Assembly: GCF_900128485.1 (NCBI RefSeq)
Contig: NZ_LT635856.1
Span: 14,045 to 78,044 of the forward strand
Direction: 5' to 3'
Source: Duodenibacillus massiliensis
GTDB lineage: Bacteria > Pseudomonadota > Gammaproteobacteria > Burkholderiales > Burkholderiaceae_F
DNA: 64,000 bases
Below the pieces are notes generated by a model. The model was not told where the DNA came from. It did no database searches and saw nothing but the letters and a program-made list of their open reading frames with translations. The position numbers were made by a program, and so were the translations under genes. Of this stretch, positions 1-64,000 are shown in pieces; within the stretch, counting starts at the first letter, position 1; each line of letters begins with the position of its first letter.

Positions 1-1168
1 GCTGAATCGGATCAAACCCGACGTTACCGAATGCGGCAGCCTGAAGATCCGTCATACCGCCGCCACGGGTCAGAGCACGCATGAATGCGTTGATACCCGT
101 GGCCGCCACCTCGGCTTCAGCCCCTGAGCTGATGACTGTGGCAGCAAGAGCGGCCGTCTGTGTTTCCGTCAACCCTGCAACCTTTCCCAAAGCACCATAC
201 CGCTGCAGTGTTTTTCCGATCTGTTTAGCCTGAGCCGCGTTTGCATTGCTCAGAGCATTCGTCGCATCCGCCAGGGCCACCGTCTGATCCTGCGTCAGTT
301 GCATACCAGAACGCCACTTCGCCATCATTTCACCGGCATCGGCCGCTGTCATGTCAAAAGCCACGCCCATTTTTGCCGCTTGTTCAGTAAAGGCAGCCAG
401 CTCACCTGCCGCAACGCCGGACTGTCCGGCCGCTGCCGCAATCTGCGCTAATCCTTCTGCAGTCACCGGGATAGACAGACTCATTTTTTCCAAAGTCGTC
501 TGCATTTTCGCAAGTCCCTGAGGATCATCGAAATCCACAACTTTCGCAATATCGGCCATAGCATCCTGCATACTCATGGCCGCCTTAACAGGCGCAGACA
601 GGGCATGAACAGCCTTTTCTCCGACGAACTGCATCATCACAACAGAAGAAACTGCCAAGTCCGCGCTCGCTTGCATGCGCTGTCCTGCCTTCAGCTGTTT
701 TGCCTCTACCGACAGTAACCTGCGGCGAGCCGCAGTCAACCTTACAACCGCCTGCTCCATTTGCGCTTGTGACTGCGCCAAATCCTTTGTCGTCTTACCG
801 TATTGAGACAGGGCAGCATTCCCCTTGCGGACACTGTCTTTCTGAGCATCAAGCGCCCTCTTCGCCTTTCTGAGCTTTTCCTGCTGCTCAGACAAAGCCT
901 TCAGCATTTCTGTTGACGGCGATTTCGTTCCGGCAACTGCTTTACTCAGACTATCAACAGCAGCCTTACAGCGGAAGAACTCTGCCGCAGCCGCTTTTGC
1001 CCGTTCCCTGGCAGCAATCAACCCTCTGATGTCTTTACTCGTTTTATTGAGTTCTGCTGTTTTTTCAGACAAATTTTGGGTATTTGCAGCTGCCTTACTG
1101 AAATCCGTTGCGAATTGGCTGCTGTATTTCGATTGCAAGCGAAACAAAATTTCGTATTCATTCGCCAT
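1..1168 (-). CDS. Phage tail tape measure protein (partial, C-terminus outside window)
   Basis: Open frame from an ATG at 1168 to the window edge, 389 residues visible. Residues about 25-140 are rich in Ala, Lys, Glu and Gln (coiled-coil-like), and residues about 200-300 (AQIAAAAGQSGVAAGELAAF and following) match the conserved core of the TP901/TIGR01760 tape measure family. In that family the protein sets tail length during assembly and is released on DNA ejection. It follows the tube and chaperone genes on the same strand, the usual order in contractile tails. No strong Shine-Dalgarno is seen before this ATG. Family call is firm; total length is unknown. Confidence 0.9.
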   Translation of the reverse strand, partial: MANEYEILFRLQSKYSSQFATDFSKAAANTQNLSEKTAELNKTSKDIRGLIAARERAKAAAAEFFRCKAAVDSLSKAVAGTKSPSTEMLKALSEQQEKLRKAKRALDAQKDSVRKGNAALSQYGKTTKDLAQSQAQMEQAVVRLTAARRRLLSVEAKQLKAGQRMQASADLAVSSVVMMQFVGEKAVHALSAPVKAAMSMQDAMADIAKVVDFDDPQGLAKMQTTLEKMSLSIPVTAEGLAQIAAAAGQSGVAAGELAAFTEQAAKMGVAFDMTAADAGEMMAKWRSGMQLTQDQTVALADATNALSNANAAQAKQIGKTLQRYGALGKVAGLTETQTAALAATVISSGAEAEVAATGINAFMRALTRGGGMTDLQAAAFGNVGFDPIQ

Positions 1169-1219
1169 ATTTCAACCAAAAATCAATAAAATTGCTTAAG
1201 AGGAGTATGGAGACACACA

Positions 1220-1405
1220 ATGTTTTACAACAGCGCTTCAACAAACCCTGAACTTCCCATAGAGATCCAGGAACTCGCCAGAACTCCCTTTTCCGACGCG
1301 ATGGATCTGATCGGTGCCGTACTTAAATTGCTGGGAATTTTTCTGCTCTTTGCTGTCTGCTTTGGTGCCGGCATCATTTTTTATGTGACCTACTTCATCA
1401 AGTAA
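1220..1405 (+). CDS. Small single-pass membrane protein, opposite strand to tail operon
   Basis: 61 residues, with GGAGA seven bases before the ATG. Residues 1-30 are polar and 31-59 form one hydrophobic segment (LIGAVLKLLGIFLLFAVCFG and following), with a short Lys tail. It fills the gap between the tape measure start (1168) and the stop of the chaperone extension (1406), abutting the latter with no spacing, and is the only plus-strand gene in the first 16 kb. There is no minus-strand gene opposite it, so it is not a shadow. Function unknown; position and topology suit a lysogenic-conversion or superinfection-exclusion gene, but that is inference. Confidence 0.6.
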   Translation: MFYNSASTNPELPIEIQELARTPFSDAMDLIGAVLKLLGIFLLFAVCFGAGIIFYVTYFIK

Positions 1406-1645
1406 CTACTTTCGGACTTTCAACTCATCCGCAACAGCCTCACACCACTCATAAAGCTCCGTAATCGGCCGCTCAAACCACTCAGCAGCACTTCCTCCGG
1501 CACCTGATGCAGCCAATCTGAAACAGCAGCGCATCAGGTTTTTTATTCCTTCGTCAATGTCACCGCCTGCTGCTCTGTCGTTACCCGATCCTTGGCCTGC
1601 TGAATTATTCGGGCCTCGACCTCTCCGAAACCCGACAAGAGCAAA
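1406..1645 (-). CDS. -1 frameshift extension of tail assembly chaperone (G-T type)
   Basis: The upstream chaperone frame contains T_TTT_TTG at 1648-1642, a heptamer of the X_XXY_YYZ slippery class. The -1 frame is open from there to the TAG at 1408-1406 with no stop, ending in EWFERPITELYEWCEAV, which resembles C-terminal extensions of phage tail chaperones. Lambda G/GT and P2 E/E+E' use this arrangement between the tube and tape measure genes, as here. Alternatively the last 42 residues could be translated alone from ATG 1534, preceded by AAGGA. The recoding itself is inferred. Confidence 0.65.
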   Translation of the reverse strand, partial: FALVGFRRGRGPNNSAGQGSGNDRAAGGDIDEGIKNLMRCCFRLAASGAGGSAAEWFERPITELYEWCEAVADELKVRK

Positions 1646-1929
1646 AAATTAATCACCGTCTGCGTGATGACGACATAATCCGGAGCCGGAATGTAGTCAA
1701 AAAGCTCCACCGGCAACTTAGAAGCTCTGGCCGCCAGATAAGATGCAAAATCAGAATCAGCCGACAACACAAAGGACACCTTTTGAGGATTGGCGAGTTC
1801 AAACTCCTTTTTTGCTTCCTTGATATCGCGACCGCTCAACGAGTCCAGATCCAACGGGATCATTTCGTAAGTCTTGTCTTCAAACTTTACCGGCCTTAAA
1901 AGCTTGTGCACCACATTGCTCATTGTCAC
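1543..1929 (-). CDS. Tail assembly chaperone (short form)
   Basis: 128 residues, between the tail tube gene and the tape measure, the canonical position of the tail assembly chaperone that escorts tape measure and tube subunits. It starts with MSNVVHKLLRPVKFEDKTYE-type sequence (residues 3-22) like Mu gp41/P2 E relatives, is followed by a helical body, and carries the slippery T_TTT_TTG about three quarters along. Terminating at its own stop gives the short form; slipping gives a longer product ending at 1406. Confidence 0.75.
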   Translation of the reverse strand: MTMSNVVHKLLRPVKFEDKTYEMIPLDLDSLSGRDIKEAKKEFELANPQKVSFVLSADSDFASYLAARASKLPVELFDYIPAPDYVVITQTVINFLLLSGFGEVEARIIQQAKDRVTTEQQAVTLTKE

Positions 1930-1969
1930 GTCTCCTCATCCCCGGACTGGCCGGGGATATCTTGTCTCA

Positions 1970-2503
1970 TCAGTTCAGTCCCAGATCGCCGCGGACGGAC
2001 GACAGAATGTCTGTGTCGCCGAACTTAGCCACATAGTTGAACTTGTCGATTTCAATCGCGGCCTTGCCGTCCACATAGAGCTTGAGGTACATCACCTCAA
2101 ATTCTTGTTCGGTGTCCGTCGTTGCCCCCGTCTCAAAGGAGCCAAGGTTTGTCGACTTCGTCGCAATCCTCAGCGTCATTCGCACGGGCTTGGTCGAGTA
2201 CGTCCCTTCGGAGGCGTCATAGACCTGCTGCGAGCCGCGGACTTCCACGGAGTGCGCACCGGGCGATGCAAGCGACATTGCCGCCTTCTCAATCGTCCGC
2301 CAGTTAAAGCTGACAGTGATCGAGCTGTAATGTCCGAGCACCGGGCTTTCCACTTCCCCGGCAATGCCGGCACCGCTCACGGTGTCTGTCATGGCTTCAA
2401 TCGTCGGGAGCGTGACGGTCGCAATCCCGAGCAGATCGTTGTTGTCGTTATAGACACGAAAGCCGATCAGCCGCTCCGGAATCTTGTTGGATCCTGCTGC
2501 CAT
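1970..2503 (-). CDS. Major tail tube protein, P2 FII family
   Basis: 177 residues. The N-terminus IPERLIGFRVYNDNNDLLGI and the following SGAGIAGEVESPVLGHY are diagnostic for the FII tail tube family of contractile-tailed phages, which polymerises as the inner tube through which DNA passes. Length matches the family. It lies directly downstream of the sheath gene, with 15 bases between them, and upstream of the chaperone, so the three are probably co-transcribed. Confidence 0.95.
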   Translation of the reverse strand: MAAGSNKIPERLIGFRVYNDNNDLLGIATVTLPTIEAMTDTVSGAGIAGEVESPVLGHYSSITVSFNWRTIEKAAMSLASPGAHSVEVRGSQQVYDASEGTYSTKPVRMTLRIATKSTNLGSFETGATTDTEQEFEVMYLKLYVDGKAAIEIDKFNYVAKFGDTDILSSVRGDLGLN

Positions 2504-2518
2504 TCTCTTTTCCTCTCA

Positions 2519-4000
2519 TTAACCAAAAAGTGTCTGCAGATAGCTCGGGTCATACTCAAGCACGAACGAGATCTCGCGGTTCGGACTGGGCGGCGTAATG
2601 CGCACATGGAAGACTGAAATGCCGTCCATTAAATCCGTTGTGGGGTTGTCCGATTCGCGGAACTCCACAGTGCCTCCCAGGATGTACTGCTTGGCCGCAA
2701 GGCCGTTCATCCAGATGTTGGCCGAATCCACAATCACATCCACCTGGCGGCGCGTGAGCGGATAGTCAACACGCTGCCAGAAGGTCTGCACAAATGTGTT
2801 ACCGACCCAGGCAAACATACGCCGGATCGGAATAAAGGCATCCTTCACGTCAGTGTTAGCCGGGTAGCAGGCTGTACGGTTTCCCCAGCACTTCCAGCCG
2901 CCTGTGAAGTTCAGAGCCGTCACAATTCCCTGGCCATTAAGGTAAGCGGCCGTCTCAACATCCAGCCACACCTCTTCGCCGTCGTCAAGAACCGCCGATG
3001 TCATCTGGTAATTCTTGTTGGATGGCGAGACGTAGGGCACATCATCGTTTTCAGAATCCACCTGACCAATGAGGCCCGCAAGTTGCGTGGACTGATTAAA
3101 GACGATGCCGTCTAAAGCAAGCTTCGGCCAGCAGGCAATCTGCGTCGGATCCGTCACATTGTTCGTGTTCTTCCAGGCTGCGGCTTCAGTGTAGGTCTTC
3201 ACCTCATCGGTCGGGATGTCAACGATGCAGACAGCATTAAAAACGGAATTGATGCCGGAGGACTTTGCAGCCATCACGGCAGCCACGCCCGGATTCTCGG
3301 AAAATCCCGGAGCAATGATGAGACCGGGCACCAAACGGAAACGCGGGAAGCATTCGCTCACCAGTTCAAGACCGCTCTTGACACCGGCAGCGGTCACACC
3401 GCCGATGATGTCATCAGCCGACACCTTGGACGGGTCGAGCTTTTCAGCTGCAAACGTCAAGTCCCTGCCCGTCGCGCAAAGGAAGTCGCCTTCGGAGTTC
3501 TTAAGCGACGTAACCACCAACTGGCCGTCATCGTCAAAGGAGAGCGTGTAGTCCGTCCCCAGGGCGTAATCACCGCTCGTTCCGGAGAGAACAACAGTGG
3601 ACGCAATGATGGCCGTTTCCGGAATCGTGGCACTGCCGGTCTTTGTGTCCAAAGCCACCTGAGTAATGGAGGCCGTCACCTTGTGCTTTGTCGGGTCAAG
3701 CACGTTAACAATGATCGCGGGCCCGACGCCGAACAGCGAGAACTGCGAGTAAATGAACTCGGAGATCGAAAAGCCGAACTTCTTCAGGCCGCTTGCCGCA
3801 TCATCCGCAGGCGGCACGTAACCAAACTCCTTCACCGCCTCAGCGTAGGAGTAAACGAGCTTCGGCACATTGACGTTGGACGGATCGGTCATGTTGACCG
3901 GAGCCGTGCCGACGATAAAGGGAATGCCGGCAGACACCTCTGCTGTCGGCAGCAACGAGGTAGCTACCTCGGAAATTCTGACACCGTGGTTATAAGCCAT
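2519..4000 (-). CDS. Contractile tail sheath protein, P2 FI family
   Basis: 493 residues from the ATG at 4000, chosen because GGAG lies eight bases upstream and the protein then begins MAYNHGVRISEVATSLLP, the typical FI start; a start at 4036 would overlap the upstream gene. The C-terminal part contains the conserved YPLTRRQVDVIVDSANIWMN region and HVRITPP. The sheath surrounds the tube and contracts on infection. Its presence makes phage A a myovirus-type phage. Confidence 0.95.
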   Translation of the reverse strand: MAYNHGVRISEVATSLLPTAEVSAGIPFIVGTAPVNMTDPSNVNVPKLVYSYAEAVKEFGYVPPADDAASGLKKFGFSISEFIYSQFSLFGVGPAIIVNVLDPTKHKVTASITQVALDTKTGSATIPETAIIASTVVLSGTSGDYALGTDYTLSFDDDGQLVVTSLKNSEGDFLCATGRDLTFAAEKLDPSKVSADDIIGGVTAAGVKSGLELVSECFPRFRLVPGLIIAPGFSENPGVAAVMAAKSSGINSVFNAVCIVDIPTDEVKTYTEAAAWKNTNNVTDPTQIACWPKLALDGIVFNQSTQLAGLIGQVDSENDDVPYVSPSNKNYQMTSAVLDDGEEVWLDVETAAYLNGQGIVTALNFTGGWKCWGNRTACYPANTDVKDAFIPIRRMFAWVGNTFVQTFWQRVDYPLTRRQVDVIVDSANIWMNGLAAKQYILGGTVEFRESDNPTTDLMDGISVFHVRITPPSPNREISFVLEYDPSYLQTLFG

Positions 4001-4019
4001 AGTCAGTGCTCCATAAATT

Positions 4020-4475
4020 TCAGAATTGATCTTCAAACTGCGGCGTTTTAATGAGCCACCGGGTACTCATCGACATCTGCCAGTTGGGCCAGGGCTGATC
4101 GTCCGGCAGCCTGCACTCCAAAGGGAACTGCAGCACGTAGCGGCGATCCAGCGTCTGCATCGGCATCCTGAGCAAAGCCGTCCGGATACGCTCTGCCATC
4201 GTCAGCAGATAGGCGTAGCCGTCATTACTGGTACTGTGACAGCAGAGAATGAGGTCAACCGTGACCTCCGTCACTTCACGTTCAGCCGTTGACCCCATCA
4301 CACGGACAATGATCTGCGGCGAGAAGTCCAGGTCCGTTTCGCGCTTCTGGGGCAAATACCCGTCAACAACTACCGGCTTGCGCATCAGCTGGTCATCGCA
4401 GGGCATGGCCGAAAAGGTTTGCGACAAATCCGCCAGAAAAGACCGCAGCGCAGCGGCCAACATAATCTCAACCAC
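4020..4475 (-). CDS. Tail completion/terminator-type protein
   Basis: 151 residues, between the neck genes and the sheath gene, where contractile phages place the tail terminator (lambda gpU-like role). It contains an alternating beta-rich middle (PQIIVRVMGSTAEREVTEVT) and a helix with MAERIRTALLRMP, compatible with that fold, but no diagnostic motif. It overlaps the upstream gene by 8 bases, suggesting coupled translation. Role assigned mainly from position. Confidence 0.55.
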   Translation of the reverse strand: MVEIMLAAALRSFLADLSQTFSAMPCDDQLMRKPVVVDGYLPQKRETDLDFSPQIIVRVMGSTAEREVTEVTVDLILCCHSTSNDGYAYLLTMAERIRTALLRMPMQTLDRRYVLQFPLECRLPDDQPWPNWQMSMSTRWLIKTPQFEDQF

Positions 4476-5040
4476 TTCGCTTCTTCTCCATCAGACGTTT
4501 TGTTTCATGTTCCAGGCGCTCAGAAAGCGTTTCGGAAATCACCTGTTCAACGAGTTCGTGACGACCATCCTCCGAGAGCATCTCCGGAACGGAGATTTCC
4601 TTCAGATGCACAATCGGATAGCGGCCGGGCCCGACACGGGTAAATATCTGTCCCTTGTGCTTAAAGCCCCTGGGAAGAACCTTCGGCTTCCCGCGCTGTG
4701 CCTCCACCCTAATCTGACGCTGTCCGGATCCTGTTGTTTCGGCCACGCCCGCCGGGCGATGCCTGAACTTCATCAGAGGAATCCTTCGGCCTTTGCTGAC
4801 AATCTCTCCGGTCGTAGAGTTCGGGCTGAACTTCTGCACCCTGAACGTCCGCTTCACATCCGAGGACCTGATCGTGTAATCCTGCGTGACCGCTTTCGCG
4901 GCCGCAGTCTTACCCCGGTCAATCGCACGGTTGGCTGCCAGAGAGAACGCCTTTTGCAGACCGCCCGGTATCCCCTGCAGGTACATCCGGGCATGCTCAA
5001 GGGCATCATTGTCGACAGAAACGTTGAACTGCGATTTCAC
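4468..5040 (-). CDS. Minor tail protein Z-like
   Basis: 190 residues. LQKAFSLAANRAIDRGKTAA, followed by a basic segment with IRSSDVKRTFRVQKF and a central RRIPLMKFRHRP, matches the lambda gpZ/Pfam Phage minor tail Z family, whose members act in head-tail joining and tail completion. The protein is strongly basic. It overlaps both neighbours by a few bases, in an order (neck, Z-like, terminator, sheath) common in mosaic myoviruses. Confidence 0.7.
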   Translation of the reverse strand: MKSQFNVSVDNDALEHARMYLQGIPGGLQKAFSLAANRAIDRGKTAAAKAVTQDYTIRSSDVKRTFRVQKFSPNSTTGEIVSKGRRIPLMKFRHRPAGVAETTGSGQRQIRVEAQRGKPKVLPRGFKHKGQIFTRVGPGRYPIVHLKEISVPEMLSEDGRHELVEQVISETLSERLEHETKRLMEKKRSG

Positions 5041-5348
5041 CGCGCCTTCCTTTCGGCCTTGATCACAATGAGTCCGTCCTCATCGCTGACGTGCTTCACA
5101 ACAAACATAACGTTGTCAATAGTGAACACCTCATCAACCGCCGGGGCCCGTATCTCGGAGGAGAGCACATAGACGGTCGTGAGCAGCGTGTACACGCCCT
5201 CATAAAGAGAGGGCGCGGTATCAGCCTCATTCGTGTCGATGATGCAGCGCAACCGACGCCCGTTGATCTCATGAACTTCGGCAAACTCCTCCATGTTCAT
5301 GAAAACCGTCAGGGCGTCACGCGCCACCATATCCTTGAACCTGCTCAT
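5037..5348 (-). CDS. Head-tail joining protein, gpFII/attachment-like
   Basis: 103 residues immediately downstream of the capsid gene, the position of lambda FII. The sequence is beta-rich with a C-terminal VDEVFTIDNVMFVVKHVSDE, compatible with head-closure or stopper proteins of the FII type. It overlaps the preceding stop by one base and the next gene by four. Function is inferred from position and fold-like pattern rather than a catalytic motif. Confidence 0.6.
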   Translation of the reverse strand: MSRFKDMVARDALTVFMNMEEFAEVHEINGRRLRCIIDTNEADTAPSLYEGVYTLLTTVYVLSSEIRAPAVDEVFTIDNVMFVVKHVSDEDGLIVIKAERKAR

Positions 5349-7270
5349 CAGGCCGTCACAATATCGCTCATGCGGCAGAAGCTCTCCGGATGCCGCACAG
5401 CAACATCAATGGACTGCAACGCGCGGATTTCAACGCCGCCGTTGTCGTATGCCGTCTGGCTGTACGGGTTGGGAAGCAGTTCCACCACGCCCCATTCGCC
5501 GATCACCAGGTCAGACCAGTTGCCGAAGAAGAGTTCGGAGCAGTTCGTGGCCGTGCCCTTCGTAAGGTTCTTGCGCACCTGATTACTGCGGGCGACCGGA
5601 TAGCCGTTCAGTTCGCCGGGAATGCCGTTCTTCACAGTCTCGGTGATCGTCTTCCAGATGTACTGCTTGTTGCCGTCCTTGATTTTCTTCATGGCACCGA
5701 TGGTCACGGCGTTGGCAAGGTAAGCCATCGTGGCCACGTCTGCGTTGGCATCGGCCACCAGTGTTTCCATTTCGATCAGGTGGTCGAAGTCAATGGGAGC
5801 ACCGTTTTCGCCGCCTTCGACCGTCAGGATGCCGGCCTGGTTGGCAACGCCAAGAGGCATACCGTCTTCACCGGAACCGCAGAGCGCGGCAAGGTCAAGG
5901 CCGAGGGCAATGGCCGTAATGAGTTCACGGCGGACAAAGCTTTCAACACCGATGGAGGGCTGCATCAGCATATTGCGGGACACAAAGGACTTGGCCGCAA
6001 TGGTCTTCATCTTGAGAGGCACCTTGTCAAAGGTAGCACCGGACTTACTGACAGTGCCGGTTTCGCTGATCCACTGGGTGTTGGCTACGCCCGTCTGACG
6101 CGGAATTTCAACGTTGCCGACAAGCCCCGTGAGCATCGTGGCCCCCAGGCGCGTCACCATGGCCTTTGCTCGCAGCGCTTCAATAAAGGAGCCGGCAAGA
6201 AGCTTCGTCTCAACAAGGTTGCCGCCCTGTGCGGCCGTACCGACAAGGTAATCGCCGGCATCACGGCGACCTGTGAGGGAAATGTCCGTGGGCATGAAGA
6301 AGCCGTTGGTTTCTCTGCCCATGCGGCGGGAGAGTTCCACGGAGACTTCGCGTTCAAAGCCTGCTGCACGCCAGTCGTTGTTAAGCGATGCGTTCAGCGC
6401 ACGGACAATGCTGTACTGCCCCTTTTCTTCCGGTGTGAGACCAAGGTTCAGATCCTCGGCCACACGGCTCTTGGGGTCGGCTACAGACGTTGCGCTGCGC
6501 GTGCGCAGCTCTTCCATAACCGCTGCACGGGCTTCGTCGAGCGTGCGTCCTTCATTGATCAAGGCGTCACGGCGATCCTGGCTGACATGGAAATCGCGGC
6601 ACATTGTTTCGATGCCGCGGATACGGGCTCGTTCAGCGCTGCGCACCTGATCTTCATTGACGCGGATTTCAGCTGGATTGGCATCAACTTTCAGGGCGCG
6701 CGTTTCGTCCTTCACCTGTTCAGGCTGCATCATCTTCTTTTCCTCGGGCATAGTGTTTCCCTCTTCCTTCTGTTGTTTACTCAAACTCCGATAAACGCCG
6801 ACAGAAGGATCTGCCGGCACCGTTACCAAAGACACTTCAAAAATTTCCCAATCGGTCGCACGGCGCGTCTGTTCGTCCGGCTTATCCCAGGCAAACACGC
6901 GGTATCCGACCGACACATTGACCAACACACGGTCCTTCACCAGATCCAGCGCCCGGCTACCTTCTTCTGTTTTGGCAAACCGCGCCCGAATGTAAGTTCG
7001 GTGTTCGTCCTGCTCAATGCCGTCAACGACACCGAGCAGACGATCCCAGTCGTGGTTAAAGAGCAGCGGCATTGACCGCTGGCGGTCACCGGTTCTCATC
7101 GCTCCGGGTTCATGACTCAGAACCTCAAAGAGCCCGCGATACATCTCCACAGGTGCATCGGATACGGCTGGAAAGCGGAATGTCCGCGCCTCTTCGTTCA
7201 CATCGGCATCCGAAGCCGCAAGCGATCTGTACCGCAGCTCCTCGGATTCCTTCGGCGTTTCTTTCGTCAT
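5348..7270 (-). CDS. Prohead protease fused to HK97-type major capsid protein
   Basis: 640 residues from the ATG at 7270 (GGAG upstream). Residues 1-150 are an S78-type prohead protease: His73 in LLFNHD and Ser120 in NVSVGY occupy the catalytic positions. Residues about 175-290 look like a helical delta/scaffold domain, and 300-640 are an HK97-fold capsid protein (YLVGTAAQGGNLVETKLLAG; IPRQTGVANTQWISETG; GMPLGVANQ). The protease would cleave the scaffold and itself during capsid maturation. A second ribosome-binding site at codon 174 may give the capsid portion alone. A longer GTG start at 7300 is less likely. Confidence 0.92.
   Translation of the reverse strand: MTKETPKESEELRYRSLAASDADVNEEARTFRFPAVSDAPVEMYRGLFEVLSHEPGAMRTGDRQRSMPLLFNHDWDRLLGVVDGIEQDEHRTYIRARFAKTEEGSRALDLVKDRVLVNVSVGYRVFAWDKPDEQTRRATDWEIFEVSLVTVPADPSVGVYRSLSKQQKEEGNTMPEEKKMMQPEQVKDETRALKVDANPAEIRVNEDQVRSAERARIRGIETMCRDFHVSQDRRDALINEGRTLDEARAAVMEELRTRSATSVADPKSRVAEDLNLGLTPEEKGQYSIVRALNASLNNDWRAAGFEREVSVELSRRMGRETNGFFMPTDISLTGRRDAGDYLVGTAAQGGNLVETKLLAGSFIEALRAKAMVTRLGATMLTGLVGNVEIPRQTGVANTQWISETGTVSKSGATFDKVPLKMKTIAAKSFVSRNMLMQPSIGVESFVRRELITAIALGLDLAALCGSGEDGMPLGVANQAGILTVEGGENGAPIDFDHLIEMETLVADANADVATMAYLANAVTIGAMKKIKDGNKQYIWKTITETVKNGIPGELNGYPVARSNQVRKNLTKGTATNCSELFFGNWSDLVIGEWGVVELLPNPYSQTAYDNGGVEIRALQSIDVAVRHPESFCRMSDIVTA
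6749..6763 (-). promoter_or_regulatory. Internal ribosome-binding site and in-frame ATG inside the protease-capsid gene
   Basis: GAGGG at 6763-6759 precedes an in-frame ATG at 6751 by seven bases. Translation from here would begin MPEEKKMM, exactly at the join between the protease and the scaffold/capsid parts. This would give separate capsid precursor from the fused gene. The site is visible; its use is inferred. Confidence 0.5.
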
Positions 7271-7296
7271 CCTTGTCTCCAATAAAAAACCGACGA

Positions 7297-8805
7297 TCAC
7301 TCGTCGGCCTTTTCCTTCTTCTCTTCTTCCGGCTTTATCTTCACCGGCTGATCAAAGTTGAGCCCTAGTTCGGCCGCACGCTCGCGGTCGCTCTGAATTG
7401 CCTTATCCACGTCCTCGCGGTCCTGACCGTTTCCGATCGCCGCGATCACATCACTTCGGCTCATGAAGCCATGCTGGACAGCAAGCGCATAGGCCTGAAC
7501 TTCCTTCGCCGGATCAACCCAAGACCAGCCGCGCGGCTTAAAGCGCACTTCCTGATACCGTGACTTGTTGTTGAAGTAGTCCGGGATATCCACCGCTCCG
7601 GAAAGAACGGCCGCATCGAGCCACCTCCGGTAAATCGGCGTCAGGTAGTTGCGGATCAGCCACCCCTGCAGCACACGCCAGAGATCCCGCTCGTTTAAAA
7701 GCGCCAAACGACTGCTGGAGTAGTTGCTCTGGCTGTAATCCCGGCTCAAAGCCTCATAGGAGACGCCGACACCGGCCGCCACTTCGCGCAGCATGTAGCG
7801 CATGAAAGGGTCAAGGTTGGCATTGGGGCGACTCGGAGAGAATCCCTCAAAGCTTTCACCAGGGAGTAATCGCTGGAAAAGCCCTGGAGAGCTCTTCACA
7901 ATCGGCTGCTCGCGTGCTCTCTTGATGATCTCTTCGGTACCTTCTGCACCACAGACGTCAATCCCCTGCTTCACAAAACCGACGATGTTGGCCGCCGCCC
8001 TTGCCGCGACGAGTTCGGACTCGGTGTAGCCGCCCATATCCCTCATCTTCCGAAGCGCCATGTGCATCCACGGCACACCTCGGGTTTGCGGCCAGCGCTT
8101 CACGATGTACATGTGAAGGATCTCATCAGCCGCGATGCGTCGAATCGTGGCCGCAGCCGGACTGCTCAGAAACGTCGTGTCCCCTGGATGTGTTGTCCGC
8201 ATCCAGTAGGCCAGAGGCCGGTGCCACTCGTTCACCTCAACACCAAGCCGCACCGTTGAACCCTGTCGGGTCTGAAAAGTACCGCTCGCCTGATCAAGCA
8301 GCAGATCCGGCTCAATGAGATCAAGCGCAAACGGAATACGGCCTCCGCCGAAAGCCTTGGGAACGATCCGTACCAGGGCTTCGCCGTCAGAGAACACGCC
8401 GCCCACGGCCACCCGCAGGAGATCTGTGAGAGACAGAAGTCCCGCCGTATGGCAGGTATTGCGATCCGACCATTCAGCCCAAGCCGCTTCAATACGGTCA
8501 TTGATGGCCGCGTCCGGCTTTCCGTCAGCTCCAGTCACCAGACACTGCAGCCCGATTCCGGTCCCCACGACGTTGTCCTCAATGATGCGTTGCAAGTTTG
8601 CCGCGTGAGGATTGTCACGGATCATTTGCCGACTGCGGTTGCGCATCGTCTCAAGGCTGCCGGCAAGCTCTGTGTCTTCACTCGACCCTCCGGCCATCCA
8701 GTCACTGGTGAGACGGCCGCCCGCGGCTGCAGCGTACTGACGCTCAACGTACTCACCGATTTTCTGCCTTCGGGCCAGCGTCCGAAAATAATTGAACAGT
8801 TTCAT
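7297..8805 (-). CDS. Portal protein, lambda gpB family
   Basis: 502 residues. The conserved N-terminal helix region (RQMIRDNPHAANLQRIIEDN, followed by VVGTGI), the LIEPDLLLDQ strand and EVAAGVGVSYEALSRDYSQS are hallmarks of the lambda-type portal family. The portal forms the dodecameric ring at one capsid vertex through which terminase packages DNA. It lies between the head-joining gene and the protease-capsid fusion, as in lambda-like head modules. A charged EEEKKEKADE tail is typical. Confidence 0.95.
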   Translation of the reverse strand: MKLFNYFRTLARRQKIGEYVERQYAAAAGGRLTSDWMAGGSSEDTELAGSLETMRNRSRQMIRDNPHAANLQRIIEDNVVGTGIGLQCLVTGADGKPDAAINDRIEAAWAEWSDRNTCHTAGLLSLTDLLRVAVGGVFSDGEALVRIVPKAFGGGRIPFALDLIEPDLLLDQASGTFQTRQGSTVRLGVEVNEWHRPLAYWMRTTHPGDTTFLSSPAAATIRRIAADEILHMYIVKRWPQTRGVPWMHMALRKMRDMGGYTESELVAARAAANIVGFVKQGIDVCGAEGTEEIIKRAREQPIVKSSPGLFQRLLPGESFEGFSPSRPNANLDPFMRYMLREVAAGVGVSYEALSRDYSQSNYSSSRLALLNERDLWRVLQGWLIRNYLTPIYRRWLDAAVLSGAVDIPDYFNNKSRYQEVRFKPRGWSWVDPAKEVQAYALAVQHGFMSRSDVIAAIGNGQDREDVDKAIQSDRERAAELGLNFDQPVKIKPEEEKKEKADE

Positions 8806-9341
8806 AACACAAATTCCACATGCATCCGACGCGGATCAACACCACGCCGCCTGCAGCATTCGAGGTACACCTGTTTTTCCCAGTACTCGACCAGGTCCAT
8901 CAGCTCTTTTGCGCTGTTGTACGTGAGATTTCGCGTACCGATGGTGTAGCTTTTGACGCGGGAACCACCTTTTGTGTAATCAGCAAGAGCCGCCTTTGCC
9001 TGAGCTAAACATTTTTGCGCTTCAGTCCGGTGGTCAAAGCCCTTGTCGGTCATGGCTGCAATCACACGAAAATCCCGCAGCGCAACCGTTTTCCGGTACG
9101 AATCCCCGTAGGTCATCTGCATCAGGAGGATGGACTCCCCTTCCGGCAGCTTCTCTGACGCTTCCGGAGAAAGCTCAATGCGCACCGTATCGCTGCGTCT
9201 TTTCGCCGGCACCTTTACCAGGCAACCGGCAGCCGTCCGGATGAAAGCCGTTGGTTCGGCATCCGGATGCAGGCACTGAAAATGCTCTTTGACATTCACC
9301 ACCCACTCCCGGCTGTCCCCGGCAATAAGTCTCTCTACCAT
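8802..9341 (-). CDS. Head-joining protein with gpW-like C-terminal half
   Basis: 179 residues between large terminase and portal, where lambda-like phages encode gpW. The C-terminal segment (AQAKAALADYTKGGSRVKSY, then a helix with LMDLVEYWEKQ) follows the gpW pattern of helix, short basic hairpin and helix. The N-terminal 95 residues form a beta-rich extension not found in the 68-residue lambda protein and not recognised. It overlaps both neighbours by 4-7 bases. Confidence 0.6.
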   Translation of the reverse strand: MVERLIAGDSREWVVNVKEHFQCLHPDAEPTAFIRTAAGCLVKVPAKRRSDTVRIELSPEASEKLPEGESILLMQMTYGDSYRKTVALRDFRVIAAMTDKGFDHRTEAQKCLAQAKAALADYTKGGSRVKSYTIGTRNLTYNSAKELMDLVEYWEKQVYLECCRRRGVDPRRMHVEFVL

Positions 9342-11347
9342 GAGTTGTTCCCGTTAAAGGCATTGAAGAAGTCGTCACGCGCTACCGGAGCCTCTTTCTT
9401 TTCTTTAGGCTTCTTCGGCGCTTCCGTCGACAACAAATCCATCTGCAGCTGTGTACTCTTTTCCTGATCCCACCGTGCCGGAGACCACAGATGAAGTTTC
9501 AGCGAACGTGCGGCATGAAGTGCGTAGACCTCACAGTCAAGCGCCTCATTGCGCACGCCTGACTTTTTCTGCCATACCCGCCGGGCGCTGTGACTCGCCG
9601 GAGCCTTCACTTCACTGGTGATCTGCTCCCAGTAGTCGGGACGCACCCCCTTGTACCAGTGCATACGTCCGGGGCCGCGTCCTTCGAGCTTGATGCGGCC
9701 GGCATTGGCATCCACACCGAGAAGAATGTCCTTTGCTCTGGATGTGCCGACAATAAAAGGCTTCAGGCCGAACTTCACGGACTTCTGTTGGCCGTTGAGA
9801 TCAACAGAAGGTTTCGGCGTTGTGAAAATCTCCTTACTGTCATCGTTGACAGAAGAGCCTTTGATCGCCATGAAGCCACGGGCCATTCGCTTTCTAACAA
9901 AGGTGTAAACGGCATCACTTGTCTGCCCGTCTGAAGAGTCAATGGAAACTGCACGGATACGCAGCTGCGTCCCGTTCGGTCCGGCGAACTTTCTCGACAG
10001 GAGAGCATCCAGATCAGGCCATGCCCCTTTTTCCGGAAGCATGGTCTTACCGGAGATTTCGCCCCAGTACAAAAGCCAGGACTCTTCGCCCGGGCCCCAC
10101 GCCCGGATGATGACCGCCAGGCGGTCATGCTGAACGTCCACGCCCGCCGTCAGCACACAGCCGACCTCGGGCACCGTGAGTTCGTCGTAATCCTCAACGC
10201 GCTCAGCCAGTACATCCGGTTCCGGAAGTCCGCTCTTAAACGCATAAGGAAGCCCAAGCTGCGAGTTAAAGAAACTGCGCATCTTGGAGTCGTCACCCTG
10301 ATCAAGCGCATGTTTGGCCGTCAGGTACTTATCCACCAGATTCCGGAAGCGAGATCCGGGAAACGGACTGTAGATCTCGTTGATGTAAAAGCCCGCTGTG
10401 TCGTTAAACGGTGCGGTGGCACGCCACACGCCCTGTCGCACGGCACGGTTTTTCTTTGCGTCATCCCAAACGGTCCCGCAATGAGGGCACACGTAATAAG
10501 CTGAATCAAGCACCGCATGTCCGTACACCTCATGGTTGATGTTGGGATCTTCGTTCCACTTCACGTTGTCCCAGGACAAAACGCTTTCCTGACCGCAGTC
10601 TGGGCAAGGAACAAAGAACTTTCGTTTGTCAGACGTCTTGTAGGCCTGCTCCACGGCCGAGAATCCTTCGACCGTCGGAGTGCCGCCGTAAATCACCTTA
10701 CTTCTGGCGAATGTTTTTGTTCGTTCAATAAGCAGCGTGATCGTGTCACCCTGCTCTTTAATGTTCGTGTTGCAGTCGTCCGGCTCTTCCACACAGACCA
10801 CCGGGGCCGGCGTCGACTTCACCGAGGACGGTGAGTTGGAACCTACGAGTTTCAGGAAGCCGCCGGGGAATCCCTTGAAATTCCATCGGTTGTTCTTGTC
10901 GCGTCTGGACGCAATCGGGATTTTCTCCATCAGGTGCGGAGTAGCCTCAATCATGGGCGTGAGCTTTTCGTCGTTGAACTCCTTGGCTCCGCCTTCTTTG
11001 GCAAACATCACAATCATCGGGCAGGGATCAATATCAATGCGCCTGCCGATGTAGTTAAGGAGCACGCCGTCAGTCCACGCCACCTGTGCAGACTTCTGAG
11101 CAACCACTCTGCGGACTGCCGGATCATCCAGCGCTGCGTGAATCCCCCTGATCCACGGCGTCAGACCCGCGTTGTACTTGCCCGGCGTTGCCGTTGACTT
11201 CGCGCTCATTCCCCGGAAGGCTTCCGCCCACTCCGTGGTTCCCATCTTCTCCGGAGGCCGAATTACCTGCGCGAGCTTCTTCAGGATTTCCTGAATTGCC
11301 GGCGAGGTATCCGGACAGATGGTGAAGAGCGTTGTAGGTGTGTTCAT
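9335..11347 (-). CDS. Terminase large subunit, lambda GpA family
   Basis: 670 residues. EWAEAFRGMS, the ATPase region VRRVVAQKSAQVAWTDGVLL, PVVCVEEPDDC (Walker-B-like), GGTPTVEG and two Cys pairs (CPDC, CPHC, about residues 245-290), followed by the nuclease-domain GVDVQHDRLAV, identify the GpA family. The enzyme translocates and cuts concatemeric DNA at the portal. The ATG at 11347 has no clear Shine-Dalgarno and lies 224 bases inside the small-subunit frame; ATG 11245 (after GGAGAAG) is a possible shorter start. Confidence 0.93.
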   Translation of the reverse strand: MNTPTTLFTICPDTSPAIQEILKKLAQVIRPPEKMGTTEWAEAFRGMSAKSTATPGKYNAGLTPWIRGIHAALDDPAVRRVVAQKSAQVAWTDGVLLNYIGRRIDIDPCPMIVMFAKEGGAKEFNDEKLTPMIEATPHLMEKIPIASRRDKNNRWNFKGFPGGFLKLVGSNSPSSVKSTPAPVVCVEEPDDCNTNIKEQGDTITLLIERTKTFARSKVIYGGTPTVEGFSAVEQAYKTSDKRKFFVPCPDCGQESVLSWDNVKWNEDPNINHEVYGHAVLDSAYYVCPHCGTVWDDAKKNRAVRQGVWRATAPFNDTAGFYINEIYSPFPGSRFRNLVDKYLTAKHALDQGDDSKMRSFFNSQLGLPYAFKSGLPEPDVLAERVEDYDELTVPEVGCVLTAGVDVQHDRLAVIIRAWGPGEESWLLYWGEISGKTMLPEKGAWPDLDALLSRKFAGPNGTQLRIRAVSIDSSDGQTSDAVYTFVRKRMARGFMAIKGSSVNDDSKEIFTTPKPSVDLNGQQKSVKFGLKPFIVGTSRAKDILLGVDANAGRIKLEGRGPGRMHWYKGVRPDYWEQITSEVKAPASHSARRVWQKKSGVRNEALDCEVYALHAARSLKLHLWSPARWDQEKSTQLQMDLLSTEAPKKPKEKKEAPVARDDFFNAFNGNNSW

Positions 11348-11750
11348 TCAAAATCGTGACATCGATGTCTGTTCCGTACAGGGTGTCAAGCTCCAATTTC
11401 AGTTTGTCATCGCGCGCCAGAAGCTCCTGGCGAAATGCCGTGAAGACGTTCTCCAGCTCGGTCATCAGCTCGCCGATGTTGACAAGCTGTCGCCGCTTCT
11501 CCGCCAGCTGCAGCGTCTTGAGCTCGCGGTCAACGCGCTCGGTCATCGCGCGTTCCTTGTTGAGGTCGTACTCGCCGTCAATCGAGGCCTGCCCGGCCGC
11601 TACTTCCCTCAGTCGGGCGCAGTAAGCAAGGCGGACTTCATCAAGCGTCTTTTCCCGCCAATCGATCTGCAACTTGGAAAGCACTTTGGCAACCGCCTGT
11701 TTGCTGATGCCGAGATGGTTACCAATCTGTTCAAGTGTCAGTGGCTGCAT
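11124..11750 (-). CDS. Terminase small subunit, Nu1-like
   Basis: 208 residues. A winged-helix start (LTLEQIGNHLGISKQAVAKV), coiled-coil body and a conserved-looking AYNALHHLS-type end (EHTYNALHHLSGYLAG) match Nu1-type DNA-recognition subunits. The last about 60 residues are Gly/Asn/Ser-rich and encoded over the start of the large-subunit gene in another frame. They may be a disordered tail or merely an open frame. The gene follows a terminator-bearing gap and begins the late structural operon. Confidence 0.75.
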   Translation of the reverse strand: MQPLTLEQIGNHLGISKQAVAKVLSKLQIDWREKTLDEVRLAYCARLREVAAGQASIDGEYDLNKERAMTERVDRELKTLQLAEKRRQLVNIGELMTELENVFTAFRQELLARDDKLKLELDTLYGTDIDVTILNEHTYNALHHLSGYLAGNSGNPEEARAGNSASGEDGNHGVGGSLPGNEREVNGNAGQVQRGSDAVDQGDSRSAG

Positions 11751-11865
11751 ACCGTGTCAACCCCCTTGGGGCGCTGGTGAGTAGTGAATTTTCGGGCGCT
11801 TCGCCGCCGCATCGGTTTGAGGCCGGGAAGGACCCGCTCACGCGAGTGCCGCCCGGCTTCAGGAA

Positions 11866-11892
11866 TAAAAAAGAGGCAGCCGAAGCCGCCCC
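11866..11892 (-). terminator. Rho-independent terminator upstream of terminase genes
   Basis: On the minus strand GGCGGC-TTCG-GCTGCC forms a six-pair stem with a stable TTCG loop, followed by TC and six T. It lies between the HAD gene and the small terminase gene, so late transcription across this point must be started downstream or antiterminated. A second inverted pair, GGCTCG at 11901 and CGAGCC at 11921, lies next to it. Confidence 0.75.
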
Positions 11893-11950
11893 AAGACCCC
11901 GGCTCGCTCGGGAGATGAAACGAGCCTAAGGTAGCGAAATTCAATCAATA

Positions 11951-11980
11951 AAAAAGCCCGCCGAAGCGAGCTCTTTTTTA
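11951..11980 (-). terminator. Rho-independent terminator of the HAD gene
   Basis: Minus strand AGCTCGC-TTCG-GCGGGCT (one G-T pair) flanked by A and T runs, overlapping the stop codon of the HAD gene. The flanking A/T runs make it potentially bidirectional. Confidence 0.8.
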
Positions 11981-12889
11981 TTTCTCAATCAAATGCCTTG
12001 GTGTGCCGGGCTTGTACTTATCAATTTCGGCCTGTTTAGCATCAATAAGCTTTTGGGCCTGCCCTTTGAGCCTTTGCATAATCCACATATACGCCGTTTT
12101 TCCCTTACGATAATCGGCCTCGGCATACATTTGCACACGTCCGTCGCGTCTCATATCCTCAACCTGACTCATGGCCTTTTCATCACCCTCGGGATAGACA
12201 GCAAATGTTGCACCGCCTTTTTGATTGATTACCGAGAATGCCGGCACGTCACTGGGGCCATCAGCGACATAAATCATGTTGACGAACTGAACCCGCCGCT
12301 CGGCTTCATCGATCTTTGTATTCACGTCAATTTTGCTGTTTTTGTATTCAGCAATACCAACACCTTTATTGATCTCAAAAAGTGCCCTTGTTTTCGTTGT
12401 ATTATCGATGCTGTAAGCGATTTCCTCGATCTCTCCACCAGCATTTTCAAGAAAATCACATCCCCAGATTTTTTCAACGTAAGGCGCTATGACGGTGCCC
12501 TCAATTACCTTGCGCAGCCCTGTGCTGACGATGTAGTTCTCAAACTTGATTCCATACTCGGAGTATGGCTTCTGTGTCGTCAAGTTTTTAATCTCCCGAA
12601 GAAGATCAATCGCACCTTCGTAAAACTTTTGCTCCTTGCCGTAACTTTTGAGTTTTTCGTTTGACAATCCTTGCAATCGCCTGTCTCTCACGTAACGAAG
12701 CATCAGATTCAGGTAAAAAGTGTCGGCATTTACAAAACAGTCACCCTTTTTGCACTCAGCAATTAGTTTTTCGTTCTCATCCCAAAAGCCGACAGGATCA
12801 ATTCTGTATTCGTTAAACATCGGGTCCTGCATGTAGCCGCTGATCAGCGTCTTATCAAAATCCCAAATTGTCGCGATTACATCAGACAT
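11978..12889 (-). CDS. HAD-superfamily phosphatase-like protein (cargo gene)
   Basis: 303 residues. Motif I is WDFDKT (Asp10, Asp12), motif II STG (122-124), a Lys follows at 166, and motif IV DGPSD (210-214), a complete HAD hydrolase catalytic set. The long insert between motifs I and II (about residues 20-95) is a helical cap. Substrate unknown. It has its own ribosome-binding site (GGAG) and its own terminator, and interrupts the path from the Q-like regulator to the terminase genes, which is typical of a moron. Its coding sequence looks more AT-rich than its neighbours. Confidence 0.85.
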   Translation of the reverse strand: MSDVIATIWDFDKTLISGYMQDPMFNEYRIDPVGFWDENEKLIAECKKGDCFVNADTFYLNLMLRYVRDRRLQGLSNEKLKSYGKEQKFYEGAIDLLREIKNLTTQKPYSEYGIKFENYIVSTGLRKVIEGTVIAPYVEKIWGCDFLENAGGEIEEIAYSIDNTTKTRALFEINKGVGIAEYKNSKIDVNTKIDEAERRVQFVNMIYVADGPSDVPAFSVINQKGGATFAVYPEGDEKAMSQVEDMRRDGRVQMYAEADYRKGKTAYMWIMQRLKGQAQKLIDAKQAEIDKYKPGTPRHLIEK

Positions 12890-12955
12890 AGAATCTCCGA
12901 AATTGTTCCCGTACCGACAGTCTAATCAGCGCATCCGCCGCAGCAAAAATTATAT

Positions 12956-13180
12956 TCAGGGAGAGGCCTCAGCCCTTGCCGGAGCTGAGGCCTCTGGAAA
13001 CTGACTCAAGCGCGGGAATTCCGACGCTCCGCCAGTGTACTTAGCAGGTACTCGGTGCTGCGTCCTCAAAGCCAACTTAATCACAACCAGCTGCTTTAGA
13101 AACCATAAGAACGAAAGGAATGTGGCAACGAAACCCAAGAGCGCTGCTACCGCAAGAACGGCCAGTAGCCAGTACGCCAT
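12956..13180 (-). CDS. Small membrane protein
   Basis: 74 residues from ATG 13180, preceded by GGAGG at five bases; a TTG at 13195 is less likely. Residues 3-32 are a long hydrophobic segment with a Trp-rich end, followed by a basic stretch and a Pro/Ala-rich tail (FPEASAPARAEASP). It could be a holin or other membrane accessory protein of phage A, for which no other lysis gene is visible here, but it has no recognised family motif. Confidence 0.6.
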   Translation of the reverse strand: MAYWLLAVLAVAALLGFVATFLSFLWFLKQLVVIKLALRTQHRVPAKYTGGASEFPRLSQFPEASAPARAEASP

Positions 13181-13211
13181 CACCACCTCCGTCAACAGGG
13201 TTCCGGATACG

Positions 13212-13245
13212 AAAAAACCCGCGCTTTCGCAACGGGTTTTTGACT
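13212..13245. terminator. Bidirectional rho-independent terminator
   Basis: AAAACCCG (13214-13221) pairs with CGGGTTTT (13233-13240) around an 11-base loop, with A and T runs on the two sides. It separates the Q-like operon (ending 13315) from the small membrane gene, fitting a site that a Q-type antiterminator would override. Confidence 0.75.
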
Positions 13246-13314
13246 CTCTCGACTGGCACTACCTACACGTAGCACCAAATTCTAGCGAAAATGTACCATT
13301 TACCGGACAAACCG

Positions 13315-13704
13315 TCAAGCGGCCGCCTTAGCGGCATCGTTAGCCGCATCCCGGCGCATGCGAGCAGTATCAAGGGCTTCAGCCACTTTGTACTCCGCTC
13401 TCGTGACTCTTTTGCGCAACACCTCAACATCCAGGTCACACCAATCCGCAATATCGGTCAGAAGCACCTTGTTCGACCGGGGCCCAGTGACGTACACAAG
13501 CACGATTGTCACCCGGTCATCCGGCGAGAGCTTCCGCAGCGCCGCATGCACCTCCCGCGCAAGCCGGTAGTCCTTCGGAATCCACGCCTCGGCATTGGCG
13601 GCCGCCACCGGCATCCCGTCCAGTGCCGGCGACTTGATCTGCCCCTCAGAGTCAATCCAGGCCGCCCACTCGCGCAAACGCCGCATCACCCATCTCAGGC
13701 GCAT
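13315..13704 (-). CDS. Putative late antitermination (Q-like) regulator
   Basis: 129 residues. LREWAAWIDSEG near the start and AWIPKDYRLAREVHAALRKL, followed by an HTH-like TDIADWCDLDVEVLRKRVTR, resemble phage antitermination Q/RinA-type late regulators. Position fits: it is the last gene of the leftward early operon, followed by terminators and then the late genes. It overlaps the upstream gene by 10 bases. No nucleic-acid target can be shown from the sequence. Confidence 0.6.
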   Translation of the reverse strand: MRLRWVMRRLREWAAWIDSEGQIKSPALDGMPVAAANAEAWIPKDYRLAREVHAALRKLSPDDRVTIVLVYVTGPRSNKVLLTDIADWCDLDVEVLRKRVTRAEYKVAEALDTARMRRDAANDAAKAAA

Positions 13705-14282
13705 TTTTTCTCCTCCTCTGCCGGCTCATAGATGACCTTACCGGCGAGGATGTCAAGCACCCGCTGCGCATTCGCCACACCGACGCCCCGAGGCGTCTCC
13801 CGCGTGATCTCCGTCAGAATCCCATTCTTTACCGCGAGCTTCTGCGCCTTGATGTTCACAAACTTGGCCATGAGCTTTTGCATCCGGTTCGCATACGCCT
13901 GGAGAGGTTCCGCCGGGCCGCGCCGCAGCTCCTCGGCAGAGAATTCCTCCAGGAAGAGCGCCCGCTCAGCCAGACCCGGCAACAGCAAGGCCGTTTTCTT
14001 TGCTTCCTCACCAAGAGGCCACGCCAAAATCGTCTTAATCGCGTCATTCAACGCCAGGATCGGTTGCCAGCGGCTGATTTTGCTCACGAGCGGGATGCAC
14101 TTCGGCTCATGGCACTCGGCATGAAAGATGCACTTGTAGCGCGGCAGGCCGTCTGCATAGCCGGCGAAGTCAAGCCCAATGTTCGGACACCCGCTGTAGC
14201 AACACATGTACCGTCCGCGACTCTCCTGAGCTTTGCCGGCATCGGCTACCTCTTTCTTCGTCTTTTCAAAAACATCGCTCAT
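13695..14282 (-). CDS. Phage protein with Cys/His cluster, function unknown
   Basis: 195 residues, not recognised. The N-terminal part has CCYSGCPNIGLDF and then RYKCIFHAECHEPKC, a cluster of at least six Cys and two His that could bind zinc. The middle and C-terminal parts are helical. It sits between a zinc-ribbon gene and the Q-like gene, overlapping both by 4-10 bases, so it belongs to the leftward operon. Confidence 0.65.
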   Translation of the reverse strand: MSDVFEKTKKEVADAGKAQESRGRYMCCYSGCPNIGLDFAGYADGLPRYKCIFHAECHEPKCIPLVSKISRWQPILALNDAIKTILAWPLGEEAKKTALLLPGLAERALFLEEFSAEELRRGPAEPLQAYANRMQKLMAKFVNIKAQKLAVKNGILTEITRETPRGVGVANAQRVLDILAGKVIYEPAEEEKKCA

Positions 14283-14536
14283 GCCTTAATTCCCTTACTT
14301 ACATCGCCCGTGTTTAGCTTTTTGAGCCGATCGGCCGAATTCATGAACTCTGGTAGCCGCCTGCACAGAATTCGAGAATCAAACTTTTGTTGGCAGCCAC
14401 AACTGGTGCAGATCAGGTACGTGAATGGACGATCTGCGGCCACAATCAGGCCGACACTTCGTCCACAAAACGGGCATTTGAGCCCATTCGGCTGCCCTTC
14501 CAAAAATGTCCTTACGTCTTTTGCGCTGTATCCCAT
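14279..14536 (-). CDS. Small zinc-ribbon protein
   Basis: 85 residues with CPFCGRS and CTSCGCQ about 20 residues apart, a two-knuckle zinc ribbon, plus a helical C-terminus. It overlaps the next gene by four bases (ATGA). Probably nucleic-acid or protein binding; no further family recognised. Confidence 0.65.
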   Translation of the reverse strand: MGYSAKDVRTFLEGQPNGLKCPFCGRSVGLIVAADRPFTYLICTSCGCQQKFDSRILCRRLPEFMNSADRLKKLNTGDVSKGIKA

Positions 14537-14548
14537 CCGTCAGCCTCC

Positions 14549-14758
14549 TTACTTCCCGTAAACCCACACCACGAGCCAAAAGCCCCGCAACAGAAACCCA
14601 ATGGCAAGTAGTTCGCAACCCCACGCAGAGATCGCTGACAGCGTCCTATACAGGCTGCCCTCACGCGCGCCATCACTGTCTGAGGCAGCCCCCGCCCCAA
14701 GGAGAGCGCTGACAACGCCCAGAGACAGGACTCCGACAATCTCAAACACGGCTTCCAT
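14549..14758 (-). CDS. Small two-pass membrane protein
   Basis: 69 residues, with GGAGG four bases before the ATG. Hydrophobic segments cover residues 3-24 and 45-66. It overlaps the end of the upstream 51-residue gene. Unknown role in the leftward operon. Confidence 0.6.
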   Translation of the reverse strand: MEAVFEIVGVLSLGVVSALLGAGAASDSDGAREGSLYRTLSAISAWGCELLAIGFLLRGFWLVVWVYGK

Positions 14759-14897
14759 GTTTCCTCCAGTACGTCGGCACCGAGGGAAAGAGCTCAGGCT
14801 CTTTTTCCTTATCCCCCTTCACCGGCAGGGACGTCATCCAAAGCCCGATCACCGCGCCGGCCGCGGCCCCGATCAGGAAGCAAACAAGCTCAGTCAT
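14742..14897 (-). CDS. 51-residue membrane microprotein
   Basis: ATG at 14897 with GGAGG seven bases upstream, TGA at 14744-14742. The first 20 residues (MTELVCFLIGAAAGAVIGLW) are one Gly/Ala-rich membrane segment, followed by a charged tail. Its start overlaps the stop of the replication gene and its end overlaps the next gene's start, so it is wired into the operon by translational coupling. Confidence 0.6.
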   Translation of the reverse strand: MTELVCFLIGAAAGAVIGLWMTSLPVKGDKEKEPELFPSVPTYWRKHGSRV

Positions 14898-15813
14898 ATC
14901 CACCCTCCACAAACTTGACGAATGTCTTTGATGTCATCAGCCATGAGAAGTCGACCTGCCACGGCAGATCGCTTTTCACTGCCTGCTCGAAAATCCTTGA
15001 CCGCCTTACTTTCTCGAAATAGCGCCGGAACTGGAGAAGTCCGTCAGCCACGGTTCTGCACTCCTGCCGCTTGACAACCTCACGCCAAAGCTCCTGAACG
15101 TCACGCTTGCGTCTCTCGGTGTCAATACGTACCGGCTCAAGCTCAGGCAGCACCGCGTGGTAAAGGTCCTTTAAAGCAACGTACGGACAGTTTTTCTGAA
15201 GATGCCGTGTTGGGTTTTTCAAAGCCTCAGCCTGCATCAGAGCGTCTGCTTCCTGTAGGTCCTCCCAGGAGGCAGTGGACTGCAGCTCGGTGTCGGGAAG
15301 CGTTTCGGGATCAGGAAGTTCGGGTTCTTCCTCCCAGGGCGCGATGTCCGCCTCACGCGCGTGCGCGCTCGTGCGTGCGTGGGAGGGGTTTTCTTTGTTA
15401 AAACTTTGTTTATCTATATTTAAGGAGCGACCTGCAACTGTTGCACCCCTGACCTGCAACTGTTGCACCTCTGATGACTCACGGCCTGCAACCATTGCAC
15501 CTCTCTGACCTGCAGCAATAGCACCTCTTTCCGCGACATCAGCTTCGATAAATTCGTATTCGTTTGCCTGCCCTGTTCTGACGACTCTGAGAACGTTTTT
15601 CGCCGCTAAAGTTCCAACGGCTGACCTGACTGTTCGCTCTGACAACCTTGTCATGTGGACAAGTTCGGCGACCTTTGGCTTACATTCACCAGACTTTGAA
15701 AAACGTTTTGCGAGCACAGCTAACGCCACAAGCGTCTCCGAGCTGGAGAGCCTGGTGTCATTGAAAATAGCCCGCTGTGTATTAAACGGGTTCAGGCACC
15801 CTTTTTCTGACAC
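14890..15813 (-). CDS. Replication initiator with winged-helix N-terminus
   Basis: 307 residues from GTG 15813, four bases after the cro stop; TTG 15828 is an alternative, and the open frame reaches 15954 but there overlaps cro. Residues 10-90 (LSSSETLVALAVLAKRFSKS, then LSERTVRSAVGTLAAKNVL) form a winged helix-turn-helix as in phage O-type initiators. The linker holds four DNA repeats, and the C-terminal half is helical, suitable for recruiting helicase loader. Being the first gene after cro, it parallels lambda O. Function is inferred from the fold, position and repeats. Confidence 0.75.
   Translation of the reverse strand: MSEKGCLNPFNTQRAIFNDTRLSSSETLVALAVLAKRFSKSGECKPKVAELVHMTRLSERTVRSAVGTLAAKNVLRVVRTGQANEYEFIEADVAERGAIAAGQRGAMVAGRESSEVQQLQVRGATVAGRSLNIDKQSFNKENPSHARTSAHAREADIAPWEEEPELPDPETLPDTELQSTASWEDLQEADALMQAEALKNPTRHLQKNCPYVALKDLYHAVLPELEPVRIDTERRKRDVQELWREVVKRQECRTVADGLLQFRRYFEKVRRSRIFEQAVKSDLPWQVDFSWLMTSKTFVKFVEGGYD
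15391..15525. repeat. Iteron array and AT-rich segment: candidate replication origin of phage A
   Basis: Four 17-base repeats of the form CCTGCAACTGTTGCACC lie at 15431, 15453, 15485 and 15509; the first two are identical and the others diverge by a few bases. Each is centred on a palindrome (TGCAAC-N-GTTGCA). They adjoin an AT-rich stretch at 15391-15425, and all lie inside the initiator gene linker. Lambda's origin has the same design: iterons plus AT-rich DNA within gene O. Confidence 0.7.
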
Positions 15814-15817
15814 GACA

Positions 15818-16018
15818 TCACCATTCAACGTGTGGTGCGACCTTCTCGCGTCGCACAAGGCCTCGTGAGCGTTTCTCGATTTTGATCGCCAGCTCAGCAC
15901 TCGCCTTCCGGAAGCCATAAACGACATTCGACATGTGGCCCTTGGAGACGCCACAGTCTTTGGCGAATCTCTCCTTCTCGGCCAGAGGCAGCGAATGCCA
16001 GTAATCGCTAAGTTCCAT
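15818..16018 (-). CDS. Cro-like repressor (YdaS type)
   Basis: 66 residues, divergent from cI. LAEKERFAKDCGVSKGHMSN with VYGFRKASAELAIKIEKRS is the YdaS/Cro-type helix-turn-helix, with the basic C-terminus usual in the family. It probably binds the operators at 16025-16087 to block cI and tune leftward transcription. Followed within four bases by the replication initiator start. Confidence 0.8.
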   Translation of the reverse strand: MELSDYWHSLPLAEKERFAKDCGVSKGHMSNVVYGFRKASAELAIKIEKRSRGLVRREKVAPHVEW

Positions 16019-16024
16019 TTAGCC

Positions 16025-16087
16025 CTCTTTTCGTCTATTGATGAAAAGAGATATTACAGCAACAGCTTTTGATTTGTACATCAAAAG
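16025..16087. promoter_or_regulatory. Palindromic operators in the cro-cI intergenic region
   Basis: Two palindromes: CTCTTTTC at 16025 with GAAAAGAG at 16043, and CTTTTGAT at 16066 with ATCAAAAG at 16080. The second has the same arms as a third site downstream of cI (16812-16835). They lie between the divergent cro and cI genes and so are the expected operators for one or both proteins. Confidence 0.75.
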
Positions 16088-16135
16088 ACGAAAAAATGAA
16101 CAATGTCCTAGCTACGTTAGTTCAGAGGCCCGATC

Positions 16136-16750
16136 ATGAGCATTTACGACATCAGAGCAAACAACTTAAAACGGCTGCTCGTCGTTACACCGCCGAGTGA
16201 ACTCGCCAATATGGTCGGCCGTTCCCCCAGTCAAATCTCTGACATCTCTACGGGCCGAAGGCGGATAGGCGAACGACTTGCACGGGCGCTAGAACTTAAA
16301 TTAGGTTTGGCCCCTGGCTACTTTGACACCGCCGACGAACCTGCGATGCAGCCTTTGATCTCCTCTGGATTTCGAAGACTCCCCCTGATTCCTTGGGAAT
16401 CACTGGGAGACCCAGAAAATCCAAGTGATTCAAAGGAGGTCTTTATTGTGACTTCAAACACTGCATCAGATTCGGCCTTTGCGCTGAAAATCGAAGACAA
16501 CTCGATGTCTCCGGGGTTTGAAAAAACCGATATCGTCATTGTCGACCCGGAGATCAAACCCACCCCGTCGTCCTACGTTGTCGCTGTGGCCGATGGAGAA
16601 CCCGTGTTCCGGAAGTATCGCAGCCGCGGCAAGTCGGGCTTCGAACTTATCCCCCTGAACCCTGACTACCCAACCATTTCCAGCGAAGATTACAAGGAGT
16701 TGGAGATCAAGGGAGTCGCCATTCAGGTGATTAAGCAGCTCGGACACTAA
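16136..16750 (+). CDS. CI-type repressor, S24/LexA-like
   Basis: 204 residues. Residues 1-55 are a helix-turn-helix (LANMVGRSPSQISDISTGRR) and 95-204 an S24 domain. Ser123 (EDNSMSPGF) occupies the nucleophile site, but the lysine position in PVFRKY reads Arg159-Lys160, so the Ser-Lys dyad is not certain, and no Ala-Gly cleavage site is obvious in the linker. It maintains lysogeny by binding the flanking palindromes. Followed by a terminator. Confidence 0.88.
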   Translation: MSIYDIRANNLKRLLVVTPPSELANMVGRSPSQISDISTGRRRIGERLARALELKLGLAPGYFDTADEPAMQPLISSGFRRLPLIPWESLGDPENPSDSKEVFIVTSNTASDSAFALKIEDNSMSPGFEKTDIVIVDPEIKPTPSSYVVAVADGEPVFRKYRSRGKSGFELIPLNPDYPTISSEDYKELEIKGVAIQVIKQLGH

Positions 16751-16767
16751 CCAACTCGCCTCCCAGT

Positions 16768-16796
16768 AATCCCCCGCAACGGGGGATTTTTTGTCC
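16768..16796 (+). terminator. Terminator of cI (phage A)
   Basis: ATCCCCC-GCAAC-GGGGGAT followed by six T, 18 bases after the cI stop. Rho-independent terminator separating cI from the plus-strand early operon. Confidence 0.9.
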
Positions 16797-16811
16797 CTAT
16801 TCCATGTCTTT

Positions 16812-16888
16812 ATCTTTTGACGTACATCAAAAGATGTTAAATTGGATCACAGAGGTTCGCCAATTGATGTAATACTATCGTTCATCAA
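16812..16888 (+). promoter_or_regulatory. Operator and putative promoter of the rightward early operon
   Basis: A 24-base palindrome with arms ATCTTTTGA (16812) and TCAAAAGAT (16827) repeats the cI operator arms. A second weaker inverted pair, TTGATG (16864) and CATCAA (16883), follows, with TAATACTAT between. This suggests that cI represses the rightward operon here as well as at the cro-cI region. No strong -35/-10 pair is certain. Confidence 0.65.
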
Positions 16889-16928
16889 ATGCAGTTTTAT
16901 TACTGCTTATGCCGTAAGGAATTACATA

Positions 16929-17066
16929 ATGACCTCTCTCGACATCCTTCACGAAAACATCCGCCGCGCCGGCCGCGAAGACACTTCGGCCGCGTTCTGG
17001 CTTCCCGTCATGCGCGTGATGGCCGGCATCTACGCCGCCCTTCTCGTTGGTCAACTCTTTGCATGA
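16929..17066 (+). CDS. 45-residue membrane microprotein
   Basis: ATG 16929 with AAGGA upstream; an in-frame TTG at 16842 would lie in the operator and is rejected. The N-terminal half is charged (MTSLDILHENIRRAGREDTS) and residues 23-45 form one membrane segment. First gene of the repressed rightward operon. Function unknown. Confidence 0.55.
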   Translation: MTSLDILHENIRRAGREDTSAAFWLPVMRVMAGIYAALLVGQLFA

Positions 17067-17073
17067 GGCAGCC

Positions 17074-17319
17074 ATGAAGGAAATCGTTGAAGAAAAGCTC
17101 AACTGGATCATCTTCCAGTCAGACGATCCGGACACGCGGCCGGCAGAGGATGACCGCAAGAATCAGCTCTACCTCGTGCGACCGTGCCTCACCACAGACG
17201 ATGTCATTGTGGCCCGGTATGACCGCAAGGCACGCAAGTTCCGTGACGGCAACATGCTCTTTCACGGCGCTCTTTGGACAAAGTGGCAGCCGCTCTCGGA
17301 GCTTCTCAAGGTTAACTGA
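17074..17319 (+). CDS. Hypothetical early protein, 81 residues
   Basis: ATG 17074 with GAGG six bases upstream, chosen over an in-frame start at 17047 that overlaps the previous gene. Soluble, mixed alpha/beta, with several aromatic residues (WIIFQ, WTKWQP). Not recognised. It is followed by an unusual inverted-repeat-rich region. Confidence 0.55.
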   Translation: MKEIVEEKLNWIIFQSDDPDTRPAEDDRKNQLYLVRPCLTTDDVIVARYDRKARKFRDGNMLFHGALWTKWQPLSELLKVN

Positions 17320-17325
17320 AGCCTT

Positions 17326-17590
17326 TTTAACCGGCCCCTGTCAACCACTCAGCAAGTCTGAGACCTGAATTTTCAATGTTTGTTTAATGCGGGGGCCGGT
17401 TAAAGAGCAGCTTTTGCTCCTGACCGATTAGATATGCAGCGGGCACTGCATGTACGCGAGTTGAGCTCACGCAGCCCGGTGAGCAGCGAAGACCCAGCCT
17501 TCGGGGCCGCGGGGCGACAACACGCCTGAGTCTTCGAGAAGGCCAATTTCAGCGCTTGGCAACGAGCGCTGATGTGGGCTTTTTTTGTGA
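17326..17590 (+). ncRNA. Structured non-coding segment ending in a terminator-like hairpin
   Basis: No gene between 17320 and 17597, but dense inverted repeats: a perfect 13-base pair (TTTAACCGGCCCC at 17326, its complement at 17392), GAGCA/TGCTC at 17405-17419, GAAGAC/GTCTTC at 17488 and 17530, and CAGCGCT/AGCGCTG at 17550-17571 followed by GGGC and seven T. The last is a good terminator. The segment could be a small RNA or a leader/attenuator for the gene starting at 17598. No family is recognised. Confidence 0.5.
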
Positions 17591-17597
17591 GGGTTTT

Positions 17598-17852
17598 ATG
17601 TTCACAGCTAACGCGATTGTGGAAATCGAAACCGTATGCTTTACCCCAGGGGAAAAATGGACTGTGATATGTGGCGGAAGCCATCTGCAAGTCAGTATCC
17701 AGGACAACAAATTCATGAAGAAGGTGTCGAATCGTGAAATCAGCTTTCGCTCCGGGGATCAACTCATCGTTTCCCTGACAATGCAGCTAACTTCAGAAAA
17801 TAAGAGATCCCCTTTCAGTTTCATTGTGAACGAAGTTTACGGGTGGGGCTAA
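17598..17852 (+). CDS. Hypothetical early protein, 84 residues
   Basis: ATG 17598 with GAGGG four bases upstream, immediately after the terminator-like hairpin; an earlier in-frame start at 17556 would lie inside that hairpin. Beta-rich sequence (TANAIVEIETVCF, WTVICGGSHLQVSIQD). Not recognised. Position directly after the structured segment suggests its expression is conditional. Confidence 0.5.
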   Translation: MFTANAIVEIETVCFTPGEKWTVICGGSHLQVSIQDNKFMKKVSNREISFRSGDQLIVSLTMQLTSENKRSPFSFIVNEVYGWG

Positions 17853-17987
17853 CAAAGCCCGGGCATCGGACCCACTGGAGGTTTCTGCACGCTTAAGCTT
17901 TCGCCAAAACATCATTTTTTAGCAAGCAAAACATTTTTTGTTCTACCTGCTATCATCCGCGTATTGATTCGAGTTACGAGAAACAAA

Positions 17988-18959
17988 ATGACTGAAAGCA
18001 AACAATCAAAAGGCGGCCAGGCAAGAGCGAAAAACCTATCAGCGGAAGAACGCAAAGACATAGCCCGCAAAGCTGCACAGTTTCGCCATTTAAAAGCTCT
18101 GTACAAAGGAAATTTCAAAGAAGACTTTGGTTTTGATGTTGAGTGCTACGTTCTTAACAACGATGACAGAACGCCGGTGATCAGTCAACGTGGCATGGCT
18201 GCGGCACTAGGGTTCAGTGTCACAGCCGGCGGCTCTCGCTTTATATCCTTCACAAAAGGGAAAAGCATTAGCCAGTACCTTGGGCCTGAACTTATCGAAA
18301 AAATACAAAAACCGCTTGTTTTTCAATCATCTCTTGATGGGCCTGAAGTTGAGGTTAATGGCTACGACGTAACCATTCTGATTGATATCTGCAAAGCCGT
18401 AAATAAGGCTGAAATCGAAGGCGCTCTCAAGACCAGTCAACACGAGATCGCAAAACATGCCTCCGTCATTACGACCGCTTGCGCAAAATCCGGCATACGA
18501 GAACTGGTCTATAAGATTGTCGGGATGAACTCGACCAAAGAACAGTTCCTCATAGCTTTCAAGCGATTTGTTCAAGAAGAAGCGAAACGATATGAGAGCG
18601 AGTTTCCTGTGGAGTTGTATGGCGAGTGGACTCGTTTGTACCAAATACAGATGCCGGAGCGTGGCTGGCCCTGGAAATTTAAAGTGTTAACTATTGATCA
18701 CGTATACACCCCTCTGGCAAAAAGTAACGGACGGGTATTAAAACTCTTGCGCAACCAAAAGCATGAGACGGGCGAGAACAATAAAAAGCTGTTTCAATTT
18801 CTTAGTGATATTGGAACAAAGGCTCTGAGATTCCAGCTGGGGCGAGTTTTAGAAATGGCTGAGTCATCTAAGACGCGTGAGGAATATGAGAAAAAGATCG
18901 TCGAGCGCTTTGGCGGTCAAATGAGCCTTGATTTTGAGGGCTCCGCCAAAGAAAAATAA
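17988..18959 (+). CDS. P63C-domain phage protein
   Basis: 323 residues from ATG 17988; a TTG at 17964 is a less likely start. The N-terminus (KQSKGGQARAKNLSAEERKD) is basic. Residues about 215-300 (LYGEWTRLYQ, DHVYTPLAKSNGRVLKLL, HETGENNKKLFQFLS) match the P63C domain, found in phage and prophage proteins of uncertain role, often thought to be DNA-associated. The coding sequence is more AT-rich than its neighbours and is followed by a strong terminator, so it may be an independently acquired unit. Confidence 0.75.
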   Translation: MTESKQSKGGQARAKNLSAEERKDIARKAAQFRHLKALYKGNFKEDFGFDVECYVLNNDDRTPVISQRGMAAALGFSVTAGGSRFISFTKGKSISQYLGPELIEKIQKPLVFQSSLDGPEVEVNGYDVTILIDICKAVNKAEIEGALKTSQHEIAKHASVITTACAKSGIRELVYKIVGMNSTKEQFLIAFKRFVQEEAKRYESEFPVELYGEWTRLYQIQMPERGWPWKFKVLTIDHVYTPLAKSNGRVLKLLRNQKHETGENNKKLFQFLSDIGTKALRFQLGRVLEMAESSKTREEYEKKIVERFGGQMSLDFEGSAKEK

Positions 18960-18976
18960 TTCTTACCTTTTCAACC

Positions 18977-19008
18977 AAGGCCTCCGAGCAATCGGGGGCC
19001 TTTTTTTA
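18977..19008 (+). terminator. Rho-independent terminator after the P63C gene
   Basis: AAGGCCTCCGA-GCAA-TCGGGGGCCTT with one mismatch, followed by a run of seven T. Genes from 19025 on need read-through or another promoter. Confidence 0.9.
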
Positions 19009-19024
19009 TCCATCAGGAAATGGA

Positions 19025-19267
19025 ATGTTATGGACATCCGAACAAAACGAACAGCTGAGCCGTTACTGCGTCGGCATCCAGGCGATCTCGGCCAAAGTCC
19101 GACTCGGCCATGCCGATTACGCCGATGCGGCCGCGCTGGAGTTTGTCATGCCGCAACTCGCCCAAGCAGTCGAAGACTTGAAAAAACTGATCATCAAAAA
19201 GTGCCGGCAACGCGACAGTCAAATGCAGGAGGAAGCCGCCAATGACACGCTTGATAGCAACGCCTGA
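19025..19267 (+). CDS. Hypothetical early protein, 80 residues
   Basis: ATG 19025 with AGGA upstream. Helical, Ala-rich, with a Lys/Arg-rich segment (LKKLIIKKCRQRDSQ). Overlaps the next gene by 26 bases. Not recognised; part of the recombination/early operon. Confidence 0.55.
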   Translation: MLWTSEQNEQLSRYCVGIQAISAKVRLGHADYADAAALEFVMPQLAQAVEDLKKLIIKKCRQRDSQMQEEAANDTLDSNA

Positions 19268-19622
19268 GCACATCAAGGCGATCATCCGCGACTACGCCCC
19301 GTGGCAGGCTGAGAAGCCACAGTTCAGGCCGGATCTTGCCTGTCAGGCTTTCGACAGCGAGGCAGACGGCACCACGATCAAGTTGCATGCAGCTGACAGC
19401 GGCGCTCCGGAAGACGACAGATGGTTTGTGATCGTCTGTCCCGGTTACGGCGCTGACCGATACCTTGTGAACCTCACGAAGGCCCAATACGACGAAATCC
19501 GGAATCTGATGCTTCAGAACATTACCGGTGGGAAGCTCACACCGGTTGTGAGCAGCGACTGGAAGAAGCAATTCAGCTGGCGCAAGTCCATGGGGAAGCA
19601 CGTATGTCCTACCAAAAAGTGA
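19242..19622 (+). CDS. Hypothetical early protein, 126 residues
   Basis: ATG 19242, with GGAGG about ten bases upstream inside the previous gene. Mixed alpha/beta with DRWFVIVCPGYGADRYLVNL in the centre. Overlaps the ssb gene by 19 bases, which suggests coupling. Function not recognised. Confidence 0.55.
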   Translation: MTRLIATPEHIKAIIRDYAPWQAEKPQFRPDLACQAFDSEADGTTIKLHAADSGAPEDDRWFVIVCPGYGADRYLVNLTKAQYDEIRNLMLQNITGGKLTPVVSSDWKKQFSWRKSMGKHVCPTKK

Positions 19623-19966
19623 TTCTTGTGGGACAGGTGGTTCACACGCCGCAGTACCGCAAGGGCGGCGATGGAGTTATCCAGGCGACGCGCCTGCAAC
19701 TGCTGACTGAAACCCCCATGCGCAACGGCAATGTTGAAAGGAACTACCACACGGTGCTTGCGTTCGGAGATCTCGCCGACATCGCGCAGCAGGGAATACA
19801 CAAAGGGAACCAGGTACATGCCGAGGGACGCTTACGCACCCGGCGCTACCAGGGAAGAGACGGTGTTGAGAAATGGATCACCGAGGTCATCGCCGACATG
19901 TTGGATTTCAGAGGAGAAATTGATGTTACTGAGGGACGTAGTGAAGGAAGCCAGGAAGCTGCTTAA
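19604..19966 (+). CDS. ssb: Single-stranded DNA-binding protein
   Basis: 120 residues. The OB-fold pattern is clear: KVILVGQVVHTPQYRKGGDG, NYHTVLAFGDLADIAQQGIH, GNQVHAEGRLRTRRYQGRDG and the final ITEVIADMLDFRG are standard SSB core motifs. Only about 15 residues follow the core, without the acidic C-terminal tip that recruits host partners, as in some phage SSBs. It protects single strands during phage DNA replication and recombination. Confidence 0.92.
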   Translation: MSYQKVILVGQVVHTPQYRKGGDGVIQATRLQLLTETPMRNGNVERNYHTVLAFGDLADIAQQGIHKGNQVHAEGRLRTRRYQGRDGVEKWITEVIADMLDFRGEIDVTEGRSEGSQEAA

Positions 19967-20198
19967 AAAGCCCTATCAAAAGCAGTACTACGTGCAATGG
20001 CTCCGCATCGCACACATGGTCAGCCTTGTCGACGTGGCTGTTGCCAAGGAGTACCTGATGCCGCAACTGCTGACCTACATGATCGCACTGGACGAATGCC
20101 AGCGCAGCGTGATTTCCCGGGAGACGCTTAACGAGTACGCGGAAGGGCTACGGGCAGATCTGAAGATTTGGCTCAAAGCCATTGAGAGGTATGTGTGA
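19923..20198 (+). CDS. Hypothetical early protein, 91 residues
   Basis: ATG 19923 with GAGGAG six bases upstream, overlapping the end of ssb by 44 bases. Helical and basic at the start (VVKEARKLLKKPYQKQYYVQ). Not recognised. Its stop overlaps the GTG start of the next microprotein. Confidence 0.55.
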   Translation: MLLRDVVKEARKLLKKPYQKQYYVQWLRIAHMVSLVDVAVAKEYLMPQLLTYMIALDECQRSVISRETLNEYAEGLRADLKIWLKAIERYV

Positions 20199-20311
20199 TT
20201 CGAGACGATGACGAAACCTTCGGGCTGACAGAGCTCTGCCTGACGATCTGTATCGCGGCCGTGCTGATCTTCGGCCCGGGACTTTTTCTTGGATGGCTGA
20301 TTTGGGGATAG
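20195..20311 (+). CDS. 38-residue membrane microprotein ending in FLGWLIWG
   Basis: GTG 20195 overlaps the preceding stop (GTGA). A short acidic N-terminus (IRDDDETFG) is followed by one membrane segment and the exact C-terminus FLGWLIWG. A 37-residue protein of phage B (57665-57778) ends with the same eight residues, which makes it very likely that both are real genes. Function unknown. Confidence 0.6.
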   Translation: MIRDDDETFGLTELCLTICIAAVLIFGPGLFLGWLIWG

Positions 20312-20313
20312 AA

Positions 20314-20664
20314 ATGGACCAGCAATTTTCTTTGGAACTGATTCGCAACGGCTTGCTCTGCTGCGACATTGAGGACGCAATCCGTGATGCCACACAGGCC
20401 GTCACCGAACGCGGCAAGGCCGCAACGGTGACCATCAAGCTCACCGTGAAGCCGGCCACGAAGTCATCAAGTGACAACGTGATCATCACGGACGACGTGT
20501 CCGTCAAGCTGCCGAAGCTCTCCTCCGGCGAGACGATTCTTTTTGCATGTGAAGACGGCCGCCTGAGTGCTGACAACCCGCGACAGGGCAAGCTCAGTTT
20601 TACAAAAGTTGAAGTGAAAGAACCGGCCAATGCCGCGGCCGGCAAGTTTGAGAAATTGAAGTAG
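20314..20664 (+). CDS. Hypothetical early protein, 116 residues
   Basis: ATG 20314 with GGGGA six bases upstream, two bases after the microprotein stop. Helical first third (FSLELIRNGLLCCDIEDAIR), then TVTIKLTVKP and a Lys/Ser-rich part. The pattern resembles small proteins that accompany DUF2303 genes in phages. Function unknown. Confidence 0.55.
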   Translation: MDQQFSLELIRNGLLCCDIEDAIRDATQAVTERGKAATVTIKLTVKPATKSSSDNVIITDDVSVKLPKLSSGETILFACEDGRLSADNPRQGKLSFTKVEVKEPANAAAGKFEKLK

Positions 20665-20673
20665 GAGAAGAAA

Positions 20674-21489
20674 ATGGAAAAGGAAATGATTGACACCGCT
20701 GCCGAGCGCCGCCCCTTTATGCTGGAGGTCAAGGGCGTCCCGTTCATCGTCGGTCACAAGGACTACGAAGCATCGTCCTGCGAGAAGTTGCTGCCGCGGC
20801 CCGTGCACGATGAACGCCTTGTGACGCTTGCAGATGCTGCGAGCTTCACGGAATACATCCGCCGTCACGGCCAGAAGAACACGGCCGTCTACGTGTCGGC
20901 CACATGGCCCGCTTCCAATGCGCCGATGGCCGAGGTCATCATCGATGACGGAGCTGCCGGCCAAAGCTCGTGGAGAGACCACCGGGCCACGCTCTCCCCG
21001 GTACTCACCAAGGCATTCAGCGACTGGAGGATGATTGATCAGGAGAAGATCAATCAGCTCAACCTCTGCGTGTTTCTTGACAGACACCTGCAGGACATCG
21101 TCCGGCCGGAAGGCACGACCGCACCATCGGCCGCCGAGGTGATGACCTTCGCGTCAACACTCTCCGACATCCGCAAGGTGGAGTTCAAAAAGAGCGTGAA
21201 TCTGGACAACGGCCGCGTCCAGCTCACCTACACCGAGGAAGATGCCGGCACGCAGAACCTGACGATTCCCCGCGAGTTCTACATCCAGGTGAAGCCCCTG
21301 GAAGGCCACGACTGGACGTATCAGCTCAAGGTCGCAATGCGCTACCGGATCGAAGACTCCGTGAAGCTCATCTTCACGCTGGAGCTCCGCGACATTGACC
21401 AGCTGATTGAAGCGCTCCGAAAGGAGATCACGGAGACACTGAAGAAAGACCTGTCTGCTGACGGCATACCGGTCTACCTGAAAGCATAA
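20674..21489 (+). CDS. DUF2303 (YfdQ-like) protein
   Basis: 271 residues. Characteristic DUF2303 pattern: VTLADAASFTEYIRRHGQKN, AVYVSATWP, DHRATLSPVLTKAFSDW, FLDRHLQDIVRP and a C-terminal ELRDIDQLIEALRKEI. The family occurs widely in phage early regions, near recombination genes; its biochemical role is not established. Ribosome-binding site GGAG upstream of ATG 20674. Confidence 0.85.
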   Translation: MEKEMIDTAAERRPFMLEVKGVPFIVGHKDYEASSCEKLLPRPVHDERLVTLADAASFTEYIRRHGQKNTAVYVSATWPASNAPMAEVIIDDGAAGQSSWRDHRATLSPVLTKAFSDWRMIDQEKINQLNLCVFLDRHLQDIVRPEGTTAPSAAEVMTFASTLSDIRKVEFKKSVNLDNGRVQLTYTEEDAGTQNLTIPREFYIQVKPLEGHDWTYQLKVAMRYRIEDSVKLIFTLELRDIDQLIEALRKEITETLKKDLSADGIPVYLKA

Positions 21490-21499
21490 GGAGTCAGAG

Positions 21500-21715
21500 A
21501 TGTGCAAACGTAAGCAGCTTCCGCCGCCGCCAGATGCACTGGGCGTTTTGATGCTTGATGCCCGTCAGGTCGCCGCAGCATTAAACATCGGAGTGTCGTC
21601 ACTTTGGAAAGCCGTAAAGAACATCCCCGGCTTCCCCAAACCCATAGCGATCACGCCGAGGACAGTTCGCTGGCGTGCCAGCGAAGTCGCAAAATGGGCG
21701 GCCGGTACTAATTAG
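21500..21715 (+). CDS. AlpA-family excisionase-like regulator
   Basis: 71 residues. LDARQVAAALNIGVSSLWKA, followed by PGFPKPIAI and RWRASEVAKWAA, is the AlpA/winged-helix excisionase pattern, including the aromatic W of the wing. Such proteins bend attachment-site DNA for excision or activate integrase transcription. It is the last gene of phage A, next to a terminator and the tandem 12-base repeats at 21785, which could be its or the integrase's binding sites. Confidence 0.8.
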   Translation: MCKRKQLPPPPDALGVLMLDARQVAAALNIGVSSLWKAVKNIPGFPKPIAITPRTVRWRASEVAKWAAGTN

Positions 21716-21727
21716 TACCCGATCTAC

Positions 21728-21761
21728 AACGCTCAGGAGGTGACTCCTGGGCGTTTTTTTT
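21728..21761 (+). terminator. Terminator of the phage A early operon
   Basis: AACGCTCAGGAG-GTGA-CTCCTGGGCGTT followed by eight T: a long stem and strong T-run, 13 bases after the excisionase-like gene. Confidence 0.92.
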
Positions 21762-21784
21762 ATCATAATTCCAGTAAATGAAAC

Positions 21785-21808
21785 ATTGCTCCCAATATTG
21801 CTCCCAAT
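21785..21808. repeat. Tandem 12-base repeats, candidate integrase arm sites
   Basis: ATTGCTCCCAAT occurs twice without spacing. The core TGCTCCCAAT recurs at 62922 and inverted (TTGGGAGCAT) at 62976, just upstream of the element C integrase. Short repeats on both sides of an attachment core are typical arm-type sites of tyrosine integrases. Confidence 0.6.
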
Positions 21809-21858
21809 AGAGACGGGATACGCAAATAACATCAATAAATATTAAGGAGTTCGGATCT

Positions 21859-21867
21859 AACTGGGCC
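21859..21867. other. Candidate attachment core, left end of phage B
   Basis: AACTGGGCC here and at 62750 are direct repeats flanking phage B. The bases before it (GTTCGGATCT) look like a tRNA T-loop, and at the right end AACTGGGCC is followed by TACCA. Joining left flank and right copy gives a sequence like the last 24 bases of a tRNA. The core is short, so the assignment is tentative. Confidence 0.45.
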
Positions 21868-21910
21868 AAAAACCCGCATGAATAAAGGCGTGTATGGCGG
21901 CTCCAAAAAT

Positions 21911-21932
21911 CTTCCCTAGTTTTTTCCCTAGT
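21911..21932. repeat. CTTCCCTAGT repeat pair, candidate phage B integrase arm sites
   Basis: CTTCCCTAGT followed after two T by TTCCCTAGT. The same 22-base block with one mismatch lies at 62573-62594 beside the phage B integrase, and an inverted relative at 62635-62652. They lie inside the AACTGGGCC repeats, as arm sites should. The rest of 21809-22030 contains no gene. Confidence 0.55.
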
Positions 21933-21994
21933 CATGCAGAAAAAGCGTAAACTCCTCACTAGATGTCCTGAGCGCCAAGAGCGCCTGAGACACG

Positions 21995-22026
21995 GAACCC
22001 CGAGCGCCGCAAGGTACCCGGGGTTC
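21995..22026. terminator. Hairpin at the end of the phage B late operon
   Basis: GAACCCCG (21995) pairs with CGGGGTTC (22019) around a 16-base GC-rich loop, four bases beyond the last phage B late gene. There is no T-run on the minus-strand side, so termination strength is doubtful; T-rich sequence follows on the plus strand. Confidence 0.45.
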
Positions 22027-22030
22027 AATT

Positions 22031-24568
22031 TTATCTCTCCGGCTGATCCGCCATACGAGGAGCACGCGTCGGCATGAGACTGTCAAGCGGCAACCAGTAG
22101 TCCTGTCCAGTCCCACGGCGCAGCTTCTTTTCCATCCGCGACAGGTATCCCGGCGACATCCACTCATTGAACTCGTTCATAAAGGCGCGGTCAATCGCCG
22201 TTGACGTGTACCACATATTGAGGAACGGAAGGTGCGAGCGGATTGAACGCACAGTTTTCGCACCAGGTTTTGTGTCCTTGTCGTAGATAGGTGCACGAGC
22301 CCAAGCAAACGCCGCGTCCGAAGCCTCAATCACCGAACCAAGCTGAGGACCAAGAATGTTAGCCGCGCCAGACATTGCACCGTAACGAGAATCATCTGAG
22401 AGTCCGTTCACAATCCAGTCCCCAAGGAAACCTAAGCCGCCACCCTTTGTCAGCGCAGCCGCCCAGAATTTTCCGGAGGTAACATCTTCTGCATCCTTAC
22501 CATTAAGCAAGTCTTGAATCTGAAGGGACAATGCCCCCATGACCGTCGTCGATACTACCATCGCCGCCAGGTACCCAAGTTGATCCACTCGGCCGCCGTG
22601 GTGATTTAAGAACTGCGCCCGCCGCCAGTGCTTTTCCATCATTGCCAAAGGAAACGACTTGAAGAGCATCGCAGCACGCCACAACTCGCCCGACATTGTT
22701 CCTCGCTTATTACCGCGACTTGCTTCCGTCCGAGTGATCAAGTCAGGACCGAGGGAAGCCATTTCTCCTTCATTGAGGATAAAGCCGATGACCTTACTCG
22801 CAAGAGATTCAGCGTTCTCGTCAACGATCATCCTCTTCGGATCCGAAGAAATTTCCTTCAGCCGCTTATACGACAGGAACTTCACGCCCTTGAATTCTTC
22901 TGTCCCGGCCTCCTGCATCAGCCGCCATTCGGCCTCTCCAATACCGCCGTCCTGAAGTCGCGCCCGATCATAATCATCCAACGCCGACCAATCTTTCTCA
23001 ATGAATTTACCGAGAGACGCCAGCATATTGAGGTTGAACGCTCGGCGCACCGCATCAGTCCACGCCGTCAGGAAAGAAGCCCTCATTGAGGCATTCGCCA
23101 GTTTGGCCGTCCACCCTTGTCCCAGATTGTCGCTACCCCACCGAATGAAGTCGGATGAGATACTGTCAGCAATGAGGCCGCAACGATTCGCATAGTCTTT
23201 CCAGTCGGAGCCGTAGGCCGAGAAGAGGAGCCGCATTCCTTGTCCAAAATCCAAGCGACTGAAGCCGGTAGCCACAAAGTACGTCGCAATATCTGAGAAG
23301 GACGAAATAAACGCTTTTCCCAATTTGCCGGCAACTTCGAGATTTCGCCATCCGGACAGAAACCGCACCGCAGGTTCGGAGTTGACGGCCATCGCGCTTG
23401 CCTCACCGGAAAGCACGCGCCACATTTCATCCAACGTAACACGCGTCAGACCGTGGTGATCTGAATATTTCGTAAGGAGTTCCCAACTGCTTTTCTCACG
23501 CCGGGCGTCCAAAGCCTGAGCGTCGGCAATTTCTTTAAGGAATTTGAACGTCGTCTCCGCTTGCGGCCCGAATCCCTCCATCATCGCTATGTCGTGACTC
23601 ATCTTGGAAACATGCCCGATAAGCGTACTCGTCAAACTGCCCTGACCGTACTTCGCCTCGTACTGCAGATACGAATCCGCATCCTTGAAATGCAACTCTC
23701 GGTGCGGATATTTTTTGTAGCCTACCAGGCTAGGCTCTACCGGAGTTTCCAAGGCATCCCACAAATTGTCTGCGTTATGTCCGGAAGTCACAATGTCTTC
23801 CCATGCCTCACCAAGGAAGTCCCGCAACTGACTGTCGGTCATCCGCTGACCGTTGTCCTGCTTATAGCGGGTTCTGTCCATAAGCGGGAACACCTCATCA
23901 ATCCAAGCATTCTTCCCGCCGCCTTTTTTATTTCGGACTTTTGCCCAATCGTGCGACTGCGGAATATAGCCATAGTCAATAAGACCAATCCTTGCACCTG
24001 CATGTAAGGCACGGCCCCGCATATCCTTCGCCGTCTTTGCCCATGCCTCAGCCGCGGCCTTCGCACGGGCGTTCTTTGTGTCTTCACCATAGACCTCATG
24101 TGCGAAATCGTGAGCATCTTCGGCGTTTTCCATAAAACCAAGCCATTTCGGGCGAATGCCGTTAAGCGTATCGAGCATCGAAGTCAGGTACTCGTTTTGA
24201 ATGCCTTTTGCAGCGCGTTCAACACCGAGCATCAGTTTTGCGACGCCCGCGTGAGCGTGAATGTCCTCTTCCCGCGCAAGGCGATCCAATTCTCTCAGCG
24301 AGCGGTTTTGTGCGAGAACCTGCTTATAACGCGCAGCCTTCTTTTGCCGAGCCTGCTCCTGTAAATCCTTCGCCAGCTCACCACCGGCGGCCTGAATGCG
24401 TTCCGCCTGAGTCATTGAGCCCCAGCGTTCCCGAAAATCTTTGCGTTTGGAAAGCGTGTTCATTTTGGACTCGAAGGCCGCGATAATCTGTTCGCCTTCT
24501 TCGTCGCTGATTGTGCCTTCTTTGCGACCGAGCGTCTGCCCGATCAAGTCCTTACATTCTTGTTTCAT
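22031..24568 (-). CDS. Large internal virion protein
   Basis: 845 residues from ATG 24568, which overlaps the upstream stop (ATGA). The N-terminal 150 residues are helical and charged, the middle has aromatic-rich segments (DYGYIPQSHDWAKV, then WSALDDYDRARL), and the C-terminal third contains hydrophobic helices (AAMVVSTTVMGALSL). It is the last of three very long late proteins downstream of the lysis cassette, matching podovirus internal core or ejection proteins that enter the cell with the DNA. No enzymatic motif is seen. Role inferred from position and size. Confidence 0.7.
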   Translation of the reverse strand: MKQECKDLIGQTLGRKEGTISDEEGEQIIAAFESKMNTLSKRKDFRERWGSMTQAERIQAAGGELAKDLQEQARQKKAARYKQVLAQNRSLRELDRLAREEDIHAHAGVAKLMLGVERAAKGIQNEYLTSMLDTLNGIRPKWLGFMENAEDAHDFAHEVYGEDTKNARAKAAAEAWAKTAKDMRGRALHAGARIGLIDYGYIPQSHDWAKVRNKKGGGKNAWIDEVFPLMDRTRYKQDNGQRMTDSQLRDFLGEAWEDIVTSGHNADNLWDALETPVEPSLVGYKKYPHRELHFKDADSYLQYEAKYGQGSLTSTLIGHVSKMSHDIAMMEGFGPQAETTFKFLKEIADAQALDARREKSSWELLTKYSDHHGLTRVTLDEMWRVLSGEASAMAVNSEPAVRFLSGWRNLEVAGKLGKAFISSFSDIATYFVATGFSRLDFGQGMRLLFSAYGSDWKDYANRCGLIADSISSDFIRWGSDNLGQGWTAKLANASMRASFLTAWTDAVRRAFNLNMLASLGKFIEKDWSALDDYDRARLQDGGIGEAEWRLMQEAGTEEFKGVKFLSYKRLKEISSDPKRMIVDENAESLASKVIGFILNEGEMASLGPDLITRTEASRGNKRGTMSGELWRAAMLFKSFPLAMMEKHWRRAQFLNHHGGRVDQLGYLAAMVVSTTVMGALSLQIQDLLNGKDAEDVTSGKFWAAALTKGGGLGFLGDWIVNGLSDDSRYGAMSGAANILGPQLGSVIEASDAAFAWARAPIYDKDTKPGAKTVRSIRSHLPFLNMWYTSTAIDRAFMNEFNEWMSPGYLSRMEKKLRRGTGQDYWLPLDSLMPTRAPRMADQPER

Positions 24569-27500
24569 GCCGGAATCCCGTTGTTTCTGATGATGCACAT
24601 TGCGGCCGTTGCCAATCCAGCCATATCCGTATCCGCCTGCTTATCAATCGAGGCTTCATCCGCCAAAATCTCCGCAGCCGTCTTTTGGTGTTCAATGCCA
24701 TTTTCATCCTTGAATTTATAGATAAAATCAGGATTAAGCGCAGCCAAATCCTCAACCTGCACACGTTCGGAATTTTCTTCGGATAGTCCTTCGAGTTCGT
24801 GAGCCTGATGCGCTTCAAGTTCAGACACTGCTTTCGCCTCAGCGTCCAATCCTGCGTCCGGCGGAATATCGGGCGGAGGTTCTGACGCAACTCCGGCATC
24901 TTCGGCCACAGTCTCTACGACCGACTTCACCACGTTTTCGGCCGGCTTTTCTGCCTGCTGCATCGCTTGCAGGGTATTGCGCATCGCCGCCACATCCACT
25001 GCCGGCAAAGCCTCACGGAATCCTTCAGTAGCCCCTTTCTCGCGCATCGCTGCATTGCCTTCGTCAATCAAGCGATTTTGCGTATCACGGAAGATACCCA
25101 TAACATCGGCAAGGTCTGTCGAGACGTTTTCTGCCTCACCAAACAAACCGCCCTGGGGGCCGTTGCCGGACGACTTCAGTCGGTTTTCCACCGCAGCCGC
25201 GAAAGGTTCAAGCACCCGAGCAATGGCCGCAGCCGAGTTCTGATTCTCGGCAATGAAGCCTAAAAGTTGCTGCACCGCCGGGTTATCGCCGAACACGTCA
25301 CCCTGACCGACAATGCTTTCAAGCGGCGTCCCTTCGATCTTCGCGTTACGGATGCGGTTCACCACGTCCACCAAAATCGGGCCCAGGTCAACCGAGCCGT
25401 TCGAGGCTTCTCGGATGTTGATAACGTGAGGCGCGAAAGCCGCCATCGCGTTCAAAATGCGCTTGATACCCTGCTTATCGGTATCGTCCGCCACCAGGGC
25501 CGTCAACGTCCGGTCTCGATATGCTTCATAGAAGACAGCCGCACGGAGTCGATTCGTCGCGGTCTCTGTCGGCCGCCCGTCTGCCGTAAGGAGCTTCCCG
25601 AGAGAATTCGGTTCACCAATGTCAATCGTGAACAGCCGCACCGTCTCCGGAGTCGGCGCACCATCCTCATCGAACTGATACTTCCAAACATTGTTACGGA
25701 TCCGCGGCGAATCCTGCACCGCCGTTTCGAGAGCCGACTTTTCCAAGACGTTCGAAGAATTCGAGCGCTCGACAAATCCCGTCGTCACAGCTTCCGGCGG
25801 CATGATGCGCACCAGTACTGGGCGCTGCATCCCTGCCACCACTTCCGGATTGATCCCCACGGAATGCGCATCGGCCATCAAGTCCTGTCGATATTGCTCA
25901 GCCGTTCCACGGTTATAGGCTTCAGAGAGCCCCGCCATGCGCCCGTTACCAGCTATCGCGTGCATCCGGGAAGGATCAGTTCCGTATCCCTGAACAGGCG
26001 TCCCGTCGAAGTTATTGGAGCGGAGCACCGAATCCGCCTCAACCACGGCGTAGGTCATCGGGATTTTGTGGCTGCCGTCGGCCACGGTTTCCGTGTTTCC
26101 GAGATACCGAGAATCAGGCAACGACCCAAAGGACACAATCGGAGCACCGGAGTCCGTCGTGCGGGAGACGGAAAGTCGCGTGTAGTCCGGAGCCGTGGCA
26201 ATGGCGTTCATCTGTCCGACAGACACTGCGCCCGTACGGTCACGGTTCTGAAGCACTACTATCGTCCCAGCGTCCCCCATCTGGAAGGACTTCGCGAAAG
26301 CATTCTGTGCCTGACGAACCGTTGCATCGTTCACCGGGACGTTCTTCATCGTCTGAGAAACATCCACCCGTTCGCCGGAGTTCATCGCCTGAGCCGCCTG
26401 CTGCTGAGCGCGAATCCCCGCCATGAAGTGGTCAGGAGCCGAACCATTCTGCAGGGGAGCCGTAACCTTTTGATTATTCGTACGCTGAGCTTGAATGACA
26501 CGAGCCGCCGTCACTTGCTTGGAATTCGACCGGAAGGACGCCATTTTGTTTTCTGCGTCGTACATTCGATCAAGCACCCGACGGACTTCCTGAGAAAGTT
26601 CCGGAAGTTCTTCGCCGAACTGCGCCTTGTAGCGTTCGCCGATTTCCTTCTTGGCCGCATCGTCGCCGGAACCTTCGCCCACGAGGTCACGGTACATATC
26701 CATTAGCCACCGGGCAAAGTTGCGGAACATCCCTTTCAGATACACTGCCGGCACCTCACCTTCAGCGAGATAGCGTTCCGTCCAAGCCGCGTACTGCTCC
26801 TGCAGCTTGACTTTCTTCTCGAAAGGCAGGGCGTTGTATTCCTCAACGGACTTGAGACCGAATGCCTTCATCAAGGCGTCAATGTCGGCCCGCGCTTCCG
26901 GGGAAAGGTTTTTGTCGGCCGCGTGCGCAAAGAGATTCGTCAGGTACCAGTGCGAGTGTTCGTGCGAGAACGTGGAAAGATTCGCATTCGGCGTGAGTTT
27001 GATAGTGTTCGTCTGCGGGTTGAAGGAACCGCGGATTTCGCCGATGATCTGATTGAACTCCATATCGAACGCAGGGTCTGCCGGGTTACGCCAATAGCCG
27101 CCATCTTCGGCATAAGCCCACTCGTTCGGCTCATCCACGAAGAAACGAGAACGCTTATCCTCATCCTTCACCCAGGATTCTTTGCCGTCCGCACCTGTTT
27201 CCTTTTTGTAAACAACATCCCCATCGCGCTTGACACCCGTCAACATATCGCGTACAGTGATTTCATCCTCGGTATAACGCGATGCAATAGGATCATTTGG
27301 GGATGAATCGTCGGAGCGCAAAACCTCTGAAGGGCTTCCCCCCGCCGAAGCATCGCCGCCGCGGACAGAGGGCTCAACAATCGGTTGAGCCTTTTCTGTT
27401 TCTATCCCGGTAATTTGATAAGCCGCCAGTCGATCTTTGCTTCCTTTCCCGCCGTCCGAAATCCGATCTTTTACAGTGATTTTGACAAGAAACTCTTTTC

Positions 27501-29388
27501 CGTCGACAACCACCGGAGAGTAGAACCGGTGCATTCCGCGCAGGGTTTTGTCCGCGGATTTAACCCCCTGAGACGCTTTTATGTCTCGGTAACTTTCCGC
27601 AGGGAAAGCGTGCTTCACCACTTCAGGGAGATTTTTCAAAACTACTGCGTTAGCCGCCCGGCTTTCGGTACCGCGCTTTAAACGGGAAATACCGTGAACG
27701 ATCTCATCAGAATCATCGGCGCCAATAGTGAAACGCCACCCGGTAACTTCATTATCCAACGGAACTGCGTTATCACCGCGATACGGCTTGATAAGTTGAG
27801 CCAGCCCCTTGTTATCCGGAACCGCAGAACCGTCGCTCTCTATGCGCGTTACCCTTACCCTGTAATCTGGGTTCTTCGCTGCACGATCTCCGTATTGCCA
27901 GTTCTGCCCCTGGGTCACCGGCATACTGAAGGCTTCCTTCGGTACCTCCGCAGACTTCCCGTCCTCCGACCATACGATCTTTGCCGAGAAGTCCCGCACC
28001 TTGTCCGGCTCAATCCCCAAACGCTTCGCGAGCGCCACGACGGCCAGGGAGTTAATCGCCGCCTGCGTCCCGGCTTGCTCGAAGTTGAACTGACTCTGTC
28101 CTTTGTTGAAAAGAGCCGTCCGCTGATCCTCGTAGACAAGACGGGCCGCATCCTGATACTTCTGCGTTCGAATCTGTTCAGGACTGCGCCAAAACGCCCC
28201 GCCGAAGGCCGCACCCATAACCGCGCTTACCGCCAAGTCCACGCCGTTCAAGTCGTACTGCTGAGCCAGTTGGTTGTAATCCTGATGTTCGAGGATGAAT
28301 TTGATACCCTCGACTTCGGCCACATTCGTCCCGGCATTCGCCGCAGCGCCGTACGCCATGGACATACCGCGACTCGCACCGAGAACCGCCGGAAGCCGCA
28401 TACCTATTGCGTTCATCCCGAACGACACCAGGCCGGCATTGATAGCCGTGTCGCGGTCTACGCCCTCATCCATCAGGCGATTCGTCTCATCGATGCCCAC
28501 GTCAGCGCCGAAAGCCAGTGCGCCGCCGGCGACGCCGCCCGCCAAACCGTAACCAATTGCCTTCGGAAGCGTCTTGAAAAGCCCGTAGACAATCTGAGAA
28601 GCCGTACCCATCGTTTCGGGATCGACCTCAAAGTGAACCTTGTTGTAATCGCGAATATCCCGGGCGGCCTGATCCATGACCGCCTTTTGCCCCTCCCACC
28701 AGGCGCGGGTTTCGTCCCTGCCCATACGGGAGAGAACATCGGCCCCGGTGTTCTTAAAAGCCGTGATAGCGGAGCTCGCCGTCTGTAGCACCGCAGCGGG
28801 AATGCCCTTCCACGTATCGCCAAGCCCTGAGAAGACGCCGAGAGGCATATTGACGCCCGGAAGCGGACGTTCCTCAAACACCTTGTCCTTCAGATCGAGC
28901 ATGACGCCGGGCTCATTGCGCAGGAAGTAACGGCGCAGTCGATCTGCCTCAACCGACGACAGTTTCCGCCCCGGGGTGTAAACGTCCGTCCCTTCAGCAT
29001 TCCGAGACCATACACCCCCCGCCACACCGTCCTGACCGCTGTAAATCGACTGATCCGAGAAAGTCGGATGATTCGGCTTTTTGTATTTATCGCCCAAGTG
29101 ACCGCGCTCATCCTCAGACATCGTGCCGGACTGCAGCTCTCTCCAGGCACCGCGCAAGTCGTAGTCGTAAACGTCCTTTTCGCGGTGATTCTCTGTCGCC
29201 CATGCCTGATATTTTTCTTCCTCATCAGGCGACAAAACGGTATTGAACTTATCCGAATAATCCTCCGAGAACGCATCACGAGGGCCAACGGCATCCGTGC
29301 CCCAGCGGTTGATTCTCGCCTGCCGCATCTGCTCTTCGCTCATCTGCGGTTGCTGAGAGGCCGGGGTATAGATTTCAGAAAACAGCAT
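24565..29388 (-). CDS. Polyvalent virion protein with zincin-like and ParB-like domains
   Basis: 1607 residues. Near residue 806 the motif TFSHEHSHWYLTNL has the HExxH zinc-peptidase pattern. Around 600-660, DKTLRGMHRFYSPVVVDGKE with FLVKITVKD resembles a polyvalent-protein-associated domain. Around 1100-1240, MTYAVVEADSVLRSNNFDG, MHAIAGNGRMAGLSEAYNR and VLVRIMPPE match the DdrB-like ParB-superfamily domain. Residues 250-400 have membrane-like Ala/Gly helices. Such multi-domain proteins are packaged and injected to act early against host defences or chromosome functions. The gene lies between internal virion genes, fitting delivery with the DNA. Exact activities are unproven. Confidence 0.75.
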   Translation of the reverse strand: MLFSEIYTPASQQPQMSEEQMRQARINRWGTDAVGPRDAFSEDYSDKFNTVLSPDEEEKYQAWATENHREKDVYDYDLRGAWRELQSGTMSEDERGHLGDKYKKPNHPTFSDQSIYSGQDGVAGGVWSRNAEGTDVYTPGRKLSSVEADRLRRYFLRNEPGVMLDLKDKVFEERPLPGVNMPLGVFSGLGDTWKGIPAAVLQTASSAITAFKNTGADVLSRMGRDETRAWWEGQKAVMDQAARDIRDYNKVHFEVDPETMGTASQIVYGLFKTLPKAIGYGLAGGVAGGALAFGADVGIDETNRLMDEGVDRDTAINAGLVSFGMNAIGMRLPAVLGASRGMSMAYGAAANAGTNVAEVEGIKFILEHQDYNQLAQQYDLNGVDLAVSAVMGAAFGGAFWRSPEQIRTQKYQDAARLVYEDQRTALFNKGQSQFNFEQAGTQAAINSLAVVALAKRLGIEPDKVRDFSAKIVWSEDGKSAEVPKEAFSMPVTQGQNWQYGDRAAKNPDYRVRVTRIESDGSAVPDNKGLAQLIKPYRGDNAVPLDNEVTGWRFTIGADDSDEIVHGISRLKRGTESRAANAVVLKNLPEVVKHAFPAESYRDIKASQGVKSADKTLRGMHRFYSPVVVDGKEFLVKITVKDRISDGGKGSKDRLAAYQITGIETEKAQPIVEPSVRGGDASAGGSPSEVLRSDDSSPNDPIASRYTEDEITVRDMLTGVKRDGDVVYKKETGADGKESWVKDEDKRSRFFVDEPNEWAYAEDGGYWRNPADPAFDMEFNQIIGEIRGSFNPQTNTIKLTPNANLSTFSHEHSHWYLTNLFAHAADKNLSPEARADIDALMKAFGLKSVEEYNALPFEKKVKLQEQYAAWTERYLAEGEVPAVYLKGMFRNFARWLMDMYRDLVGEGSGDDAAKKEIGERYKAQFGEELPELSQEVRRVLDRMYDAENKMASFRSNSKQVTAARVIQAQRTNNQKVTAPLQNGSAPDHFMAGIRAQQQAAQAMNSGERVDVSQTMKNVPVNDATVRQAQNAFAKSFQMGDAGTIVVLQNRDRTGAVSVGQMNAIATAPDYTRLSVSRTTDSGAPIVSFGSLPDSRYLGNTETVADGSHKIPMTYAVVEADSVLRSNNFDGTPVQGYGTDPSRMHAIAGNGRMAGLSEAYNRGTAEQYRQDLMADAHSVGINPEVVAGMQRPVLVRIMPPEAVTTGFVERSNSSNVLEKSALETAVQDSPRIRNNVWKYQFDEDGAPTPETVRLFTIDIGEPNSLGKLLTADGRPTETATNRLRAAVFYEAYRDRTLTALVADDTDKQGIKRILNAMAAFAPHVINIREASNGSVDLGPILVDVVNRIRNAKIEGTPLESIVGQGDVFGDNPAVQQLLGFIAENQNSAAAIARVLEPFAAAVENRLKSSGNGPQGGLFGEAENVSTDLADVMGIFRDTQNRLIDEGNAAMREKGATEGFREALPAVDVAAMRNTLQAMQQAEKPAENVVKSVVETVAEDAGVASEPPPDIPPDAGLDAEAKAVSELEAHQAHELEGLSEENSERVQVEDLAALNPDFIYKFKDENGIEHQKTAAEILADEASIDKQADTDMAGLATAAMCIIRNNGIPA

Positions 29389-29390
29389 TG

Positions 29391-31499
29391 TTATTCCTTC
29401 GTCTTCACTAAATCGAACTTATAAAGGGAGCCGTCGTCACCAAACACTGATTCCCCGTTAAGCATCAGGCTGTAGGTCACACTGCCGTCTGAGTTCACCT
29501 TTTCAGTCTGCAAGGCGAGTTTCGGCATTTTTGCGGCCAACTCTTCGCCGGTCATCGCTAAACCGCTGACGTAGAACGTGCCACGGGCTTTTTTGACTTC
29601 TTGCGCCTGAGTCTCTACGAGATCGCCCAAGTCTTCTGAGTAAATGGCTGACGACTTAATCCCCTTCGGCATCACGGCTTTCTTGCCGTTGTACGTTTCA
29701 ACATCGCCACCGACTGCCGCAGCTATGGCGTCTTCGATGTTCCCGGAGCCCGCCCATTGCTGATAAGCCAAAATGCCGCGCGCCAATTCCACCGTATCGG
29801 CCCGGGCCGCGTCCGACTTAAACAGCCCCTGCGTCCCATCGTTGTCCGGATTGATAGTTGCGTAAAGCCGTGCCACATTGCCGGTTTCCACTGCCGGATC
29901 ATCTTTGACCTGCTTTTCGGCGATGAGCTGCAGCCCTCGCAGGTACATTTCTCCGGAAGTAATGCCGCCGTCGCCTGGAACAATGTCAAACCCCGCCATC
30001 GCTATAGCGTACTTGTTGCTGTTTCCCTTCAGTTGCCCTGACACCATACGAATCCCGTCCGGACCCGCCGTGTCAGCAATCGTTTTCAAAAGTGCTACAC
30101 GGGTTTCAATCGGCGAGCTATCAAGAAGCGTCACCAGTCCTGCGGCCTCCTGCTTAGAGAAAAGGCGTTGCGGCACCTGCCAATCCTTCGCCATCGCGTC
30201 CGCCATTTCCACGCGCTTCTGAAGTTGCGCTTTCAGCTCATCTGTGTTCTGCCAATTGAGCGGGGTGATGCCGTACTGATTCGTAGCCATCGCGACACCG
30301 ATAGGATCAGACTCGCGTTCCTTCAGAATTTTTACCCCAAGAGCTTTTGCTTCTTTCGTTCGGGCGGAGTTCACGAAATCCATCACTCCGGCGCTATCCA
30401 AGCCCCAAAGATTTCGGGACGCCTGAGCATCCCGCACCTTTGCCGCCTTTTCTGGATCAAGTTCGTCCAAACGCTGCAGTAGCGTAACCGGCAACTCTTC
30501 ATTGTTGTCTAGCGCCTTGTAGGCCGTATTAACAAGATCAGACGCTTCCGTGCGCTTTTCCCATTCACGCGCCGCCAGCGCCTGCCGAACCTTCACCGTA
30601 ACGCCCTGCCGAACGTCGGCATCAGTGCCCTTTGTGGCCTCGTGCGTCGCCTTCAGAATGTCCGAATCGCTTCCAGAAGTCGCGAGCACCTTTTCCACCA
30701 GGTACTCAATGTCCTGTTTCTGCTGACCGGCCTTGATGAGTTTTTCGCTTTTAGCGACCTGCACAGCGCTCATATCGTCTTTGTGCGCCTTCAGCCACGC
30801 ACGAGCCGCCGCAAGGTTCTTGCCCTCAATGAAAATACCGATAGCGTTCGAGTTAACGGTGTCCATCAGTTTCGTCACATCAACCGGAAGGCCAGACTTG
30901 TCAGCCTGCCACTGCAGTTCAGACATTGCAACGGCGTAGCCTGAGTTCGCCCTGTCCATATCGCCGGACTGGACACCGTTCAAAACGTCATTCGTCGCAG
31001 TATTGAAAGTCGCCGCGTGCGTCGCCTTCTCGAATACCGCCTGTTGCTTCACCATATGGGATTGAAGTTCTGCCCCCAACTGCTGATAGGCCGCCTGCGA
31101 ATAGAGGTCATACATCTTCCGCTGACGATCTGTCTTCAGTTGACCGCGGCGATTTGCGAAGAGTGCGCGTCCCTTTTCGAGATACTCTTCCGACAGACTT
31201 TTCCCGTCAGGACGGTTAAGGGCGTTACTGCCCGTGAGATTGCCCCAACCCTCTTCCGGATTCGACTTCAAATCTTCGAGTTCGCTCTTGGACTGATTGA
31301 TAGCGTCCTGCACGAGCGTCTTGTCGGTTTCGGCCTGCCACTTATCCACAGCCGAGACAATCTTATCAGTAGCCCCGGCGACGAGTTTGTCAGTACGCCA
31401 CTTGGAATCCGGCATAGCATGAAGCGTCCCGAGCCCCCTTACAGCGTTCGGAGTCACGCCGCCCTGATACGGATTACCGGGCACAGTGATAGTTCCCAT
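29391..31499 (-). CDS. Internal virion protein, helical (T7 gp15-like position)
   Basis: 702 residues from ATG 31499, overlapping the preceding TAA by one base (TAATG). After a short Gly/Pro start (TITVPGNPYQGG) the protein is nearly all helical with many Gln, Ala, Lys and Asp, as in podovirus core proteins that form the trans-envelope channel. It lies directly after the gp14-like gene and before the polyvalent protein. No motif is recognised; the role is inferred from gene order. Confidence 0.65.
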   Translation of the reverse strand: MGTITVPGNPYQGGVTPNAVRGLGTLHAMPDSKWRTDKLVAGATDKIVSAVDKWQAETDKTLVQDAINQSKSELEDLKSNPEEGWGNLTGSNALNRPDGKSLSEEYLEKGRALFANRRGQLKTDRQRKMYDLYSQAAYQQLGAELQSHMVKQQAVFEKATHAATFNTATNDVLNGVQSGDMDRANSGYAVAMSELQWQADKSGLPVDVTKLMDTVNSNAIGIFIEGKNLAAARAWLKAHKDDMSAVQVAKSEKLIKAGQQKQDIEYLVEKVLATSGSDSDILKATHEATKGTDADVRQGVTVKVRQALAAREWEKRTEASDLVNTAYKALDNNEELPVTLLQRLDELDPEKAAKVRDAQASRNLWGLDSAGVMDFVNSARTKEAKALGVKILKERESDPIGVAMATNQYGITPLNWQNTDELKAQLQKRVEMADAMAKDWQVPQRLFSKQEAAGLVTLLDSSPIETRVALLKTIADTAGPDGIRMVSGQLKGNSNKYAIAMAGFDIVPGDGGITSGEMYLRGLQLIAEKQVKDDPAVETGNVARLYATINPDNDGTQGLFKSDAARADTVELARGILAYQQWAGSGNIEDAIAAAVGGDVETYNGKKAVMPKGIKSSAIYSEDLGDLVETQAQEVKKARGTFYVSGLAMTGEELAAKMPKLALQTEKVNSDGSVTYSLMLNGESVFGDDGSLYKFDLVKTKE

Positions 31500-32275
31500 T
31501 ACTTGCTCCAACTGAAATTAGAAGGCATCTTGAGGCTCCATCCTTGAGCCCCGAATGAGCCAGACGACGTAGCGCCGCTACCGGAACTGCCACCGAAAAC
31601 ATCCTTGAAATCGCTCAAGGTTGCGCCGCTGTACGAGGACTTGCCAGAACCGGACTGTGAGCCGCCCATCTGTCCATTCATAATGTCCATCGCATAGTTG
31701 TTGAAAGTGGTCAGCGCAGCCGCCCATGGAGTAATAGACTTTGCGGCCGAACGGTAGGCAAGTGCCTGATTCTTGTAATCGACAGCCGAACGGCGGTAGC
31801 CCCAGGACTCAGCAACGGCATTCGCCATCACCTGATTCACCTGCATTTCCTTCACAATGTCAATGGAGGTCAGCACTTCGGCTGCCGATCCAGAACCGCC
31901 CACGCGGACGCCCGCTGCAGCCTGCCGGGTTTTGGTAGTTGACTTTGCCTGCCCGGCCTCATACCCAATGGCCGCCGCCTGACGTTCACCGCCGGCCATC
32001 ACGTCGTCTGCCGCCGTCTCGTAGCTCTGCGCCTGCAAATTCATTAAGTCGGCATTCATTTTCATGAGCGCCTTTTCCTGCTTTGCAGCGCGATAGGCAA
32101 GCCACGTCTCGCCGATCTGCATCACGGACGTGTAACCGACCTTGAATCCTTGCTGAAATCGAGAGAAGCCGCCCGCACCTTTTGCGCTCATGAAAGCGTT
32201 TGCGGACGACGAAATCGCGGAGGATTGTGTAGATCCTTCGCTTGTCTGTTTGGTTGGATGGAGATATTGAGGCAT
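31499..32275 (-). CDS. Internal virion protein, T7 gp14-like
   Basis: 258 residues. A helical core with repeated Gln/Ala/Tyr segments (YRAAKQEKALMKMNADLMNL, YRRSAVDYKNQALAYRSAAK) and a Gly/Ser-rich C-terminus resembles gp14-type virion core proteins. First gene downstream of a CCGTCCATAAA promoter candidate (32321-32332), 46 bases before its ATG. It opens the ejection-protein block. Confidence 0.7.
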   Translation of the reverse strand: MPQYLHPTKQTSEGSTQSSAISSSANAFMSAKGAGGFSRFQQGFKVGYTSVMQIGETWLAYRAAKQEKALMKMNADLMNLQAQSYETAADDVMAGGERQAAAIGYEAGQAKSTTKTRQAAAGVRVGGSGSAAEVLTSIDIVKEMQVNQVMANAVAESWGYRRSAVDYKNQALAYRSAAKSITPWAAALTTFNNYAMDIMNGQMGGSQSGSGKSSYSGATLSDFKDVFGGSSGSGATSSGSFGAQGWSLKMPSNFSWSK

Positions 32276-32320
32276 TCGGCACTCCCGGATTTTCGCCGAG
32301 AGTAAACCGAAAGATCAGAG

Positions 32321-32332
32321 CTTTATGGACGG
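32321..32332 (-). promoter_or_regulatory. Late promoter-like motif CCGTCCATAAAG (1 of 6)
   Basis: Minus-strand CCGTCCATAAAG, 46 bases upstream of the gp14-like start; CATAAA could act as a -10 element. It overlaps the spanin stop codon. Five near-identical copies occur at other late-gene boundaries, always oriented with transcription. Confidence 0.65.
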
Positions 32333-32736
32333 ACTACTTTGGCGAGGGCGTCGTGGTTTGCGGCGCAGCGCTGATAAAGTCGGCCGCATTCCGAACCAGA
32401 GTCAGCCAGTCTTTGAACCAAGCCTTCCAGCTCGGTAACTCTTCGTCTAAGAGCGTCTGTGGAATCTCCGCCTGCGGAGCCGTGACCGTCCGCGTGGCGC
32501 AACCGGGCGCGAGCACGATCAAGCTCAGCACGCAAATCGTTGTACTCAGCCTGCGCCAGGTTGATCGTGTCCGTTGCTTTTGAAAGTCCTTCTGCATTCT
32601 TTCTCTCCGCCGCACGTAGCGCATCAGACTGCGCCGCCTCCATGAGGGCAATTTCCCGGTCATAGTGCGCAGAGGTCAACCAAGCTCCTGTGCCAAAAGC
32701 CAGGACGACCGCCACCATGTAGACGTAATCTTTCAC
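32323..32736 (-). CDS. i-spanin (Rz-like)
   Basis: 137 residues. An N-terminal membrane segment (YVYMVAVVLAFGTGAWLTS) is followed by a long coiled coil (LRAELDRARARLRHADGHGS, TDALRRRVTELEGLVQRLAD) and two C-terminal Cys. This is the topology of inner-membrane spanins, which fuse inner and outer membranes at lysis together with the outer-membrane lipoprotein encoded within the same gene. Fourth gene of the lysis cassette. Confidence 0.85.
   Translation of the reverse strand: MKDYVYMVAVVLAFGTGAWLTSAHYDREIALMEAAQSDALRAAERKNAEGLSKATDTINLAQAEYNDLRAELDRARARLRHADGHGSAGGDSTDALRRRVTELEGLVQRLADSGSECGRLYQRCAANHDALAKVVRP
32334..32597 (-). CDS. o-spanin (Rz1-like lipoprotein) nested in the i-spanin gene
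   Basis: 87 residues in another frame, entirely inside the i-spanin gene. Start ATG 32597 has GGAGAG five bases upstream. A basic N-terminus, a hydrophobic stretch and the lipobox LAPGC give a lipoprotein signal, followed by a Pro-containing mature part (TVTAPQAEIPQTLLDEELPS). A nested o-spanin is the classic Rz/Rz1 design. Confidence 0.85.
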   Translation of the reverse strand: MQKDFQKQRTRSTWRRLSTTICVLSLIVLAPGCATRTVTAPQAEIPQTLLDEELPSWKAWFKDWLTLVRNAADFISAAPQTTTPSPK

Positions 32737-32981
32737 AGCTCTACCCCTTCGAGTTTCGCGCGGCGGCGAAGAACGTCGAGATACCCATCCATCACATAGG
32801 TCTGGAAACCATACAGCTCACGAGAGAGCGTCGGCGTAAAGTCCAGCTTCCCCGCATCCCATTTATCAAGCATCGCCCCAAGTTTTTTCCGGCGAATTTT
32901 CAGTTGCAGGTACTCCGCCTTGAAGCGATCTTTGTAGTCATCGCTACACATCAGCGCGGCAGTGTCTTTGAGCTCCATCAT
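32733..32981 (-). CDS. Small phage protein of the crAss001_48-like type
   Basis: 82 residues from ATG 32981 (GGAG six bases upstream, ATGA overlap with the endolysin stop). DYKDRFKAEYLQLKIRRKKL and GAMLDKWDAGKLDF, followed by a helix with LRRRAKLEGVEL, match a small helical family common in phages (crAss001_48-related). Function unknown. It sits between endolysin and spanins. Confidence 0.6.
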   Translation of the reverse strand: MMELKDTAALMCSDDYKDRFKAEYLQLKIRRKKLGAMLDKWDAGKLDFTPTLSRELYGFQTYVMDGYLDVLRRRAKLEGVEL

Positions 32982-33355
32982 TTGCGACTCCTGTAGTCCC
33001 AATAAGCGTGATGACCACGCACGTCAACATGGACGAACGCGTCGTAAAGTCCGACGCCGCCGTCTTTATTGAGCTCCAGGCACAAGTCCTGAAACTCAGG
33101 AATTAACCGCGGATCATCCGGTCGAATATCCGCCGCCATGCCTTTCGTGTGATAAGAATTAGACACGGCCCCGGGAATCGTCGCGTTGTATTCTGGGCTT
33201 CGGTATCCCGAATTAACGAGAACCGGCTTCCCCCACTGTCGGCGGATGCGGTTCAAAAGATTCAAAAGCTCGTCCCGTACGACGTGCGGGAAAGGAGACT
33301 GATGCGGGTCATTCGGACTCTGCAACTCCTTTTCGTCAAAGAAACCGTATTTCAT
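32978..33355 (-). CDS. Endolysin, M15-type peptidase
   Basis: 125 residues from ATG 33355 (GAGG upstream, overlapping the holin stop). NSGYRSPEYN, SYHTKGMAADI (His...Asp zinc ligands) and FVHVDVRG (second His) are the M15 D-Ala-D-Ala/L-Ala-D-Glu peptidase signature. It cleaves peptidoglycan peptides after holin opens the inner membrane. There is no signal peptide, so it is holin-dependent. Confidence 0.9.
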   Translation of the reverse strand: MKYGFFDEKELQSPNDPHQSPFPHVVRDELLNLLNRIRRQWGKPVLVNSGYRSPEYNATIPGAVSNSYHTKGMAADIRPDDPRLIPEFQDLCLELNKDGGVGLYDAFVHVDVRGHHAYWDYRSRK

Positions 33356-33639
33356 CGGCCGCCTCTTTCTAAAAAACTTTTCAGGATGCTCACGCCGTCT
33401 TTTCCCATCATGCCACCCAGCCCGGCAAGCGCCCCCGCGGCCTCGTCCGGCAAACCGTAAGAGTGCGCGGCCATACAGATCAGAAAACCAATGAATCCCG
33501 ACAAGGCTACCGCCCCGAAGAATTCCCACCAAAGGAATGGTTTCGCTTTATCCAACGAGTTCAAATACATCAGACACTGAGCCATAGCGCCCACCGCGAA
33601 GGAAAAAAGGTATCGAAAACAATCGTGGTACTCCTGCAT
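33352..33639 (-). CDS. Holin
   Basis: 95 residues. Two clear hydrophobic segments (about 8-26 and 37-58) and a weaker Gly/Ala-rich third (68-82), with LPDEAAGALAGLGGMMGKDG as found in LydA/HP1-type holins. First gene of the lysis cassette, 52 bases after a CCGTCCATAAA motif, and overlapping the endolysin by four bases. Confidence 0.8.
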   Translation of the reverse strand: MQEYHDCFRYLFSFAVGAMAQCLMYLNSLDKAKPFLWWEFFGAVALSGFIGFLICMAAHSYGLPDEAAGALAGLGGMMGKDGVSILKSFLERGGR

Positions 33640-33690
33640 GGGAATCTCGCCCCTCTTCTAACGGAAGCATTTTCGAAGGGCGAGGCGACT

Positions 33691-33702
33691 CTTTATGGAC
33701 GG
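33691..33702 (-). promoter_or_regulatory. Late promoter-like motif CCGTCCATAAAG (2 of 6)
   Basis: Minus-strand CCGTCCATAAAG immediately after the tail protein stop (33703) and 52 bases before the holin ATG. It provides an independent start for the lysis cassette if functional. Confidence 0.65.
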
Positions 33703-36324
33703 TTAAGTCGAGACATTAAGAACCAACCCCTGCACCGTGAGCGGCAACGGGTCAGCCTGTCGAATGCAAACGGAACCTTCGGTTTGCCACGTCGGCGCGA
33801 GGCGCAACTCAATTTCCTCTGTCTTGAGTTCCGGCGGCTTTCCGGGCATTTCTGTCGTACGCTGTTTGTATTCCGTGAGATTGTCAAAGTCCGGACCCAC
33901 AAATACACCCGACGAGCGATAGACCTGTAGGAAGACTTGAATGATGTTCTTTTTAATGCCCCCACCAAGCGCACTCTTGTTCTGCATTGTGAGCGGCAAC
34001 GTCTTAGCATCAGCCTCGAAAGGCAATCCGACTATCACTTTGGACGCAGGCGAATCAAGATCGACCACTCCATTCGTTACAACTTGTTGAGGCATGACGG
34101 CACCATCAGCAAGGATAGAAACCGTCTTGCCTTCGAGCCAATTCAAACCGGTAACGTGCGTTGTCGGCTCTCCTGAATACACGCCGCCCGAGTCAACAAA
34201 GAACGCATCCTGGATGTTTTCAACGTTCATTGAAGTCATCCGCTCAATGTAGCGTTTCGTCTGCCCGTTGATTTCACGACGAACGACAACGTAAAGATGG
34301 TCCTCTTCGCCCTCTTCCACGGCCGCCACGGACTCAAACACACCGTCGGTAATATGCTGATGCCAGGCCAAAACTTCCTGTTCTGGAATGTATGTCAGCC
34401 CCAAAAGCGAGCCATCGGAACTGATATACCAAAGAAGCGGTATAGGCGCCAAAGCCAATGCCGAGTCCAAAACTTTTTTGAAGTCGAAAAGATGCGAAGC
34501 CCGGAGGCACAAATCCGACGACACAAAGCCGCCCGCCGAATATTCATAAGCAAAGTCTCGGACGTGCCCGCCACGGGCCGCACAATAGACAACGGCATTG
34601 CCGACGACCTGCGGCATCACCCGGCTCGATCCTGTATTACTCTGAGGCTTTGCGGCAATGGACGACGGAGAAATCACACTGCCGTCCTGCGGACTGATGC
34701 GGAAAGCCATGCTGGACGTGAGGAGAATCAGACTTGTCAGCGAAACGACGTGCTGTACTGCGCTGAATTCTCGACTTGCCATTTGAAAACTCACGCGGTC
34801 ATCATCGCGATATGGGAGGGAATAACTGAAGTCCGACTCACTGCCCGTACGCGTCATCAGCACACGTTGCGGATCCGAATGCAATCCGGCAAAGATACGC
34901 CGCTGCTCGAAGTACCCGACGGCCCGAGGATAGTCACCAGCGCCACCTGTCGTCGCCGTACCCGTAGCACCGGAGCCCGTACCGCCGCGGAATGTCAGTT
35001 TCGGTGCCGTGTACTCGGAACCCGCCGCCCTGATCTGTACGGAAACAACCTTCCCGTTTTCAACCACAGCCCGCAGCTGAGCCCCCGAACCCGTACTATC
35101 GGACACTTCCACCGTCGGAACGCCAGAATAAGTGGAGAGCGAGTACGTCTCAGTTTTTGTGGACACGAAAAACGCAGAGAGTGTCTGACCGGAAACCACC
35201 ACCTTCGGAGAAGTGTAGTTGTTCCCTTCGGAGACAATTCGGATGCCTTTCAGCGTCGTGTAGTAGTTGGTATAACTGTTACCGCTTGAAGACGTTCCGG
35301 GCGATGAATGTCGCTCAAGCACCAACTCAACTTTGCCGCCGTAGCCAGTATTGGCCGAATCGCTAAGCGTTACTGAAAGCGAAGGGTAGCCAGAACGTGA
35401 AATCCACGTCGTGCTAATGTTTTCCACCGGCAAAAGTCCATTGACGCAGTTGGTGTAACCGCTTCCGCCGTTTGTTACCGTCACTGACTTAATGCCGCGA
35501 GACGTAGAGAACACATCATCAAAGCGACGAATCGTTATCTCCGTCTTCGGCGTAATGTTGTCGTCGATGATTTCCGGCGTTTCACTATCGCCAATGTAGC
35601 CGTAAAGTCCGCCCTTGTTTTTATAGAAGCGATAGAAGGCTGCGCCCTTCATCTCGTCGCAGGTAATCTTGACCGTAGTCCCGTAAGCGTAGAGGTTTGC
35701 CACGACACTCACCGCTTCACTCGCTTCGCTTTCCTCTGTTTTGTCGGCATTGAGGCAAGATACCCGATACTTCTGAGTGTACTTGTCGGCGTTCGAATCT
35801 TCAGCCGCAGCCGTTGCACGTACCGCCGCTACCCCCGTCGGCTTCGGGAGTTTCGTATTGGTTTCGACTGTTACGATTCGCCAGTCCCGTGCACCATAGC
35901 GACGAATTTCAGTCGGCGGATAGTTTTCGTGCGTCACCGTCACAATGTCACCAGACTGTACATAATCCAAAGAGAACAAGTCCGCAGAATCCCAAGGTGT
36001 TGTGACCTGATACTCCGTCCCGTCGTCATTCACCAGCGTCGCACCGTAGCTATGGAACCGGGCGTACTTGTGTCCGAGCTCAATAATCATCGTCTGCCCG
36101 GCACTGTACGTGAACGGGATCAGCCGCACTGGGCGCGAGTCGTTACCCACTTTGTTCACGAACTCGAACCCCGGGCGGTTGCGGATAGGTCCCTGCGGCA
36201 GGCAGATGAAGTTTTGGCACTTCAAAAGCCCGGCCTGATACTTCACGTCGTCGCGGCGGCCATACATATCCGGCGAGATTTCGCCCCCGGCAAAGCTAAG
36301 CTGAATTACTTTATCAACGGCCAT
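33703..36324 (-). CDS. Tail tube/nozzle protein (T7 gp12-like position)
   Basis: 873 residues from ATG 36324 (GGAGG six bases upstream). The start, IQLSFAGGEISPDMYGRRDD followed by KYQAGLLKCQNFICLPQGPI, is highly typical of podovirus tail stabilisation/nozzle proteins of the BPP-1 and gp12 type. The body is beta-rich with Gly/Ser loops. The protein extends the short tail below the adaptor ring. It overlaps the adaptor gene by 11 bases. Confidence 0.88.
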   Translation of the reverse strand: MAVDKVIQLSFAGGEISPDMYGRRDDVKYQAGLLKCQNFICLPQGPIRNRPGFEFVNKVGNDSRPVRLIPFTYSAGQTMIIELGHKYARFHSYGATLVNDDGTEYQVTTPWDSADLFSLDYVQSGDIVTVTHENYPPTEIRRYGARDWRIVTVETNTKLPKPTGVAAVRATAAAEDSNADKYTQKYRVSCLNADKTEESEASEAVSVVANLYAYGTTVKITCDEMKGAAFYRFYKNKGGLYGYIGDSETPEIIDDNITPKTEITIRRFDDVFSTSRGIKSVTVTNGGSGYTNCVNGLLPVENISTTWISRSGYPSLSVTLSDSANTGYGGKVELVLERHSSPGTSSSGNSYTNYYTTLKGIRIVSEGNNYTSPKVVVSGQTLSAFFVSTKTETYSLSTYSGVPTVEVSDSTGSGAQLRAVVENGKVVSVQIRAAGSEYTAPKLTFRGGTGSGATGTATTGGAGDYPRAVGYFEQRRIFAGLHSDPQRVLMTRTGSESDFSYSLPYRDDDRVSFQMASREFSAVQHVVSLTSLILLTSSMAFRISPQDGSVISPSSIAAKPQSNTGSSRVMPQVVGNAVVYCAARGGHVRDFAYEYSAGGFVSSDLCLRASHLFDFKKVLDSALALAPIPLLWYISSDGSLLGLTYIPEQEVLAWHQHITDGVFESVAAVEEGEEDHLYVVVRREINGQTKRYIERMTSMNVENIQDAFFVDSGGVYSGEPTTHVTGLNWLEGKTVSILADGAVMPQQVVTNGVVDLDSPASKVIVGLPFEADAKTLPLTMQNKSALGGGIKKNIIQVFLQVYRSSGVFVGPDFDNLTEYKQRTTEMPGKPPELKTEEIELRLAPTWQTEGSVCIRQADPLPLTVQGLVLNVST

Positions 36325-36943
36325 ACCAGCCTCCCATTTCCTCTGGAAGGCGCATATCACCCGTATAAGGCGTTCGTGCCATATCCACCGAAGTGTCCTG
36401 CAAAGCGTCGCGCTTAATAGCGTCTTTCACCATCAGCGTGTAAATCTTCAGTTGTTCTTCTGCCATGGAAGCACCAGTCGCCCCGGTAATCGCTGCACCT
36501 GCGAGTTTGGCTGCCAGCAAATGCGCCAGAGCATCGGCAAAATCCGATGGGAACAACTCGGCCGGCACCAGCGACGTCGTATACCGAACCCAATCCGCTG
36601 GAACGTCCGTCAGAATCGCCATACCGTAATCCGACCGTTCAAGATGATAGGAATACAGGTCACGGCCCGACTTGTCGAATACACGCTGAATCTGCAGGCA
36701 ATCCGATGGATATCCGTAGGCATAGGCCGCACCAATCGGAGGTTCTTTCAGCTGATTGAGTTTGGTGCGCTTTGTGGCAAATGTCCACGCCGTTTCAGTG
36801 AGAATACGGTTAAGCGCCAACGGGTAGAACCGGGCACAATGATCCGCCTGCGGAGAACCTTCGGGCGGATCAATGGAAGTCACCGTGCCCGTATCGCCGA
36901 GATACGACAGCGCGATGTTACAAATATCGACAACGGTAGTCAT
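36314..36943 (-). CDS. Tail adaptor (tubular protein A, gp11-like)
   Basis: 209 residues. VVDICNIALSYLGDTGTVTS, RFYPLALNRILTETAWTFAT and YAYGYPSDCLQIQRVFD are diagnostic for gp11/gp4-type head-tail adaptors, which bind below the portal and receive the nozzle. It precedes the nozzle gene, the usual order. Confidence 0.9.
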   Translation of the reverse strand: MTTVVDICNIALSYLGDTGTVTSIDPPEGSPQADHCARFYPLALNRILTETAWTFATKRTKLNQLKEPPIGAAYAYGYPSDCLQIQRVFDKSGRDLYSYHLERSDYGMAILTDVPADWVRYTTSLVPAELFPSDFADALAHLLAAKLAGAAITGATGASMAEEQLKIYTLMVKDAIKRDALQDTSVDMARTPYTGDMRLPEEMGGWYGR

Positions 36944-36960
36944 AGGGCCTCCTATGAAAG

Positions 36961-36982
36961 CGGGGAGCCGTCAGACTCCCCG
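36961..36982. other. Hairpin between adaptor and capsid-cement genes
   Basis: CGGGGAG (36961) pairs with CTCCCCG (36976) around eight bases, in the 92-base gap downstream of the cement gene. It has no T-run on either side, so it may moderate transcription or protect mRNA rather than terminate. Confidence 0.4.
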
Positions 36983-37035
36983 TAAAACTGCGCACCGCCA
37001 ACCGTCAGGCCAGCGGAGAGATAAGGATCACCTCC

Positions 37036-37437
37036 TTAAGCAGCGTAGTTAGGATTCGCTTCATAATCCCCGATTCGCTTCCCGCGCGGGCTGTCCGGAC
37101 GGAGCGTCACGCCGGCAGACACCTTGCCAGACATGGACGTGCCCGCAAACACCAACTTGGTGTACTGGGGTAAGCCCTGCGGAATCGGGATATTGATCCC
37201 ACCACCGTCCGTGAGGTCAGTCAGCTTGTAGGAAAGGATTTCCGTGAACGTGGAATTATCGGAACTGCCTTGAAGCGCAACGCTTGCGAGCCCCGTCACG
37301 GCACCGACGTTGCGGACGTAGATATAGCCGACACCTTCGGAAATACCGGCCTTACCAATATCAAGAACCTTCGAATCCTTGCTTGCGCCGGAAAGCGTCA
37401 GTTCACTGGCATACATGGTTAAAAAATCAACATGCAT
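37036..37437 (-). CDS. Capsid cement/decoration protein, Bbp16-like
   Basis: 133 residues from ATG 37437 (GGGAG upstream); the frame is open further upstream but that part overlaps the capsid gene. SKVLDIGKAGISEGVGYIYV, VALQGSSDNSTFTEILS and INIPIPQGLPQYTKLVF match the Bbp16 cement family of BPP-1-like phages, beta-rich proteins that stabilise the capsid exterior. It directly follows the capsid gene. Confidence 0.8.
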   Translation of the reverse strand: MHVDFLTMYASELTLSGASKDSKVLDIGKAGISEGVGYIYVRNVGAVTGLASVALQGSSDNSTFTEILSYKLTDLTDGGGINIPIPQGLPQYTKLVFAGTSMSGKVSAGVTLRPDSPRGKRIGDYEANPNYAA

Positions 37438-37450
37438 CGTTCTTTCTCCC

Positions 37451-38449
37451 TTAGCTGATCTTGGCTTCGTCGATGCGAATAGCGTCGTCGGCTTCAATCG
37501 GAATCGTGAAGAAGTGCGTCGCCATCTGTTCGGCAGCTTCCACAATCTTGAGGCACTGCGTGGACTTTTCATAGGCGGCAATTTCCAAGGCCGTCTGAAT
37601 TTCGGTGCGGCAAAGCATCACCTGATGACGGCGCAACTGAGCCGGAATACGGTTCTTCGCGCGAATCAGCGTCTTGATAAGAGAATCAGACTGCAGATCA
37701 ACTTCGCCATCCTTCATCGGGATGTTGCACACACGAACGCAGGCTCGCCAATCGTTAAGAGCCGCACCGGGTTGCCACTTGTAGTGGTCAACGTATGCTT
37801 CCATCTTGCCCTTGCCGTCGGGGGCATCGACAGTCTGCTGTCCCTTATCTGTATGCTGCAAACCATATTTCGAGCCCTTCGGGTAAAGTCCGAAGAATTC
37901 GTCAAAGTTAACAATGTAGACAGAAGTGTAGCCATCAGCCGTACCGGTATAACCAGCATCAGCAGCAACCACATTGTGCGACGCCGGAACCTTTTTGTTC
38001 ATCGTGGCATAGCGCGTAGCCAAGCCAGTGAACTTGCGAATATCCTTGTCATTGTCGCCGTAATAAAGAGCAGCAGCGACGGCATCGCTCATGCCCTGAA
38101 TAAAGGCCTTTTCTTCCGAGAGGCGGAACTGAGCCGTGTTGCCGTTTATATTGGCAAGGTCAATATCAACGTTAGCGTAGTTTTCAACGTTAGAGGTCAC
38201 GTCCACCACAGAGGCAGTCGAAGACTTCGTCGGCTGGACGCCTTCGTACATCCCGCGCCACGTCGGTTCAGGGATGCCAGTTCGGATTGAATGCTTGAAG
38301 CCCGTGGTCATGTTGCATTCGCGCCACGGAATATGTCGCAGGATAGCGTTATTCTGCGACAAGACTTCTGCAATCGGAGCAATCTCGCCGTTCTCATCCG
38401 TGCGGGATGCGACATCAGCAAGGGTAGGATACTGAGCAATAGCAGCCAT
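37451..38449 (-). CDS. Major capsid protein, BPP-1 type
   Basis: 332 residues. YPTLADVASRTDENGEIAPI, EVLSQNNAILRHIPWRECN, PTWRGMYEGVQPTKS and a C-terminal EAAEQMATHFFTIPIEADDA follow the BPP-1/Bbp17-type capsid protein family, which folds like HK97. Length is within family range. Preceded by a scaffold gene and followed by the cement gene. Confidence 0.9.
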   Translation of the reverse strand: MAAIAQYPTLADVASRTDENGEIAPIAEVLSQNNAILRHIPWRECNMTTGFKHSIRTGIPEPTWRGMYEGVQPTKSSTASVVDVTSNVENYANVDIDLANINGNTAQFRLSEEKAFIQGMSDAVAAALYYGDNDKDIRKFTGLATRYATMNKKVPASHNVVAADAGYTGTADGYTSVYIVNFDEFFGLYPKGSKYGLQHTDKGQQTVDAPDGKGKMEAYVDHYKWQPGAALNDWRACVRVCNIPMKDGEVDLQSDSLIKTLIRAKNRIPAQLRRHQVMLCRTEIQTALEIAAYEKSTQCLKIVEAAEQMATHFFTIPIEADDAIRIDEAKIS

Positions 38450-38458
38450 GCTTTCCTC

Positions 38459-39145
38459 TTAGTTCATCTTGGAATTGTTGAAAAACCGGGCCAACGGGTC
38501 TCCCTGTCCGCCCTCACCGTTGCCGCGCGGTGAAACGTCGTCGGAGATCGACTGAGCGATCTGATAGAACATCTTGATAATCCCCGGATGCGTATCGAGC
38601 CCCGTCTTTACGAGGAGCTCCCGCGCCTCCGGCGGGCAATACTTCTGAAATGCCTTCGCCGCAATGCCGAGGTTTTGTTTGGCCTTCGCGCCGCCGAGTT
38701 CCTTGTCCGCAGCGAACGCCTTGAGGTTTTCACTCTTGAAGGCCGCCAGCGCCTGTTCCTGCGCCTGCTGCAGCACCGGACTCATCTTGTTGATGATCGT
38801 GGCAAAGGACTTCTGCGAGAGGCCCATTTCGTGGCAGACACCCGCCAACGTTTCGCAAACATCGTCATTCAGTTCCGCGCCTTCGGGAACTTCGATGCCT
38901 TCGTTGGTGTAGGAATCTTCGGGCGCACCGAGCCATTCATTGGGCTTATCGCCCTTGTCCGTCCCGTCGTCACCCGCCGCAGGTTCGCCACCATCATTGG
39001 CCGCGTCCGCCCCCCCGGTCGCCGGAGGTACTGCATCGGCGGCAGCGGGCGTACCTCCGGCGACACCGGGATCAGTCGTACCGGTATCAGGAGGCGTAGC
39101 GCCAGCGTCCGCACCGGTATCCGTAACAGTTGCCGCATCTGTCAT
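38459..39145 (-). CDS. Scaffolding protein
   Basis: 228 residues. Residues 1-70 are a low-complexity Ala/Gly/Asp/Pro/Thr stretch, then APEDSYTNEGIEVPEGAELN and GLSQKSFATIINKMSPVLQQ, a pattern typical of podovirus scaffolds with a disordered head and helical body. It directly precedes the capsid gene. Scaffold directs procapsid assembly and then leaves. Confidence 0.82.
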   Translation of the reverse strand: MTDAATVTDTGADAGATPPDTGTTDPGVAGGTPAAADAVPPATGGADAANDGGEPAAGDDGTDKGDKPNEWLGAPEDSYTNEGIEVPEGAELNDDVCETLAGVCHEMGLSQKSFATIINKMSPVLQQAQEQALAAFKSENLKAFAADKELGGAKAKQNLGIAAKAFQKYCPPEARELLVKTGLDTHPGIIKMFYQIAQSISDDVSPRGNGEGGQGDPLARFFNNSKMN

Positions 39146-39462
39146 TTGTTTTCCTCTCGCATTGAATTGATCTGCTCTTCAAGCCCGGCCGAGCGAAGTC
39201 GCCGGAGAATGTCAAGTCCTACATCTCGCCGAGCACTGAGGAGCATCATTCGCATCGGATCAGTACTCGTCACCGAGTCCGCCTGCCCCGTAAGGGAGAG
39301 AACCCAGTGCATTGCCCGACGGCCGAACTCGGTTTCCATCAGGCTTTTCAGCGCGTTGTCGAGTTTCTTTTCTTCCTGCTTTCGCAGCCGTTCTTCTTCT
39401 GCGCGGGCTTCTTCCTCTTCGAAAATGCCCTGCATCCGAGTGTCTGCCATTGTTTCTGTCAT
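39142..39462 (-). CDS. Bbp19-like small head protein
   Basis: 106 residues. An acidic coiled-coil start (FEEEEARAEEERLRKQEEKK) is followed by TEFGRRAMHWVLSLTGQADS and SARRDVGLDILRRLRSAG, which matches the Bbp19 domain found between portal and scaffold genes in BPP-1-like phages. The ATG at 39462 lies only eight bases after a CCGTCCATAAA motif, so its mRNA would be nearly leaderless or transcribed from further upstream; ATG at 39450 is an alternative. Confidence 0.7.
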   Translation of the reverse strand: MTETMADTRMQGIFEEEEARAEEERLRKQEEKKLDNALKSLMETEFGRRAMHWVLSLTGQADSVTSTDPMRMMLLSARRDVGLDILRRLRSAGLEEQINSMREENK

Positions 39463-39470
39463 CCCGTCAC

Positions 39471-39482
39471 CTTTATGGACGG
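39471..39482 (-). promoter_or_regulatory. Late promoter-like motif CCGTCCATAAAG (3 of 6)
   Basis: Minus-strand CCGTCCATAAAG in the 22-base gap between the portal stop (39485) and the Bbp19-like gene. It would start transcription of the scaffold-capsid-cement-tail operon. Confidence 0.65.
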
Positions 39483-39484
39483 CC

Positions 39485-41152
39485 TTACATCACGCCCTGA
39501 GATGGTTGCTCTTGTTCGGGACTCATCGCTATATCCGCGCCGCCGACACTGCCTGCCGCCTGCCCCAAATCCTTGATAGTGGAAGCCGCCTGTGCTGCCT
39601 GCATCTGCTGCTGTTGCTGCGCCTGCTCTTCGGCGCGCTGCTTGCGAATGATTGCCACCCGAGAGCCCGCAACGATCATGGACGGCGGAACGCCGTTCAT
39701 ATCCGCCAAGAGATCAATCGTTTCATCGGCATCCAATTTGTCGAGCGCTTCCGGACGCATCTGCGCCAGAACGCCAATCTGCTGCACCGTGCGCATAACG
39801 CCGTCCACCGCAGAACTTTTCTGCATCTGCGCCAGTACCGAGATGTATTCAACATTGAGTTCTTTCCCCTGCATTTCCTGCGGAGGTTCAGGCACCAAGT
39901 CGGCCTCCACTAGGTATCCAAACGCCGTAGAGACCAACGGATCAAGCATTTCCGTATGAAGGCGCTCAAGCACCGGCCCAAGCATCATCACCTTTTCCTG
40001 TTCCAACGCCTGGATTTCGGTAGCCGTACGGTCAGTACCTTGATTCGCCGCGATCATCTGGAAGATGTTCACATTGAAGTAGCGCTGTATCTGCGCCCGT
40101 GCGTCTGCGATCTGCGCCTGCAGCATTTCAGGCGATGCCTGCACTGCCCAAGCCGAGCGAATCACGTCGTTGTCCGCAGGGTCAACCGGGATGCGACCGC
40201 CGGGACGGAATAGCTGCATTGCGCCCTTGTACTTTGTCGGGTATTGAATCGGTGGATTCGAGAGATAATCCGTGAGGATGCCCATCTGCTTTTGCAGGCG
40301 CTGCAGACTTTTAGCCGCCGACAAGGCTTTCGCACCAGGGCCACGCCCGTAAACAGAGCCCGCCGTAGTGAGCCATCGGGGACACAACGCCGGAAATTGG
40401 TCATAGCCGGACTCACCCAGCACCTTGCCGTCACTGCGGCCTTGTTCCCAATACACAGACCGCCACGGCTTATTGTGGTTGTCGTGCTTCATCACGTTAC
40501 GGTCAAGACGCGGCTCAATGGCGTGCATCACGTCAAAGCGACGGTACGGGTTATCGCGTAAGGAACTTCTGACATCGGTGCTGACAGCATCGATACCGAA
40601 CTTCTGCACCATCTGCTTCGCCGTCATGCTGATATGACGATAAACCGTGTCGATACGGTCGAACGGATCAGCCGCGAGCCAGTATTCCCCAACCGTGAGA
40701 TTCATCATATCGATGACACGGTCAGGGTGACGCTGCACAATGGAACACGCAGTCCCGAACGCCGGAAGCTCAAGATATGAGCGATGCAGCGAGTTGTAGA
40801 CCTCCGACTTTGCGAAATACATCAGGATCAAGTCCTGAAGTTCAGACAGCCACTGTTTCACATCCGGCGATTCGTCTAAGTCCGGATCCATTGTCGTAAG
40901 ACGCAGCCACGGCCGCGACGGCGAACTGACGCCCGCCAAGAGTCCTGCCGCCAAAATATCGGCACTGTCTGCGGCTTCGGCATCATACAGGCGCGTGTAG
41001 CGCTTACCGCCCTCGTAGCCACGCTCACCGGGGAACGCCCCCAAGTCCGGCACCTCATAGTCGCGTATGTCGTACCAAAGGTTTTCCCACGTCTCACGTT
41101 CCGCTTTCAGCCCAGCCAAGCGCTGCTGAAGCTGCTTGACATCAACTGCCAT
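39485..41152 (-). CDS. Portal (head-tail connector), T7/BPP-1 type
   Basis: 555 residues. RDYEVPDLGAFPGERGYEGG, YDAEAADSADILAAGLLAGV, PSRPWLRLTT, the central FPALCPRWLTTAGSVYGRGP and the C-terminal NQGTDRTATEIQALEQEKVM are hallmarks of the podovirus connector family. A Gln-rich tail follows. It forms the dodecamer at the packaging vertex. Confidence 0.93.
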   Translation of the reverse strand: MAVDVKQLQQRLAGLKAERETWENLWYDIRDYEVPDLGAFPGERGYEGGKRYTRLYDAEAADSADILAAGLLAGVSSPSRPWLRLTTMDPDLDESPDVKQWLSELQDLILMYFAKSEVYNSLHRSYLELPAFGTACSIVQRHPDRVIDMMNLTVGEYWLAADPFDRIDTVYRHISMTAKQMVQKFGIDAVSTDVRSSLRDNPYRRFDVMHAIEPRLDRNVMKHDNHNKPWRSVYWEQGRSDGKVLGESGYDQFPALCPRWLTTAGSVYGRGPGAKALSAAKSLQRLQKQMGILTDYLSNPPIQYPTKYKGAMQLFRPGGRIPVDPADNDVIRSAWAVQASPEMLQAQIADARAQIQRYFNVNIFQMIAANQGTDRTATEIQALEQEKVMMLGPVLERLHTEMLDPLVSTAFGYLVEADLVPEPPQEMQGKELNVEYISVLAQMQKSSAVDGVMRTVQQIGVLAQMRPEALDKLDADETIDLLADMNGVPPSMIVAGSRVAIIRKQRAEEQAQQQQQMQAAQAASTIKDLGQAAGSVGGADIAMSPEQEQPSQGVM

Positions 41153-41447
41153 TCGCGCCCCCGAGCGTACTCGTTTGGTTAAACAGCTTCGTTTTCTTCA
41201 GCTTGCCTCCCGTTAGATCAGTAGCCGCCCGCTTGCTGGACGTGTTTGAAGCAAGCAAAGAATCAATATCCGGTTCTTTGCCGTTAGCCTTCTCGCGTTC
41301 CTGCGCCTCGTTTTCATAAGCTTGCTTAGTGGCCTGATACTGCTTTTCTGCCAAAGCCTTCTCACGATCCAGTTGGCGCTTTTGGGTATAAATGTTGAGG
41401 CCGCCGGTGACAGCACCGATAATTGCCCCAGCGATTGTCTGCGCCAT
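41142..41447 (-). CDS. Head/neck microprotein 1
   Basis: 101 residues. N-terminal Gly/Ala/Ile segment (MAQTIAGAIIGAVTGGLNIY), then a helical charged region with ALAEKQYQATKQAYENEAQE, and the C-terminus KKTKLFNQTSTLGG. The tail resembles those of the next two upstream small genes. It overlaps the portal start by 11 bases. Probably a minor head or internal protein; family name not known to me. Confidence 0.6.
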   Translation of the reverse strand: MAQTIAGAIIGAVTGGLNIYTQKRQLDREKALAEKQYQATKQAYENEAQEREKANGKEPDIDSLLASNTSSKRAATDLTGGKLKKTKLFNQTSTLGGANGS

Positions 41448-41449
41448 AG

Positions 41450-41767
41450 CTACGCCCCCAAAAGCTTTTTCTTCTGCAGCTTGAGATCATCCGTACTGAT
41501 GCCGCCAAGCCCCGTCAACGAATCGCCCGGACCGGAGTCAGCGCCGAAGTCACCAAGCCCTGAAAGCTGAGAGGAATCAGCGTCGTTCCCGTTGGACTTG
41601 CGTTGTTGCTGGTCCAACAAAGATTGCTGCTTCTTTTTCTGCGCTGCTAATTCGGCCTCCTGCCGACGTGCTTCTTCCTTGGCCTTGTCGCGGGCGTCTT
41701 TGCCCGTTACTTTGTTGAAAGCCTTCTTTACGGCCTTTACCGGATTTAATTTAGAGAAAAATCCCAT
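41450..41767 (-). CDS. Head/neck microprotein 2
   Basis: 105 residues. A basic amphipathic N-terminus (FFSKLNPVKAVKKAFNKVTG), a Gln/Lys-rich coiled coil (LAAQKKKQQSLLDQQQRKSN), a Gly/Ser/Asp linker and a C-terminal LKLQKKKLLG. Same gene neighbourhood and similar tail as its neighbours. Function unknown. Confidence 0.55.
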   Translation of the reverse strand: MGFFSKLNPVKAVKKAFNKVTGKDARDKAKEEARRQEAELAAQKKKQQSLLDQQQRKSNGNDADSSQLSGLGDFGADSGPGDSLTGLGGISTDDLKLQKKKLLGA

Positions 41768-41770
41768 TTG

Positions 41771-41977
41771 TTAGCCCCCCAACGTATTGCGCTTGCGGAA
41801 TAACTTTCCGCCTTCACCGTCCGCAGCACTAGACGTACCAGCGTCCATTGCCGCGTCGTCTGCCCCTGTGGATTCAGCACTAGCAGGCTTGCCAGGAGTG
41901 CCGTTGTTACGCCTACGGGATGTAATGCGAGAAACAATGTTGGCAAGGCCCATTTTCAAAGCAAGGCCATGGCTCAT
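41771..41977 (-). CDS. Head/neck microprotein 3
   Basis: 68 residues. Basic N-terminus (GLANIVSRITSRRRNNGTPG), Ala/Ser/Thr-rich middle and C-terminal KLFRKRNTLGG, matching the KLFNQTSTLGG end of microprotein 1. The ATG overlaps the stop of a 24-residue upstream frame. Function unknown. Confidence 0.55.
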   Translation of the reverse strand: MSHGLALKMGLANIVSRITSRRRNNGTPGKPASAESTGADDAAMDAGTSSAADGEGGKLFRKRNTLGG

Positions 41978-42048
41978 TTCTTGTCACCTCCAAGTCGATG
42001 CTTTCGCAAATGCCGACGTTCAAACTCTTCTGCTGAAGGTTCAGCCAT
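41974..42048 (-). CDS. 24-residue peptide gene
   Basis: ATG 42048 overlaps the acetyltransferase stop (TGATG) and has AAGGAG seven bases upstream; TGA at 41976 overlaps the next ATG. The product is highly charged (EEFERRHLRKHRLGGDKK) and contains an LGG near its end like the following microproteins. Overlapping stops and starts on both sides favour a real, coupled gene. Confidence 0.45.
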   Translation of the reverse strand: MAEPSAEEFERRHLRKHRLGGDKK

Positions 42049-42482
42049 CACAGACTCCTTATAAATGTCACCTGACAGCCTGAATGCGGCCGTTTCTGCA
42101 AAGCCGCGGCGAGTGGTGCTTGCTCGTCGCAGATCCACTGAAACGACGTACACCCCCGCTTTTTTGCCTCACGCTCACACATCACAAAAAGCCGTCCGGG
42201 CACCATCGTCCCTCGGTATTCGGGCAATACGAAAATCGTGTCGTTGCAGGCCGTAAGTTCCCCAGAATGCTGATGAGGCGCGACAAAGATCGACGCAGCC
42301 CCCACCGCTTTTTCTCCGTCGTAGGCGACAAAGGCAAACGCCAGCGAGTTTTCGGAGAGTGCGCGGTAGAAGTCTTCCGTCGGATCAAAGATCGGGCCGT
42401 TACCTGATTCGCGGAAATTCGTTTCAAGCAAATCTCGGTGCTTCCGCAGCAGGTCATAACAGGACATGAGTACGTATCGCAT
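42048..42482 (-). CDS. GNAT-family N-acetyltransferase
   Basis: 144 residues from ATG 42482. The frame extends to ATG 42512, but that codon lies inside the promoter-like motif, so the shorter start is preferred; neither has a clear Shine-Dalgarno. NDTIFVLPEYRGTMVPGRLF with MCEREAKKRGCTSFQWI forms the acetyl-CoA-binding beta4-helix3 motif, and AYDGEKAVGAASIFVAPHQH the preceding strands. Acetyltransferases occur in the same place in other podoviruses; the target is unknown. Confidence 0.78.
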   Translation of the reverse strand: MRYVLMSCYDLLRKHRDLLETNFRESGNGPIFDPTEDFYRALSENSLAFAFVAYDGEKAVGAASIFVAPHQHSGELTACNDTIFVLPEYRGTMVPGRLFVMCEREAKKRGCTSFQWICDEQAPLAAALQKRPHSGCQVTFIRSL

Positions 42483-42510
42483 ACCCGCAGTTTCAGCGGG
42501 GCGACGGTAC

Positions 42511-42545
42511 ATTTATGGACGACAATCGCTCAATCGTCCATAAAC
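42511..42545. promoter_or_regulatory. Divergent pair of late promoter-like motifs (4 and 5 of 6)
   Basis: Minus-strand TCGTCCATAAAT (42522-42511) and plus-strand TCGTCCATAAAC (42534-42545) form an inverted repeat with 11 bases between. Each copy points at the gene downstream of it: the acetyltransferase operon leftwards and the Com-like gene (ATG 42600) rightwards. This is the strongest sign that the motif is a directional promoter element. Confidence 0.7.
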
Positions 42546-42599
42546 TTCAAAGCCTTGCAAATACGATGCGTTCATGAAATTTCATGGGAGGGTACTGCA

Positions 42600-42812
42600 A
42601 TGGAAATTCAAGTCCGTTGCCGATGCGGCAAACGCCTTTTCGACCTTTCGCTAGACAGGCCTCCAGGCGGACGCATCTACATCTTGTGTCGCTGTAAAAC
42701 GATGAACGTCATCGACCTTTCAGCGTATTCCAATCTGCAGGCCCATTCGGAGCCTGTTTCAAAAGAGGCCCCTGAGCCCACTTCTCAGCGCCAAGCGAGC
42801 GCACAATCCTGA
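42600..42812 (+). CDS. Com-like zinc-finger protein
   Basis: 70 residues from ATG 42600, GGAGGG seven bases upstream. VRCRCGKRLFDLSL and IYILCRCKTMNVI give two Cys-x-Cys pairs in the arrangement of phage Mu Com, a zinc-ribbon translational activator of mom. The C-terminal half is disordered. No mom-like DNA-modification gene is seen nearby, so the target is unknown. First gene of a plus-strand cassette within the late region. Confidence 0.65.
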   Translation: MEIQVRCRCGKRLFDLSLDRPPGGRIYILCRCKTMNVIDLSAYSNLQAHSEPVSKEAPEPTSQRQASAQS

Positions 42813-42845
42813 GAACCTTGAGTTCCATAGCAAAAGGAGTTTGCT

Positions 42846-43463
42846 ATGGCTGAATTTGCTTCTAAAGGCCTCGCCAACGGCGTAGGCATCCCTGCCCTTG
42901 TTTTGGGCTCTCTCGGCTTTCTTGGCTCTGCCAACAACGGCAACGGCGGAATCCTCGGCGGCCTTTTTGGCGGCGGAAACTGCAATCAGGTTTCTGCGCT
43001 GATGGCTGAGAACGCTAACCTCCGCGCGGAGAAGTACTCTGACAACAAGAACGCCGAGGTGTACGTCGCCTCTCGCGCTGAGAACAAGGCGCTACGTGAC
43101 GAGCTCATGGGCTTTATCCGCCCGCTCTCCAACGAGGCCGCGCAGAACCGTGAACGCATCGCTGTGCTCGAAACCAACGTGGCCAAGAACGCCGAGATCG
43201 CCGACCTGCGCGAGAAGCTGGTGCGCGCCGAACTTGGCGCCAAGATTGACACTGTTGCGCAGACGTGCGGCTGTGGTATTGCCCAGCTCAACAACGCTGT
43301 CGCCGGTATCAACACCACGTTGAACCAGATCACCCACACGGTTATCCCGCGCACAGCGATCTGTCCTGAAGTGATGGAACGCTACAACTCGTGGGTTGCG
43401 CCCACAGCCGCAGCTCCGGCAGTTCAGCCGGTGACTGGCAGCATCAACGTTAACCGGGGTTAA
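42846..43463 (+). CDS. Coiled-coil phage protein, probable structural or accessory
   Basis: 205 residues, AGGAG upstream. Residues 10-45 are a Gly/Leu/Asn-rich hydrophobic stretch (VLGSLGFLGSANNGNGGILG), followed by a coiled coil (residues 50-130) and a conserved-looking Cys pair (CGCGIAQLNNAVAGI), then ICPEVMERYNSWV. I recognise it as a type common in gut phages but know no established function. Confidence 0.6.
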   Translation: MAEFASKGLANGVGIPALVLGSLGFLGSANNGNGGILGGLFGGGNCNQVSALMAENANLRAEKYSDNKNAEVYVASRAENKALRDELMGFIRPLSNEAAQNRERIAVLETNVAKNAEIADLREKLVRAELGAKIDTVAQTCGCGIAQLNNAVAGINTTLNQITHTVIPRTAICPEVMERYNSWVAPTAAAPAVQPVTGSINVNRG

Positions 43464-43466
43464 GCC

Positions 43467-43802
43467 ATGAGAATGCCGATTGGAAACTTGCCTGCGGTGG
43501 TTGTGGAATTTGCTCAGCAAGTCCTCATCCCGGCCGCAGAAAAGCAGGGCGGTTCTCTGCCCTTCGCCGTCGGCATCGTCTCGGGGCTCGTCGCACAGCG
43601 GGCCCCGGCGATGATCGAACCTTACCTGCCGATGCTCAAGTCTTTGGGAGCGGTGGATGAGCAAAACCGAATCGACGTGGACTTACTGTACGGCGAAGCC
43701 GCAAAGAACCTTGAAGCGCACCCGTTCGCCATCGGGCCGTACAAGCCTGATCGAGGCGACCTGGATGCGCTGAAGGAAATCATGAACCGGCATGGAGAAT
43801 AG
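43467..43802 (+). CDS. Hypothetical protein of the plus-strand late cassette
   Basis: 111 residues beginning four bases after the previous stop. Hydrophobic-amphipathic segments (LPAVVVEFAQQVLIPAAEKQ, SLPFAVGIVSGLV) without a clear membrane span, and an acidic C-terminus. Not recognised. Confidence 0.55.
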   Translation: MRMPIGNLPAVVVEFAQQVLIPAAEKQGGSLPFAVGIVSGLVAQRAPAMIEPYLPMLKSLGAVDEQNRIDVDLLYGEAAKNLEAHPFAIGPYKPDRGDLDALKEIMNRHGE

Positions 43803-43804
43803 TC

Positions 43805-43984
43805 ATGGAAATGAAGGAACTTATGAAAGCCCGCGCGGAGCAATCCATGCACTGCCTGCTCGAAAAGATCGACAAGGTATGCGATGAGGCCCGCGACAGT
43901 GGCGGCTTAAGCGGTGAGGACGTTCGCACGCTTGAAAAAGCGTGGTGCGCCATCGCCACTATAAAGGCTGTCTGCAAGGAGTAA
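43805..43984 (+). CDS. Hypothetical protein, 59 residues
   Basis: ATG 43805, two bases after the previous stop; TAA 43982-43984. Helical and charged (MEMKELMKARAEQSMHCLLE), with four Cys overall. Last gene of the cassette, followed by a terminator. Not recognised. Confidence 0.5.
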   Translation: MEMKELMKARAEQSMHCLLEKIDKVCDEARDSGGLSGEDVRTLEKAWCAIATIKAVCKE

Positions 43985-44063
43985 CGAAAAACCCCGGTTC
44001 ATCGCCGGGGTTCTCATTGCAATCTCAGTTCTACGAGTCGCTGCTGAAACGGGGTTTCGTTAC
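43981..44063. terminator. Convergent terminator between plus-strand cassette and tail spike
   Basis: AACCCCGG (43990) with CCGGGGTT (44005) makes a strong stem just after the cassette. In addition GTAACGAAA (43981) pairs with TTTCGTTAC (44055), enclosing the whole gap, and overlaps the spike stop. T-runs are short, so efficiency is uncertain. Confidence 0.65.
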
Positions 44064-46348
44064 AGCCGCGCCTCAATCTGCGCCAGGCGCCATCTCTGGT
44101 AAGCGGCTTCAAGTGCAAGAGCCTCTTCATAGCGGATGCCGTACCGATCGCCCGCAGGAGTCACGAGACGATGCACAACGTGAGTCTGAGCAGGCGTGAC
44201 GGTACCATCTTCTGCGACGACCTCTGGCGTATCGACAACCTCTACGTCTTCGTATTCGTCATCCCATTTGTCGTAGCAGAGAAGACCGTAACGAGTTGCG
44301 TCCAGACCTTCGGACTCGAATGCCGCCTTCACCTCCTGGGCAACGACGCCGACGTGGATTCGAGCGTCGCCGCCCTTCTTCTCTACAGCGTCCTTGAACT
44401 GGAAGACCTTGAAGTTCACCTTGCTCCAGGCACGCATGAGGGCGTCGTCGGGGGAGTCGATCGAAGTCTTCGACCGCTCGTCGGACGTGTTGATTGTGCC
44501 TGTAGCCGCGAAAAGTTGAGACCAACGTGCCGTTGCTGATCCTAACGCCTGAGCATTACTCAAACCGGGGTTAAGAGATTTTTCTGCACTTAGTAAAACT
44601 CGTGCAGTAAATGTAGATCCATCCCACTCCCCAATAAAAAATTGAGTATTTATCGGATAGGAAATGTGCCCTGATTTTGAATATGCATTTCCAAATCGAA
44701 AGTGCGGACGGTTTACCCCAACGAATGTTGACGTTGCATTTTGAGCAAAATCTGACTCACAAGCACTGACATTAGTTGCAACGAAGTCTCTTAGCTGCCC
44801 CGTAGATGTTTCTGACGATGTCACCAAGACTTTATTTTTCAAGCCTACTATGTCAATGTTTTCAAGAACAACTCGCTCGTTATTAGATATGATGCCCGCA
44901 GCTAATCCAGATTGCTTTTCTACAATGAAATTTGCAATTTTATCTATGGATCCAGCCTTATCGAAAAGAGCATACGTATAGCCTTCTAGATTATCCACGA
45001 AAACATTTTCGACGATATTGTGCTTAGACGATGCAAAATCCGATACCTGCGTCGTAAACAGCCCGTAGTATTCCGAAGTACCGCTTACATAGCTAATATC
45101 TCTGAAGGCGAGATTTCTATATACGCCAAAGAATCCGTTGAGGACGCATTGAACCTTCGCCACGTTTTCAGAACAAATCCCATAAGTTTGCAACCCGTCC
45201 ACGACTACGTTTGCATAACCTTCCACCTTGACAGGTCGGAGTTTGGTTGCGCCCTCGTATGAAGCACTCAAATCTCTTAACGTAATGTCAGTGAAAATAA
45301 CATTCCTTGCACAAGTCTTTTCTGCAAGTTCAGTCTGAGGCACTTCCGTAGGAACGCACCAGGCAACACAACCGTTGGCAACCTTTTCAGCAGTTGAAGC
45401 TGTAACTGTGATGTTTCTTGCAGGCGGCTCTTGATGGTGCCCAACAGCAGAATATGCGCTTGCATAGCCATAGACGTAGCAGCTTGTAGCAGTGCAATTT
45501 TCACTACCCCCATCAAATTCAATGCCGTTTTGATTTTCTTTTGCTTTGACAGATCGATTAAATATTGATTTATGACCATCAACCAAAACATTTTTAGCAA
45601 AGTGTGTCGTTAAACCATCGTCGATGACTGAGTTAATTGTCTTTGTATCTCTAAAGACAATTTGCTCACATCCGCCAGACACAGCATCGTAATTAAAGTG
45701 ACCAACATCGTGGTTGTTTTTTAATTCAAAAGTGCTACAGTCAAACCCGTGCATAACTGCATCTATGACAGTAACATTTTCAACTAAAGCACCTTTTACG
45801 CCTGCGAGCTTTACACCGCAACCACCATAACTATCAGTAACCTGAGCGGCTCTATCCCACCCGTTCATCTTGATAGCTAAGTTTTTGATTGTGATGTCAG
45901 TATCATAAGTTGTTTGTGCGACTGACTGGTACTTCGCTTTATATCTAGAAAGATTTACGAAACCATCAAGTTCGTTCTTTGCCGTTTTAGCCACGACAAA
46001 TATCGTTTTCTTTTCGCCATCTCCATAAACGAAGCTGTCAGAGGGCAACGCAATATCTGACGAAATTAAGTAGACGCCTGAAGGCATGTAGCAAGCGACA
46101 TGTCTGTCAGTGCTTTGAACAATCGCGGCCTGAATGGCTGCAGTGTCATCATGGTGGCCATCGCCAACAGCTCCAAAATCCTTCACATTGACGACGTCCG
46201 CGAAGCGGTACCGGAGCTGACGCGGGTAGACGGTACCGGCCGCGGCCACCGGCAACATATCCCCGATGCCTGTGGGCGTTTCCACAATGTGAATATCCTT
46301 GCCCTTCTTCTTGGCGAGGGCGACGCCGGAATGGTATTGGATTGTCAT
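44060..46348 (-). CDS. Tail spike with pectin-lyase fold and S74 chaperone domain
   Basis: 762 residues. VVNVKDFGAVGDGHHDDTAA (residues 52-71) opens a right-handed beta-helix like polysaccharide-degrading spikes. The C-terminus from about residue 620 (INTSDERSKTSIDSPDDALM, HVGVVAQEV, YGIRYEEALALEAAYQRW) is an intramolecular chaperone of the S74 type, which trimerises the spike and cuts itself off at the Ser-Asp. The central about 1.5 kb is visibly AT-richer than both ends, suggesting exchange of the receptor-binding part. No enzymatic residues assigned. Confidence 0.9.
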   Translation of the reverse strand: MTIQYHSGVALAKKKGKDIHIVETPTGIGDMLPVAAAGTVYPRQLRYRFADVVNVKDFGAVGDGHHDDTAAIQAAIVQSTDRHVACYMPSGVYLISSDIALPSDSFVYGDGEKKTIFVVAKTAKNELDGFVNLSRYKAKYQSVAQTTYDTDITIKNLAIKMNGWDRAAQVTDSYGGCGVKLAGVKGALVENVTVIDAVMHGFDCSTFELKNNHDVGHFNYDAVSGGCEQIVFRDTKTINSVIDDGLTTHFAKNVLVDGHKSIFNRSVKAKENQNGIEFDGGSENCTATSCYVYGYASAYSAVGHHQEPPARNITVTASTAEKVANGCVAWCVPTEVPQTELAEKTCARNVIFTDITLRDLSASYEGATKLRPVKVEGYANVVVDGLQTYGICSENVAKVQCVLNGFFGVYRNLAFRDISYVSGTSEYYGLFTTQVSDFASSKHNIVENVFVDNLEGYTYALFDKAGSIDKIANFIVEKQSGLAAGIISNNERVVLENIDIVGLKNKVLVTSSETSTGQLRDFVATNVSACESDFAQNATSTFVGVNRPHFRFGNAYSKSGHISYPINTQFFIGEWDGSTFTARVLLSAEKSLNPGLSNAQALGSATARWSQLFAATGTINTSDERSKTSIDSPDDALMRAWSKVNFKVFQFKDAVEKKGGDARIHVGVVAQEVKAAFESEGLDATRYGLLCYDKWDDEYEDVEVVDTPEVVAEDGTVTPAQTHVVHRLVTPAGDRYGIRYEEALALEAAYQRWRLAQIEARL

Positions 46349-46350
46349 GA

Positions 46351-48606
46351 TTAAGCACCCGTGCCGCTACCGTCGTAGACCACGGCAGTCTTTGCACCGA
46401 CATACATATTTGATTTCATACTGGATCGGCAATCGCTGTACTGCGAGTACATGGGCCCCAACACAAAGAACCGCACACCGGTGAAGCCGTCGGGGAAAGT
46501 GAAGGACGCCAGATTCGAATACAGACTTAAGGAGGAGCCCGAGTTCGAGTACACGAGGTAATTCGTCGGAAGGTTTGACGACATTCCGGAGAAGTCGAGG
46601 GTATTGATTCGCAGGTCGCAGCGCAGGGTATAGATGGCGTACTGAGGCGACAACGATGCGCCGTCCGAGTTGAAGCTACAGTTTCGAATATCGACCTCTC
46701 CGCCTTCGGCATGAACAATCATCCGTATTCCACCGTAGTCCTGAACCCCCTTGAACGTGAGCTGTGAGAATCGCACCGTACTGTCGTTGATTCGGAGAGG
46801 CGGAAGAACGGCTGTCGTTTTCCCTGCCCACTGCTGCACGACAACTAGGCGAAGCAGCCCTTGCAGATACAGAACGCTGACGCGGGAGAAGTCCCCGGCC
46901 ACGTTGATAACCGCGCGGTATGGCTTCTTAGTCTGCTGCAGGCACCAAATTGCCCGGTTCAAAGAGTTGAATGGCTTAGCCGCGGTACCATCCCCGGCGT
47001 AGGCCGCCGAGGCATCCACATAGATGGCGACGTTCTCCTGCATCAGATTACCGAAAAAGCCCCCGCTTTCAGCGAGGACTCTATCCTGTGTTTGCGGTAA
47101 CGCTGATGGCTCCGCCAAGTCGAAATCTGCGAGATAGAAAGGAATTTCATTAGGGCCGTCGTTAAAGCCAAGAAGCATGGCCCCCTTGAAGAAGTCCACG
47201 CTTTCCAACTCGGCGAACGATCCCCCAAGGAACCACTTCCACACGACTTCACACTTTGCCGTATCAAACACGACAATGGCTTCCTCGCGCTGCAGAACAT
47301 TCGTACTGCTTGTGGTACTGCGCGGGAAGAACAACAAGCCCTTGTACACACCAAAGTCCTGCCCTGTCGCCGGAGCCCATGTTGGATAGCTCCACGGGAT
47401 AGAACGCTCCAATACCCATTCCGTCGTGTACACCAAAACCTTGGCATTGGCATAGGCGTAGAACCGATCGGTATAGGAGTCGTAGGCGATAGCGCCGCCA
47501 CTAGCTGCAGGCAAAGCGATAAAACCTTCGCGCGTCAATGTAGCCGCGTCAACGACAGCGATAGCCTGAGCCACGTCACTAGCCAACGTCGTGACGTACA
47601 ACTTTCCATTGCAGTACGTCAGACCATTAGCGTGATAGAGATCAGTGTAATCCGCGGACGTTCGGGCGCCCGTAGACACCGTGTATTTCACAATTCGCTG
47701 AGACGCGTTGTCCTGCGTGATTTCAGCGAACCAAACGGTATCCTCTCCATCGGTGCAAAAGCCTTGCAGAAAATAGCGCGAGTTTGAATCCCGCCAGTCA
47801 ACCGTCGTGGTAAAAAGGATGCCGGGATCAAGGCGTTCGGTAAATTGACGAGTCCGCCACCACGGAGAAGCCAGCACGGCGCTCTTGCTGAGCATATCGG
47901 CCAACTTCTCCGCAATCGTCTGAAACAGCTTTTCCAAGGTCTCGCCGCCCACCAACCTGTTCGAAATATCCTCCCCGGCGTTGCCCGGATTGCCGTAGCC
48001 CTTGACCCAAAAGTAACCGTCGTAGGGATAAGCCTCGACCTCTTCAAGGGAGTTCACCAGGTGGGGAATATCCCACGAATAACGTTCGATAAAGCCCTTG
48101 ATGGCTTCGCAGGCGGCAAGCGTTTCCTTGGACGCCCCGGCTGCAGCGATAGCGTCGTCCACCGCGGCGAGCAACTTATCGCGCAGCTGACGAGGGGTGA
48201 TCGCGTCCGTCGGATCGGTGATGAGCGCGCGGCTGACTTGCTCGACAAGTTGCTGACAGAGAATCGTCAGCCGGTCGAGCGAATCATTGAGCACCGTCGG
48301 AAAGAACGCCCCTCGGTTTGTGAAAACCGTCGGCTGTACATAGGCTTCGCCCGAGATAACGGCAAGCGCCGCGCCTTTTACCAGTGGCTCCTTAAGCGTA
48401 ATCTTGCCGCCAGGGTTGATATCTTGGTCGTCATTAAGGACGCAGACGTACGCATTTGGGTTAAGAACCGCATCAACGCCATGGGGCGGCGCAACGTGAA
48501 CTTCGGCATCCTCAGACTTCAGTAATTTGAAAGAAAAAGAAAACTGCGTCTGCACACCGTCGCCGACATAAATATCGCTTCGGCGAAGTTGAGATTGAAT
48601 AGCCAT
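46351..48606 (-). CDS. Tail fibre/spike with gp17-like N-terminal adaptor
   Basis: 751 residues. The first 150 residues (YVGDGVQTQFSFSFKLLKSE, AFFPTVLNDSLDRLTILCQQ) are the podovirus tail-attachment domain. The middle (about 270-500) looks like a beta-propeller (YCNGKLYVTTLASDVAQAIA, DSYTDRFYAYANAK), and from 560 a beta-helix (AIYVDASAAYAGDGTAAKPF). It probably anchors to the tail and carries the second spike, whose own N-terminus lacks an adaptor. 51 bases downstream of a late promoter-like motif. Confidence 0.85.
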   Translation of the reverse strand: MAIQSQLRRSDIYVGDGVQTQFSFSFKLLKSEDAEVHVAPPHGVDAVLNPNAYVCVLNDDQDINPGGKITLKEPLVKGAALAVISGEAYVQPTVFTNRGAFFPTVLNDSLDRLTILCQQLVEQVSRALITDPTDAITPRQLRDKLLAAVDDAIAAAGASKETLAACEAIKGFIERYSWDIPHLVNSLEEVEAYPYDGYFWVKGYGNPGNAGEDISNRLVGGETLEKLFQTIAEKLADMLSKSAVLASPWWRTRQFTERLDPGILFTTTVDWRDSNSRYFLQGFCTDGEDTVWFAEITQDNASQRIVKYTVSTGARTSADYTDLYHANGLTYCNGKLYVTTLASDVAQAIAVVDAATLTREGFIALPAASGGAIAYDSYTDRFYAYANAKVLVYTTEWVLERSIPWSYPTWAPATGQDFGVYKGLLFFPRSTTSSTNVLQREEAIVVFDTAKCEVVWKWFLGGSFAELESVDFFKGAMLLGFNDGPNEIPFYLADFDLAEPSALPQTQDRVLAESGGFFGNLMQENVAIYVDASAAYAGDGTAAKPFNSLNRAIWCLQQTKKPYRAVINVAGDFSRVSVLYLQGLLRLVVVQQWAGKTTAVLPPLRINDSTVRFSQLTFKGVQDYGGIRMIVHAEGGEVDIRNCSFNSDGASLSPQYAIYTLRCDLRINTLDFSGMSSNLPTNYLVYSNSGSSLSLYSNLASFTFPDGFTGVRFFVLGPMYSQYSDCRSSMKSNMYVGAKTAVVYDGSGTGA

Positions 48607-48656
48607 GGGCGAGACCTCAGAATTTAGTCTCTGCAGTCTCGCCCCGTGGCCCCGGC

Positions 48657-48668
48657 GTTTATGGACGG
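48657..48668 (-). promoter_or_regulatory. Late promoter-like motif CCGTCCATAAAC (6 of 6)
   Basis: Minus-strand CCGTCCATAAAC directly after the large terminase stop (48670) and 51 bases before the tail fibre ATG. Confidence 0.65.
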
Positions 48669-48669
48669 G

Positions 48670-50010
48670 TTAACGCCACGACCTATCGAACTCCTCGTTT
48701 GCGTCGTAGTCGTTCGAAGAGCCGTAGAGCTGTCGTTCGAGCCGCTGATCTAGTTTCGGCGCGACGGGCGCGGCGAAGGTGAGCGCCAAAGCATCCGCCA
48801 AGTCAGTGCTTCGCCCAATGCGTTCCTTGATCTTGTCTTTCGACTCCAAAATCTTCAGCCCTTTGCCCGTGGTGTAGCCGTACGTCGGCGCGGACAAGTC
48901 AGCTTGTAGCATCGTATCCGGAGGGATTGCCCCGCCGTCTTGTAGCCATTTCGCCATTTCTGCCCACATTTCCATGCGTTTATTTGCGTAGTGCGGATCC
49001 GAAGAGGCACCGGCAAAGGCCACTTCCGTCACATCAAAACGTAATTGCCGCAACCTATCGACAACACCGGAACCATTGCCAATATCGATGAACACCGCAT
49101 CCGGTTGCCATTCCCTAATCTGAATCGCCACCTGATCCGCGAGTGCCATATTGTCGAGTTTCCGGATGACTGTCGGCGGCCAAGACACAACGCCCTGACG
49201 CTTGAATATCACAGAAGCGTCAGACCCAAAGCGTGCCACGTCAACACCCAGGATGCGCGGAGACGCAGCGTAATCGTGCTCTCGGTACTGTCGGCACGCA
49301 GCGGCGCGGACGGTATCAATCGAGATCAGCACATTGTCGGCCGCCGCATTGAAGTCACACATGAATTCCTGCCGGAACTCATTCTCGGACATTTCGAGTT
49401 TCAACGCCTGCAACTCGTTGTCCGGAATAACGTGCGTCCGATCCACTGAGTAGAGCATTGCAATCCACTCCGGGTCACCGGCGGCCATGCGTTCGAGAGC
49501 CTTGTCATACATCTGACTGAAGAGATTTATCCCCTTCGGCGTCCCAATGAATACCGCCCAACCTTTGCGGTCAGCGAGCGCCGGGCGCAAAATTTCGCCC
49601 CACACTTCGGGCTTCATCTGCGCCACTTCGTCAAGAACCACGCCGTCAAAATACGCGCCGCGAAGGGCATCCGGATTATCGGCACCGTAAATGCGGATAG
49701 TGACGCCGTTCGGCAGTGTGATAGACAACTTCTGCTCATTGACCTTGCACATCGGTATCGGGGCCGTGTAGTGCTTCAGATAACCCCAGGCGATCTGTTC
49801 GGCCTGATTCCGGAACGGGGCAATGTAGGCGTAAAAGCCCCGCTCCTTCGCGTCAACGATAGCCCGCTTGATAAGGTGATTGACACTGAGAACCGTTTTA
49901 CCCATACGGCGATGCGCAACCAGGACAGCGAAACGATGAGTTTCAAGCGCCTGATGAATCTCGTCCTGAGGATACCGGGGCGCGTACGGAATTTTTATCT
50001 GTACCGTCAT
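48670..50010 (-). CDS. Terminase large subunit
   Basis: 446 residues from ATG 50010, overlapping the small-subunit stop (ATGA). Walker A is AHRRMGKT, Walker B GVVLDEVAQM, followed by FIGTPKG. The RNase H-like nuclease has GVDVARFGSDASV and FIDIGNGSGVVDRL, and late DLADALALTFAAP. Packages the genome into procapsids. This is a different terminase family from phage A's. Confidence 0.95.
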   Translation of the reverse strand: MTVQIKIPYAPRYPQDEIHQALETHRFAVLVAHRRMGKTVLSVNHLIKRAIVDAKERGFYAYIAPFRNQAEQIAWGYLKHYTAPIPMCKVNEQKLSITLPNGVTIRIYGADNPDALRGAYFDGVVLDEVAQMKPEVWGEILRPALADRKGWAVFIGTPKGINLFSQMYDKALERMAAGDPEWIAMLYSVDRTHVIPDNELQALKLEMSENEFRQEFMCDFNAAADNVLISIDTVRAAACRQYREHDYAASPRILGVDVARFGSDASVIFKRQGVVSWPPTVIRKLDNMALADQVAIQIREWQPDAVFIDIGNGSGVVDRLRQLRFDVTEVAFAGASSDPHYANKRMEMWAEMAKWLQDGGAIPPDTMLQADLSAPTYGYTTGKGLKILESKDKIKERIGRSTDLADALALTFAAPVAPKLDQRLERQLYGSSNDYDANEEFDRSWR

Positions 50011-50459
50011 TCTTCGTCGCCGCTCCATCCGATGCTGAGACCGCCAGCAATTGTCGTCTTGTTGTCCTTTTCGTAGAACCCGACGTGCTTTCCGATCAAC
50101 TCAAGCGCCTTATTGGCGGCCGGTGCGTCTACCTGTTCCTGCACCGGCAGTCCTGCATCGTCGTAGACTTGAGACCGGCGTTCGCCATCGAACTCGGTTT
50201 TCCCGTAAGTCTTGGCATTGATCCGGTACTGATCGATATGCCACTGCAGCACCTGATCCTGAGTGATTTCGAGCCGTTGCGTTCGAGCGGCTTTCCCGTC
50301 CGCAACAGCCTCCATAACGTTAACATTTGACAACAGGCGTGATGCCTGCTCCCGCGCCGTCTTCGCACTATATCCCGCCCGAATTGCAGCCTGAGTCGCG
50401 TTCAGATCGACAAGGTACTCTTGCACAAATCGTTCTTGTTTCGGCGTCAGTTTCGGCAC
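50007..50459 (-). CDS. Terminase small subunit, Terminase_2 family
   Basis: 150 residues from GTG at about 50459 with AGGAG just upstream; the frame is open to 50519 but that part overlaps the HTH gene. LTPKQERFVQEYLVDLNATQ and AAIRAGYSAKTAREQASRLL are the classic start of Terminase_2 small subunits, which recognise the packaging site. The C-terminal ANKALELIGKHVGFY is also typical. Confidence 0.92.
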   Translation of the reverse strand: MPKLTPKQERFVQEYLVDLNATQAAIRAGYSAKTAREQASRLLSNVNVMEAVADGKAARTQRLEITQDQVLQWHIDQYRINAKTYGKTEFDGERRSQVYDDAGLPVQEQVDAPAANKALELIGKHVGFYEKDNKTTIAGGLSIGWSGDEE

Positions 50460-50626
50460 TTTCTCCTCTCCCAATGATCCACAACTCTTCCACGCATGAG
50501 CCCCGCCGCCACAGCCCACACGGTTGATTTTGGCATATCAAGCATATCGGCTATGGCCTTGAAGCTGTACCCCTCATCCCGCAGCTGAAACACCTGATCT
50601 ATCTCAGCGTCAGTGTACTTTGCCAC
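50447..50626 (-). CDS. Small helix-turn-helix protein
   Basis: 59 residues from GTG 50626 (GAGG eight bases upstream); ATG 50674 is an alternative. YTDAEIDQVFQLRDEGYSFK with AIADMLDMPKSTVWAVAAGL is a resolvase-like helix-turn-helix, with a basic C-terminus. Immediately upstream of the terminase genes; a candidate late-transcription activator for the CGTCCATAAA motif, though that is speculation. Confidence 0.6.
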   Translation of the reverse strand: MAKYTDAEIDQVFQLRDEGYSFKAIADMLDMPKSTVWAVAAGLMRGRVVDHWERRKCRN

Positions 50627-50843
50627 CGGCGAGTCCTCCCCGATCCGTACCCCGTTGCCGCTCACTGCCACCATCCGCAAAGAAACTCGGACACTCTTGT
50701 CGAGCTTGCGCGACGGCGTTTTCGATGACGCGCTTGCGGGAGATTGACTCTTTTGGCAAGGCTTGGGCTTCGGCGGCAGCCCGGGCAAGTCGGGTTGCCA
50801 CCAAAGGCGGGAAAACAAAAGCAATTCCGAGTCGTTCATTCAT
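50610..50843 (-). CDS. Hypothetical protein, 77 residues
   Basis: Strong ribosome-binding site (GAGGAG) before ATG 50843. FVFPPLVATRLARAAAEAQA, then RKRVIENAVAQARQECPSFF, is a short helical protein type seen next to phage replication/terminase genes. Overlaps the HTH gene by 17 bases. Function unknown. Confidence 0.55.
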   Translation of the reverse strand: MNERLGIAFVFPPLVATRLARAAAEAQALPKESISRKRVIENAVAQARQECPSFFADGGSERQRGTDRGGLAGGKVH

Positions 50844-51209
50844 TTAAAACTCCTCTATGTTCCACCCGCACCCCTGACGCTTCGCCTTTGGGAAGACCAC
50901 AAACATCCGGAACGGGTACTGAGACGCAGCAACCTTCACCTTTACCCGGGCGTCGTCCTGAAACACGGCGAGCGTCCCTTTGACCTCGTGAAGTTCAATT
51001 TCACCGTTTGGCCGGAGCACCATGAAGTCGGGCGTGTACCAGCACTTCCCGGCGGCAATCTTGACTTTCATGGACTCGAACCAAAACTTCTCAATGCGCC
51101 CCGCCTGCTGTTCTGCCTTCAGAAAAGCCGCATAAGCGGATTCCGTCGCGTTCATCTCACCAGGCTTCAGCCGACCTTTGGCGTATAGACGTTTCATTGT
51201 GGGCTTCAT
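50844..51209 (-). CDS. DUF1064-type PD-(D/E)XK nuclease
   Basis: 121 residues from ATG 51209 (AAGGA upstream, ATGA overlap). TESAYAAFLKAEQQAGRIEK, YTPDFMVLRPNGEIELHEVK: the Asp of PDF and the Glu and Lys of ELHEVKG form the PD-(D/E)XK catalytic set. Members are phage Holliday-junction or endonuclease-like enzymes in replication operons. Confidence 0.8.
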   Translation of the reverse strand: MKPTMKRLYAKGRLKPGEMNATESAYAAFLKAEQQAGRIEKFWFESMKVKIAAGKCWYTPDFMVLRPNGEIELHEVKGTLAVFQDDARVKVKVAASQYPFRMFVVFPKAKRQGCGWNIEEF

Positions 51210-51409
51210 TCTTCGTCCTTCCTGTGGTTCTTTTCGACCTGAGCGTCGCAGACGCCCAGCCAAAAATACCGCTGCTCTAATTTCGTCTTGAACTGTTCAG
51301 CCTCTACGGACGGCGCCCAGCCTTTAAGCCCTACGTCGTGGCCGACCTTATAAGCGCGAGTCAGCTTCTCTGCGACAGCGCGTGAAACTCCGGTAGGCGT
51401 TTTCATCAT
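51206..51409 (-). CDS. RMF/CrpP-like small protein
   Basis: 67 residues. AYKVGHDVGLKGWAPSVEAE with YFWLGVCDAQ follows the pattern of ribosome modulation factor/CrpP proteins (A-Y-x-x-G-x-x-x-G ... W-L-x-G-x-x-x-A). Chromosomal RMF dimerises ribosomes in stationary phase. Whether this phage copy acts on ribosomes is unknown. Overlaps both neighbours by four bases. Confidence 0.5.
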   Translation of the reverse strand: MMKTPTGVSRAVAEKLTRAYKVGHDVGLKGWAPSVEAEQFKTKLEQRYFWLGVCDAQVEKNHRKDEE

Positions 51410-51591
51410 TCCTCATCCTCCCTTTCGTACTGCGCGTGAACGCGCCGAACCTCTCGCTTCAGCCGCATGAGCTGAAGCAACAAACCTTGTTTTTTGAAAT
51501 ATCGCGGCGCAGTTGTTTCAACATCTGCGAGAACTTCCACGATCTTCGCGGCGTCCTCAGGCTTCAACTGCACGTGCTTCGGGTTGCTCAT
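51406..51591 (-). CDS. Hypothetical protein, 61 residues
   Basis: ATG 51591 with GGAGG seven bases upstream, ATGA overlap with the preceding stop. Charged and helical (LKPEDAAKIVEVLADVETTA, LMRLKREVRRVHAQYERE). Part of the tightly overlapped replication operon. Not recognised. Confidence 0.5.
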   Translation of the reverse strand: MSNPKHVQLKPEDAAKIVEVLADVETTAPRYFKKQGLLLQLMRLKREVRRVHAQYEREDEE

Positions 51592-51869
51592 GCCAATCCC
51601 TCCTTTTTGAGTTTTTCGATAAATTCCACAGCGACCTTTTCGCAGTCCTTTGCTGTCATGCGCCAGTCCGCCGGAACCGGCCACAGTCTGCGTTCGCCCT
51701 CATCGAGCCCCACCCAGACGGCAGGCGTCCACTGCACGTACGCCGGAATGCTGATAACGACGTGCCAAGAGTCGTACACCACGTCTTCCGGCCCGAGTAC
51801 TTTTTCTCTGACAAAGACGTCGCACGAAATCAGACTCGCGTTAGGGGCAAGAAAAGTTTCGGTGCTCAT
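51588..51869 (-). CDS. Hypothetical protein, 93 residues
   Basis: Beta-rich first half with several Trp (YDSWHVVISIPAYVQWTPAV), helical end (AKDCEKVAVEFIEKLKKEG). Overlaps the dnaC-like gene and its downstream neighbour by four bases each. Not recognised. Confidence 0.5.
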   Translation of the reverse strand: MSTETFLAPNASLISCDVFVREKVLGPEDVVYDSWHVVISIPAYVQWTPAVWVGLDEGERRLWPVPADWRMTAKDCEKVAVEFIEKLKKEGLA

Positions 51870-52705
51870 GCCGCCTCTCCGAAAACGTCAGCCGAAAGCG
51901 GCCGGCGCATTGAGTTACCTAAAAACTGATAAGCGACGCACTTGCCGCGGATGCGGTCCACAAGGCGCGGACCGAGAACGTTGTTAAGGTCTGCCGGGCG
52001 CAGATTCGAGAGGAAAATCGTCGGGCGGTTTTCTGAAATCCGGCTGTCGATGATCGAAAAAAGAATCTGCTTCTCGTTTTCGGTGCCGGCCTGGACACCG
52101 ACCTCATCAATCACAAGCAGGGAGACCTCCGAGAAAAGCCGAATTGCGTCAAAACTCGTTCTGTCGCTTTTTCCGCTCCAGGTGCTACGGACGTATTGGA
52201 TGATGTCTGTAGCGCGCGTATAGATGCCTTCTGACTGCGGCAAAAGGGCATGAAGAATGGCGCACGCCAAATGACTTTTGCCGGTCCCCGGGTTACCGAA
52301 GAAAAAGAGTCCGTAGCCGGTCTCTTTCGCCTTTTCCCAACCGCGCACGAACCGGCAGGCGAGGTCCAGCGCGCCTTGTTGGCTTTTCGTCTCGGCCAGA
52401 AAGTTCGAGAATGTTTTGGTGCGGTATTCGGCCGGGATGCAGGAGCGCCGTAATGCCTCCTCGATGCGGTCGCGGGCTTCGGCCGCTTTCTTAGCCTTTT
52501 CGTAGGCCTCACGCTCTTCCTGGCGGCGTTTACGTTCGATCAGTGCGCACTCAGGACACTGAGACTCACACACGACCTGCCCGCCCAAAACGGTCTGAAT
52601 ACCGTTATACGGTCCGTGAATTGCGCAGTTCAAAACGGCGCCCCTGCGGATCGGCATAGGGACTGCGCCCTGCGAGGATTCGATGATGGCTGAAAATGTC
52701 TGCAT
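51866..52705 (-). CDS. DnaC-like helicase loader ATPase
   Basis: 279 residues. N-terminal Cys pattern (CAIHG, CESQCPEC, about residues 27-53) could bind zinc. AAA+ core: Walker A FFFGNPGTGKSHLA, Walker B SLLVIDEVG, sensor LSNLRPADL and arginine-finger region LGPRLVDRIRG. DnaC/IstB-type proteins load the host DnaB helicase at the phage origin. Adjacent to the DUF1376 gene, as in many prophages. Confidence 0.9.
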   Translation of the reverse strand: MQTFSAIIESSQGAVPMPIRRGAVLNCAIHGPYNGIQTVLGGQVVCESQCPECALIERKRRQEEREAYEKAKKAAEARDRIEEALRRSCIPAEYRTKTFSNFLAETKSQQGALDLACRFVRGWEKAKETGYGLFFFGNPGTGKSHLACAILHALLPQSEGIYTRATDIIQYVRSTWSGKSDRTSFDAIRLFSEVSLLVIDEVGVQAGTENEKQILFSIIDSRISENRPTIFLSNLRPADLNNVLGPRLVDRIRGKCVAYQFLGNSMRRPLSADVFGEAA

Positions 52706-52711
52706 GGTTGC

Positions 52712-53524
52712 TTACCCCCAATTGGCCGTACCGTCAGGATTCATTGATCCCTCGTAGTAGGCCTCGTCAAAAACTTCAGGTTGTTGGTGTGCGGTTGATC
52801 CCGCGGGTTTGGCGTTTCGTGTTTCCTTTTGGCGACGAACCCAGCCTTGCCAAGATTGATTCCACCCTTTGTCAGAACGAAGCTCACCAGTCCCTCGTCC
52901 TTTCGTGAAGTAGAAGACGAAATCAGCGAACACCGTCTGCGGGTCAAGATCAGGCCGAACCTGTTTTGCGTAGTCCGCCCATTCAGAAGGAAGAAGGTCA
53001 AGGTTGAATGCGTGCGTGATTGCCTGCCGCTTTTCTTTCTTCTTTCTTTCTGTCTCTTTATTGGTTATTGGTTCTTGGTTATTGGTTAGCATTGTGTCCG
53101 CATTGCGTTCGCTATGCGTTTGCATTCCGTTCGCATCTGCGTCCGCATTGCAAGTGCATCCGTTTTGCATGTCGTTTGCATTTGCGTCTGAGGCTTTCTT
53201 TCCCCTTGAGCCCTTATTCCATCGGGCTTGAGCAGACTTCGCGGCCTTCTCGGACTTCTCCGCGGCCTTGGCAATCTCTTCATCGCACCGGCGATGCGCA
53301 TAAACGTCACCTTCACGATGGAAAAAGCGGTCAAGCACATATTCCAGTGCGGCTTTCTCTTCCGGCGCATATGCTCGGGAGATGCGTTCGCATTCCGAAC
53401 GCATAAGCGGACGCTCGACTGAGTAGTAGAGCATCAACAAATCTATGTAGACACCCTTTTCGAGTGGCGACAAAAGACGCGTGCTCGAATCCCAGTCACC
53501 TACGTGAAACTGAACGTAGTTCAT
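52712..53524 (-). CDS. Replication protein with DUF1376 N-terminus
   Basis: 270 residues. NYVQFHVGDWDSSTRLLSPL and GVYIDLLMLYYSVERPL are the DUF1376 start. Residues 85-160 are a low-complexity linker rich in Asn, Asp, Lys and Ala encoded by repetitive DNA. The C-terminal part (LLPSEWADYAKQVRPDLDPQ, WNQSWQGWVRRQKE) resembles DnaT-like domains. First gene downstream of cro, hence the probable initiator. It pairs with the DnaC-like loader. Confidence 0.85.
   Translation of the reverse strand: MNYVQFHVGDWDSSTRLLSPLEKGVYIDLLMLYYSVERPLMRSECERISRAYAPEEKAALEYVLDRFFHREGDVYAHRRCDEEIAKAAEKSEKAAKSAQARWNKGSRGKKASDANANDMQNGCTCNADADANGMQTHSERNADTMLTNNQEPITNKETERKKKEKRQAITHAFNLDLLPSEWADYAKQVRPDLDPQTVFADFVFYFTKGRGTGELRSDKGWNQSWQGWVRRQKETRNAKPAGSTAHQQPEVFDEAYYEGSMNPDGTANWG
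53058..53190. repeat. Iteron-like repeats: candidate replication origin of phage B
   Basis: Within the DUF1376 gene linker: three copies of TTATTGGTT at 53058, 53065 and 53079 form an AT-rich block. It is followed up to about 53190 by many short GC-rich words of the type TGCATT, CGCATTGCG, TTCGCAT and TTTGCAT at roughly 6-12 base intervals. The layout parallels the phage A origin candidate, but the words are degenerate. Confidence 0.5.
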
Positions 53525-53538
53525 GGCGAGCCTCCCGG

Positions 53539-53772
53539 CTACTTGCCCGTGCTTTCAATGAGTTCCCAATCGATCTGAGGAAGAATCGCCCGACGGGAAA
53601 CCTGCCGGCGCGTTGCCTCTTCGAGTTTGCAAGCAAGCGTGACGGACACACGACGTTCCGGGTGGTTGACGATGTTGTAAAAGTAGTTGAGTTTGATCCC
53701 GCACTTTTTGCAAATGGCCTTTTTCTCGACCGACGCAAGGGAGCGGAAATACTGCGATGCAGAGGGAAGCAT
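53539..53772 (-). CDS. Cro-like repressor (YdaS type)
   Basis: 77 residues, GGAG eight bases before ATG 53772. YFRSLASVEKKAICKKCGIK, FYNIVNHPERRVSVTLACKL is a YdaS/Cro helix-turn-helix. Divergent from cI across the operator region; leads into the replication operon. Confidence 0.78.
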   Translation of the reverse strand: MLPSASQYFRSLASVEKKAICKKCGIKLNYFYNIVNHPERRVSVTLACKLEEATRRQVSRRAILPQIDWELIESTGK

Positions 53773-53794
53773 GAGAGCTACTCCGTTTTAGTTC

Positions 53795-53893
53795 AATTAT
53801 GGGTACTGGAATACTACCCCATACATTCCCCAAAAGTCAACCAATACGGCGCAAAACTTTCCTAGACTTTGTGCGACAATCTAACCCATAATT
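53795..53893. promoter_or_regulatory. Operator half-sites between cro and cI (phage B)
   Basis: AATTATGGGTA at 53795, TACCCCATA at 53815 and TAACCCATAATT at 53882 share the half-site TTATGGGTA, in both orientations. A related TAATTTCGGGTA overlaps the -10 of the early promoter at 54739. These are the expected binding sites of the phage B repressors. Confidence 0.6.
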
Positions 53894-53924
53894 TGACCTA
53901 GCCGGACTAAGAGGAGGACAAATA

Positions 53925-54596
53925 ATGGTTGATGATGAACTGACAGCTCGTCGCCGGGTTAATCTGCGACGTATCGCCGATGAGTTAGGTGGAGCCGCTG
54001 CTGTTGCCAGAAAGACTCAAAAGAGCGTCCAACAAATAAGCAGTATGCTCAACGGCACCAAGTCCTTTGGCTCAAAGATCGCTCGTGACATAGAACCTAA
54101 ACTGGGGCTTCCCCTGCAAAGCCTGGATAAGGAAGCGCCAAATTTTGTAGTTGCAGCGGAAACGCCTGAAGCTACGGGGTACGTGCGCATTACAGCGCTT
54201 GAGGCGCGGAAAGAGTACAACCTGATGCGCATTCAGGAATTGAGCAAAATCAGGCTGATGGAGTGCAAAGAAGATTGGCTGTACGAACAAGCTCTTTCCA
54301 CATCCAAGCCCAGTGCGCTAAAGCTATTCTCTGCGCCATCGGACAACATGGAGCCAGAAATTCTCCAAGGCGGATCAGTCGTCGTTGACATCTCGCAAAA
54401 CACTTTCACCGCCAACGGCATATACGCCATGACGTATAAGGGTTCGGCATTCATATATCGGATACAGATGAACCCTGACGGATCAGTATATTTTTTGTCG
54501 GATAATCCAAAATATGAAAAGATGGTAGTGAAGGACACGTCCAACATCGTGATAGTTGGACGGTGTGTCGGCTGCTGTAACACGCACTCGCTCTAA
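53925..54596 (+). CDS. CI-type repressor with degenerate S24 active site
   Basis: 223 residues, GAGGAGG before the ATG. Helix-turn-helix at 15-60 (GGAAAVARKTQKSVQQISSM) and an S24 fold at 130-223. The nucleophile position, normally Ser before Met-x-Pro, is Asn141 (SDNMEPEI), and the lysine strand reads FIYRIQ. Both catalytic residues thus appear lost, so RecA-stimulated self-cleavage seems unlikely. Induction may need another factor, such as the Rha-type protein at 59461. Confidence 0.88.
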   Translation: MVDDELTARRRVNLRRIADELGGAAAVARKTQKSVQQISSMLNGTKSFGSKIARDIEPKLGLPLQSLDKEAPNFVVAAETPEATGYVRITALEARKEYNLMRIQELSKIRLMECKEDWLYEQALSTSKPSALKLFSAPSDNMEPEILQGGSVVVDISQNTFTANGIYAMTYKGSAFIYRIQMNPDGSVYFLSDNPKYEKMVVKDTSNIVIVGRCVGCCNTHSL

Positions 54597-54622
54597 TAAA
54601 ATTCCATTGTTCATCAAATCTC

Positions 54623-54650
54623 AAGCCCGCGCACTGCGGGCTTTTTTGTT
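54623..54650 (+). terminator. Terminator of cI (phage B)
   Basis: AAGCCCGC-GCACT-GCGGGCTT followed by T-run, 26 bases after the cI stop. Confidence 0.9.
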
Positions 54651-54714
54651 GCCTTTTTGACTCCTATCAAAAACCGGTCACCTAACCAGAATACCCTGAA
54701 GTCATCTTTTATAG

Positions 54715-54752
54715 TTGACAAGCAGGTTAGTGATGTGGTTTAATTTCGGGTA
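54715..54752 (+). promoter_or_regulatory. Early promoter of phage B rightward operon
   Basis: TTGACA (54715) and TTTAAT (54739) separated by 18 bases: a good sigma-70 promoter. The -10 overlaps TAATTTCGGGTA, similar to the repressor half-site, so it is probably shut off by CI in the lysogen. First gene ATG at 54805. Confidence 0.75.
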
Positions 54753-54804
54753 CGCAGATGAGTAATTCGGACTCATCTAAACAAAACCACCAGGAGGCAA
54801 CGAA

Positions 54805-55011
54805 ATGACACAGACGACCATTGTTTTGAACCCCAAGCGGACTGAGTACTCGGCTGAGAAGGCTGCAAAGAGGGCAATGACGGTCGCCCAGATGATCGAG
54901 GCGCTGAGGCAGTTCCCTGCGGACGCCCGCATCGTGGTGTCGGATTACGCCGAATACATGTACGCGCCGGTGACGCTCTCCGATCTGCATGAGCACGTTG
55001 AGGAGGAGTAA
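54805..55011 (+). CDS. Hypothetical early protein, 68 residues
   Basis: AGGAGG upstream of ATG 54805. Charged; AEKAAKRAMTVAQMIEALRQ then PADARIVVSDYAE resembles small phage proteins in which Leu/Phe-Pro-x-D-A precedes a strand. First gene of the early operon. Function unknown. Confidence 0.6.
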   Translation: MTQTTIVLNPKRTEYSAEKAAKRAMTVAQMIEALRQFPADARIVVSDYAEYMYAPVTLSDLHEHVEEE

Positions 55012-55015
55012 CGCC

Positions 55016-55153
55016 ATGACATTGGACTTCGTCTTTCGCATGGGTGAGTTGGCCGACATTGAAGAAGACCGCTTTTGGTCCCAGGCAAACGTGGTGATCG
55101 TCATCGCGGCCGTCACGGGTCTTGTGACGCTTTTGAAGTGGGTGCTGGCATGA
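55016..55153 (+). CDS. 45-residue membrane microprotein
   Basis: ATG 55016 with AGGAGGAG seven to nine bases upstream (overlapping the end of the previous gene). Acidic N-terminal half (MGELADIEEDRFWSQ) and one membrane segment (NVVIVIAAVTGLVTLLKWVL). TGA overlaps the next ATG. Confidence 0.55.
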   Translation: MTLDFVFRMGELADIEEDRFWSQANVVIVIAAVTGLVTLLKWVLA

Positions 55154-55233
55154 AGCAGTTCATCGAAAACGTCCTGGCAGCCGCGGCACTCATCCTCACG
55201 ATGCTCGTGCTGCTATCTCTGCCAGGCTACTAG
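55150..55233 (+). CDS. 27-residue membrane peptide
   Basis: ATG 55150 overlaps the previous stop (ATGA); TAG at 55231. MKQFIENVLAAAALILTMLV and four further hydrophobic residues make one membrane helix. Coupled translation supports it, but its size keeps confidence modest. Confidence 0.4.
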   Translation: MKQFIENVLAAAALILTMLVLLSLPGY

Positions 55234-55242
55234 AAACGAGAA

Positions 55243-55297
55243 GGGGGGGGGGTGGCGCCCTGCCTTACGAGAAGGTGGCGCCCTGCCTTAACGGAGA
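55243..55297 (+). repeat. Ten-G tract and imperfect tandem duplication
   Basis: A run of ten G (55243-55252) leads into GGTGGCGCCCTGCCTTA, which is repeated about 23 bases later. The second copy ends just before the GGAG of the next gene. Poly-G tracts are prone to slippage, and the duplication may be recent. Confidence 0.7.
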
Positions 55298-55302
55298 AAG
55301 AA

Positions 55303-55542
55303 ATGATTGATCTCAGCAAACACAACGAAGATTTGATCCGAGACGCCAACACCTGGAAGCCGCTCAACGTCTACCCGCTTGAGCGCGTGATGGTGTTCGA
55401 GAGCGGCAGCCAAAGCTACTTCGTCTACACCGAGCTGCATACCGTTTCAGTGAGCGACGCAAGCCGCAGAGAAGTATCGAACTCCTACGCCTTAACAGAA
55501 GACGAGTTCTCCCGCCTGATGGGCGAACTCAACCTCGACTAG
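55303..55542 (+). CDS. Hypothetical early protein, 79 residues
   Basis: ATG 55303 with GGAG nine bases upstream; an in-frame start at 55252 would lie in the duplicated repeat. Soluble, alpha/beta (ERVMVFESGSQSYFVYTELH), acidic end. Not recognised. Confidence 0.55.
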   Translation: MIDLSKHNEDLIRDANTWKPLNVYPLERVMVFESGSQSYFVYTELHTVSVSDASRREVSNSYALTEDEFSRLMGELNLD

Positions 55543-55550
55543 GAGGCTAC

Positions 55551-55706
55551 ATGAACGAAGACGACAAGGACCTCGACGCCGAAGAGCTCGAGGACGAAGA
55601 AGAGGAAGAAGAGCCGGAAGAGGACGATGGCGACGATGGCTTTGAAGATGACGGCTGGATCAATGCCGGCGACTTCTACCACTGGGACCCGTTTAAAGGA
55701 CAGTAG
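55551..55706 (+). CDS. Extremely acidic 51-residue protein, possible DNA mimic
   Basis: ATG 55551 with AGGAGG upstream, TAG at 55704. 26 of 51 residues are Asp or Glu, only three Lys and no Arg, and an aromatic C-terminus follows (FYHWDPFKG). The composition recalls DNA-mimic inhibitors of restriction or nucleases, here directly upstream of the phage's own exonuclease gene. It could equally be a regulator of that exonuclease. Function unproven. Confidence 0.55.
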   Translation: MNEDDKDLDAEELEDEEEEEEPEEDDGDDGFEDDGWINAGDFYHWDPFKGQ

Positions 55707-55709
55707 AAA

Positions 55710-56624
55710 ATGACAGCAGTACAGATCTCTCACGAACAATGGCTCAAAGCCCGACAGACCGGAATCGGCGGTAGCGATGTCGCCCCGATTCTTGGTATTT
55801 CCAAATGGACAACGCCGCTGGACGTATACAACGAGAAGGTAGCCGACACCCCAACGGAAAAAGACAGCGATTCCATGGAATGGGGGCGCCGCCTGGAACC
55901 GGTTATCCGCCAGGCTTACGCGGATAAGACGGGACGCGTCGTGGCCGTGCCGGAAAAACAGTTCCGCAGCGACGCTCATCCCTTCATGATTGCCAATGTA
56001 GACGGTGTTTGCGAAGACCGTCTGTTGGAAATCAAGACCGCACGAACCGGCGCAGACTGGGGAGAAGAAGGCACGAACGAAATCCCAGACTATTACCTGA
56101 CGCAGGTCATGCACTACATGATCGTCACAGGATACCGGCTTTGCGACGTGGCAGTGCTCATCGGCGCTTCCGACTTTCGCATTTACACAGTCGAGTACGA
56201 CGACGAACTTGCTCAGATGTTGATCGAAGCCGAAGCAAAGTTCTGGAAGATGGTCGAGAACCGGACGCCCCCGGCTCCTCGTTCGCTTGCAGAAACGAAG
56301 GCCGCCTTCCCCTCCTCCGTTCCTTCGAGCATTGAGGCCGACAACAAGATAGCCGAGACCATGACCGAACTCGCCAAGGTACGAAACGAAATCAAACAGC
56401 TGAAGGACACGGACGACAAATTGACTGCTGTCGTTCAGGCCTTCATGGGCGAAAGCGAAAAGCTGACTTTCGGAGGCTCAACCCTTGCCACCTGGAAAAG
56501 CAGCAAACCAGTAGCCCGACTTGATTCGGCTGCGCTCAAAAAAGCCATGCCGGACATCTACGACCAATACACGAAACAAAGCGCGCCGACCCGCCGCTTC
56601 ATCGTAAAAATTACTGAGGAGTAA
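55710..56624 (+). CDS. YqaJ-type (lambda exonuclease-like) recombinase nuclease
   Basis: 304 residues. EQWLKARQTGIGGSDVAPIL and GISKWTTPLDVYNEK, EWGRRLEPVIRQAYAD, the catalytic DGVCEDRLLEIKTA (E-x-K) and YYLTQVMHYMIVTGY are standard YqaJ motifs. The enzyme resects 5' strands for annealing with the partner encoded next. A C-terminal helical extension (ETMTELAKVRNEIKQLKDTD) is present. Confidence 0.93.
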   Translation: MTAVQISHEQWLKARQTGIGGSDVAPILGISKWTTPLDVYNEKVADTPTEKDSDSMEWGRRLEPVIRQAYADKTGRVVAVPEKQFRSDAHPFMIANVDGVCEDRLLEIKTARTGADWGEEGTNEIPDYYLTQVMHYMIVTGYRLCDVAVLIGASDFRIYTVEYDDELAQMLIEAEAKFWKMVENRTPPAPRSLAETKAAFPSSVPSSIEADNKIAETMTELAKVRNEIKQLKDTDDKLTAVVQAFMGESEKLTFGGSTLATWKSSKPVARLDSAALKKAMPDIYDQYTKQSAPTRRFIVKITEE

Positions 56625-56630
56625 ATCATC

Positions 56631-57608
56631 ATGGCAACAGAAATCACCGTAAACCCCTTCGCCACCCCCGCCCCTGTCGCCAGCCGCGGATCCGCCCCGG
56701 CTACAGCAGCCGTTGAAAGTTCTCGCGCCGTGGCTGAAGTGCAGGCCGCTTTGGCTATCGCCCGCATGAATCCGCGAGATCAACGCGCCGCGATGGACCG
56801 AATCTTGAACGCCTGCACGCGGCAAACACTCGCTCAGGCCGCCGTTTATTCCTACGCTCGTGGAGGAAGCGAAGTTACAGGTCCGTCGATTCGCCTCGCC
56901 GAAGCCGTCGCACAGCAGTGGGGCAATATGCAGTTTGGCATTCGTGAACTTTCAAACGCCGGGGGAAAGTCTGAAGTTCAGGCTTTCGCCTGGGACGTAG
57001 AAACAAACACCCGCCGCGAAGTGACGTTCTCTGTTCCTCACATTCGTCACACGAAGAGAGGCTCCTACAAGCTCGAAGACCCGCGCGACATCTATGAGCT
57101 TATTGCCAATCAGGGTAGCCGCCGCCTTCGCGCCTGCATTTTGGCCGTGATCCCCGGGGACGTGATTGAGGCGGCTGTGTCGCAGTGCCAGATAACGCTT
57201 CGCGCCAACGTAGACGTAACGCCGGAAGGCATCAAGAAACTCATTGATGCTTTCTCTCAGTTCGGCGTCACCAAAGCGCAGATCGAGAAGTTCTGCCAGT
57301 GCCACGTAGAAGCCATCCGACCGGCTCAAATCGTACGGCTTCGAACGATCTACACCAGCTTGAAGGACGGCATGGCCGAGCCTGCGGACTTCTTCGAACC
57401 GGAGTCCGCCCCTGCCGCTCCTGCCATTGAAAAGCCCGCCGAGAAACAGACGCTGAAAGAAAGACTCAAGGCGCAGAAAGTTGCTGAAACGACGGAGATT
57501 GCCGACGCTGATACGCCGGATGCCGGAGCGGAACCCGCACCGACGGCCGCGCCCAAAGAACCGCTCCCGGATCTCAATCCGAACGAGCCGGAAGTTCGGG
57601 AACCGTGA
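56631..57608 (+). CDS. Putative single-strand annealing/recombination protein
   Basis: 325 residues, six bases after the exonuclease stop. AEAVAQQWGNMQFGIRELSN, DVETNTRREVTFSVPHIRHT, YELIANQGSRRLRACILAVI and VIEAAVSQCQITL are the conserved core of a phage family regularly paired with YqaJ nucleases. I infer a RecT/Rad52-like annealing role from pairing and size. The C-terminal 80 residues are Pro/Ala/Glu-rich and probably disordered. Confidence 0.7.
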   Translation: MATEITVNPFATPAPVASRGSAPATAAVESSRAVAEVQAALAIARMNPRDQRAAMDRILNACTRQTLAQAAVYSYARGGSEVTGPSIRLAEAVAQQWGNMQFGIRELSNAGGKSEVQAFAWDVETNTRREVTFSVPHIRHTKRGSYKLEDPRDIYELIANQGSRRLRACILAVIPGDVIEAAVSQCQITLRANVDVTPEGIKKLIDAFSQFGVTKAQIEKFCQCHVEAIRPAQIVRLRTIYTSLKDGMAEPADFFEPESAPAAPAIEKPAEKQTLKERLKAQKVAETTEIADADTPDAGAEPAPTAAPKEPLPDLNPNEPEVREP

Positions 57609-57664
57609 AAGATCACCCGTAACACACAACTTTCACTTAGGAAGCACAAACAGGAGTCCAAAAA

Positions 57665-57778
57665 ATGACCTTTGACGATAAGGCCCTGGCAGCCGGATCG
57701 GTGATCGCCGCGGTGTTCATTTTTCTTTGGCTTTGGCTCAGTCCGGGCGTTTTTCTGGGCTGGTTGATCTGGGGGTAA
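57665..57778 (+). CDS. 37-residue membrane microprotein ending in FLGWLIWG
   Basis: ATG 57665, TAA 57776. Short acidic start (MTFDDKALAAG), one membrane segment rich in Trp, and the C-terminus PGVFLGWLIWG. Phage A's 20195-20311 product ends PGLFLGWLIWG. Conservation in two unrelated phages argues for function at the membrane. Confidence 0.6.
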   Translation: MTFDDKALAAGSVIAAVFIFLWLWLSPGVFLGWLIWG

Positions 57779-57781
57779 GAG

Positions 57782-58051
57782 ATGGAAGCACAGGATTTAA
57801 AACGCCGCGTCCGGGAGCTGTATGAGCAGGTCTCCTTCAGCCAGGAGGAGACACGACGGCTTCAGATGATCGAGGACGCGATCACAAAGGGAGCAATCGA
57901 GAAGGCGTGCGTGCTCTCGATGATCCTCGCGACAAGCACGCACAAAAAGGCAAACGCCGCGGCCCGGCTGCGGGATACGCTGAGGAGAGCGAAAGATGGC
58001 CAAAAACAGCAAACCGCGCAAGAAGTATCGGCCGAAGCCCGTGAGGTTTAA
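57782..58051 (+). CDS. Hypothetical early protein, 89 residues
   Basis: ATG 57782, three bases after the previous stop. Helical and charged throughout (LKRRVRELYEQVSFSQEETR, KKANAAARLRDTLRRAKDGQ). Overlaps the next gene by 56 bases. Not recognised. Confidence 0.55.
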   Translation: MEAQDLKRRVRELYEQVSFSQEETRRLQMIEDAITKGAIEKACVLSMILATSTHKKANAAARLRDTLRRAKDGQKQQTAQEVSAEAREV

Positions 58052-58553
58052 CTGTTGGGAACGCTCAGACATCGAGCACCTGCAGGCCGTGTTTCAGGAA
58101 TTTGAGCTTATCACTGAGTTCAAATTCCCGACCGGCGAAGCGAACATGGACGACATGTGCTGTGTCCGGGACGTGCTCAATCTCTGCACCCTCGGGATGG
58201 TGACACGGGACTGGCTAGATCGGGACGAGGTCAAGGACTGCACACCGATCGTCAACGCGGCCGGAGACGCGATCAAACGATGCGCCGACCGCGCCTGCGA
58301 CCGCAATCCGGACGCCCCGCGGTTTGTGTTCGCCGGAGACGAACTCAAGGCAGTCCGGGCAGGAGTCGCGATTGCCGGCCCCTTCATTCGGGACAGTCTG
58401 GACGAATCACCAACCCGCCTCATCCTGGAGTTCTACGCGATGCGGCATCTGACAAGGGGAAAGGACGGGCGATACGCCTACACGGACGAACAACTGAAAA
58501 GAGCAATTGAACAAGAGAACGACAACATTGACTGGAGCCACCGCCATGGATAA
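57996..58553 (+). CDS. Hypothetical early protein, 185 residues
   Basis: GGAG upstream of ATG 57996. Basic start (KNSKPRKKYRPKPVRFNCWE) followed by helices with several Cys (DDMCCVRDVLNLCTL, CADRACDRNPD) and an acidic C-terminus. Resembles small phage proteins with a conserved hydrophobic-Cys helix, but no function is known to me. Confidence 0.6.
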   Translation: MAKNSKPRKKYRPKPVRFNCWERSDIEHLQAVFQEFELITEFKFPTGEANMDDMCCVRDVLNLCTLGMVTRDWLDRDEVKDCTPIVNAAGDAIKRCADRACDRNPDAPRFVFAGDELKAVRAGVAIAGPFIRDSLDESPTRLILEFYAMRHLTRGKDGRYAYTDEQLKRAIEQENDNIDWSHRHG

Positions 58554-58707
58554 CACAACACTTCTGATGGACCAGCGGCCGCAGCCGCCTTCAATGGCCA
58601 GTTCGACGATGAGTTCAGCTACGGCCGCGTGCGTTGAAGCCCTCGTTGGCGGTGTAGTGATGGAGCTTTTCGGCGGGGTGCCGCCGTGTGGATTGTTGGA
58701 GGAGTGA
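58546..58707 (+). CDS. Possible 53-residue protein
   Basis: ATG 58546 overlaps the previous stop by eight bases; GGAG lies about ten bases upstream. Ser/Met/Pro-rich first half and a hydrophobic second half (VEALVGGVVMELFGGVPPCG). Weakly supported by spacing only; could be spurious. Confidence 0.35.
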   Translation: MDNTTLLMDQRPQPPSMASSTMSSATAACVEALVGGVVMELFGGVPPCGLLEE

Positions 58708-58709
58708 AG

Positions 58710-58922
58710 ATGCAGACCAAGTTGCTGACTATTAAGGAAGTCGCCAAGCGGCTCAATAAGTCTGTGAGCACGATCCGCAGTTGGATTCGCGGTTACTACG
58801 ACAACGGCGACGGCCCGCGCCTGCGGGGGCGCGAATTTATTAAGCCGATCCGAGTCGGCGGCACCCTGCAATTTAAAGAATCCGAGCTCGAACGCTGGAT
58901 TGCCGAAGGAGCTCAACGTTGA
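58710..58922 (+). CDS. Excisionase/MerR-like DNA-binding protein
   Basis: 70 residues from ATG 58710 (GGAGGAG upstream). LLTIKEVAKRLNKSVSTIRS, WIRGYY, then FIKPIRVGGTLQFKESELER is the HTH-17/excisionase winged helix. Probably directs excision with the integrase at 61298. Confidence 0.78.
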   Translation: MQTKLLTIKEVAKRLNKSVSTIRSWIRGYYDNGDGPRLRGREFIKPIRVGGTLQFKESELERWIAEGAQR

Positions 58923-59002
58923 CAAACGCACAAGAATCCGCGCATAATGCCCGTGCCTCGTCTACCAAGAGGCACCGGATTGGCGCCCGGAAAGCGAAAG
59001 GT

Positions 59003-59140
59003 GTACAGCCGCCTTACTTCCGTATGAGCGGATTTTTTGTGCATAGCAGTCTCCCTTTACGGGCGGACTGTATGGGGCATGCTTGCATGCGCCGGTACCC
59101 TTTTGCACCGGTACGCCAACCCGTACAGTCTGCCCACCAC
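59003..59140 (+). ncRNA. C4 antisense-like RNA upstream of the Rha regulator
   Basis: The gene-free interval 58923-59188 contains a hairpin CCGC/GCGG followed by ATTTTTTG (59009-59038). A second large structure follows: GGGCGGACTGTATGG (59061) pairs with CCGTACAGTCTGCCC (59121), enclosing GCATGC-TT-GCATGC and CCGGT/ACCGG hairpins. This sequence and architecture resemble the phage P1/P7 C4 antisense RNA, which blocks translation of the downstream icd-ant genes. CTCCCTTT (59051) is roughly complementary to the AAAGGAGG ribosome site at 59175. Rfam match not checked. Confidence 0.55.
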
Positions 59141-59188
59141 GATTGGCGTCGTGAGGGCAGTTCTCAAACTGCAAAAGGAGGACACGCT

Positions 59189-59464
59189 ATGCAAGCGTTC
59201 CAAGGTGCTGCTCAAACGCAGCCGTCAACATTCAATCTCCCGTTCGCCATCACGGCGCTCATCAAACACCAGCTGACCTCCGGCGAAGCCAAGGACTACG
59301 CGATTATGTCGTGTTCCGAAGCCAAGAACATCCTCATCGCCGTAGCCGATTCGGCCGAAAGCGATAGCCAGATGCTTTCCACCGCAGGGCTTCTCAGCGT
59401 CATCAAATCCGCCGCTTCCATTTTGGAATGCGCAGAACTCCTCGTTAATGAGACGGAGAAATGA
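59189..59464 (+). CDS. Small protein in the icd position upstream of the antirepressor-like gene
   Basis: 91 residues from ATG 59189, AAAGGAGG eight bases upstream; the frame is open further left but that is the C4-like RNA. FNLPFAITALIKHQLTSGEA, KNILIAVADSAESDSQMLS: helical. Its stop overlaps the start of the Rha gene (ATGA), so translation of the two is likely coupled, as for icd and ant of P1. Confidence 0.6.
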   Translation: MQAFQGAAQTQPSTFNLPFAITALIKHQLTSGEAKDYAIMSCSEAKNILIAVADSAESDSQMLSTAGLLSVIKSAASILECAELLVNETEK

Positions 59465-60018
59465 AAATGACTCATACCGCTATCGTTACCCCGCCCGTCG
59501 TCCAAGATCATGACGGGCGTCCCATGACCACGAGCTTCCAGGTTGCGAAGTACTTCAACAAACGTCACGACCACGTCCTCCGTGACATCGACAACCTGAT
59601 TAAAAAGCGCCCCGATTTAGGTGTGTCCAATTTTGGGGAGTCTTTTGAAAACAAGGCTTTAGGTACTGTTCAGAACCACAAGGTTCGTTTTTATTACATG
59701 GATCAAAAAGGCTTTACTCTGCTCTCCATGGGCTTTACGGGCGACAGGGCTCTCGGCTTCAAAATCGCTTATATCGACCAATTCGAGGCTATGGCGAAAG
59801 CTATTGCCAACGCAAAGACGAACTACCTGCAAGACTACATCAACAAGCTGACGATGCTGGAGAACAAGAGAGAACGCTCGTCCGTTGCTGGGCAAGCCTT
59901 ACATGAGTGGAAGACCGAAAAAGGACAACTGGAACTCGAAGTGAAGGAAGCGGAAAAGAAGGTGCAGCCGGAACTGCCGCTGCAGATCAGCGTTTCCATC
60001 GAAAATAAGGAGAAGTAA
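59461..60018 (+). CDS. Rha-family phage regulatory protein / antirepressor candidate
   Basis: 185 residues. MTTSFQVAKYFNKRHDHVLR, DIDNLIKKRPDLG, YYMDQKGFTLLSMGFTGDRA and FKIAYIDQFEAMAKAIANAK are the Rha domain. A coiled C-terminal part follows. Rha proteins interfere with lysogenic regulation, and related KilA/Ant proteins relieve repression. With the non-cleavable CI and the C4-like RNA, a role in induction is plausible. ATG 59467 is an alternative start with better ribosome-site spacing. Confidence 0.85.
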   Translation: MKMTHTAIVTPPVVQDHDGRPMTTSFQVAKYFNKRHDHVLRDIDNLIKKRPDLGVSNFGESFENKALGTVQNHKVRFYYMDQKGFTLLSMGFTGDRALGFKIAYIDQFEAMAKAIANAKTNYLQDYINKLTMLENKRERSSVAGQALHEWKTEKGQLELEVKEAEKKVQPELPLQISVSIENKEK

Positions 60019-60019
60019 A

Positions 60020-60253
60020 ATGAAACAGATCGACCTCACCCCTATCTATAAGGCCGCCGCGAAGGTTATGGCAGAAAACGGTATCGAAGAAATCCGCCTC
60101 CGCCTTTTGAAGGATGATGACGGCCCGTCAGCCATCGACTTCGAGATCAACGGCGCGGGCTATATGTCCAACTTCGAGGAATATATCCCCACCATCAAGG
60201 CCGTTGAGTCCGACATGATGAAGTTGGTCATCAGCCGCCCTGACAACGCGTAA
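60020..60253 (+). CDS. Hypothetical early protein, 77 residues
   Basis: ATG 60020 one base after the Rha stop, with AGGAG upstream. MKQIDLTPIYKAAAKVMAEN then EEIRLRLLKDDDGPSAIDFE: compact alpha/beta. Last gene of the operon, followed by a terminator. Function unknown. Confidence 0.6.
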   Translation: MKQIDLTPIYKAAAKVMAENGIEEIRLRLLKDDDGPSAIDFEINGAGYMSNFEEYIPTIKAVESDMMKLVISRPDNA

Positions 60254-60279
60254 CCATCTTCGCGGCGTCACGAAAATGG

Positions 60280-60317
60280 TCCCCGCCAACCGAAGGCTGA
60301 CGGGGATTGTTTTTATA
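60280..60317 (+). terminator. Terminator of the phage B early operon
   Basis: TCCCCG (60280) pairs with CGGGGA (60301), with an inner GCC/GGC extension, followed by TTG and five T. It faces the convergent accessory genes. Confidence 0.75.
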
Positions 60318-60810
60318 TAAAATCAGTCATTTCATTGATTATATTATCATGCGTATCAGGAATTAAACTAACCAATTCGCCAGTTATCGAATCTACGATA
60401 TTGGTCGGAACATTTCTTTTCTTGGACACATATATATAAACAACACCGAGAAAGGCCTTAAATTTAAGAGTTTCCGCCAAAGACAATCGCATCAATCCTT
60501 GATTATCCAATAATATTTGTTTGAGTGCAAAAAGGAATAGAATTTGAGCCGCACCGGCAGTCCCATATTTCCTAGAAAAAATCACCATCCGCACCCTAAT
60601 ATCTCTATTTGTATATAGCGACCCCGTAGCTAATTTAGCTACATCATTCGCAATCTTAGCCGCTTCCTGATTAACACCAACAACGCTGACTATCCTTTCC
60701 ACTTCTTTATTGATAGAAACCTGACGCGTAGCATTGTTGAAACAGAAGAGCGCGACGGCCAAAACAATGCCACCAATGACGATCCCGATAATCAGTCCTG
60801 AGCTCATCAT
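60313..60810 (-). CDS. Membrane-anchored accessory protein
   Basis: 165 residues from ATG 60810 (GGAG upstream, overlapping the previous stop). Residues 3-24 (SSGLIIGIVIGGIVLAVALF) are a membrane anchor; the rest is a helical cytoplasmic or periplasmic domain (LATGSLYTNRDIRVRMVIFS, FLFALKQILLDNQGL). AT-rich codons unlike the phage genes around it. Paired with the secreted protein upstream and placed beside the integrase, a typical lysogenic-conversion site. Not recognised. Confidence 0.65.
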   Translation of the reverse strand: MMSSGLIIGIVIGGIVLAVALFCFNNATRQVSINKEVERIVSVVGVNQEAAKIANDVAKLATGSLYTNRDIRVRMVIFSRKYGTAGAAQILFLFALKQILLDNQGLMRLSLAETLKFKAFLGVVYIYVSKKRNVPTNIVDSITGELVSLIPDTHDNIINEMTDFI

Positions 60811-61301
60811 TTTGCACTCCCTCGTTTGACAGCATTCATCACCGTGCAAAGCAATTGAAGCTCGCTTTCAATTACGGATTGAGGCATAGGATAAAGCCAC
60901 TCATTTTGGGAAAATTGCTCTGTCACATCGCCCTCTGCAAAATAATCACTAAAGCCGATATTGTTTAGCTTTTTTATTCTCCACCCTTTGCAATCAATTT
61001 CATTTAAACTTGCTAATGATTTTGTTTGCGGTTGCCCTTTTACACTCGCGCCTTTTGCGTAGCTAATAATCGACCAGATTTTATTTTCATCATGAACGGG
61101 GCCGACAAAAAGAAAAGCGTTTAAATTTTTCAAAAACGTACCGGGGCAAATTTCACCACGCATCTCCTTTTCAACTAACGAAGAACCTTTTTTCGGAACG
61201 GTCATTTTGAACCCGCCGACGACAATTTCTTCCGCCGAAAAAGAAGGCACAGACATAGCAATACAAGCCACTCCCGCCAAACAGGCAATAACCCTTTTCA
61301 T
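60807..61301 (-). CDS. Secreted accessory protein
   Basis: 164 residues. MKRVIACLAGVACIAMSVPS, then FSA before AEEIVV, is a Sec signal peptide with likely cleavage after Ala23. The mature domain has three Cys and is beta-rich (FLFVGPVHDENKIWSIISYA), with no known motif. AT-rich. Overlaps the integrase stop and its membrane partner by four bases each, so all three can share a transcript and be expressed in the lysogen. Confidence 0.65.
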   Translation of the reverse strand: MKRVIACLAGVACIAMSVPSFSAEEIVVGGFKMTVPKKGSSLVEKEMRGEICPGTFLKNLNAFLFVGPVHDENKIWSIISYAKGASVKGQPQTKSLASLNEIDCKGWRIKKLNNIGFSDYFAEGDVTEQFSQNEWLYPMPQSVIESELQLLCTVMNAVKRGSAK

Positions 61302-62545
61302 TTGTCCACCTTGCTAAAACAAAAATCCGCCCACGCGGTCATCAATTCACGCCGGCGCAGGAATAACGTCTGCCGCTCATACGCACCGTTGTAGCCGTCG
61401 TTCAGTTTGTGGTGCAGACAAAGATGCGCCACCCGCACGTCAAACCGCTTATCGTTTCCCAAACTGTCGTCCTGACTCCAGGTCATAAACGTGGCCCGAG
61501 CGATTCCGTGCTGAGTCGGACGTACCGTCTTCCCGCGCTTCAGAGTCTCGGCCTTGTCCGTCCAATCGCCAGGCGTCAATTTGACAAGCCGCCCGAGCAT
61601 CGTATCCGTCATCACGTTACCGTAACGATTCGGGAAGATCAGCCCTTCATGCGGTCGATCAATGCTTTTCAGAAACTCAATCACCTTCGGGGCCAGCGGC
61701 ACAATCAATGCGCCGTTGCTGGAGACCTTCAGTTGTTCGGGCGGGACTGTCCAAATCTTCTCTTCCCAGTCTATCTGATCCCAACGGGCTTCCCGCGCCG
61801 TCTGCGAACGCGTCGCCGTCAGAATGGAAAACTCAAAGCACTGTCGGCTACTGATCTGCTTTTCGGCCATAGAGGCAGCGAAGAAGTCCGGCAACTCGCT
61901 TACCGCCAACGCCCCGCGGTTTTGTTTGACGTGTCGATTGTTCGGCAAAAGAAACTGCAACGCCCCATGACGATCCGCCGGATTGTCCCTGTCGGTGTAG
62001 CCCTTCGCCTTCGCCCAGTCGAAGACCTTTTTGGCGAAACCGAGGCACCTATCCACAATGTCCGGTTTATCCCAAATAGCCGCCGCAATCTCGGCCACGT
62101 CCGCAGGCTTGATCTCGTCAATAAGCTTGTCACCGATTCTCGGCCACACGTGACAACGCATCCGGCTTTCGAAAACACGATGAGACTTTGAAAGCTCCTC
62201 CCAGTTGCCTACGTCGATATTCCACTGCATGTACTCGTCGCAGACTTTTCGGAAAGTTTTCTTTGCCACGGACACGGGCTTTTTCTTTTTCGAGGCTTCG
62301 ATCTCTTTCACAAAATCTTCAGCACCAAGTCCCATCAGCCGGGCAGTCATAGCCCGCGCATTCGCCAAAGCGATACTTGCAGCACTGCCCAGACCTACGT
62401 CATACCTCTTGCCATTTACCTGACGACGCAGCACCCAAGCCCGTGAGCCACCTTTAATCACGAGGTACAAACCTTTGGTCAACTCGTCCCGATATACGCC
62501 GTCGCCAAGATTTCCCAAGGTTCTTTGTGAGAGTTTGGCTTTCAT
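61298..62545 (-). CDS. P4-type tyrosine integrase of phage B
   Basis: 415 residues. N-terminal DUF4102-like domain (YRDELTKGLYLVIKGGSRAW, KRYDVGLGSAASIALANARA), central SAM-like domain and catalytic core: Arg246 (TATRSQTAREARW), His346/Arg350 (HGIARATFMTW), His378-379 (LCLHHKLN) and Tyr389 (NGAYERQ). It integrates and excises phage DNA at a tRNA-end-type site. The start faces the right attachment region, the usual P4-type orientation. Confidence 0.94.
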   Translation of the reverse strand: MKAKLSQRTLGNLGDGVYRDELTKGLYLVIKGGSRAWVLRRQVNGKRYDVGLGSAASIALANARAMTARLMGLGAEDFVKEIEASKKKKPVSVAKKTFRKVCDEYMQWNIDVGNWEELSKSHRVFESRMRCHVWPRIGDKLIDEIKPADVAEIAAAIWDKPDIVDRCLGFAKKVFDWAKAKGYTDRDNPADRHGALQFLLPNNRHVKQNRGALAVSELPDFFAASMAEKQISSRQCFEFSILTATRSQTAREARWDQIDWEEKIWTVPPEQLKVSSNGALIVPLAPKVIEFLKSIDRPHEGLIFPNRYGNVMTDTMLGRLVKLTPGDWTDKAETLKRGKTVRPTQHGIARATFMTWSQDDSLGNDKRFDVRVAHLCLHHKLNDGYNGAYERQTLFLRRRELMTAWADFCFSKVDK

Positions 62546-62572
62546 AAAAACTCCTCAACCAGGGAAGATTCT

Positions 62573-62652
62573 CTTCCCTAGTTTCTTCCCTAGTTGAGGT
62601 TAACACAAATTGATAAAGGCGAACACTTGTGAATAGGGAAGAACTAGGGAAG
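62573..62652. repeat. CTTCCCTAGT repeats upstream of the phage B integrase
   Basis: CTTCCCTAGTTT-CTTCCCTAGT at 62573 and an inverted AGGGAAGAACTAGGGAAG at 62635. The first copy matches the block at 21911 with one mismatch in 22. Probably arm-type binding sites and autoregulatory sites of the phage B integrase. Confidence 0.6.
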
Positions 62653-62665
62653 CAAGGATGCTTCA

Positions 62666-62750
62666 AGTCCCGTCATCACTAACGAAAAACCCCTGAAGCC
62701 AACGGCGACAGGGGTTCACGCGAAAAGCGAAAAAGCACTGGTTGGTAGGA
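62666..62750. other. Gene-free stretch with tRNA-end-like and hairpin sequences
   Basis: TTCAAGTCCCGTCATCAC (about 62662) looks like a T-loop and acceptor strand without a tRNA body. AACCCCTG and CAGGGGTT (about 62688 and 62709) form a hairpin with a T-run on the minus strand. No gene is seen from 62546 to 63010 apart from the repeats listed separately. Confidence 0.35.
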
Positions 62751-62763
62751 ACTGGGCCTACCA
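62750..62763 (+). other. tRNA 3'-end-like attachment core, right end of phage B / left end of element C
   Basis: AACTGGGCCTACCA has the form of an acceptor strand ending in CCA. Its first nine bases repeat at 21859. No tRNA body lies upstream here. An element with an integrase reading away from such a core (63011) is the standard P4-type layout. Confidence 0.5.
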
Positions 62764-62921
62764 TAATTCGAATTTCAGATATTCTCAGATAATCTCCCTC
62801 AGTCTCCATTGTTCACCTAATACGATGAATTTAAATGGAAACACTGCCTACCGTCAGTCTCTGTTGTTCTCTGTCGTTCTATATCAAACTCCCTCCAGCT
62901 CGCGAATGATTTCACCCAACT

Positions 62922-62985
62922 ATGCTCCCAATGGGTATGATTTCTTCGGAATTTTTCATTTTTTCTTCGGAACTTTTGGGAGCAT
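62922..62985. repeat. Arm-like repeats upstream of the element C integrase
   Basis: ATGCTCCCAAT at 62922 and inverted TTGGGAGCAT at 62976 match the tandem repeats at 21785. Between them TTTCTTCGGAA occurs twice (62941, 62962). They lie just upstream of the integrase start and may be its arm sites or its promoter operators. Confidence 0.6.
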
Positions 62986-63010
62986 AGCCTCCAACCCGCA
63001 GGAGAGCGGC

Positions 63011-64000
63011 ATGAGAGTAGCTGAACGCCTCACAGCGATACGACTGAAGACCCTTGAAAAGGACACTGCCTGCGGCGTTGTGCCGGGGCTTTACGTGACT
63101 GTCCGGAAGCTCGCCGACGGATCGTTTGCCAAGTATTTTGTTCTCAAAGATCGAAAACAAAAACGCTCCTACACCATCGGAAAATTTCCGGACATCTCAC
63201 TCTCAGAAGCATTCACCAAGGCAGCAGAATGGCGAGACCTCATCCTCAAGGGCGATGACCCTTCCAAACAACTCTTAGAGGCCTCCTCTCCCCAAAAACT
63301 GACGTATGAGAATCTCATGTTTCAATGGGTCGAATTCAACAATAAACGCGGCCGGTGGAAAGATGACAAGAAACCTCGACTCGGCGTGTGGCAAGGATAT
63401 TTCAGAAACCACATTCCAGACTCGCTGCGCCAGTGTCCGGCCGCTGAATTAACGCCCGAGATGTTTGCTGACGCGCTGGCGGAAAAATGGCGGACCATGA
63501 CCAACACCCCGGAAAAGATTCTTGCTGACACCAGGAATGCCATTGACTGGGCAATCCGACAAGAAATCATTCCGCCAATGATCAACCCGGCGCGCATTCA
63601 CGGCGGAAAACTTGGAGACCTACTGCCGTTGAACAGACCGGAAACCGGCCACGAACCGGCTCTCCCCGTCCAAAAGATGCCGGCATTCTTCAAAATGCTC
63701 ATGGAATACACCCTTTCGAGCCCTGCCGCCAGATGCTTGGCCTTTGCCATCCTGACGGCAGCCAGAAACTCTACCGCTCGAGAGGCCACTTGGAGTGAAA
63801 TCCAAAAGGACGATGACGGCAACTGGATCCACCTGATTCCGCGTTCACGCATGAAGGTCAAGGCCGAAGGCTTGCCGTTTGACCGAAAGACCCCTCTGAG
63901 TTCCGTTGCGGTCAGGCTGCTGGAAACCATGCCGAGAGTCAAATATGAAGGACAGGATTACCTCTTTCCCAGTATCTTTCATCGTAGCCTCAAGCCGATG
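63011..64000 (+). CDS. P4-type tyrosine integrase of element C (partial)
   Basis: ATG 63011 with AGGAGAG upstream; 330 residues are visible and the frame runs off the window. DUF4102-like N-terminus (GVVPGLYVTVRKLADGSFAK, RSYTIGKFPDISLSEAFTKA), central core-binding domain, and the catalytic Arg252 in LTAARNSTAREATW. The His-x-x-Arg and Tyr lie beyond the edge. Only distantly similar to the phage B integrase, so it serves a different element or phage A. Confidence 0.9.
   Translation, partial: MRVAERLTAIRLKTLEKDTACGVVPGLYVTVRKLADGSFAKYFVLKDRKQKRSYTIGKFPDISLSEAFTKAAEWRDLILKGDDPSKQLLEASSPQKLTYENLMFQWVEFNNKRGRWKDDKKPRLGVWQGYFRNHIPDSLRQCPAAELTPEMFADALAEKWRTMTNTPEKILADTRNAIDWAIRQEIIPPMINPARIHGGKLGDLLPLNRPETGHEPALPVQKMPAFFKMLMEYTLSSPAARCLAFAILTAARNSTAREATWSEIQKDDDGNWIHLIPRSRMKVKAEGLPFDRKTPLSSVAVRLLETMPRVKYEGQDYLFPSIFHRSLKPM

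Follow-up and report, generated by a model that had tools for sequence, protein, structure and literature searches.

Among the closest described counterparts of the locus analyzed here are the tandem prophages prophiT36-2a and prophiT36-2b of Mycobacterium abscessus, which are thought to have formed by crossover in the att site of a resident prophage (PMC9934374). In Escherichia coli, prophages are found integrated into other prophages, at sites that are probably chromosome-derived copies of attB carried within prophages (21 and 96 bases) (PMC8112680). Elements of the ICE and IME classes, which are conjugative or mobilizable, likewise accumulate in tandem at one gene (reviewed in PMC5704250), whereas the elements considered here are tailed phages.

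The window, a stretch of 64,000 nucleotides from the genome of Duodenibacillus massiliensis, contains a podovirus-like phage (B) lying between two elements that an earlier note on this DNA had named A and C, and that we treat below as parts of one kind of phage, AC. As in prophiT36-2a/b, different phages appear to be stacked at one attB by way of cores that are closely related, and a hybrid attR/attL junction lies between the phages. The M. abscessus case, however, consists of two prophages, whereas here one phage is apparently flanked by two copies of another; the phages and integrases differ from the present ones, and the present case is known from sequence (PMC9934374). In E. coli, as here, one prophage is lodged at an attachment sequence that another one carries, although in the present case that sequence is the att core of the resident phage itself (PMC8112680). 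Tandem and prophage-in-prophage integration are thus already known, and the new twist is probably that of a phage flanked by two copies of another.

Results

Attachment sites at the ends of phage B

The window contains no N and lies within a single N-free contig of 66.6 kb (C17:14045-80625), so both junctions of B are contiguous assembly and not scaffold joins. The earlier note had placed TGCTCCCAAT repeats outside B and CTTCCCTAGT repeats inside it, and this pattern is present (Table 1), although its coordinates were off by 1-8 bases for some copies. For TGCTCCCAAT, 0.14 exact matches would be expected, and three were reached in 0 of 100 shuffles; for CTTCCCTAGT, the expectation is 0.07, and four were reached in 0 of 100. 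The core AACTGGGCC has two exact copies in the window (21859 and 62750), and since such a pair arose by chance in 4 of 100 shuffles, it is unremarkable from its count alone. Position 62750 is identified as the edge of an element because another contig, C21, departs from the window sequence exactly at that base. Cores of tyrosine recombinases usually take the form of an inverted repeat around a seven-base spacer (compare the right junction core in Table 1).

When B (21868-62749) is taken out, the excisionase gene, the TGCTCCCAAT arms, the core, further arms, and the integrase gene become contiguous. Of the 24 bases in the rejoined core of AC, GTTCGGATCTAACTGGGCCTACCA, 21 are the same as at the 3' end of a tRNA-Met(CAT)-type gene of this strain; together, the rejoined sequence and this match bear out the earlier proposal that removal of B restores the gene and site order of an attP. 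B's own rejoined core agrees with the same tRNA end at only 14 of 24 bases. The conclusion that B occupies an attP-like junction, with the two ends of a tRNA-targeting tailed phage on either side and B precisely at their attachment core, is supported.

Table 1. Features of the window around phage B (coordinates in the window; strand as given)
Feature	Position	Strand	Remarks
Right part of AC (element A)	1..21867	.	PHROG and Pfam matches; gene order kept in the single prophage of G048
AlpA-like excisionase/regulator of AC, 71 aa	21500..21715	+	Pfam PF05930, E 1.2e-6; translation
Arm-type sites of AC integrase, TGCTCCCAAT, tandem, left side	21787..21808	+	Copies at 21787 and 21799
Left half of AC attP, GTTCGGATCT-AACTGGGCC	21849..21867	+	16/19 bases shared with the 3' region of the tRNA; the window's best match
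Left core copy, AACTGGGCC	21859..21867	+	Left end of B
Phage B, podovirus-like, about 40.9 kb	21868..62749	.	
Arm-type sites of B integrase, distal side	21911..21932	+	CTTCCCTAGT at 21911, near copy TTTCCCTAGT at 21923
B integrase, tyrosine recombinase, 415 aa	61298..62545	-	PF22022, PF13356, PF00589; PHROG 1
Arm-type sites of B integrase, CTTCCCTAGT, tandem	62573..62594	+	Exact copies at 62573 and 62585
Arm-type sites of B integrase, further pair	62634..62652	-	CTTCCCTAGT exact at 62643, near copy at 62634
Right junction core, GGTAGG-AACTGGG-CCTACC	62744..62762	.	Six-base inverted repeat, seven-base spacer
Right half of AC attP, AACTGGGCCTACCA	62750..62763	+	Equals the final 14 bases of the tRNA gene
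Arm-type site, TGCTCCCAAT, AC integrase side	62923..62932	+	
Arm-type site, TGCTCCCAA, AC side	62976..62984	-	Nine-base copy of TGCTCCCAAT
AC integrase (element C), tyrosine recombinase, first part	63011..64000	+	Gene runs on to C17:78386, past the window

The flanking phage and its relatives

The A side encodes a tail sheath, a major head protein/protease, a portal, a terminase, and a replication initiator on the minus strand, a CI-like repressor and a DUF2303 protein on the plus strand, and also a tape measure. In the genome of a family relative (G048), a single prophage at a tRNA-Pro gene has the order integrase, C-type genes, A-type genes; its integrase is 51% identical to that of C, a 14-base att repeat recurs 35.5 kb away, and similar arm repeats lie near both ends. 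The attP of that prophage is divided by its own integration at the tRNA, and the counterpart of AC there is one phage. Judged from this gene order, and from a further contig (C20) that carries genes of both types, A and C are two parts of one kind of myophage.

The integrases of AC and B both match PHROG 1, and both have PF13356 above the cut-off and PF00589 slightly below it. They are 28% identical to one another and their arm repeats differ, each phage having its own integrase and arm sites. Arms of the GCTCCCA type adjoin related integrases in two genomes (G041 and G080), and since other relatives have different arm motifs, arms of this type go with this type of integrase. Viral contigs were scanned for exact copies of the rejoined AC attP, of the half-site of B, and of the AC left half, but no relatives emerged, the matches being rejected as chance occurrences in unrelated contigs; the scans for the rejoined attP likewise revealed no AC-AC junction lacking B. 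Nor did integrase searches, which covered viral and genome contigs, add any relatives.

The tRNA target

The tRNA-Met(CAT)-type gene lies on the minus strand of C21. Its final bases are GAGTCCAACTGGGCCTACCA, and the sequence behind it is the one found after position 62750 of the window. The stretch shared with the window starts exactly at AACTGGGCC and runs into the AC integrase, whose sequence directly behind the tRNA gene is 99.6-99.8% identical to the window's. Because this sequence begins at AACTGGGCC, both the target and the edge of the flanking element are directly visible: a copy of AC is integrated at the 3' end of this tRNA gene, while relatives of AC are found at tRNA-Pro. Judging by its anticodon loop, we take it that the tRNA may be an isoleucine tRNA with a CAT anticodon. 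The core AACTGGGCC is common to both ends of B and to the tRNA edge of AC, and it is there that the prophages abut. An exact scan of genome contigs for the tRNA-AC junction gave no match. Four other copies of AACTGGGCC in the genome (on C6 and at C21:176815, C20:142152, and C20:163100) were inspected and set aside as ordinary coding sequence.

Phage B

The gene set of B includes a GP7-type capsid, a terminase, and an S24 repressor, and its head-tail adaptor is 45% identical to Bbp21 of Bordetella phage BPP-1. Kinship with BPP-1 was noted at window positions 39485-41152; among the B proteins scanned, there was no match to a reverse transcriptase of a BPP-1-type diversity-generating element. A further B gene (window positions 24565-29388) encodes a large polyvalent protein of 1607 aa with ddrB-ParB and LPD3 domains, which is possibly delivered with the DNA.

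Relatives of B sit at tRNA-Met and tRNA-Leu genes. The integrase of B is encoded at the end farther from the tRNA side, the reverse of the arrangement in these relatives, and a second tRNA for B, ending in GTTCCTACCA, was looked for in the genome but not found, the sole other copy of this sequence lying outside any tRNA. Because the integrase end is reversed and no tRNA with the other half-site turned up, B may occupy a secondary site. The same two observations, together with the poor agreement of its core with the tRNA, could also be read to mean that B habitually targets an AC-type attachment core, AC being its landing site and the two phages being able to be lost or moved together; we regard this as quite doubtful.

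Copies of AC in the assembly

More than one allele of AC is directly visible. The tRNA-linked integrase allele on C21 and the B-linked allele on C17 differ at a few positions, and C17:78662-80625 and C17:80627-82597 are two versions of one stretch, 97% identical, with the differences mostly within about 350 bases. C20 begins with a further copy of AC (C20:1-19934), most pieces of which are 98-100% identical and whose tail-fiber region is rearranged; over C20:1-566, identity is 100% to the B-linked contig and 99.5% to the other allele. There are at least two copies of AC, in two to three alleles. The tape-measure region occurs in at least three sequence versions (L004:9285-14043, L046:11708-18739), an indication that AC-type copies number more than two or that the population is mixed. 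The right half of AC occurs once in the assembly, and the AC tail region is pieced together from overlapping contigs with a single N at each join.

The AC copy on C20 stops inside the tail-tube gene (C20:19934; L046:19900-20000), where it adjoins host ABC-transporter genes; this break reflects either a deletion or a misassembly. On no contig of the assembly is the right end of a second AC copy joined to host DNA at the core, and in genomes of the same genus, host synteny around the tRNA gene is too rearranged for the right flank to be placed or for C21 and C20 to be confirmed as the two sides of one site.

Outside the window, at C17:82965-87173 (L005:12966-17174), lies a third tyrosine recombinase of 393 aa. 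Downstream of it, three perfect ATGTCCGGACAT palindromes and several CCGGACAT half-copies are found about 420-440 bases apart among alternative tail-fiber ends, and the breakpoints at which C20 and C17 are rearranged (at about C17:84224, 85539, 85966, and 86818) lie at these sites. The region is a predicted shufflon-like switch of tail fibers.

Discussion

The arrangement is best explained as a stack of prophages at a single tRNA gene, in which B has most likely become lodged in the att core of a second phage through successive integrations. Probably, the tRNA-Met(CAT)-type gene is followed by a first copy of AC (AC1), by B, by a near-identical but truncated second copy (AC2), and then by host DNA. 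Since the assembly is badly broken up in the AC regions, we infer the order across contigs, as we do the mechanism: host DNA on the tRNA side is visible on C21, and C20 would form the outer right side, so that the simplest chain would read C21 host, tRNA, AC1, B, truncated AC2, C20 host. The earlier note had left two options open, tandem prophages A and C meeting at an attP-type junction or a single phage whose att region hosts B. What favors the tandem over the single phage is that C21 carries a second integrase allele behind its tRNA gene, and that C20 opens with yet another AC copy.

Every integration in such a series would be an integrase-mediated crossover within the shared overlap AACTGGG, which would allow an incoming phage to cross over in the att site of a resident one. 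AC1 would have entered the tRNA gene; B would then have crossed over in the core at the right end of AC1, or in an AC1-AC2 junction; and AC2 would have come to lie on the far side of B. Excision of B would leave an attP-type junction of AC, and AC1 could still be excised by way of the attL on the tRNA side and the core on the excisionase side.

Other readings account for part of the evidence. It is unlikely, in our estimate, that B sits in the attP of an extrachromosomal or excised circle of AC while a separate, truncated AC prophage occupies the tRNA gene between C21 and C20. Such a circle would fit the lack of host flank on C17, both ends of which lie in AC genes, as well as the unlike integrase alleles linked to the tRNA and to B, and C21 and C20 could indeed be the two edges of one AC prophage. 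C17, however, holds two alleles of the same 2 kb, which is impossible in one circle, though misplaced scaffolding may explain it, and an unsystematic look for the replication or partition modules of a phage-plasmid revealed none. We consider it improbable that the strain is a double lysogen with the order tRNA, AC, B, host, in which the junction of an AC-B circle was assembled instead of the B-host junction. A double lysogen with a co-excised circle would yield all three junctions seen (tRNA-AC, AC-B, and B-AC), and the excision product of a whole tandem has been detected by PCR in M. abscessus cultures (PMC9934374); it would nevertheless leave unexplained why there are two or more AC alleles and why C20 begins with an AC copy, and no B-host junction was found among the four other genomic core copies inspected.

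Less probable still is an assembly chimera, in which the short shared core alone would have joined B to AC. The surroundings of AC are indeed fragmented in the assembly, but one N-free contig of 66.6 kb spans both junctions, a repeat of nine bases is not long enough to lead an assembler astray, and arms and core stand in the expected att order at both sides. Least probable of all is that A and C are unrelated phages abutting B by chance: the two sides differ in gene content, yet this is expected of opposite ends of one genome, and both the agreement of the rejoined attP with the tRNA and the occurrence of C-type and A-type genes together, contiguously in G048 and again on C20, speak against it.

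Read as a prophage stack, the locus is a clear and instructive case of a known route by which prophages accumulate. A very short core would let two tailed phages, unrelated to each other and with integrases that are only distant relatives, occupy a single tRNA locus together, and programs that call prophages would cut AC into two elements wherever another prophage occupies its junction. If it is true that B prefers the core of AC, B would be a phage that has another phage as its chromosomal niche.

What the first reader, a model, noticed from the sequence alone, without database searches (positions are those of the whole stretch)
60313..61301. Secreted/membrane protein pair beside the integrase
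A signal-peptide protein and a membrane-anchored partner, AT-rich and overlapping each other and the integrase, occupy the position where prophages carry lysogenic-conversion or defence genes. Neither matches a family I know.
Basis: partly seen in the sequence, partly recalled or inferred. Interest (0 to 1): 0.6.

Follow-up and report, generated by a model that had tools for sequence, protein, structure and literature searches.

The report
Prophage cargo pair beside integrase
A temperate phage lying dormant in a bacterial genome carries two extra genes next to its insertion enzyme, one for an exported protein of a known surface-protein family and one for an unknown membrane protein, most likely to change the cell envelope and perhaps keep rival phages out, which is an ordinary kind of prophage cargo except that the second protein has no known relatives.

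Summary
Two intact genes on the minus strand follow the integrase in one run (int–A–B), each junction a 4-base overlap, closed by a 12-bp hairpin terminator. A (60807–61301) has a Sec signal peptide. B (60313–60810) has one strong N-terminal transmembrane segment. Both are AT-rich (41% and 39% GC against 49–59% in neighbouring prophage genes).

"Neither matches a family" is wrong for A: it scores above cut-off for Pfam PF16747 (Surface-adhesin protein E, 2e-11) and keeps the family's cysteine pair. It is right for B: no relative in viral, phage, plasmid or genome collections.

The host element is a roughly 40.8-kb BPP-1-like podovirus prophage. The same integrase-adjacent slot is empty in one relative prophage, holds a SocA/Panacea-type pair in another, and two small ORFs in a third, so it is a turnover cargo site. 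Other Adhesin_E genes found stand alone, with no integrase and no B.

Most likely function is envelope-level lysogenic conversion, with superinfection exclusion the best single guess (about 0.4, inferred from position and topology, not shown). It is a new member of a known kind with one ORFan partner. Interest is modest.

The parts
60807..61301 (-). Gene A, 164 aa: Sec signal peptide (about residues 1-23, likely cleavage after SFSA) followed by an Adhesin_E (PF16747) domain; Cys104 and Cys152 probably form the family's disulfide
   Evidence: translation; Pfam E 2.1e-11, 44.5 bits over cut-off 23.7; alignment with invariant S95, C104, G124, C152; profile match to H. influenzae protein E chains E 0.006
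60313..60810 (-). Gene B, 165 aa: single N-terminal transmembrane segment (about residues 6-24), net positive remainder, predicted cytoplasmic (N-out/C-in) by the positive-inside rule; no relatives
   Evidence: translation; hydropathy and charge; no Pfam/PADLOC match and only transmembrane-region hits in PHROGs and NCBIfam; no homologues
61298..62545 (-). Tyrosine integrase, first gene of the int-A-B run
   Evidence: Phage_int_M 9.7e-13, Arm-DNA-bind_3 8.7e-8; PHROG 1 integrase 2.5e-35
60280..60306 (-). Hairpin terminator (12 bp stem, 3 nt loop) between the convergent early operon and gene B; T-rich tail stronger for the + strand
   Evidence: fold of 60254-60312: -36.3 kcal/mol, z -6.7
62572..62594 (+). 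Probable integrase arm-type sites at the integrase end (TCTTCCCTAGTTTCTTCCCTAGT, plus an inverted copy at about 62642)
21910..21932 (+). Matching 23-bp direct repeat (22 of 23) at the other end of the prophage; with 62572 it marks an element of roughly 40.8 kb
60020..60253 (+). Last gene of the convergent early operon (77 aa, unknown), flanking the cargo slot

Best explanation
An accessory (moron) gene pair carried in an integrase-adjacent cargo slot of a BPP-1-like podovirus prophage. By layout, A and B are read behind the integrase as int-A-B and stop at a hairpin terminator facing the early operon. A is exported to the periplasm or cell surface as a small disulfide-bonded Adhesin_E domain. 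B sits in the inner membrane with its body probably in the cytoplasm. The most likely job is envelope-level lysogenic conversion, and the best single guess is superinfection exclusion: A blocks or binds an incoming phage component or its receptor outside the inner membrane, and B acts at the DNA-entry step at the membrane. Shown: genes, layout, family of A, foreign composition, prophage bounds, turnover of the slot. Inferred: expression in the lysogen, joint action of A and B, exclusion.
For: Operon-like 4-nt overlaps and terminator. Foreign base composition. Prophage boundaries and BPP-1-like structural gene order. The same slot next to related integrases holds different cargo: a SocA_Panacea antitoxin-type pair (L041), two small ORFs one with a transmembrane segment (L091), nothing (L040). 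More distant integrases of the set have type IIG or type I restriction genes downstream (L045, L047). Published precedents: integrase-adjacent antiviral hotspots in P4-like satellites (psu-int) and K139-like phages (cI-int) (PMC9122126); the Ltp exclusion lipoprotein gene next to int, the common extracytoplasmic location of exclusion proteins, and the soluble periplasmic Glo protein of Vibrio cholerae (PMC3952083).
Against: No PADLOC match for A or B. No known exclusion protein is an Adhesin_E member as far as I know. The family's characterised member is a host-binding adhesin. No recognisable promoter directly in front of A or B. A and B have no conserved association anywhere else. If B is N-out/C-in, it has almost no periplasmic part to contact A.
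Confidence: 0.4

Rival explanations
1. Lysogenic conversion for the host rather than against phages: A is a secreted or surface adhesin-like protein that alters attachment or envelope properties of the lysogen, and B is an unrelated or accessory membrane protein.
For: A belongs to the Adhesin_E family, whose characterised member, H. influenzae protein E, binds vitronectin (PMC7857515). Relatives in the same bacterial family are stand-alone secreted proteins with no phage link seen.
Against: A has no lipobox, so it may stay periplasmic, unlike the lipoprotein protein E. The family name covers many proteins of unknown role (own knowledge). B is unexplained.
Confidence: 0.27
2. B (with or without A) is an abortive-infection or toxin-antitoxin type effector that damages the membrane on infection.
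For: A related prophage carries a SocA_Panacea-type pair in the same slot. B is a small basic membrane protein.
Against: A is exported, which is unusual for an antitoxin. No family match to TA or Abi proteins.
Confidence: 0.15
3. Transient, selectively neutral cargo: recently acquired foreign genes with no benefit, about to decay.
For: Foreign composition; single occurrence of the pair among all genomes searched.
Against: Both frames are intact with ribosome-binding-like sequences, overlapping starts and a clean terminator. Family-defining residues of A are kept.
Confidence: 0.13
4. The genes serve the phage's own cycle (integrase co-regulated, for example an envelope step in excision, lysis or release).
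For: Same transcription unit as the integrase by layout.
Against: The closest integrase relatives and phage BPP-1 lack the genes beside int.
Confidence: 0.05

Closest known systems
Adhesin_E family (PF16747; H. influenzae protein E, PDB 3ZH5/3ZH6/3ZH7)
   Same: Exported small domain; Pfam match over cut-off; invariant Cys pair (104/152) at nearly the spacing of the protein E disulfide 99-148 (PMC7857515).
   Different: About 16-29% identity to the members aligned here; no lipobox; lies in a prophage next to an integrase; vitronectin binding and adhesion not tested.
Integrase-adjacent antiviral hotspots (P4-like psu-int, K139-like cI-int)
   Same: Small, variable accessory genes inserted beside the integrase between conserved genes (PMC9122126; here).
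   Different: Here the slot lies 3' of a minus-strand integrase and convergent to the early operon of a BPP-1-like podovirus; no known defence gene in this copy.
Ltp-type superinfection exclusion (Streptococcus phage TP-J34) and Glo of Vibrio cholerae
   Same: Small extracytoplasmic proteins; Ltp is coded directly next to int and transcribed in the prophage state (PMC3952083).
   Different: No sequence relation shown; Ltp is a lipoprotein of a Gram-positive host; activity untested here.
Bordetella phage BPP-1
   Same: Collinear structural genes, the best at 45-58% identity, and the same overall layout with int at the right end.
   Different: No reverse transcriptase or Mtd match in the window; different early genes; integrase on the opposite strand; BPP-1 has no such pair beside int.

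Membership tests
Adhesin_E (PF16747), gene A | Profile score above the curated cut-off | tested here: met
   44.5 bits against 23.7, profile positions 25-108 of 109
Adhesin_E (PF16747), gene A | Conserved cysteine pair (disulfide 99-148 in protein E) | tested here: met
   C104 and C152 invariant in 9 aligned members; the profile aligns the corresponding cysteines of protein E
Adhesin_E (PF16747), gene A | Export by Sec signal | tested here: met
   N-terminal signal by hydropathy and cleavage motif; lipobox absent; no dedicated predictor available
Adhesin_E (PF16747), gene A | Six-stranded antiparallel sheet with packed helix | tested here: inconclusive
   single-sequence AlphaFold model too poor (pLDDT 35.6)
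Adhesin_E (PF16747), gene A | Adhesion or vitronectin binding | not testable with these tools
   needs binding assays
Prophage accessory (moron) cargo in an integrase-adjacent slot | Inside prophage boundaries | tested here: met
   23-bp direct repeat at 21910 and 62572 around phage genes
Prophage accessory (moron) cargo in an integrase-adjacent slot | Variable content at the same place in relatives | tested here: met
   empty in L040, SocA_Panacea pair in L041, two small ORFs in L091; only a few relatives available
Prophage accessory (moron) cargo in an integrase-adjacent slot | Transcription in the lysogen | not testable with these tools
   no RNA data; promoter scan uninformative
Known anti-phage defence or exclusion system | Match to a known defence family | tested here: not met
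   no PADLOC hit for A or B at E up to 5
Known anti-phage defence or exclusion system | Reduced plating of superinfecting phage | not testable with these tools
   needs plating assays

The most novel reading that the evidence does not exclude
A and B are a two-part envelope exclusion system in which a secreted Adhesin_E domain works with an otherwise unknown inner-membrane protein to stop DNA entry by other phages; this would give the widespread but mostly uncharacterised Adhesin_E family a phage-related role and found a new family for B.
Probability: 0.18. Interest if true: 0.55.

Novelty: new member of a known kind. Interest (0 to 1): 0.27.

Why it matters
If the exclusion reading is right, it would link a family of small secreted domains, named after one adhesin, to competition between phages, and would point to the integrase-adjacent slot of BPP-1-like podoviruses as a place to look for new defence genes. 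If not, it is still a tidy case of a prophage giving its host a secreted surface-type protein.

Tried and rejected
AlphaFold on A and B alone gave unusable models (pLDDT 35.6 and 42.8), so no fold search was made. The only distant hit to B outside its own genome (E 0.008) lies antisense inside a long TPR-like frame and was rejected. PHROG and NCBIfam hits to B cover only its transmembrane segment and short flank. A solved-structure hit to a designed repeat protein (8pjs) is noise from a short repeated stretch. Viral-contig scans for A, B, the integrase and the 185-aa early protein found no relatives. Viral contigs sharing the RecT-like gene either end before the slot or have a different early region. 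An exact att core was not found; only arm-type repeats mark the ends. A literature search linking Surface-adhesin protein E to prophages returned nothing relevant.

Full report
Observation. On the minus strand, the integrase (61298-62545) is followed by gene A (60807-61301, 164 aa) and gene B (60313-60810, 165 aa). Each junction is a 4-base ATGA overlap, and both starts have purine-rich ribosome-binding-like sequences. B ends just before a 12-bp hairpin that also closes the convergent early operon (60306-60280; -36.3 kcal/mol for the region, z -6.7). A and B have 41% and 39% GC with GC3 of 0.38-0.39, against 0.63-0.76 in the integrase and neighbouring early genes, so they look acquired.

What A is. 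A starts with a Sec signal peptide without a lipobox, and scores 44.5 bits (E 2.1e-11, cut-off 23.7) against Pfam PF16747, Surface-adhesin protein E. In an alignment of nine members from this and other genomes, four positions are invariant: S95, C104, G124 and C152. A profile from that alignment finds the solved protein E chains (3ZH5/3ZH6/3ZH7) at E about 0.006 and aligns the cysteines. Protein E has a conserved disulfide 99-148 and binds vitronectin (PMC7857515). So A is very probably a disulfide-bonded exported domain of this family. Binding of any host factor is not implied by that.

What B is. B has one strong transmembrane segment (mean hydropathy 3.0 over residues 6-24), no charged residue before it and 17 K/R against 13 D/E after it, which suggests N-out/C-in with a cytoplasmic body (positive-inside rule, inference). 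No Pfam, PADLOC or solved-structure match was found, and PHROG/NCBIfam hits cover only the transmembrane segment and its short flank. There is no relative in IMG/VR, phage or plasmid records or the GTDB contig set, and none other than itself in about 830 genome searches across family, order and class draws, some genomes being drawn more than once. The one marginal hit was spurious. B is an ORFan at present. The pattern scans reach close relatives only, so remote relatives of B are not excluded.

The element. A 23-bp direct repeat (22 of 23 identical) at 21910 and 62572, made of the same CTTCCCTAG units that recur inverted at about 62642, marks the two ends of a prophage of roughly 40.8 kb; these look like integrase arm-type sites. 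Inside it, structural genes are collinear with Bordetella phage BPP-1, the best at 45-58% identity, but the BPP-1 reverse transcriptase and Mtd have no match. The repressor, YqaJ recombinase, RecT-like gene and a pRha antirepressor-type gene lie on the plus strand towards the slot (the RecT-like label is inference from position beside YqaJ, as Pfam gave no match).

The slot in relatives. The two closest integrases among 66 other genomes of the bacterial family (55% and 53%) have directly downstream, respectively, nothing but the convergent early genes (L040) and a two-gene operon with a SocA_Panacea antitoxin domain (L041). A third prophage, with a 72% RecT-like gene and a different integrase, has two small ORFs there, one with a transmembrane segment (L091). 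More distant integrases in the set are followed by type IIG and type I restriction genes (L045, L047); those may be islands rather than phages. The place therefore turns over, as described for integrase-adjacent hotspots of P4-like satellites and K139-like phages (PMC9122126).

Does the pair hold together? It cannot be tested, because the pair occurs once. Relatives of A (15 of 67 genomes of the family carry an Adhesin_E gene over cut-off; a few more in the order) were checked with their neighbours: none has B, or an integrase of the types tested, nearby.

Mechanism. Shown: two intact foreign genes in an integrase-led run inside a prophage, A with an export signal, B with a membrane anchor, slot variable. 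Inferred: the genes are expressed in the lysogen and act on the envelope. [quoted passage not shown] Host-directed conversion by an adhesin-like protein is the main rival (0.27). An abortive-infection or toxin-antitoxin role for B (0.15) and neutral cargo (0.13) remain open.

Verdict. This is a new member of a known kind of prophage cargo, of modest interest.

Noticed in passing
window 59055-59141 (+) with 59461-60018: A C4 antisense RNA (Rfam RF01695, 70.5 bits, E 1e-11) lies upstream of an ORF that overlaps a pRha/ORF11CD3-domain gene: the layout resembles the P1/P7 c4-icd-ant immunity operon (own knowledge), with pRha in the antirepressor position.
   Followed up: partly
window 1-21715: A second, unrelated prophage abuts on the left: tail sheath, head protein, portal, terminase, O-like replication protein and CI-like repressor, ending in an HTH (excisionase-like) gene at 21500-21715 with no integrase recognised next to it.
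   Followed up: partly
window 62825-64000 (+), full gene in L027:4870-6387; third integrase L027:10966-12147: A second integrase faces away from the first across about 280 bases, and a third integrase follows about 4.6 kb further on, so the contig probably holds a tandem array of integrated elements.
   Followed up: partly
L027:6663-8626 and 8628-10598 (C17, just right of the window): A 2-kb direct tandem duplication (97% identity, 1972 bp) carrying endolysin-like and holin-like genes.
   Followed up: no
window 39485-48606: The prophage has BPP-1-like structural genes but no match to the BPP-1 reverse transcriptase or Mtd; two long tail-spike/fibre genes (44060-46348, 46351-48606) lie between the adaptor and the terminase, the first AT-rich.
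   Followed up: partly
window 15429-15528: Four 22-bp near-tandem repeats (GACCTGCAACTGTTGCACCYCT) inside the O-like replication gene of the left prophage, possibly iterons of its origin.
   Followed up: no
L041:5475-6451: In the 53%-identical integrase relative the slot holds a SocA_Panacea gene overlapping a 138-aa gene with no Pfam or PADLOC match, a candidate toxin partner.
   Followed up: partly
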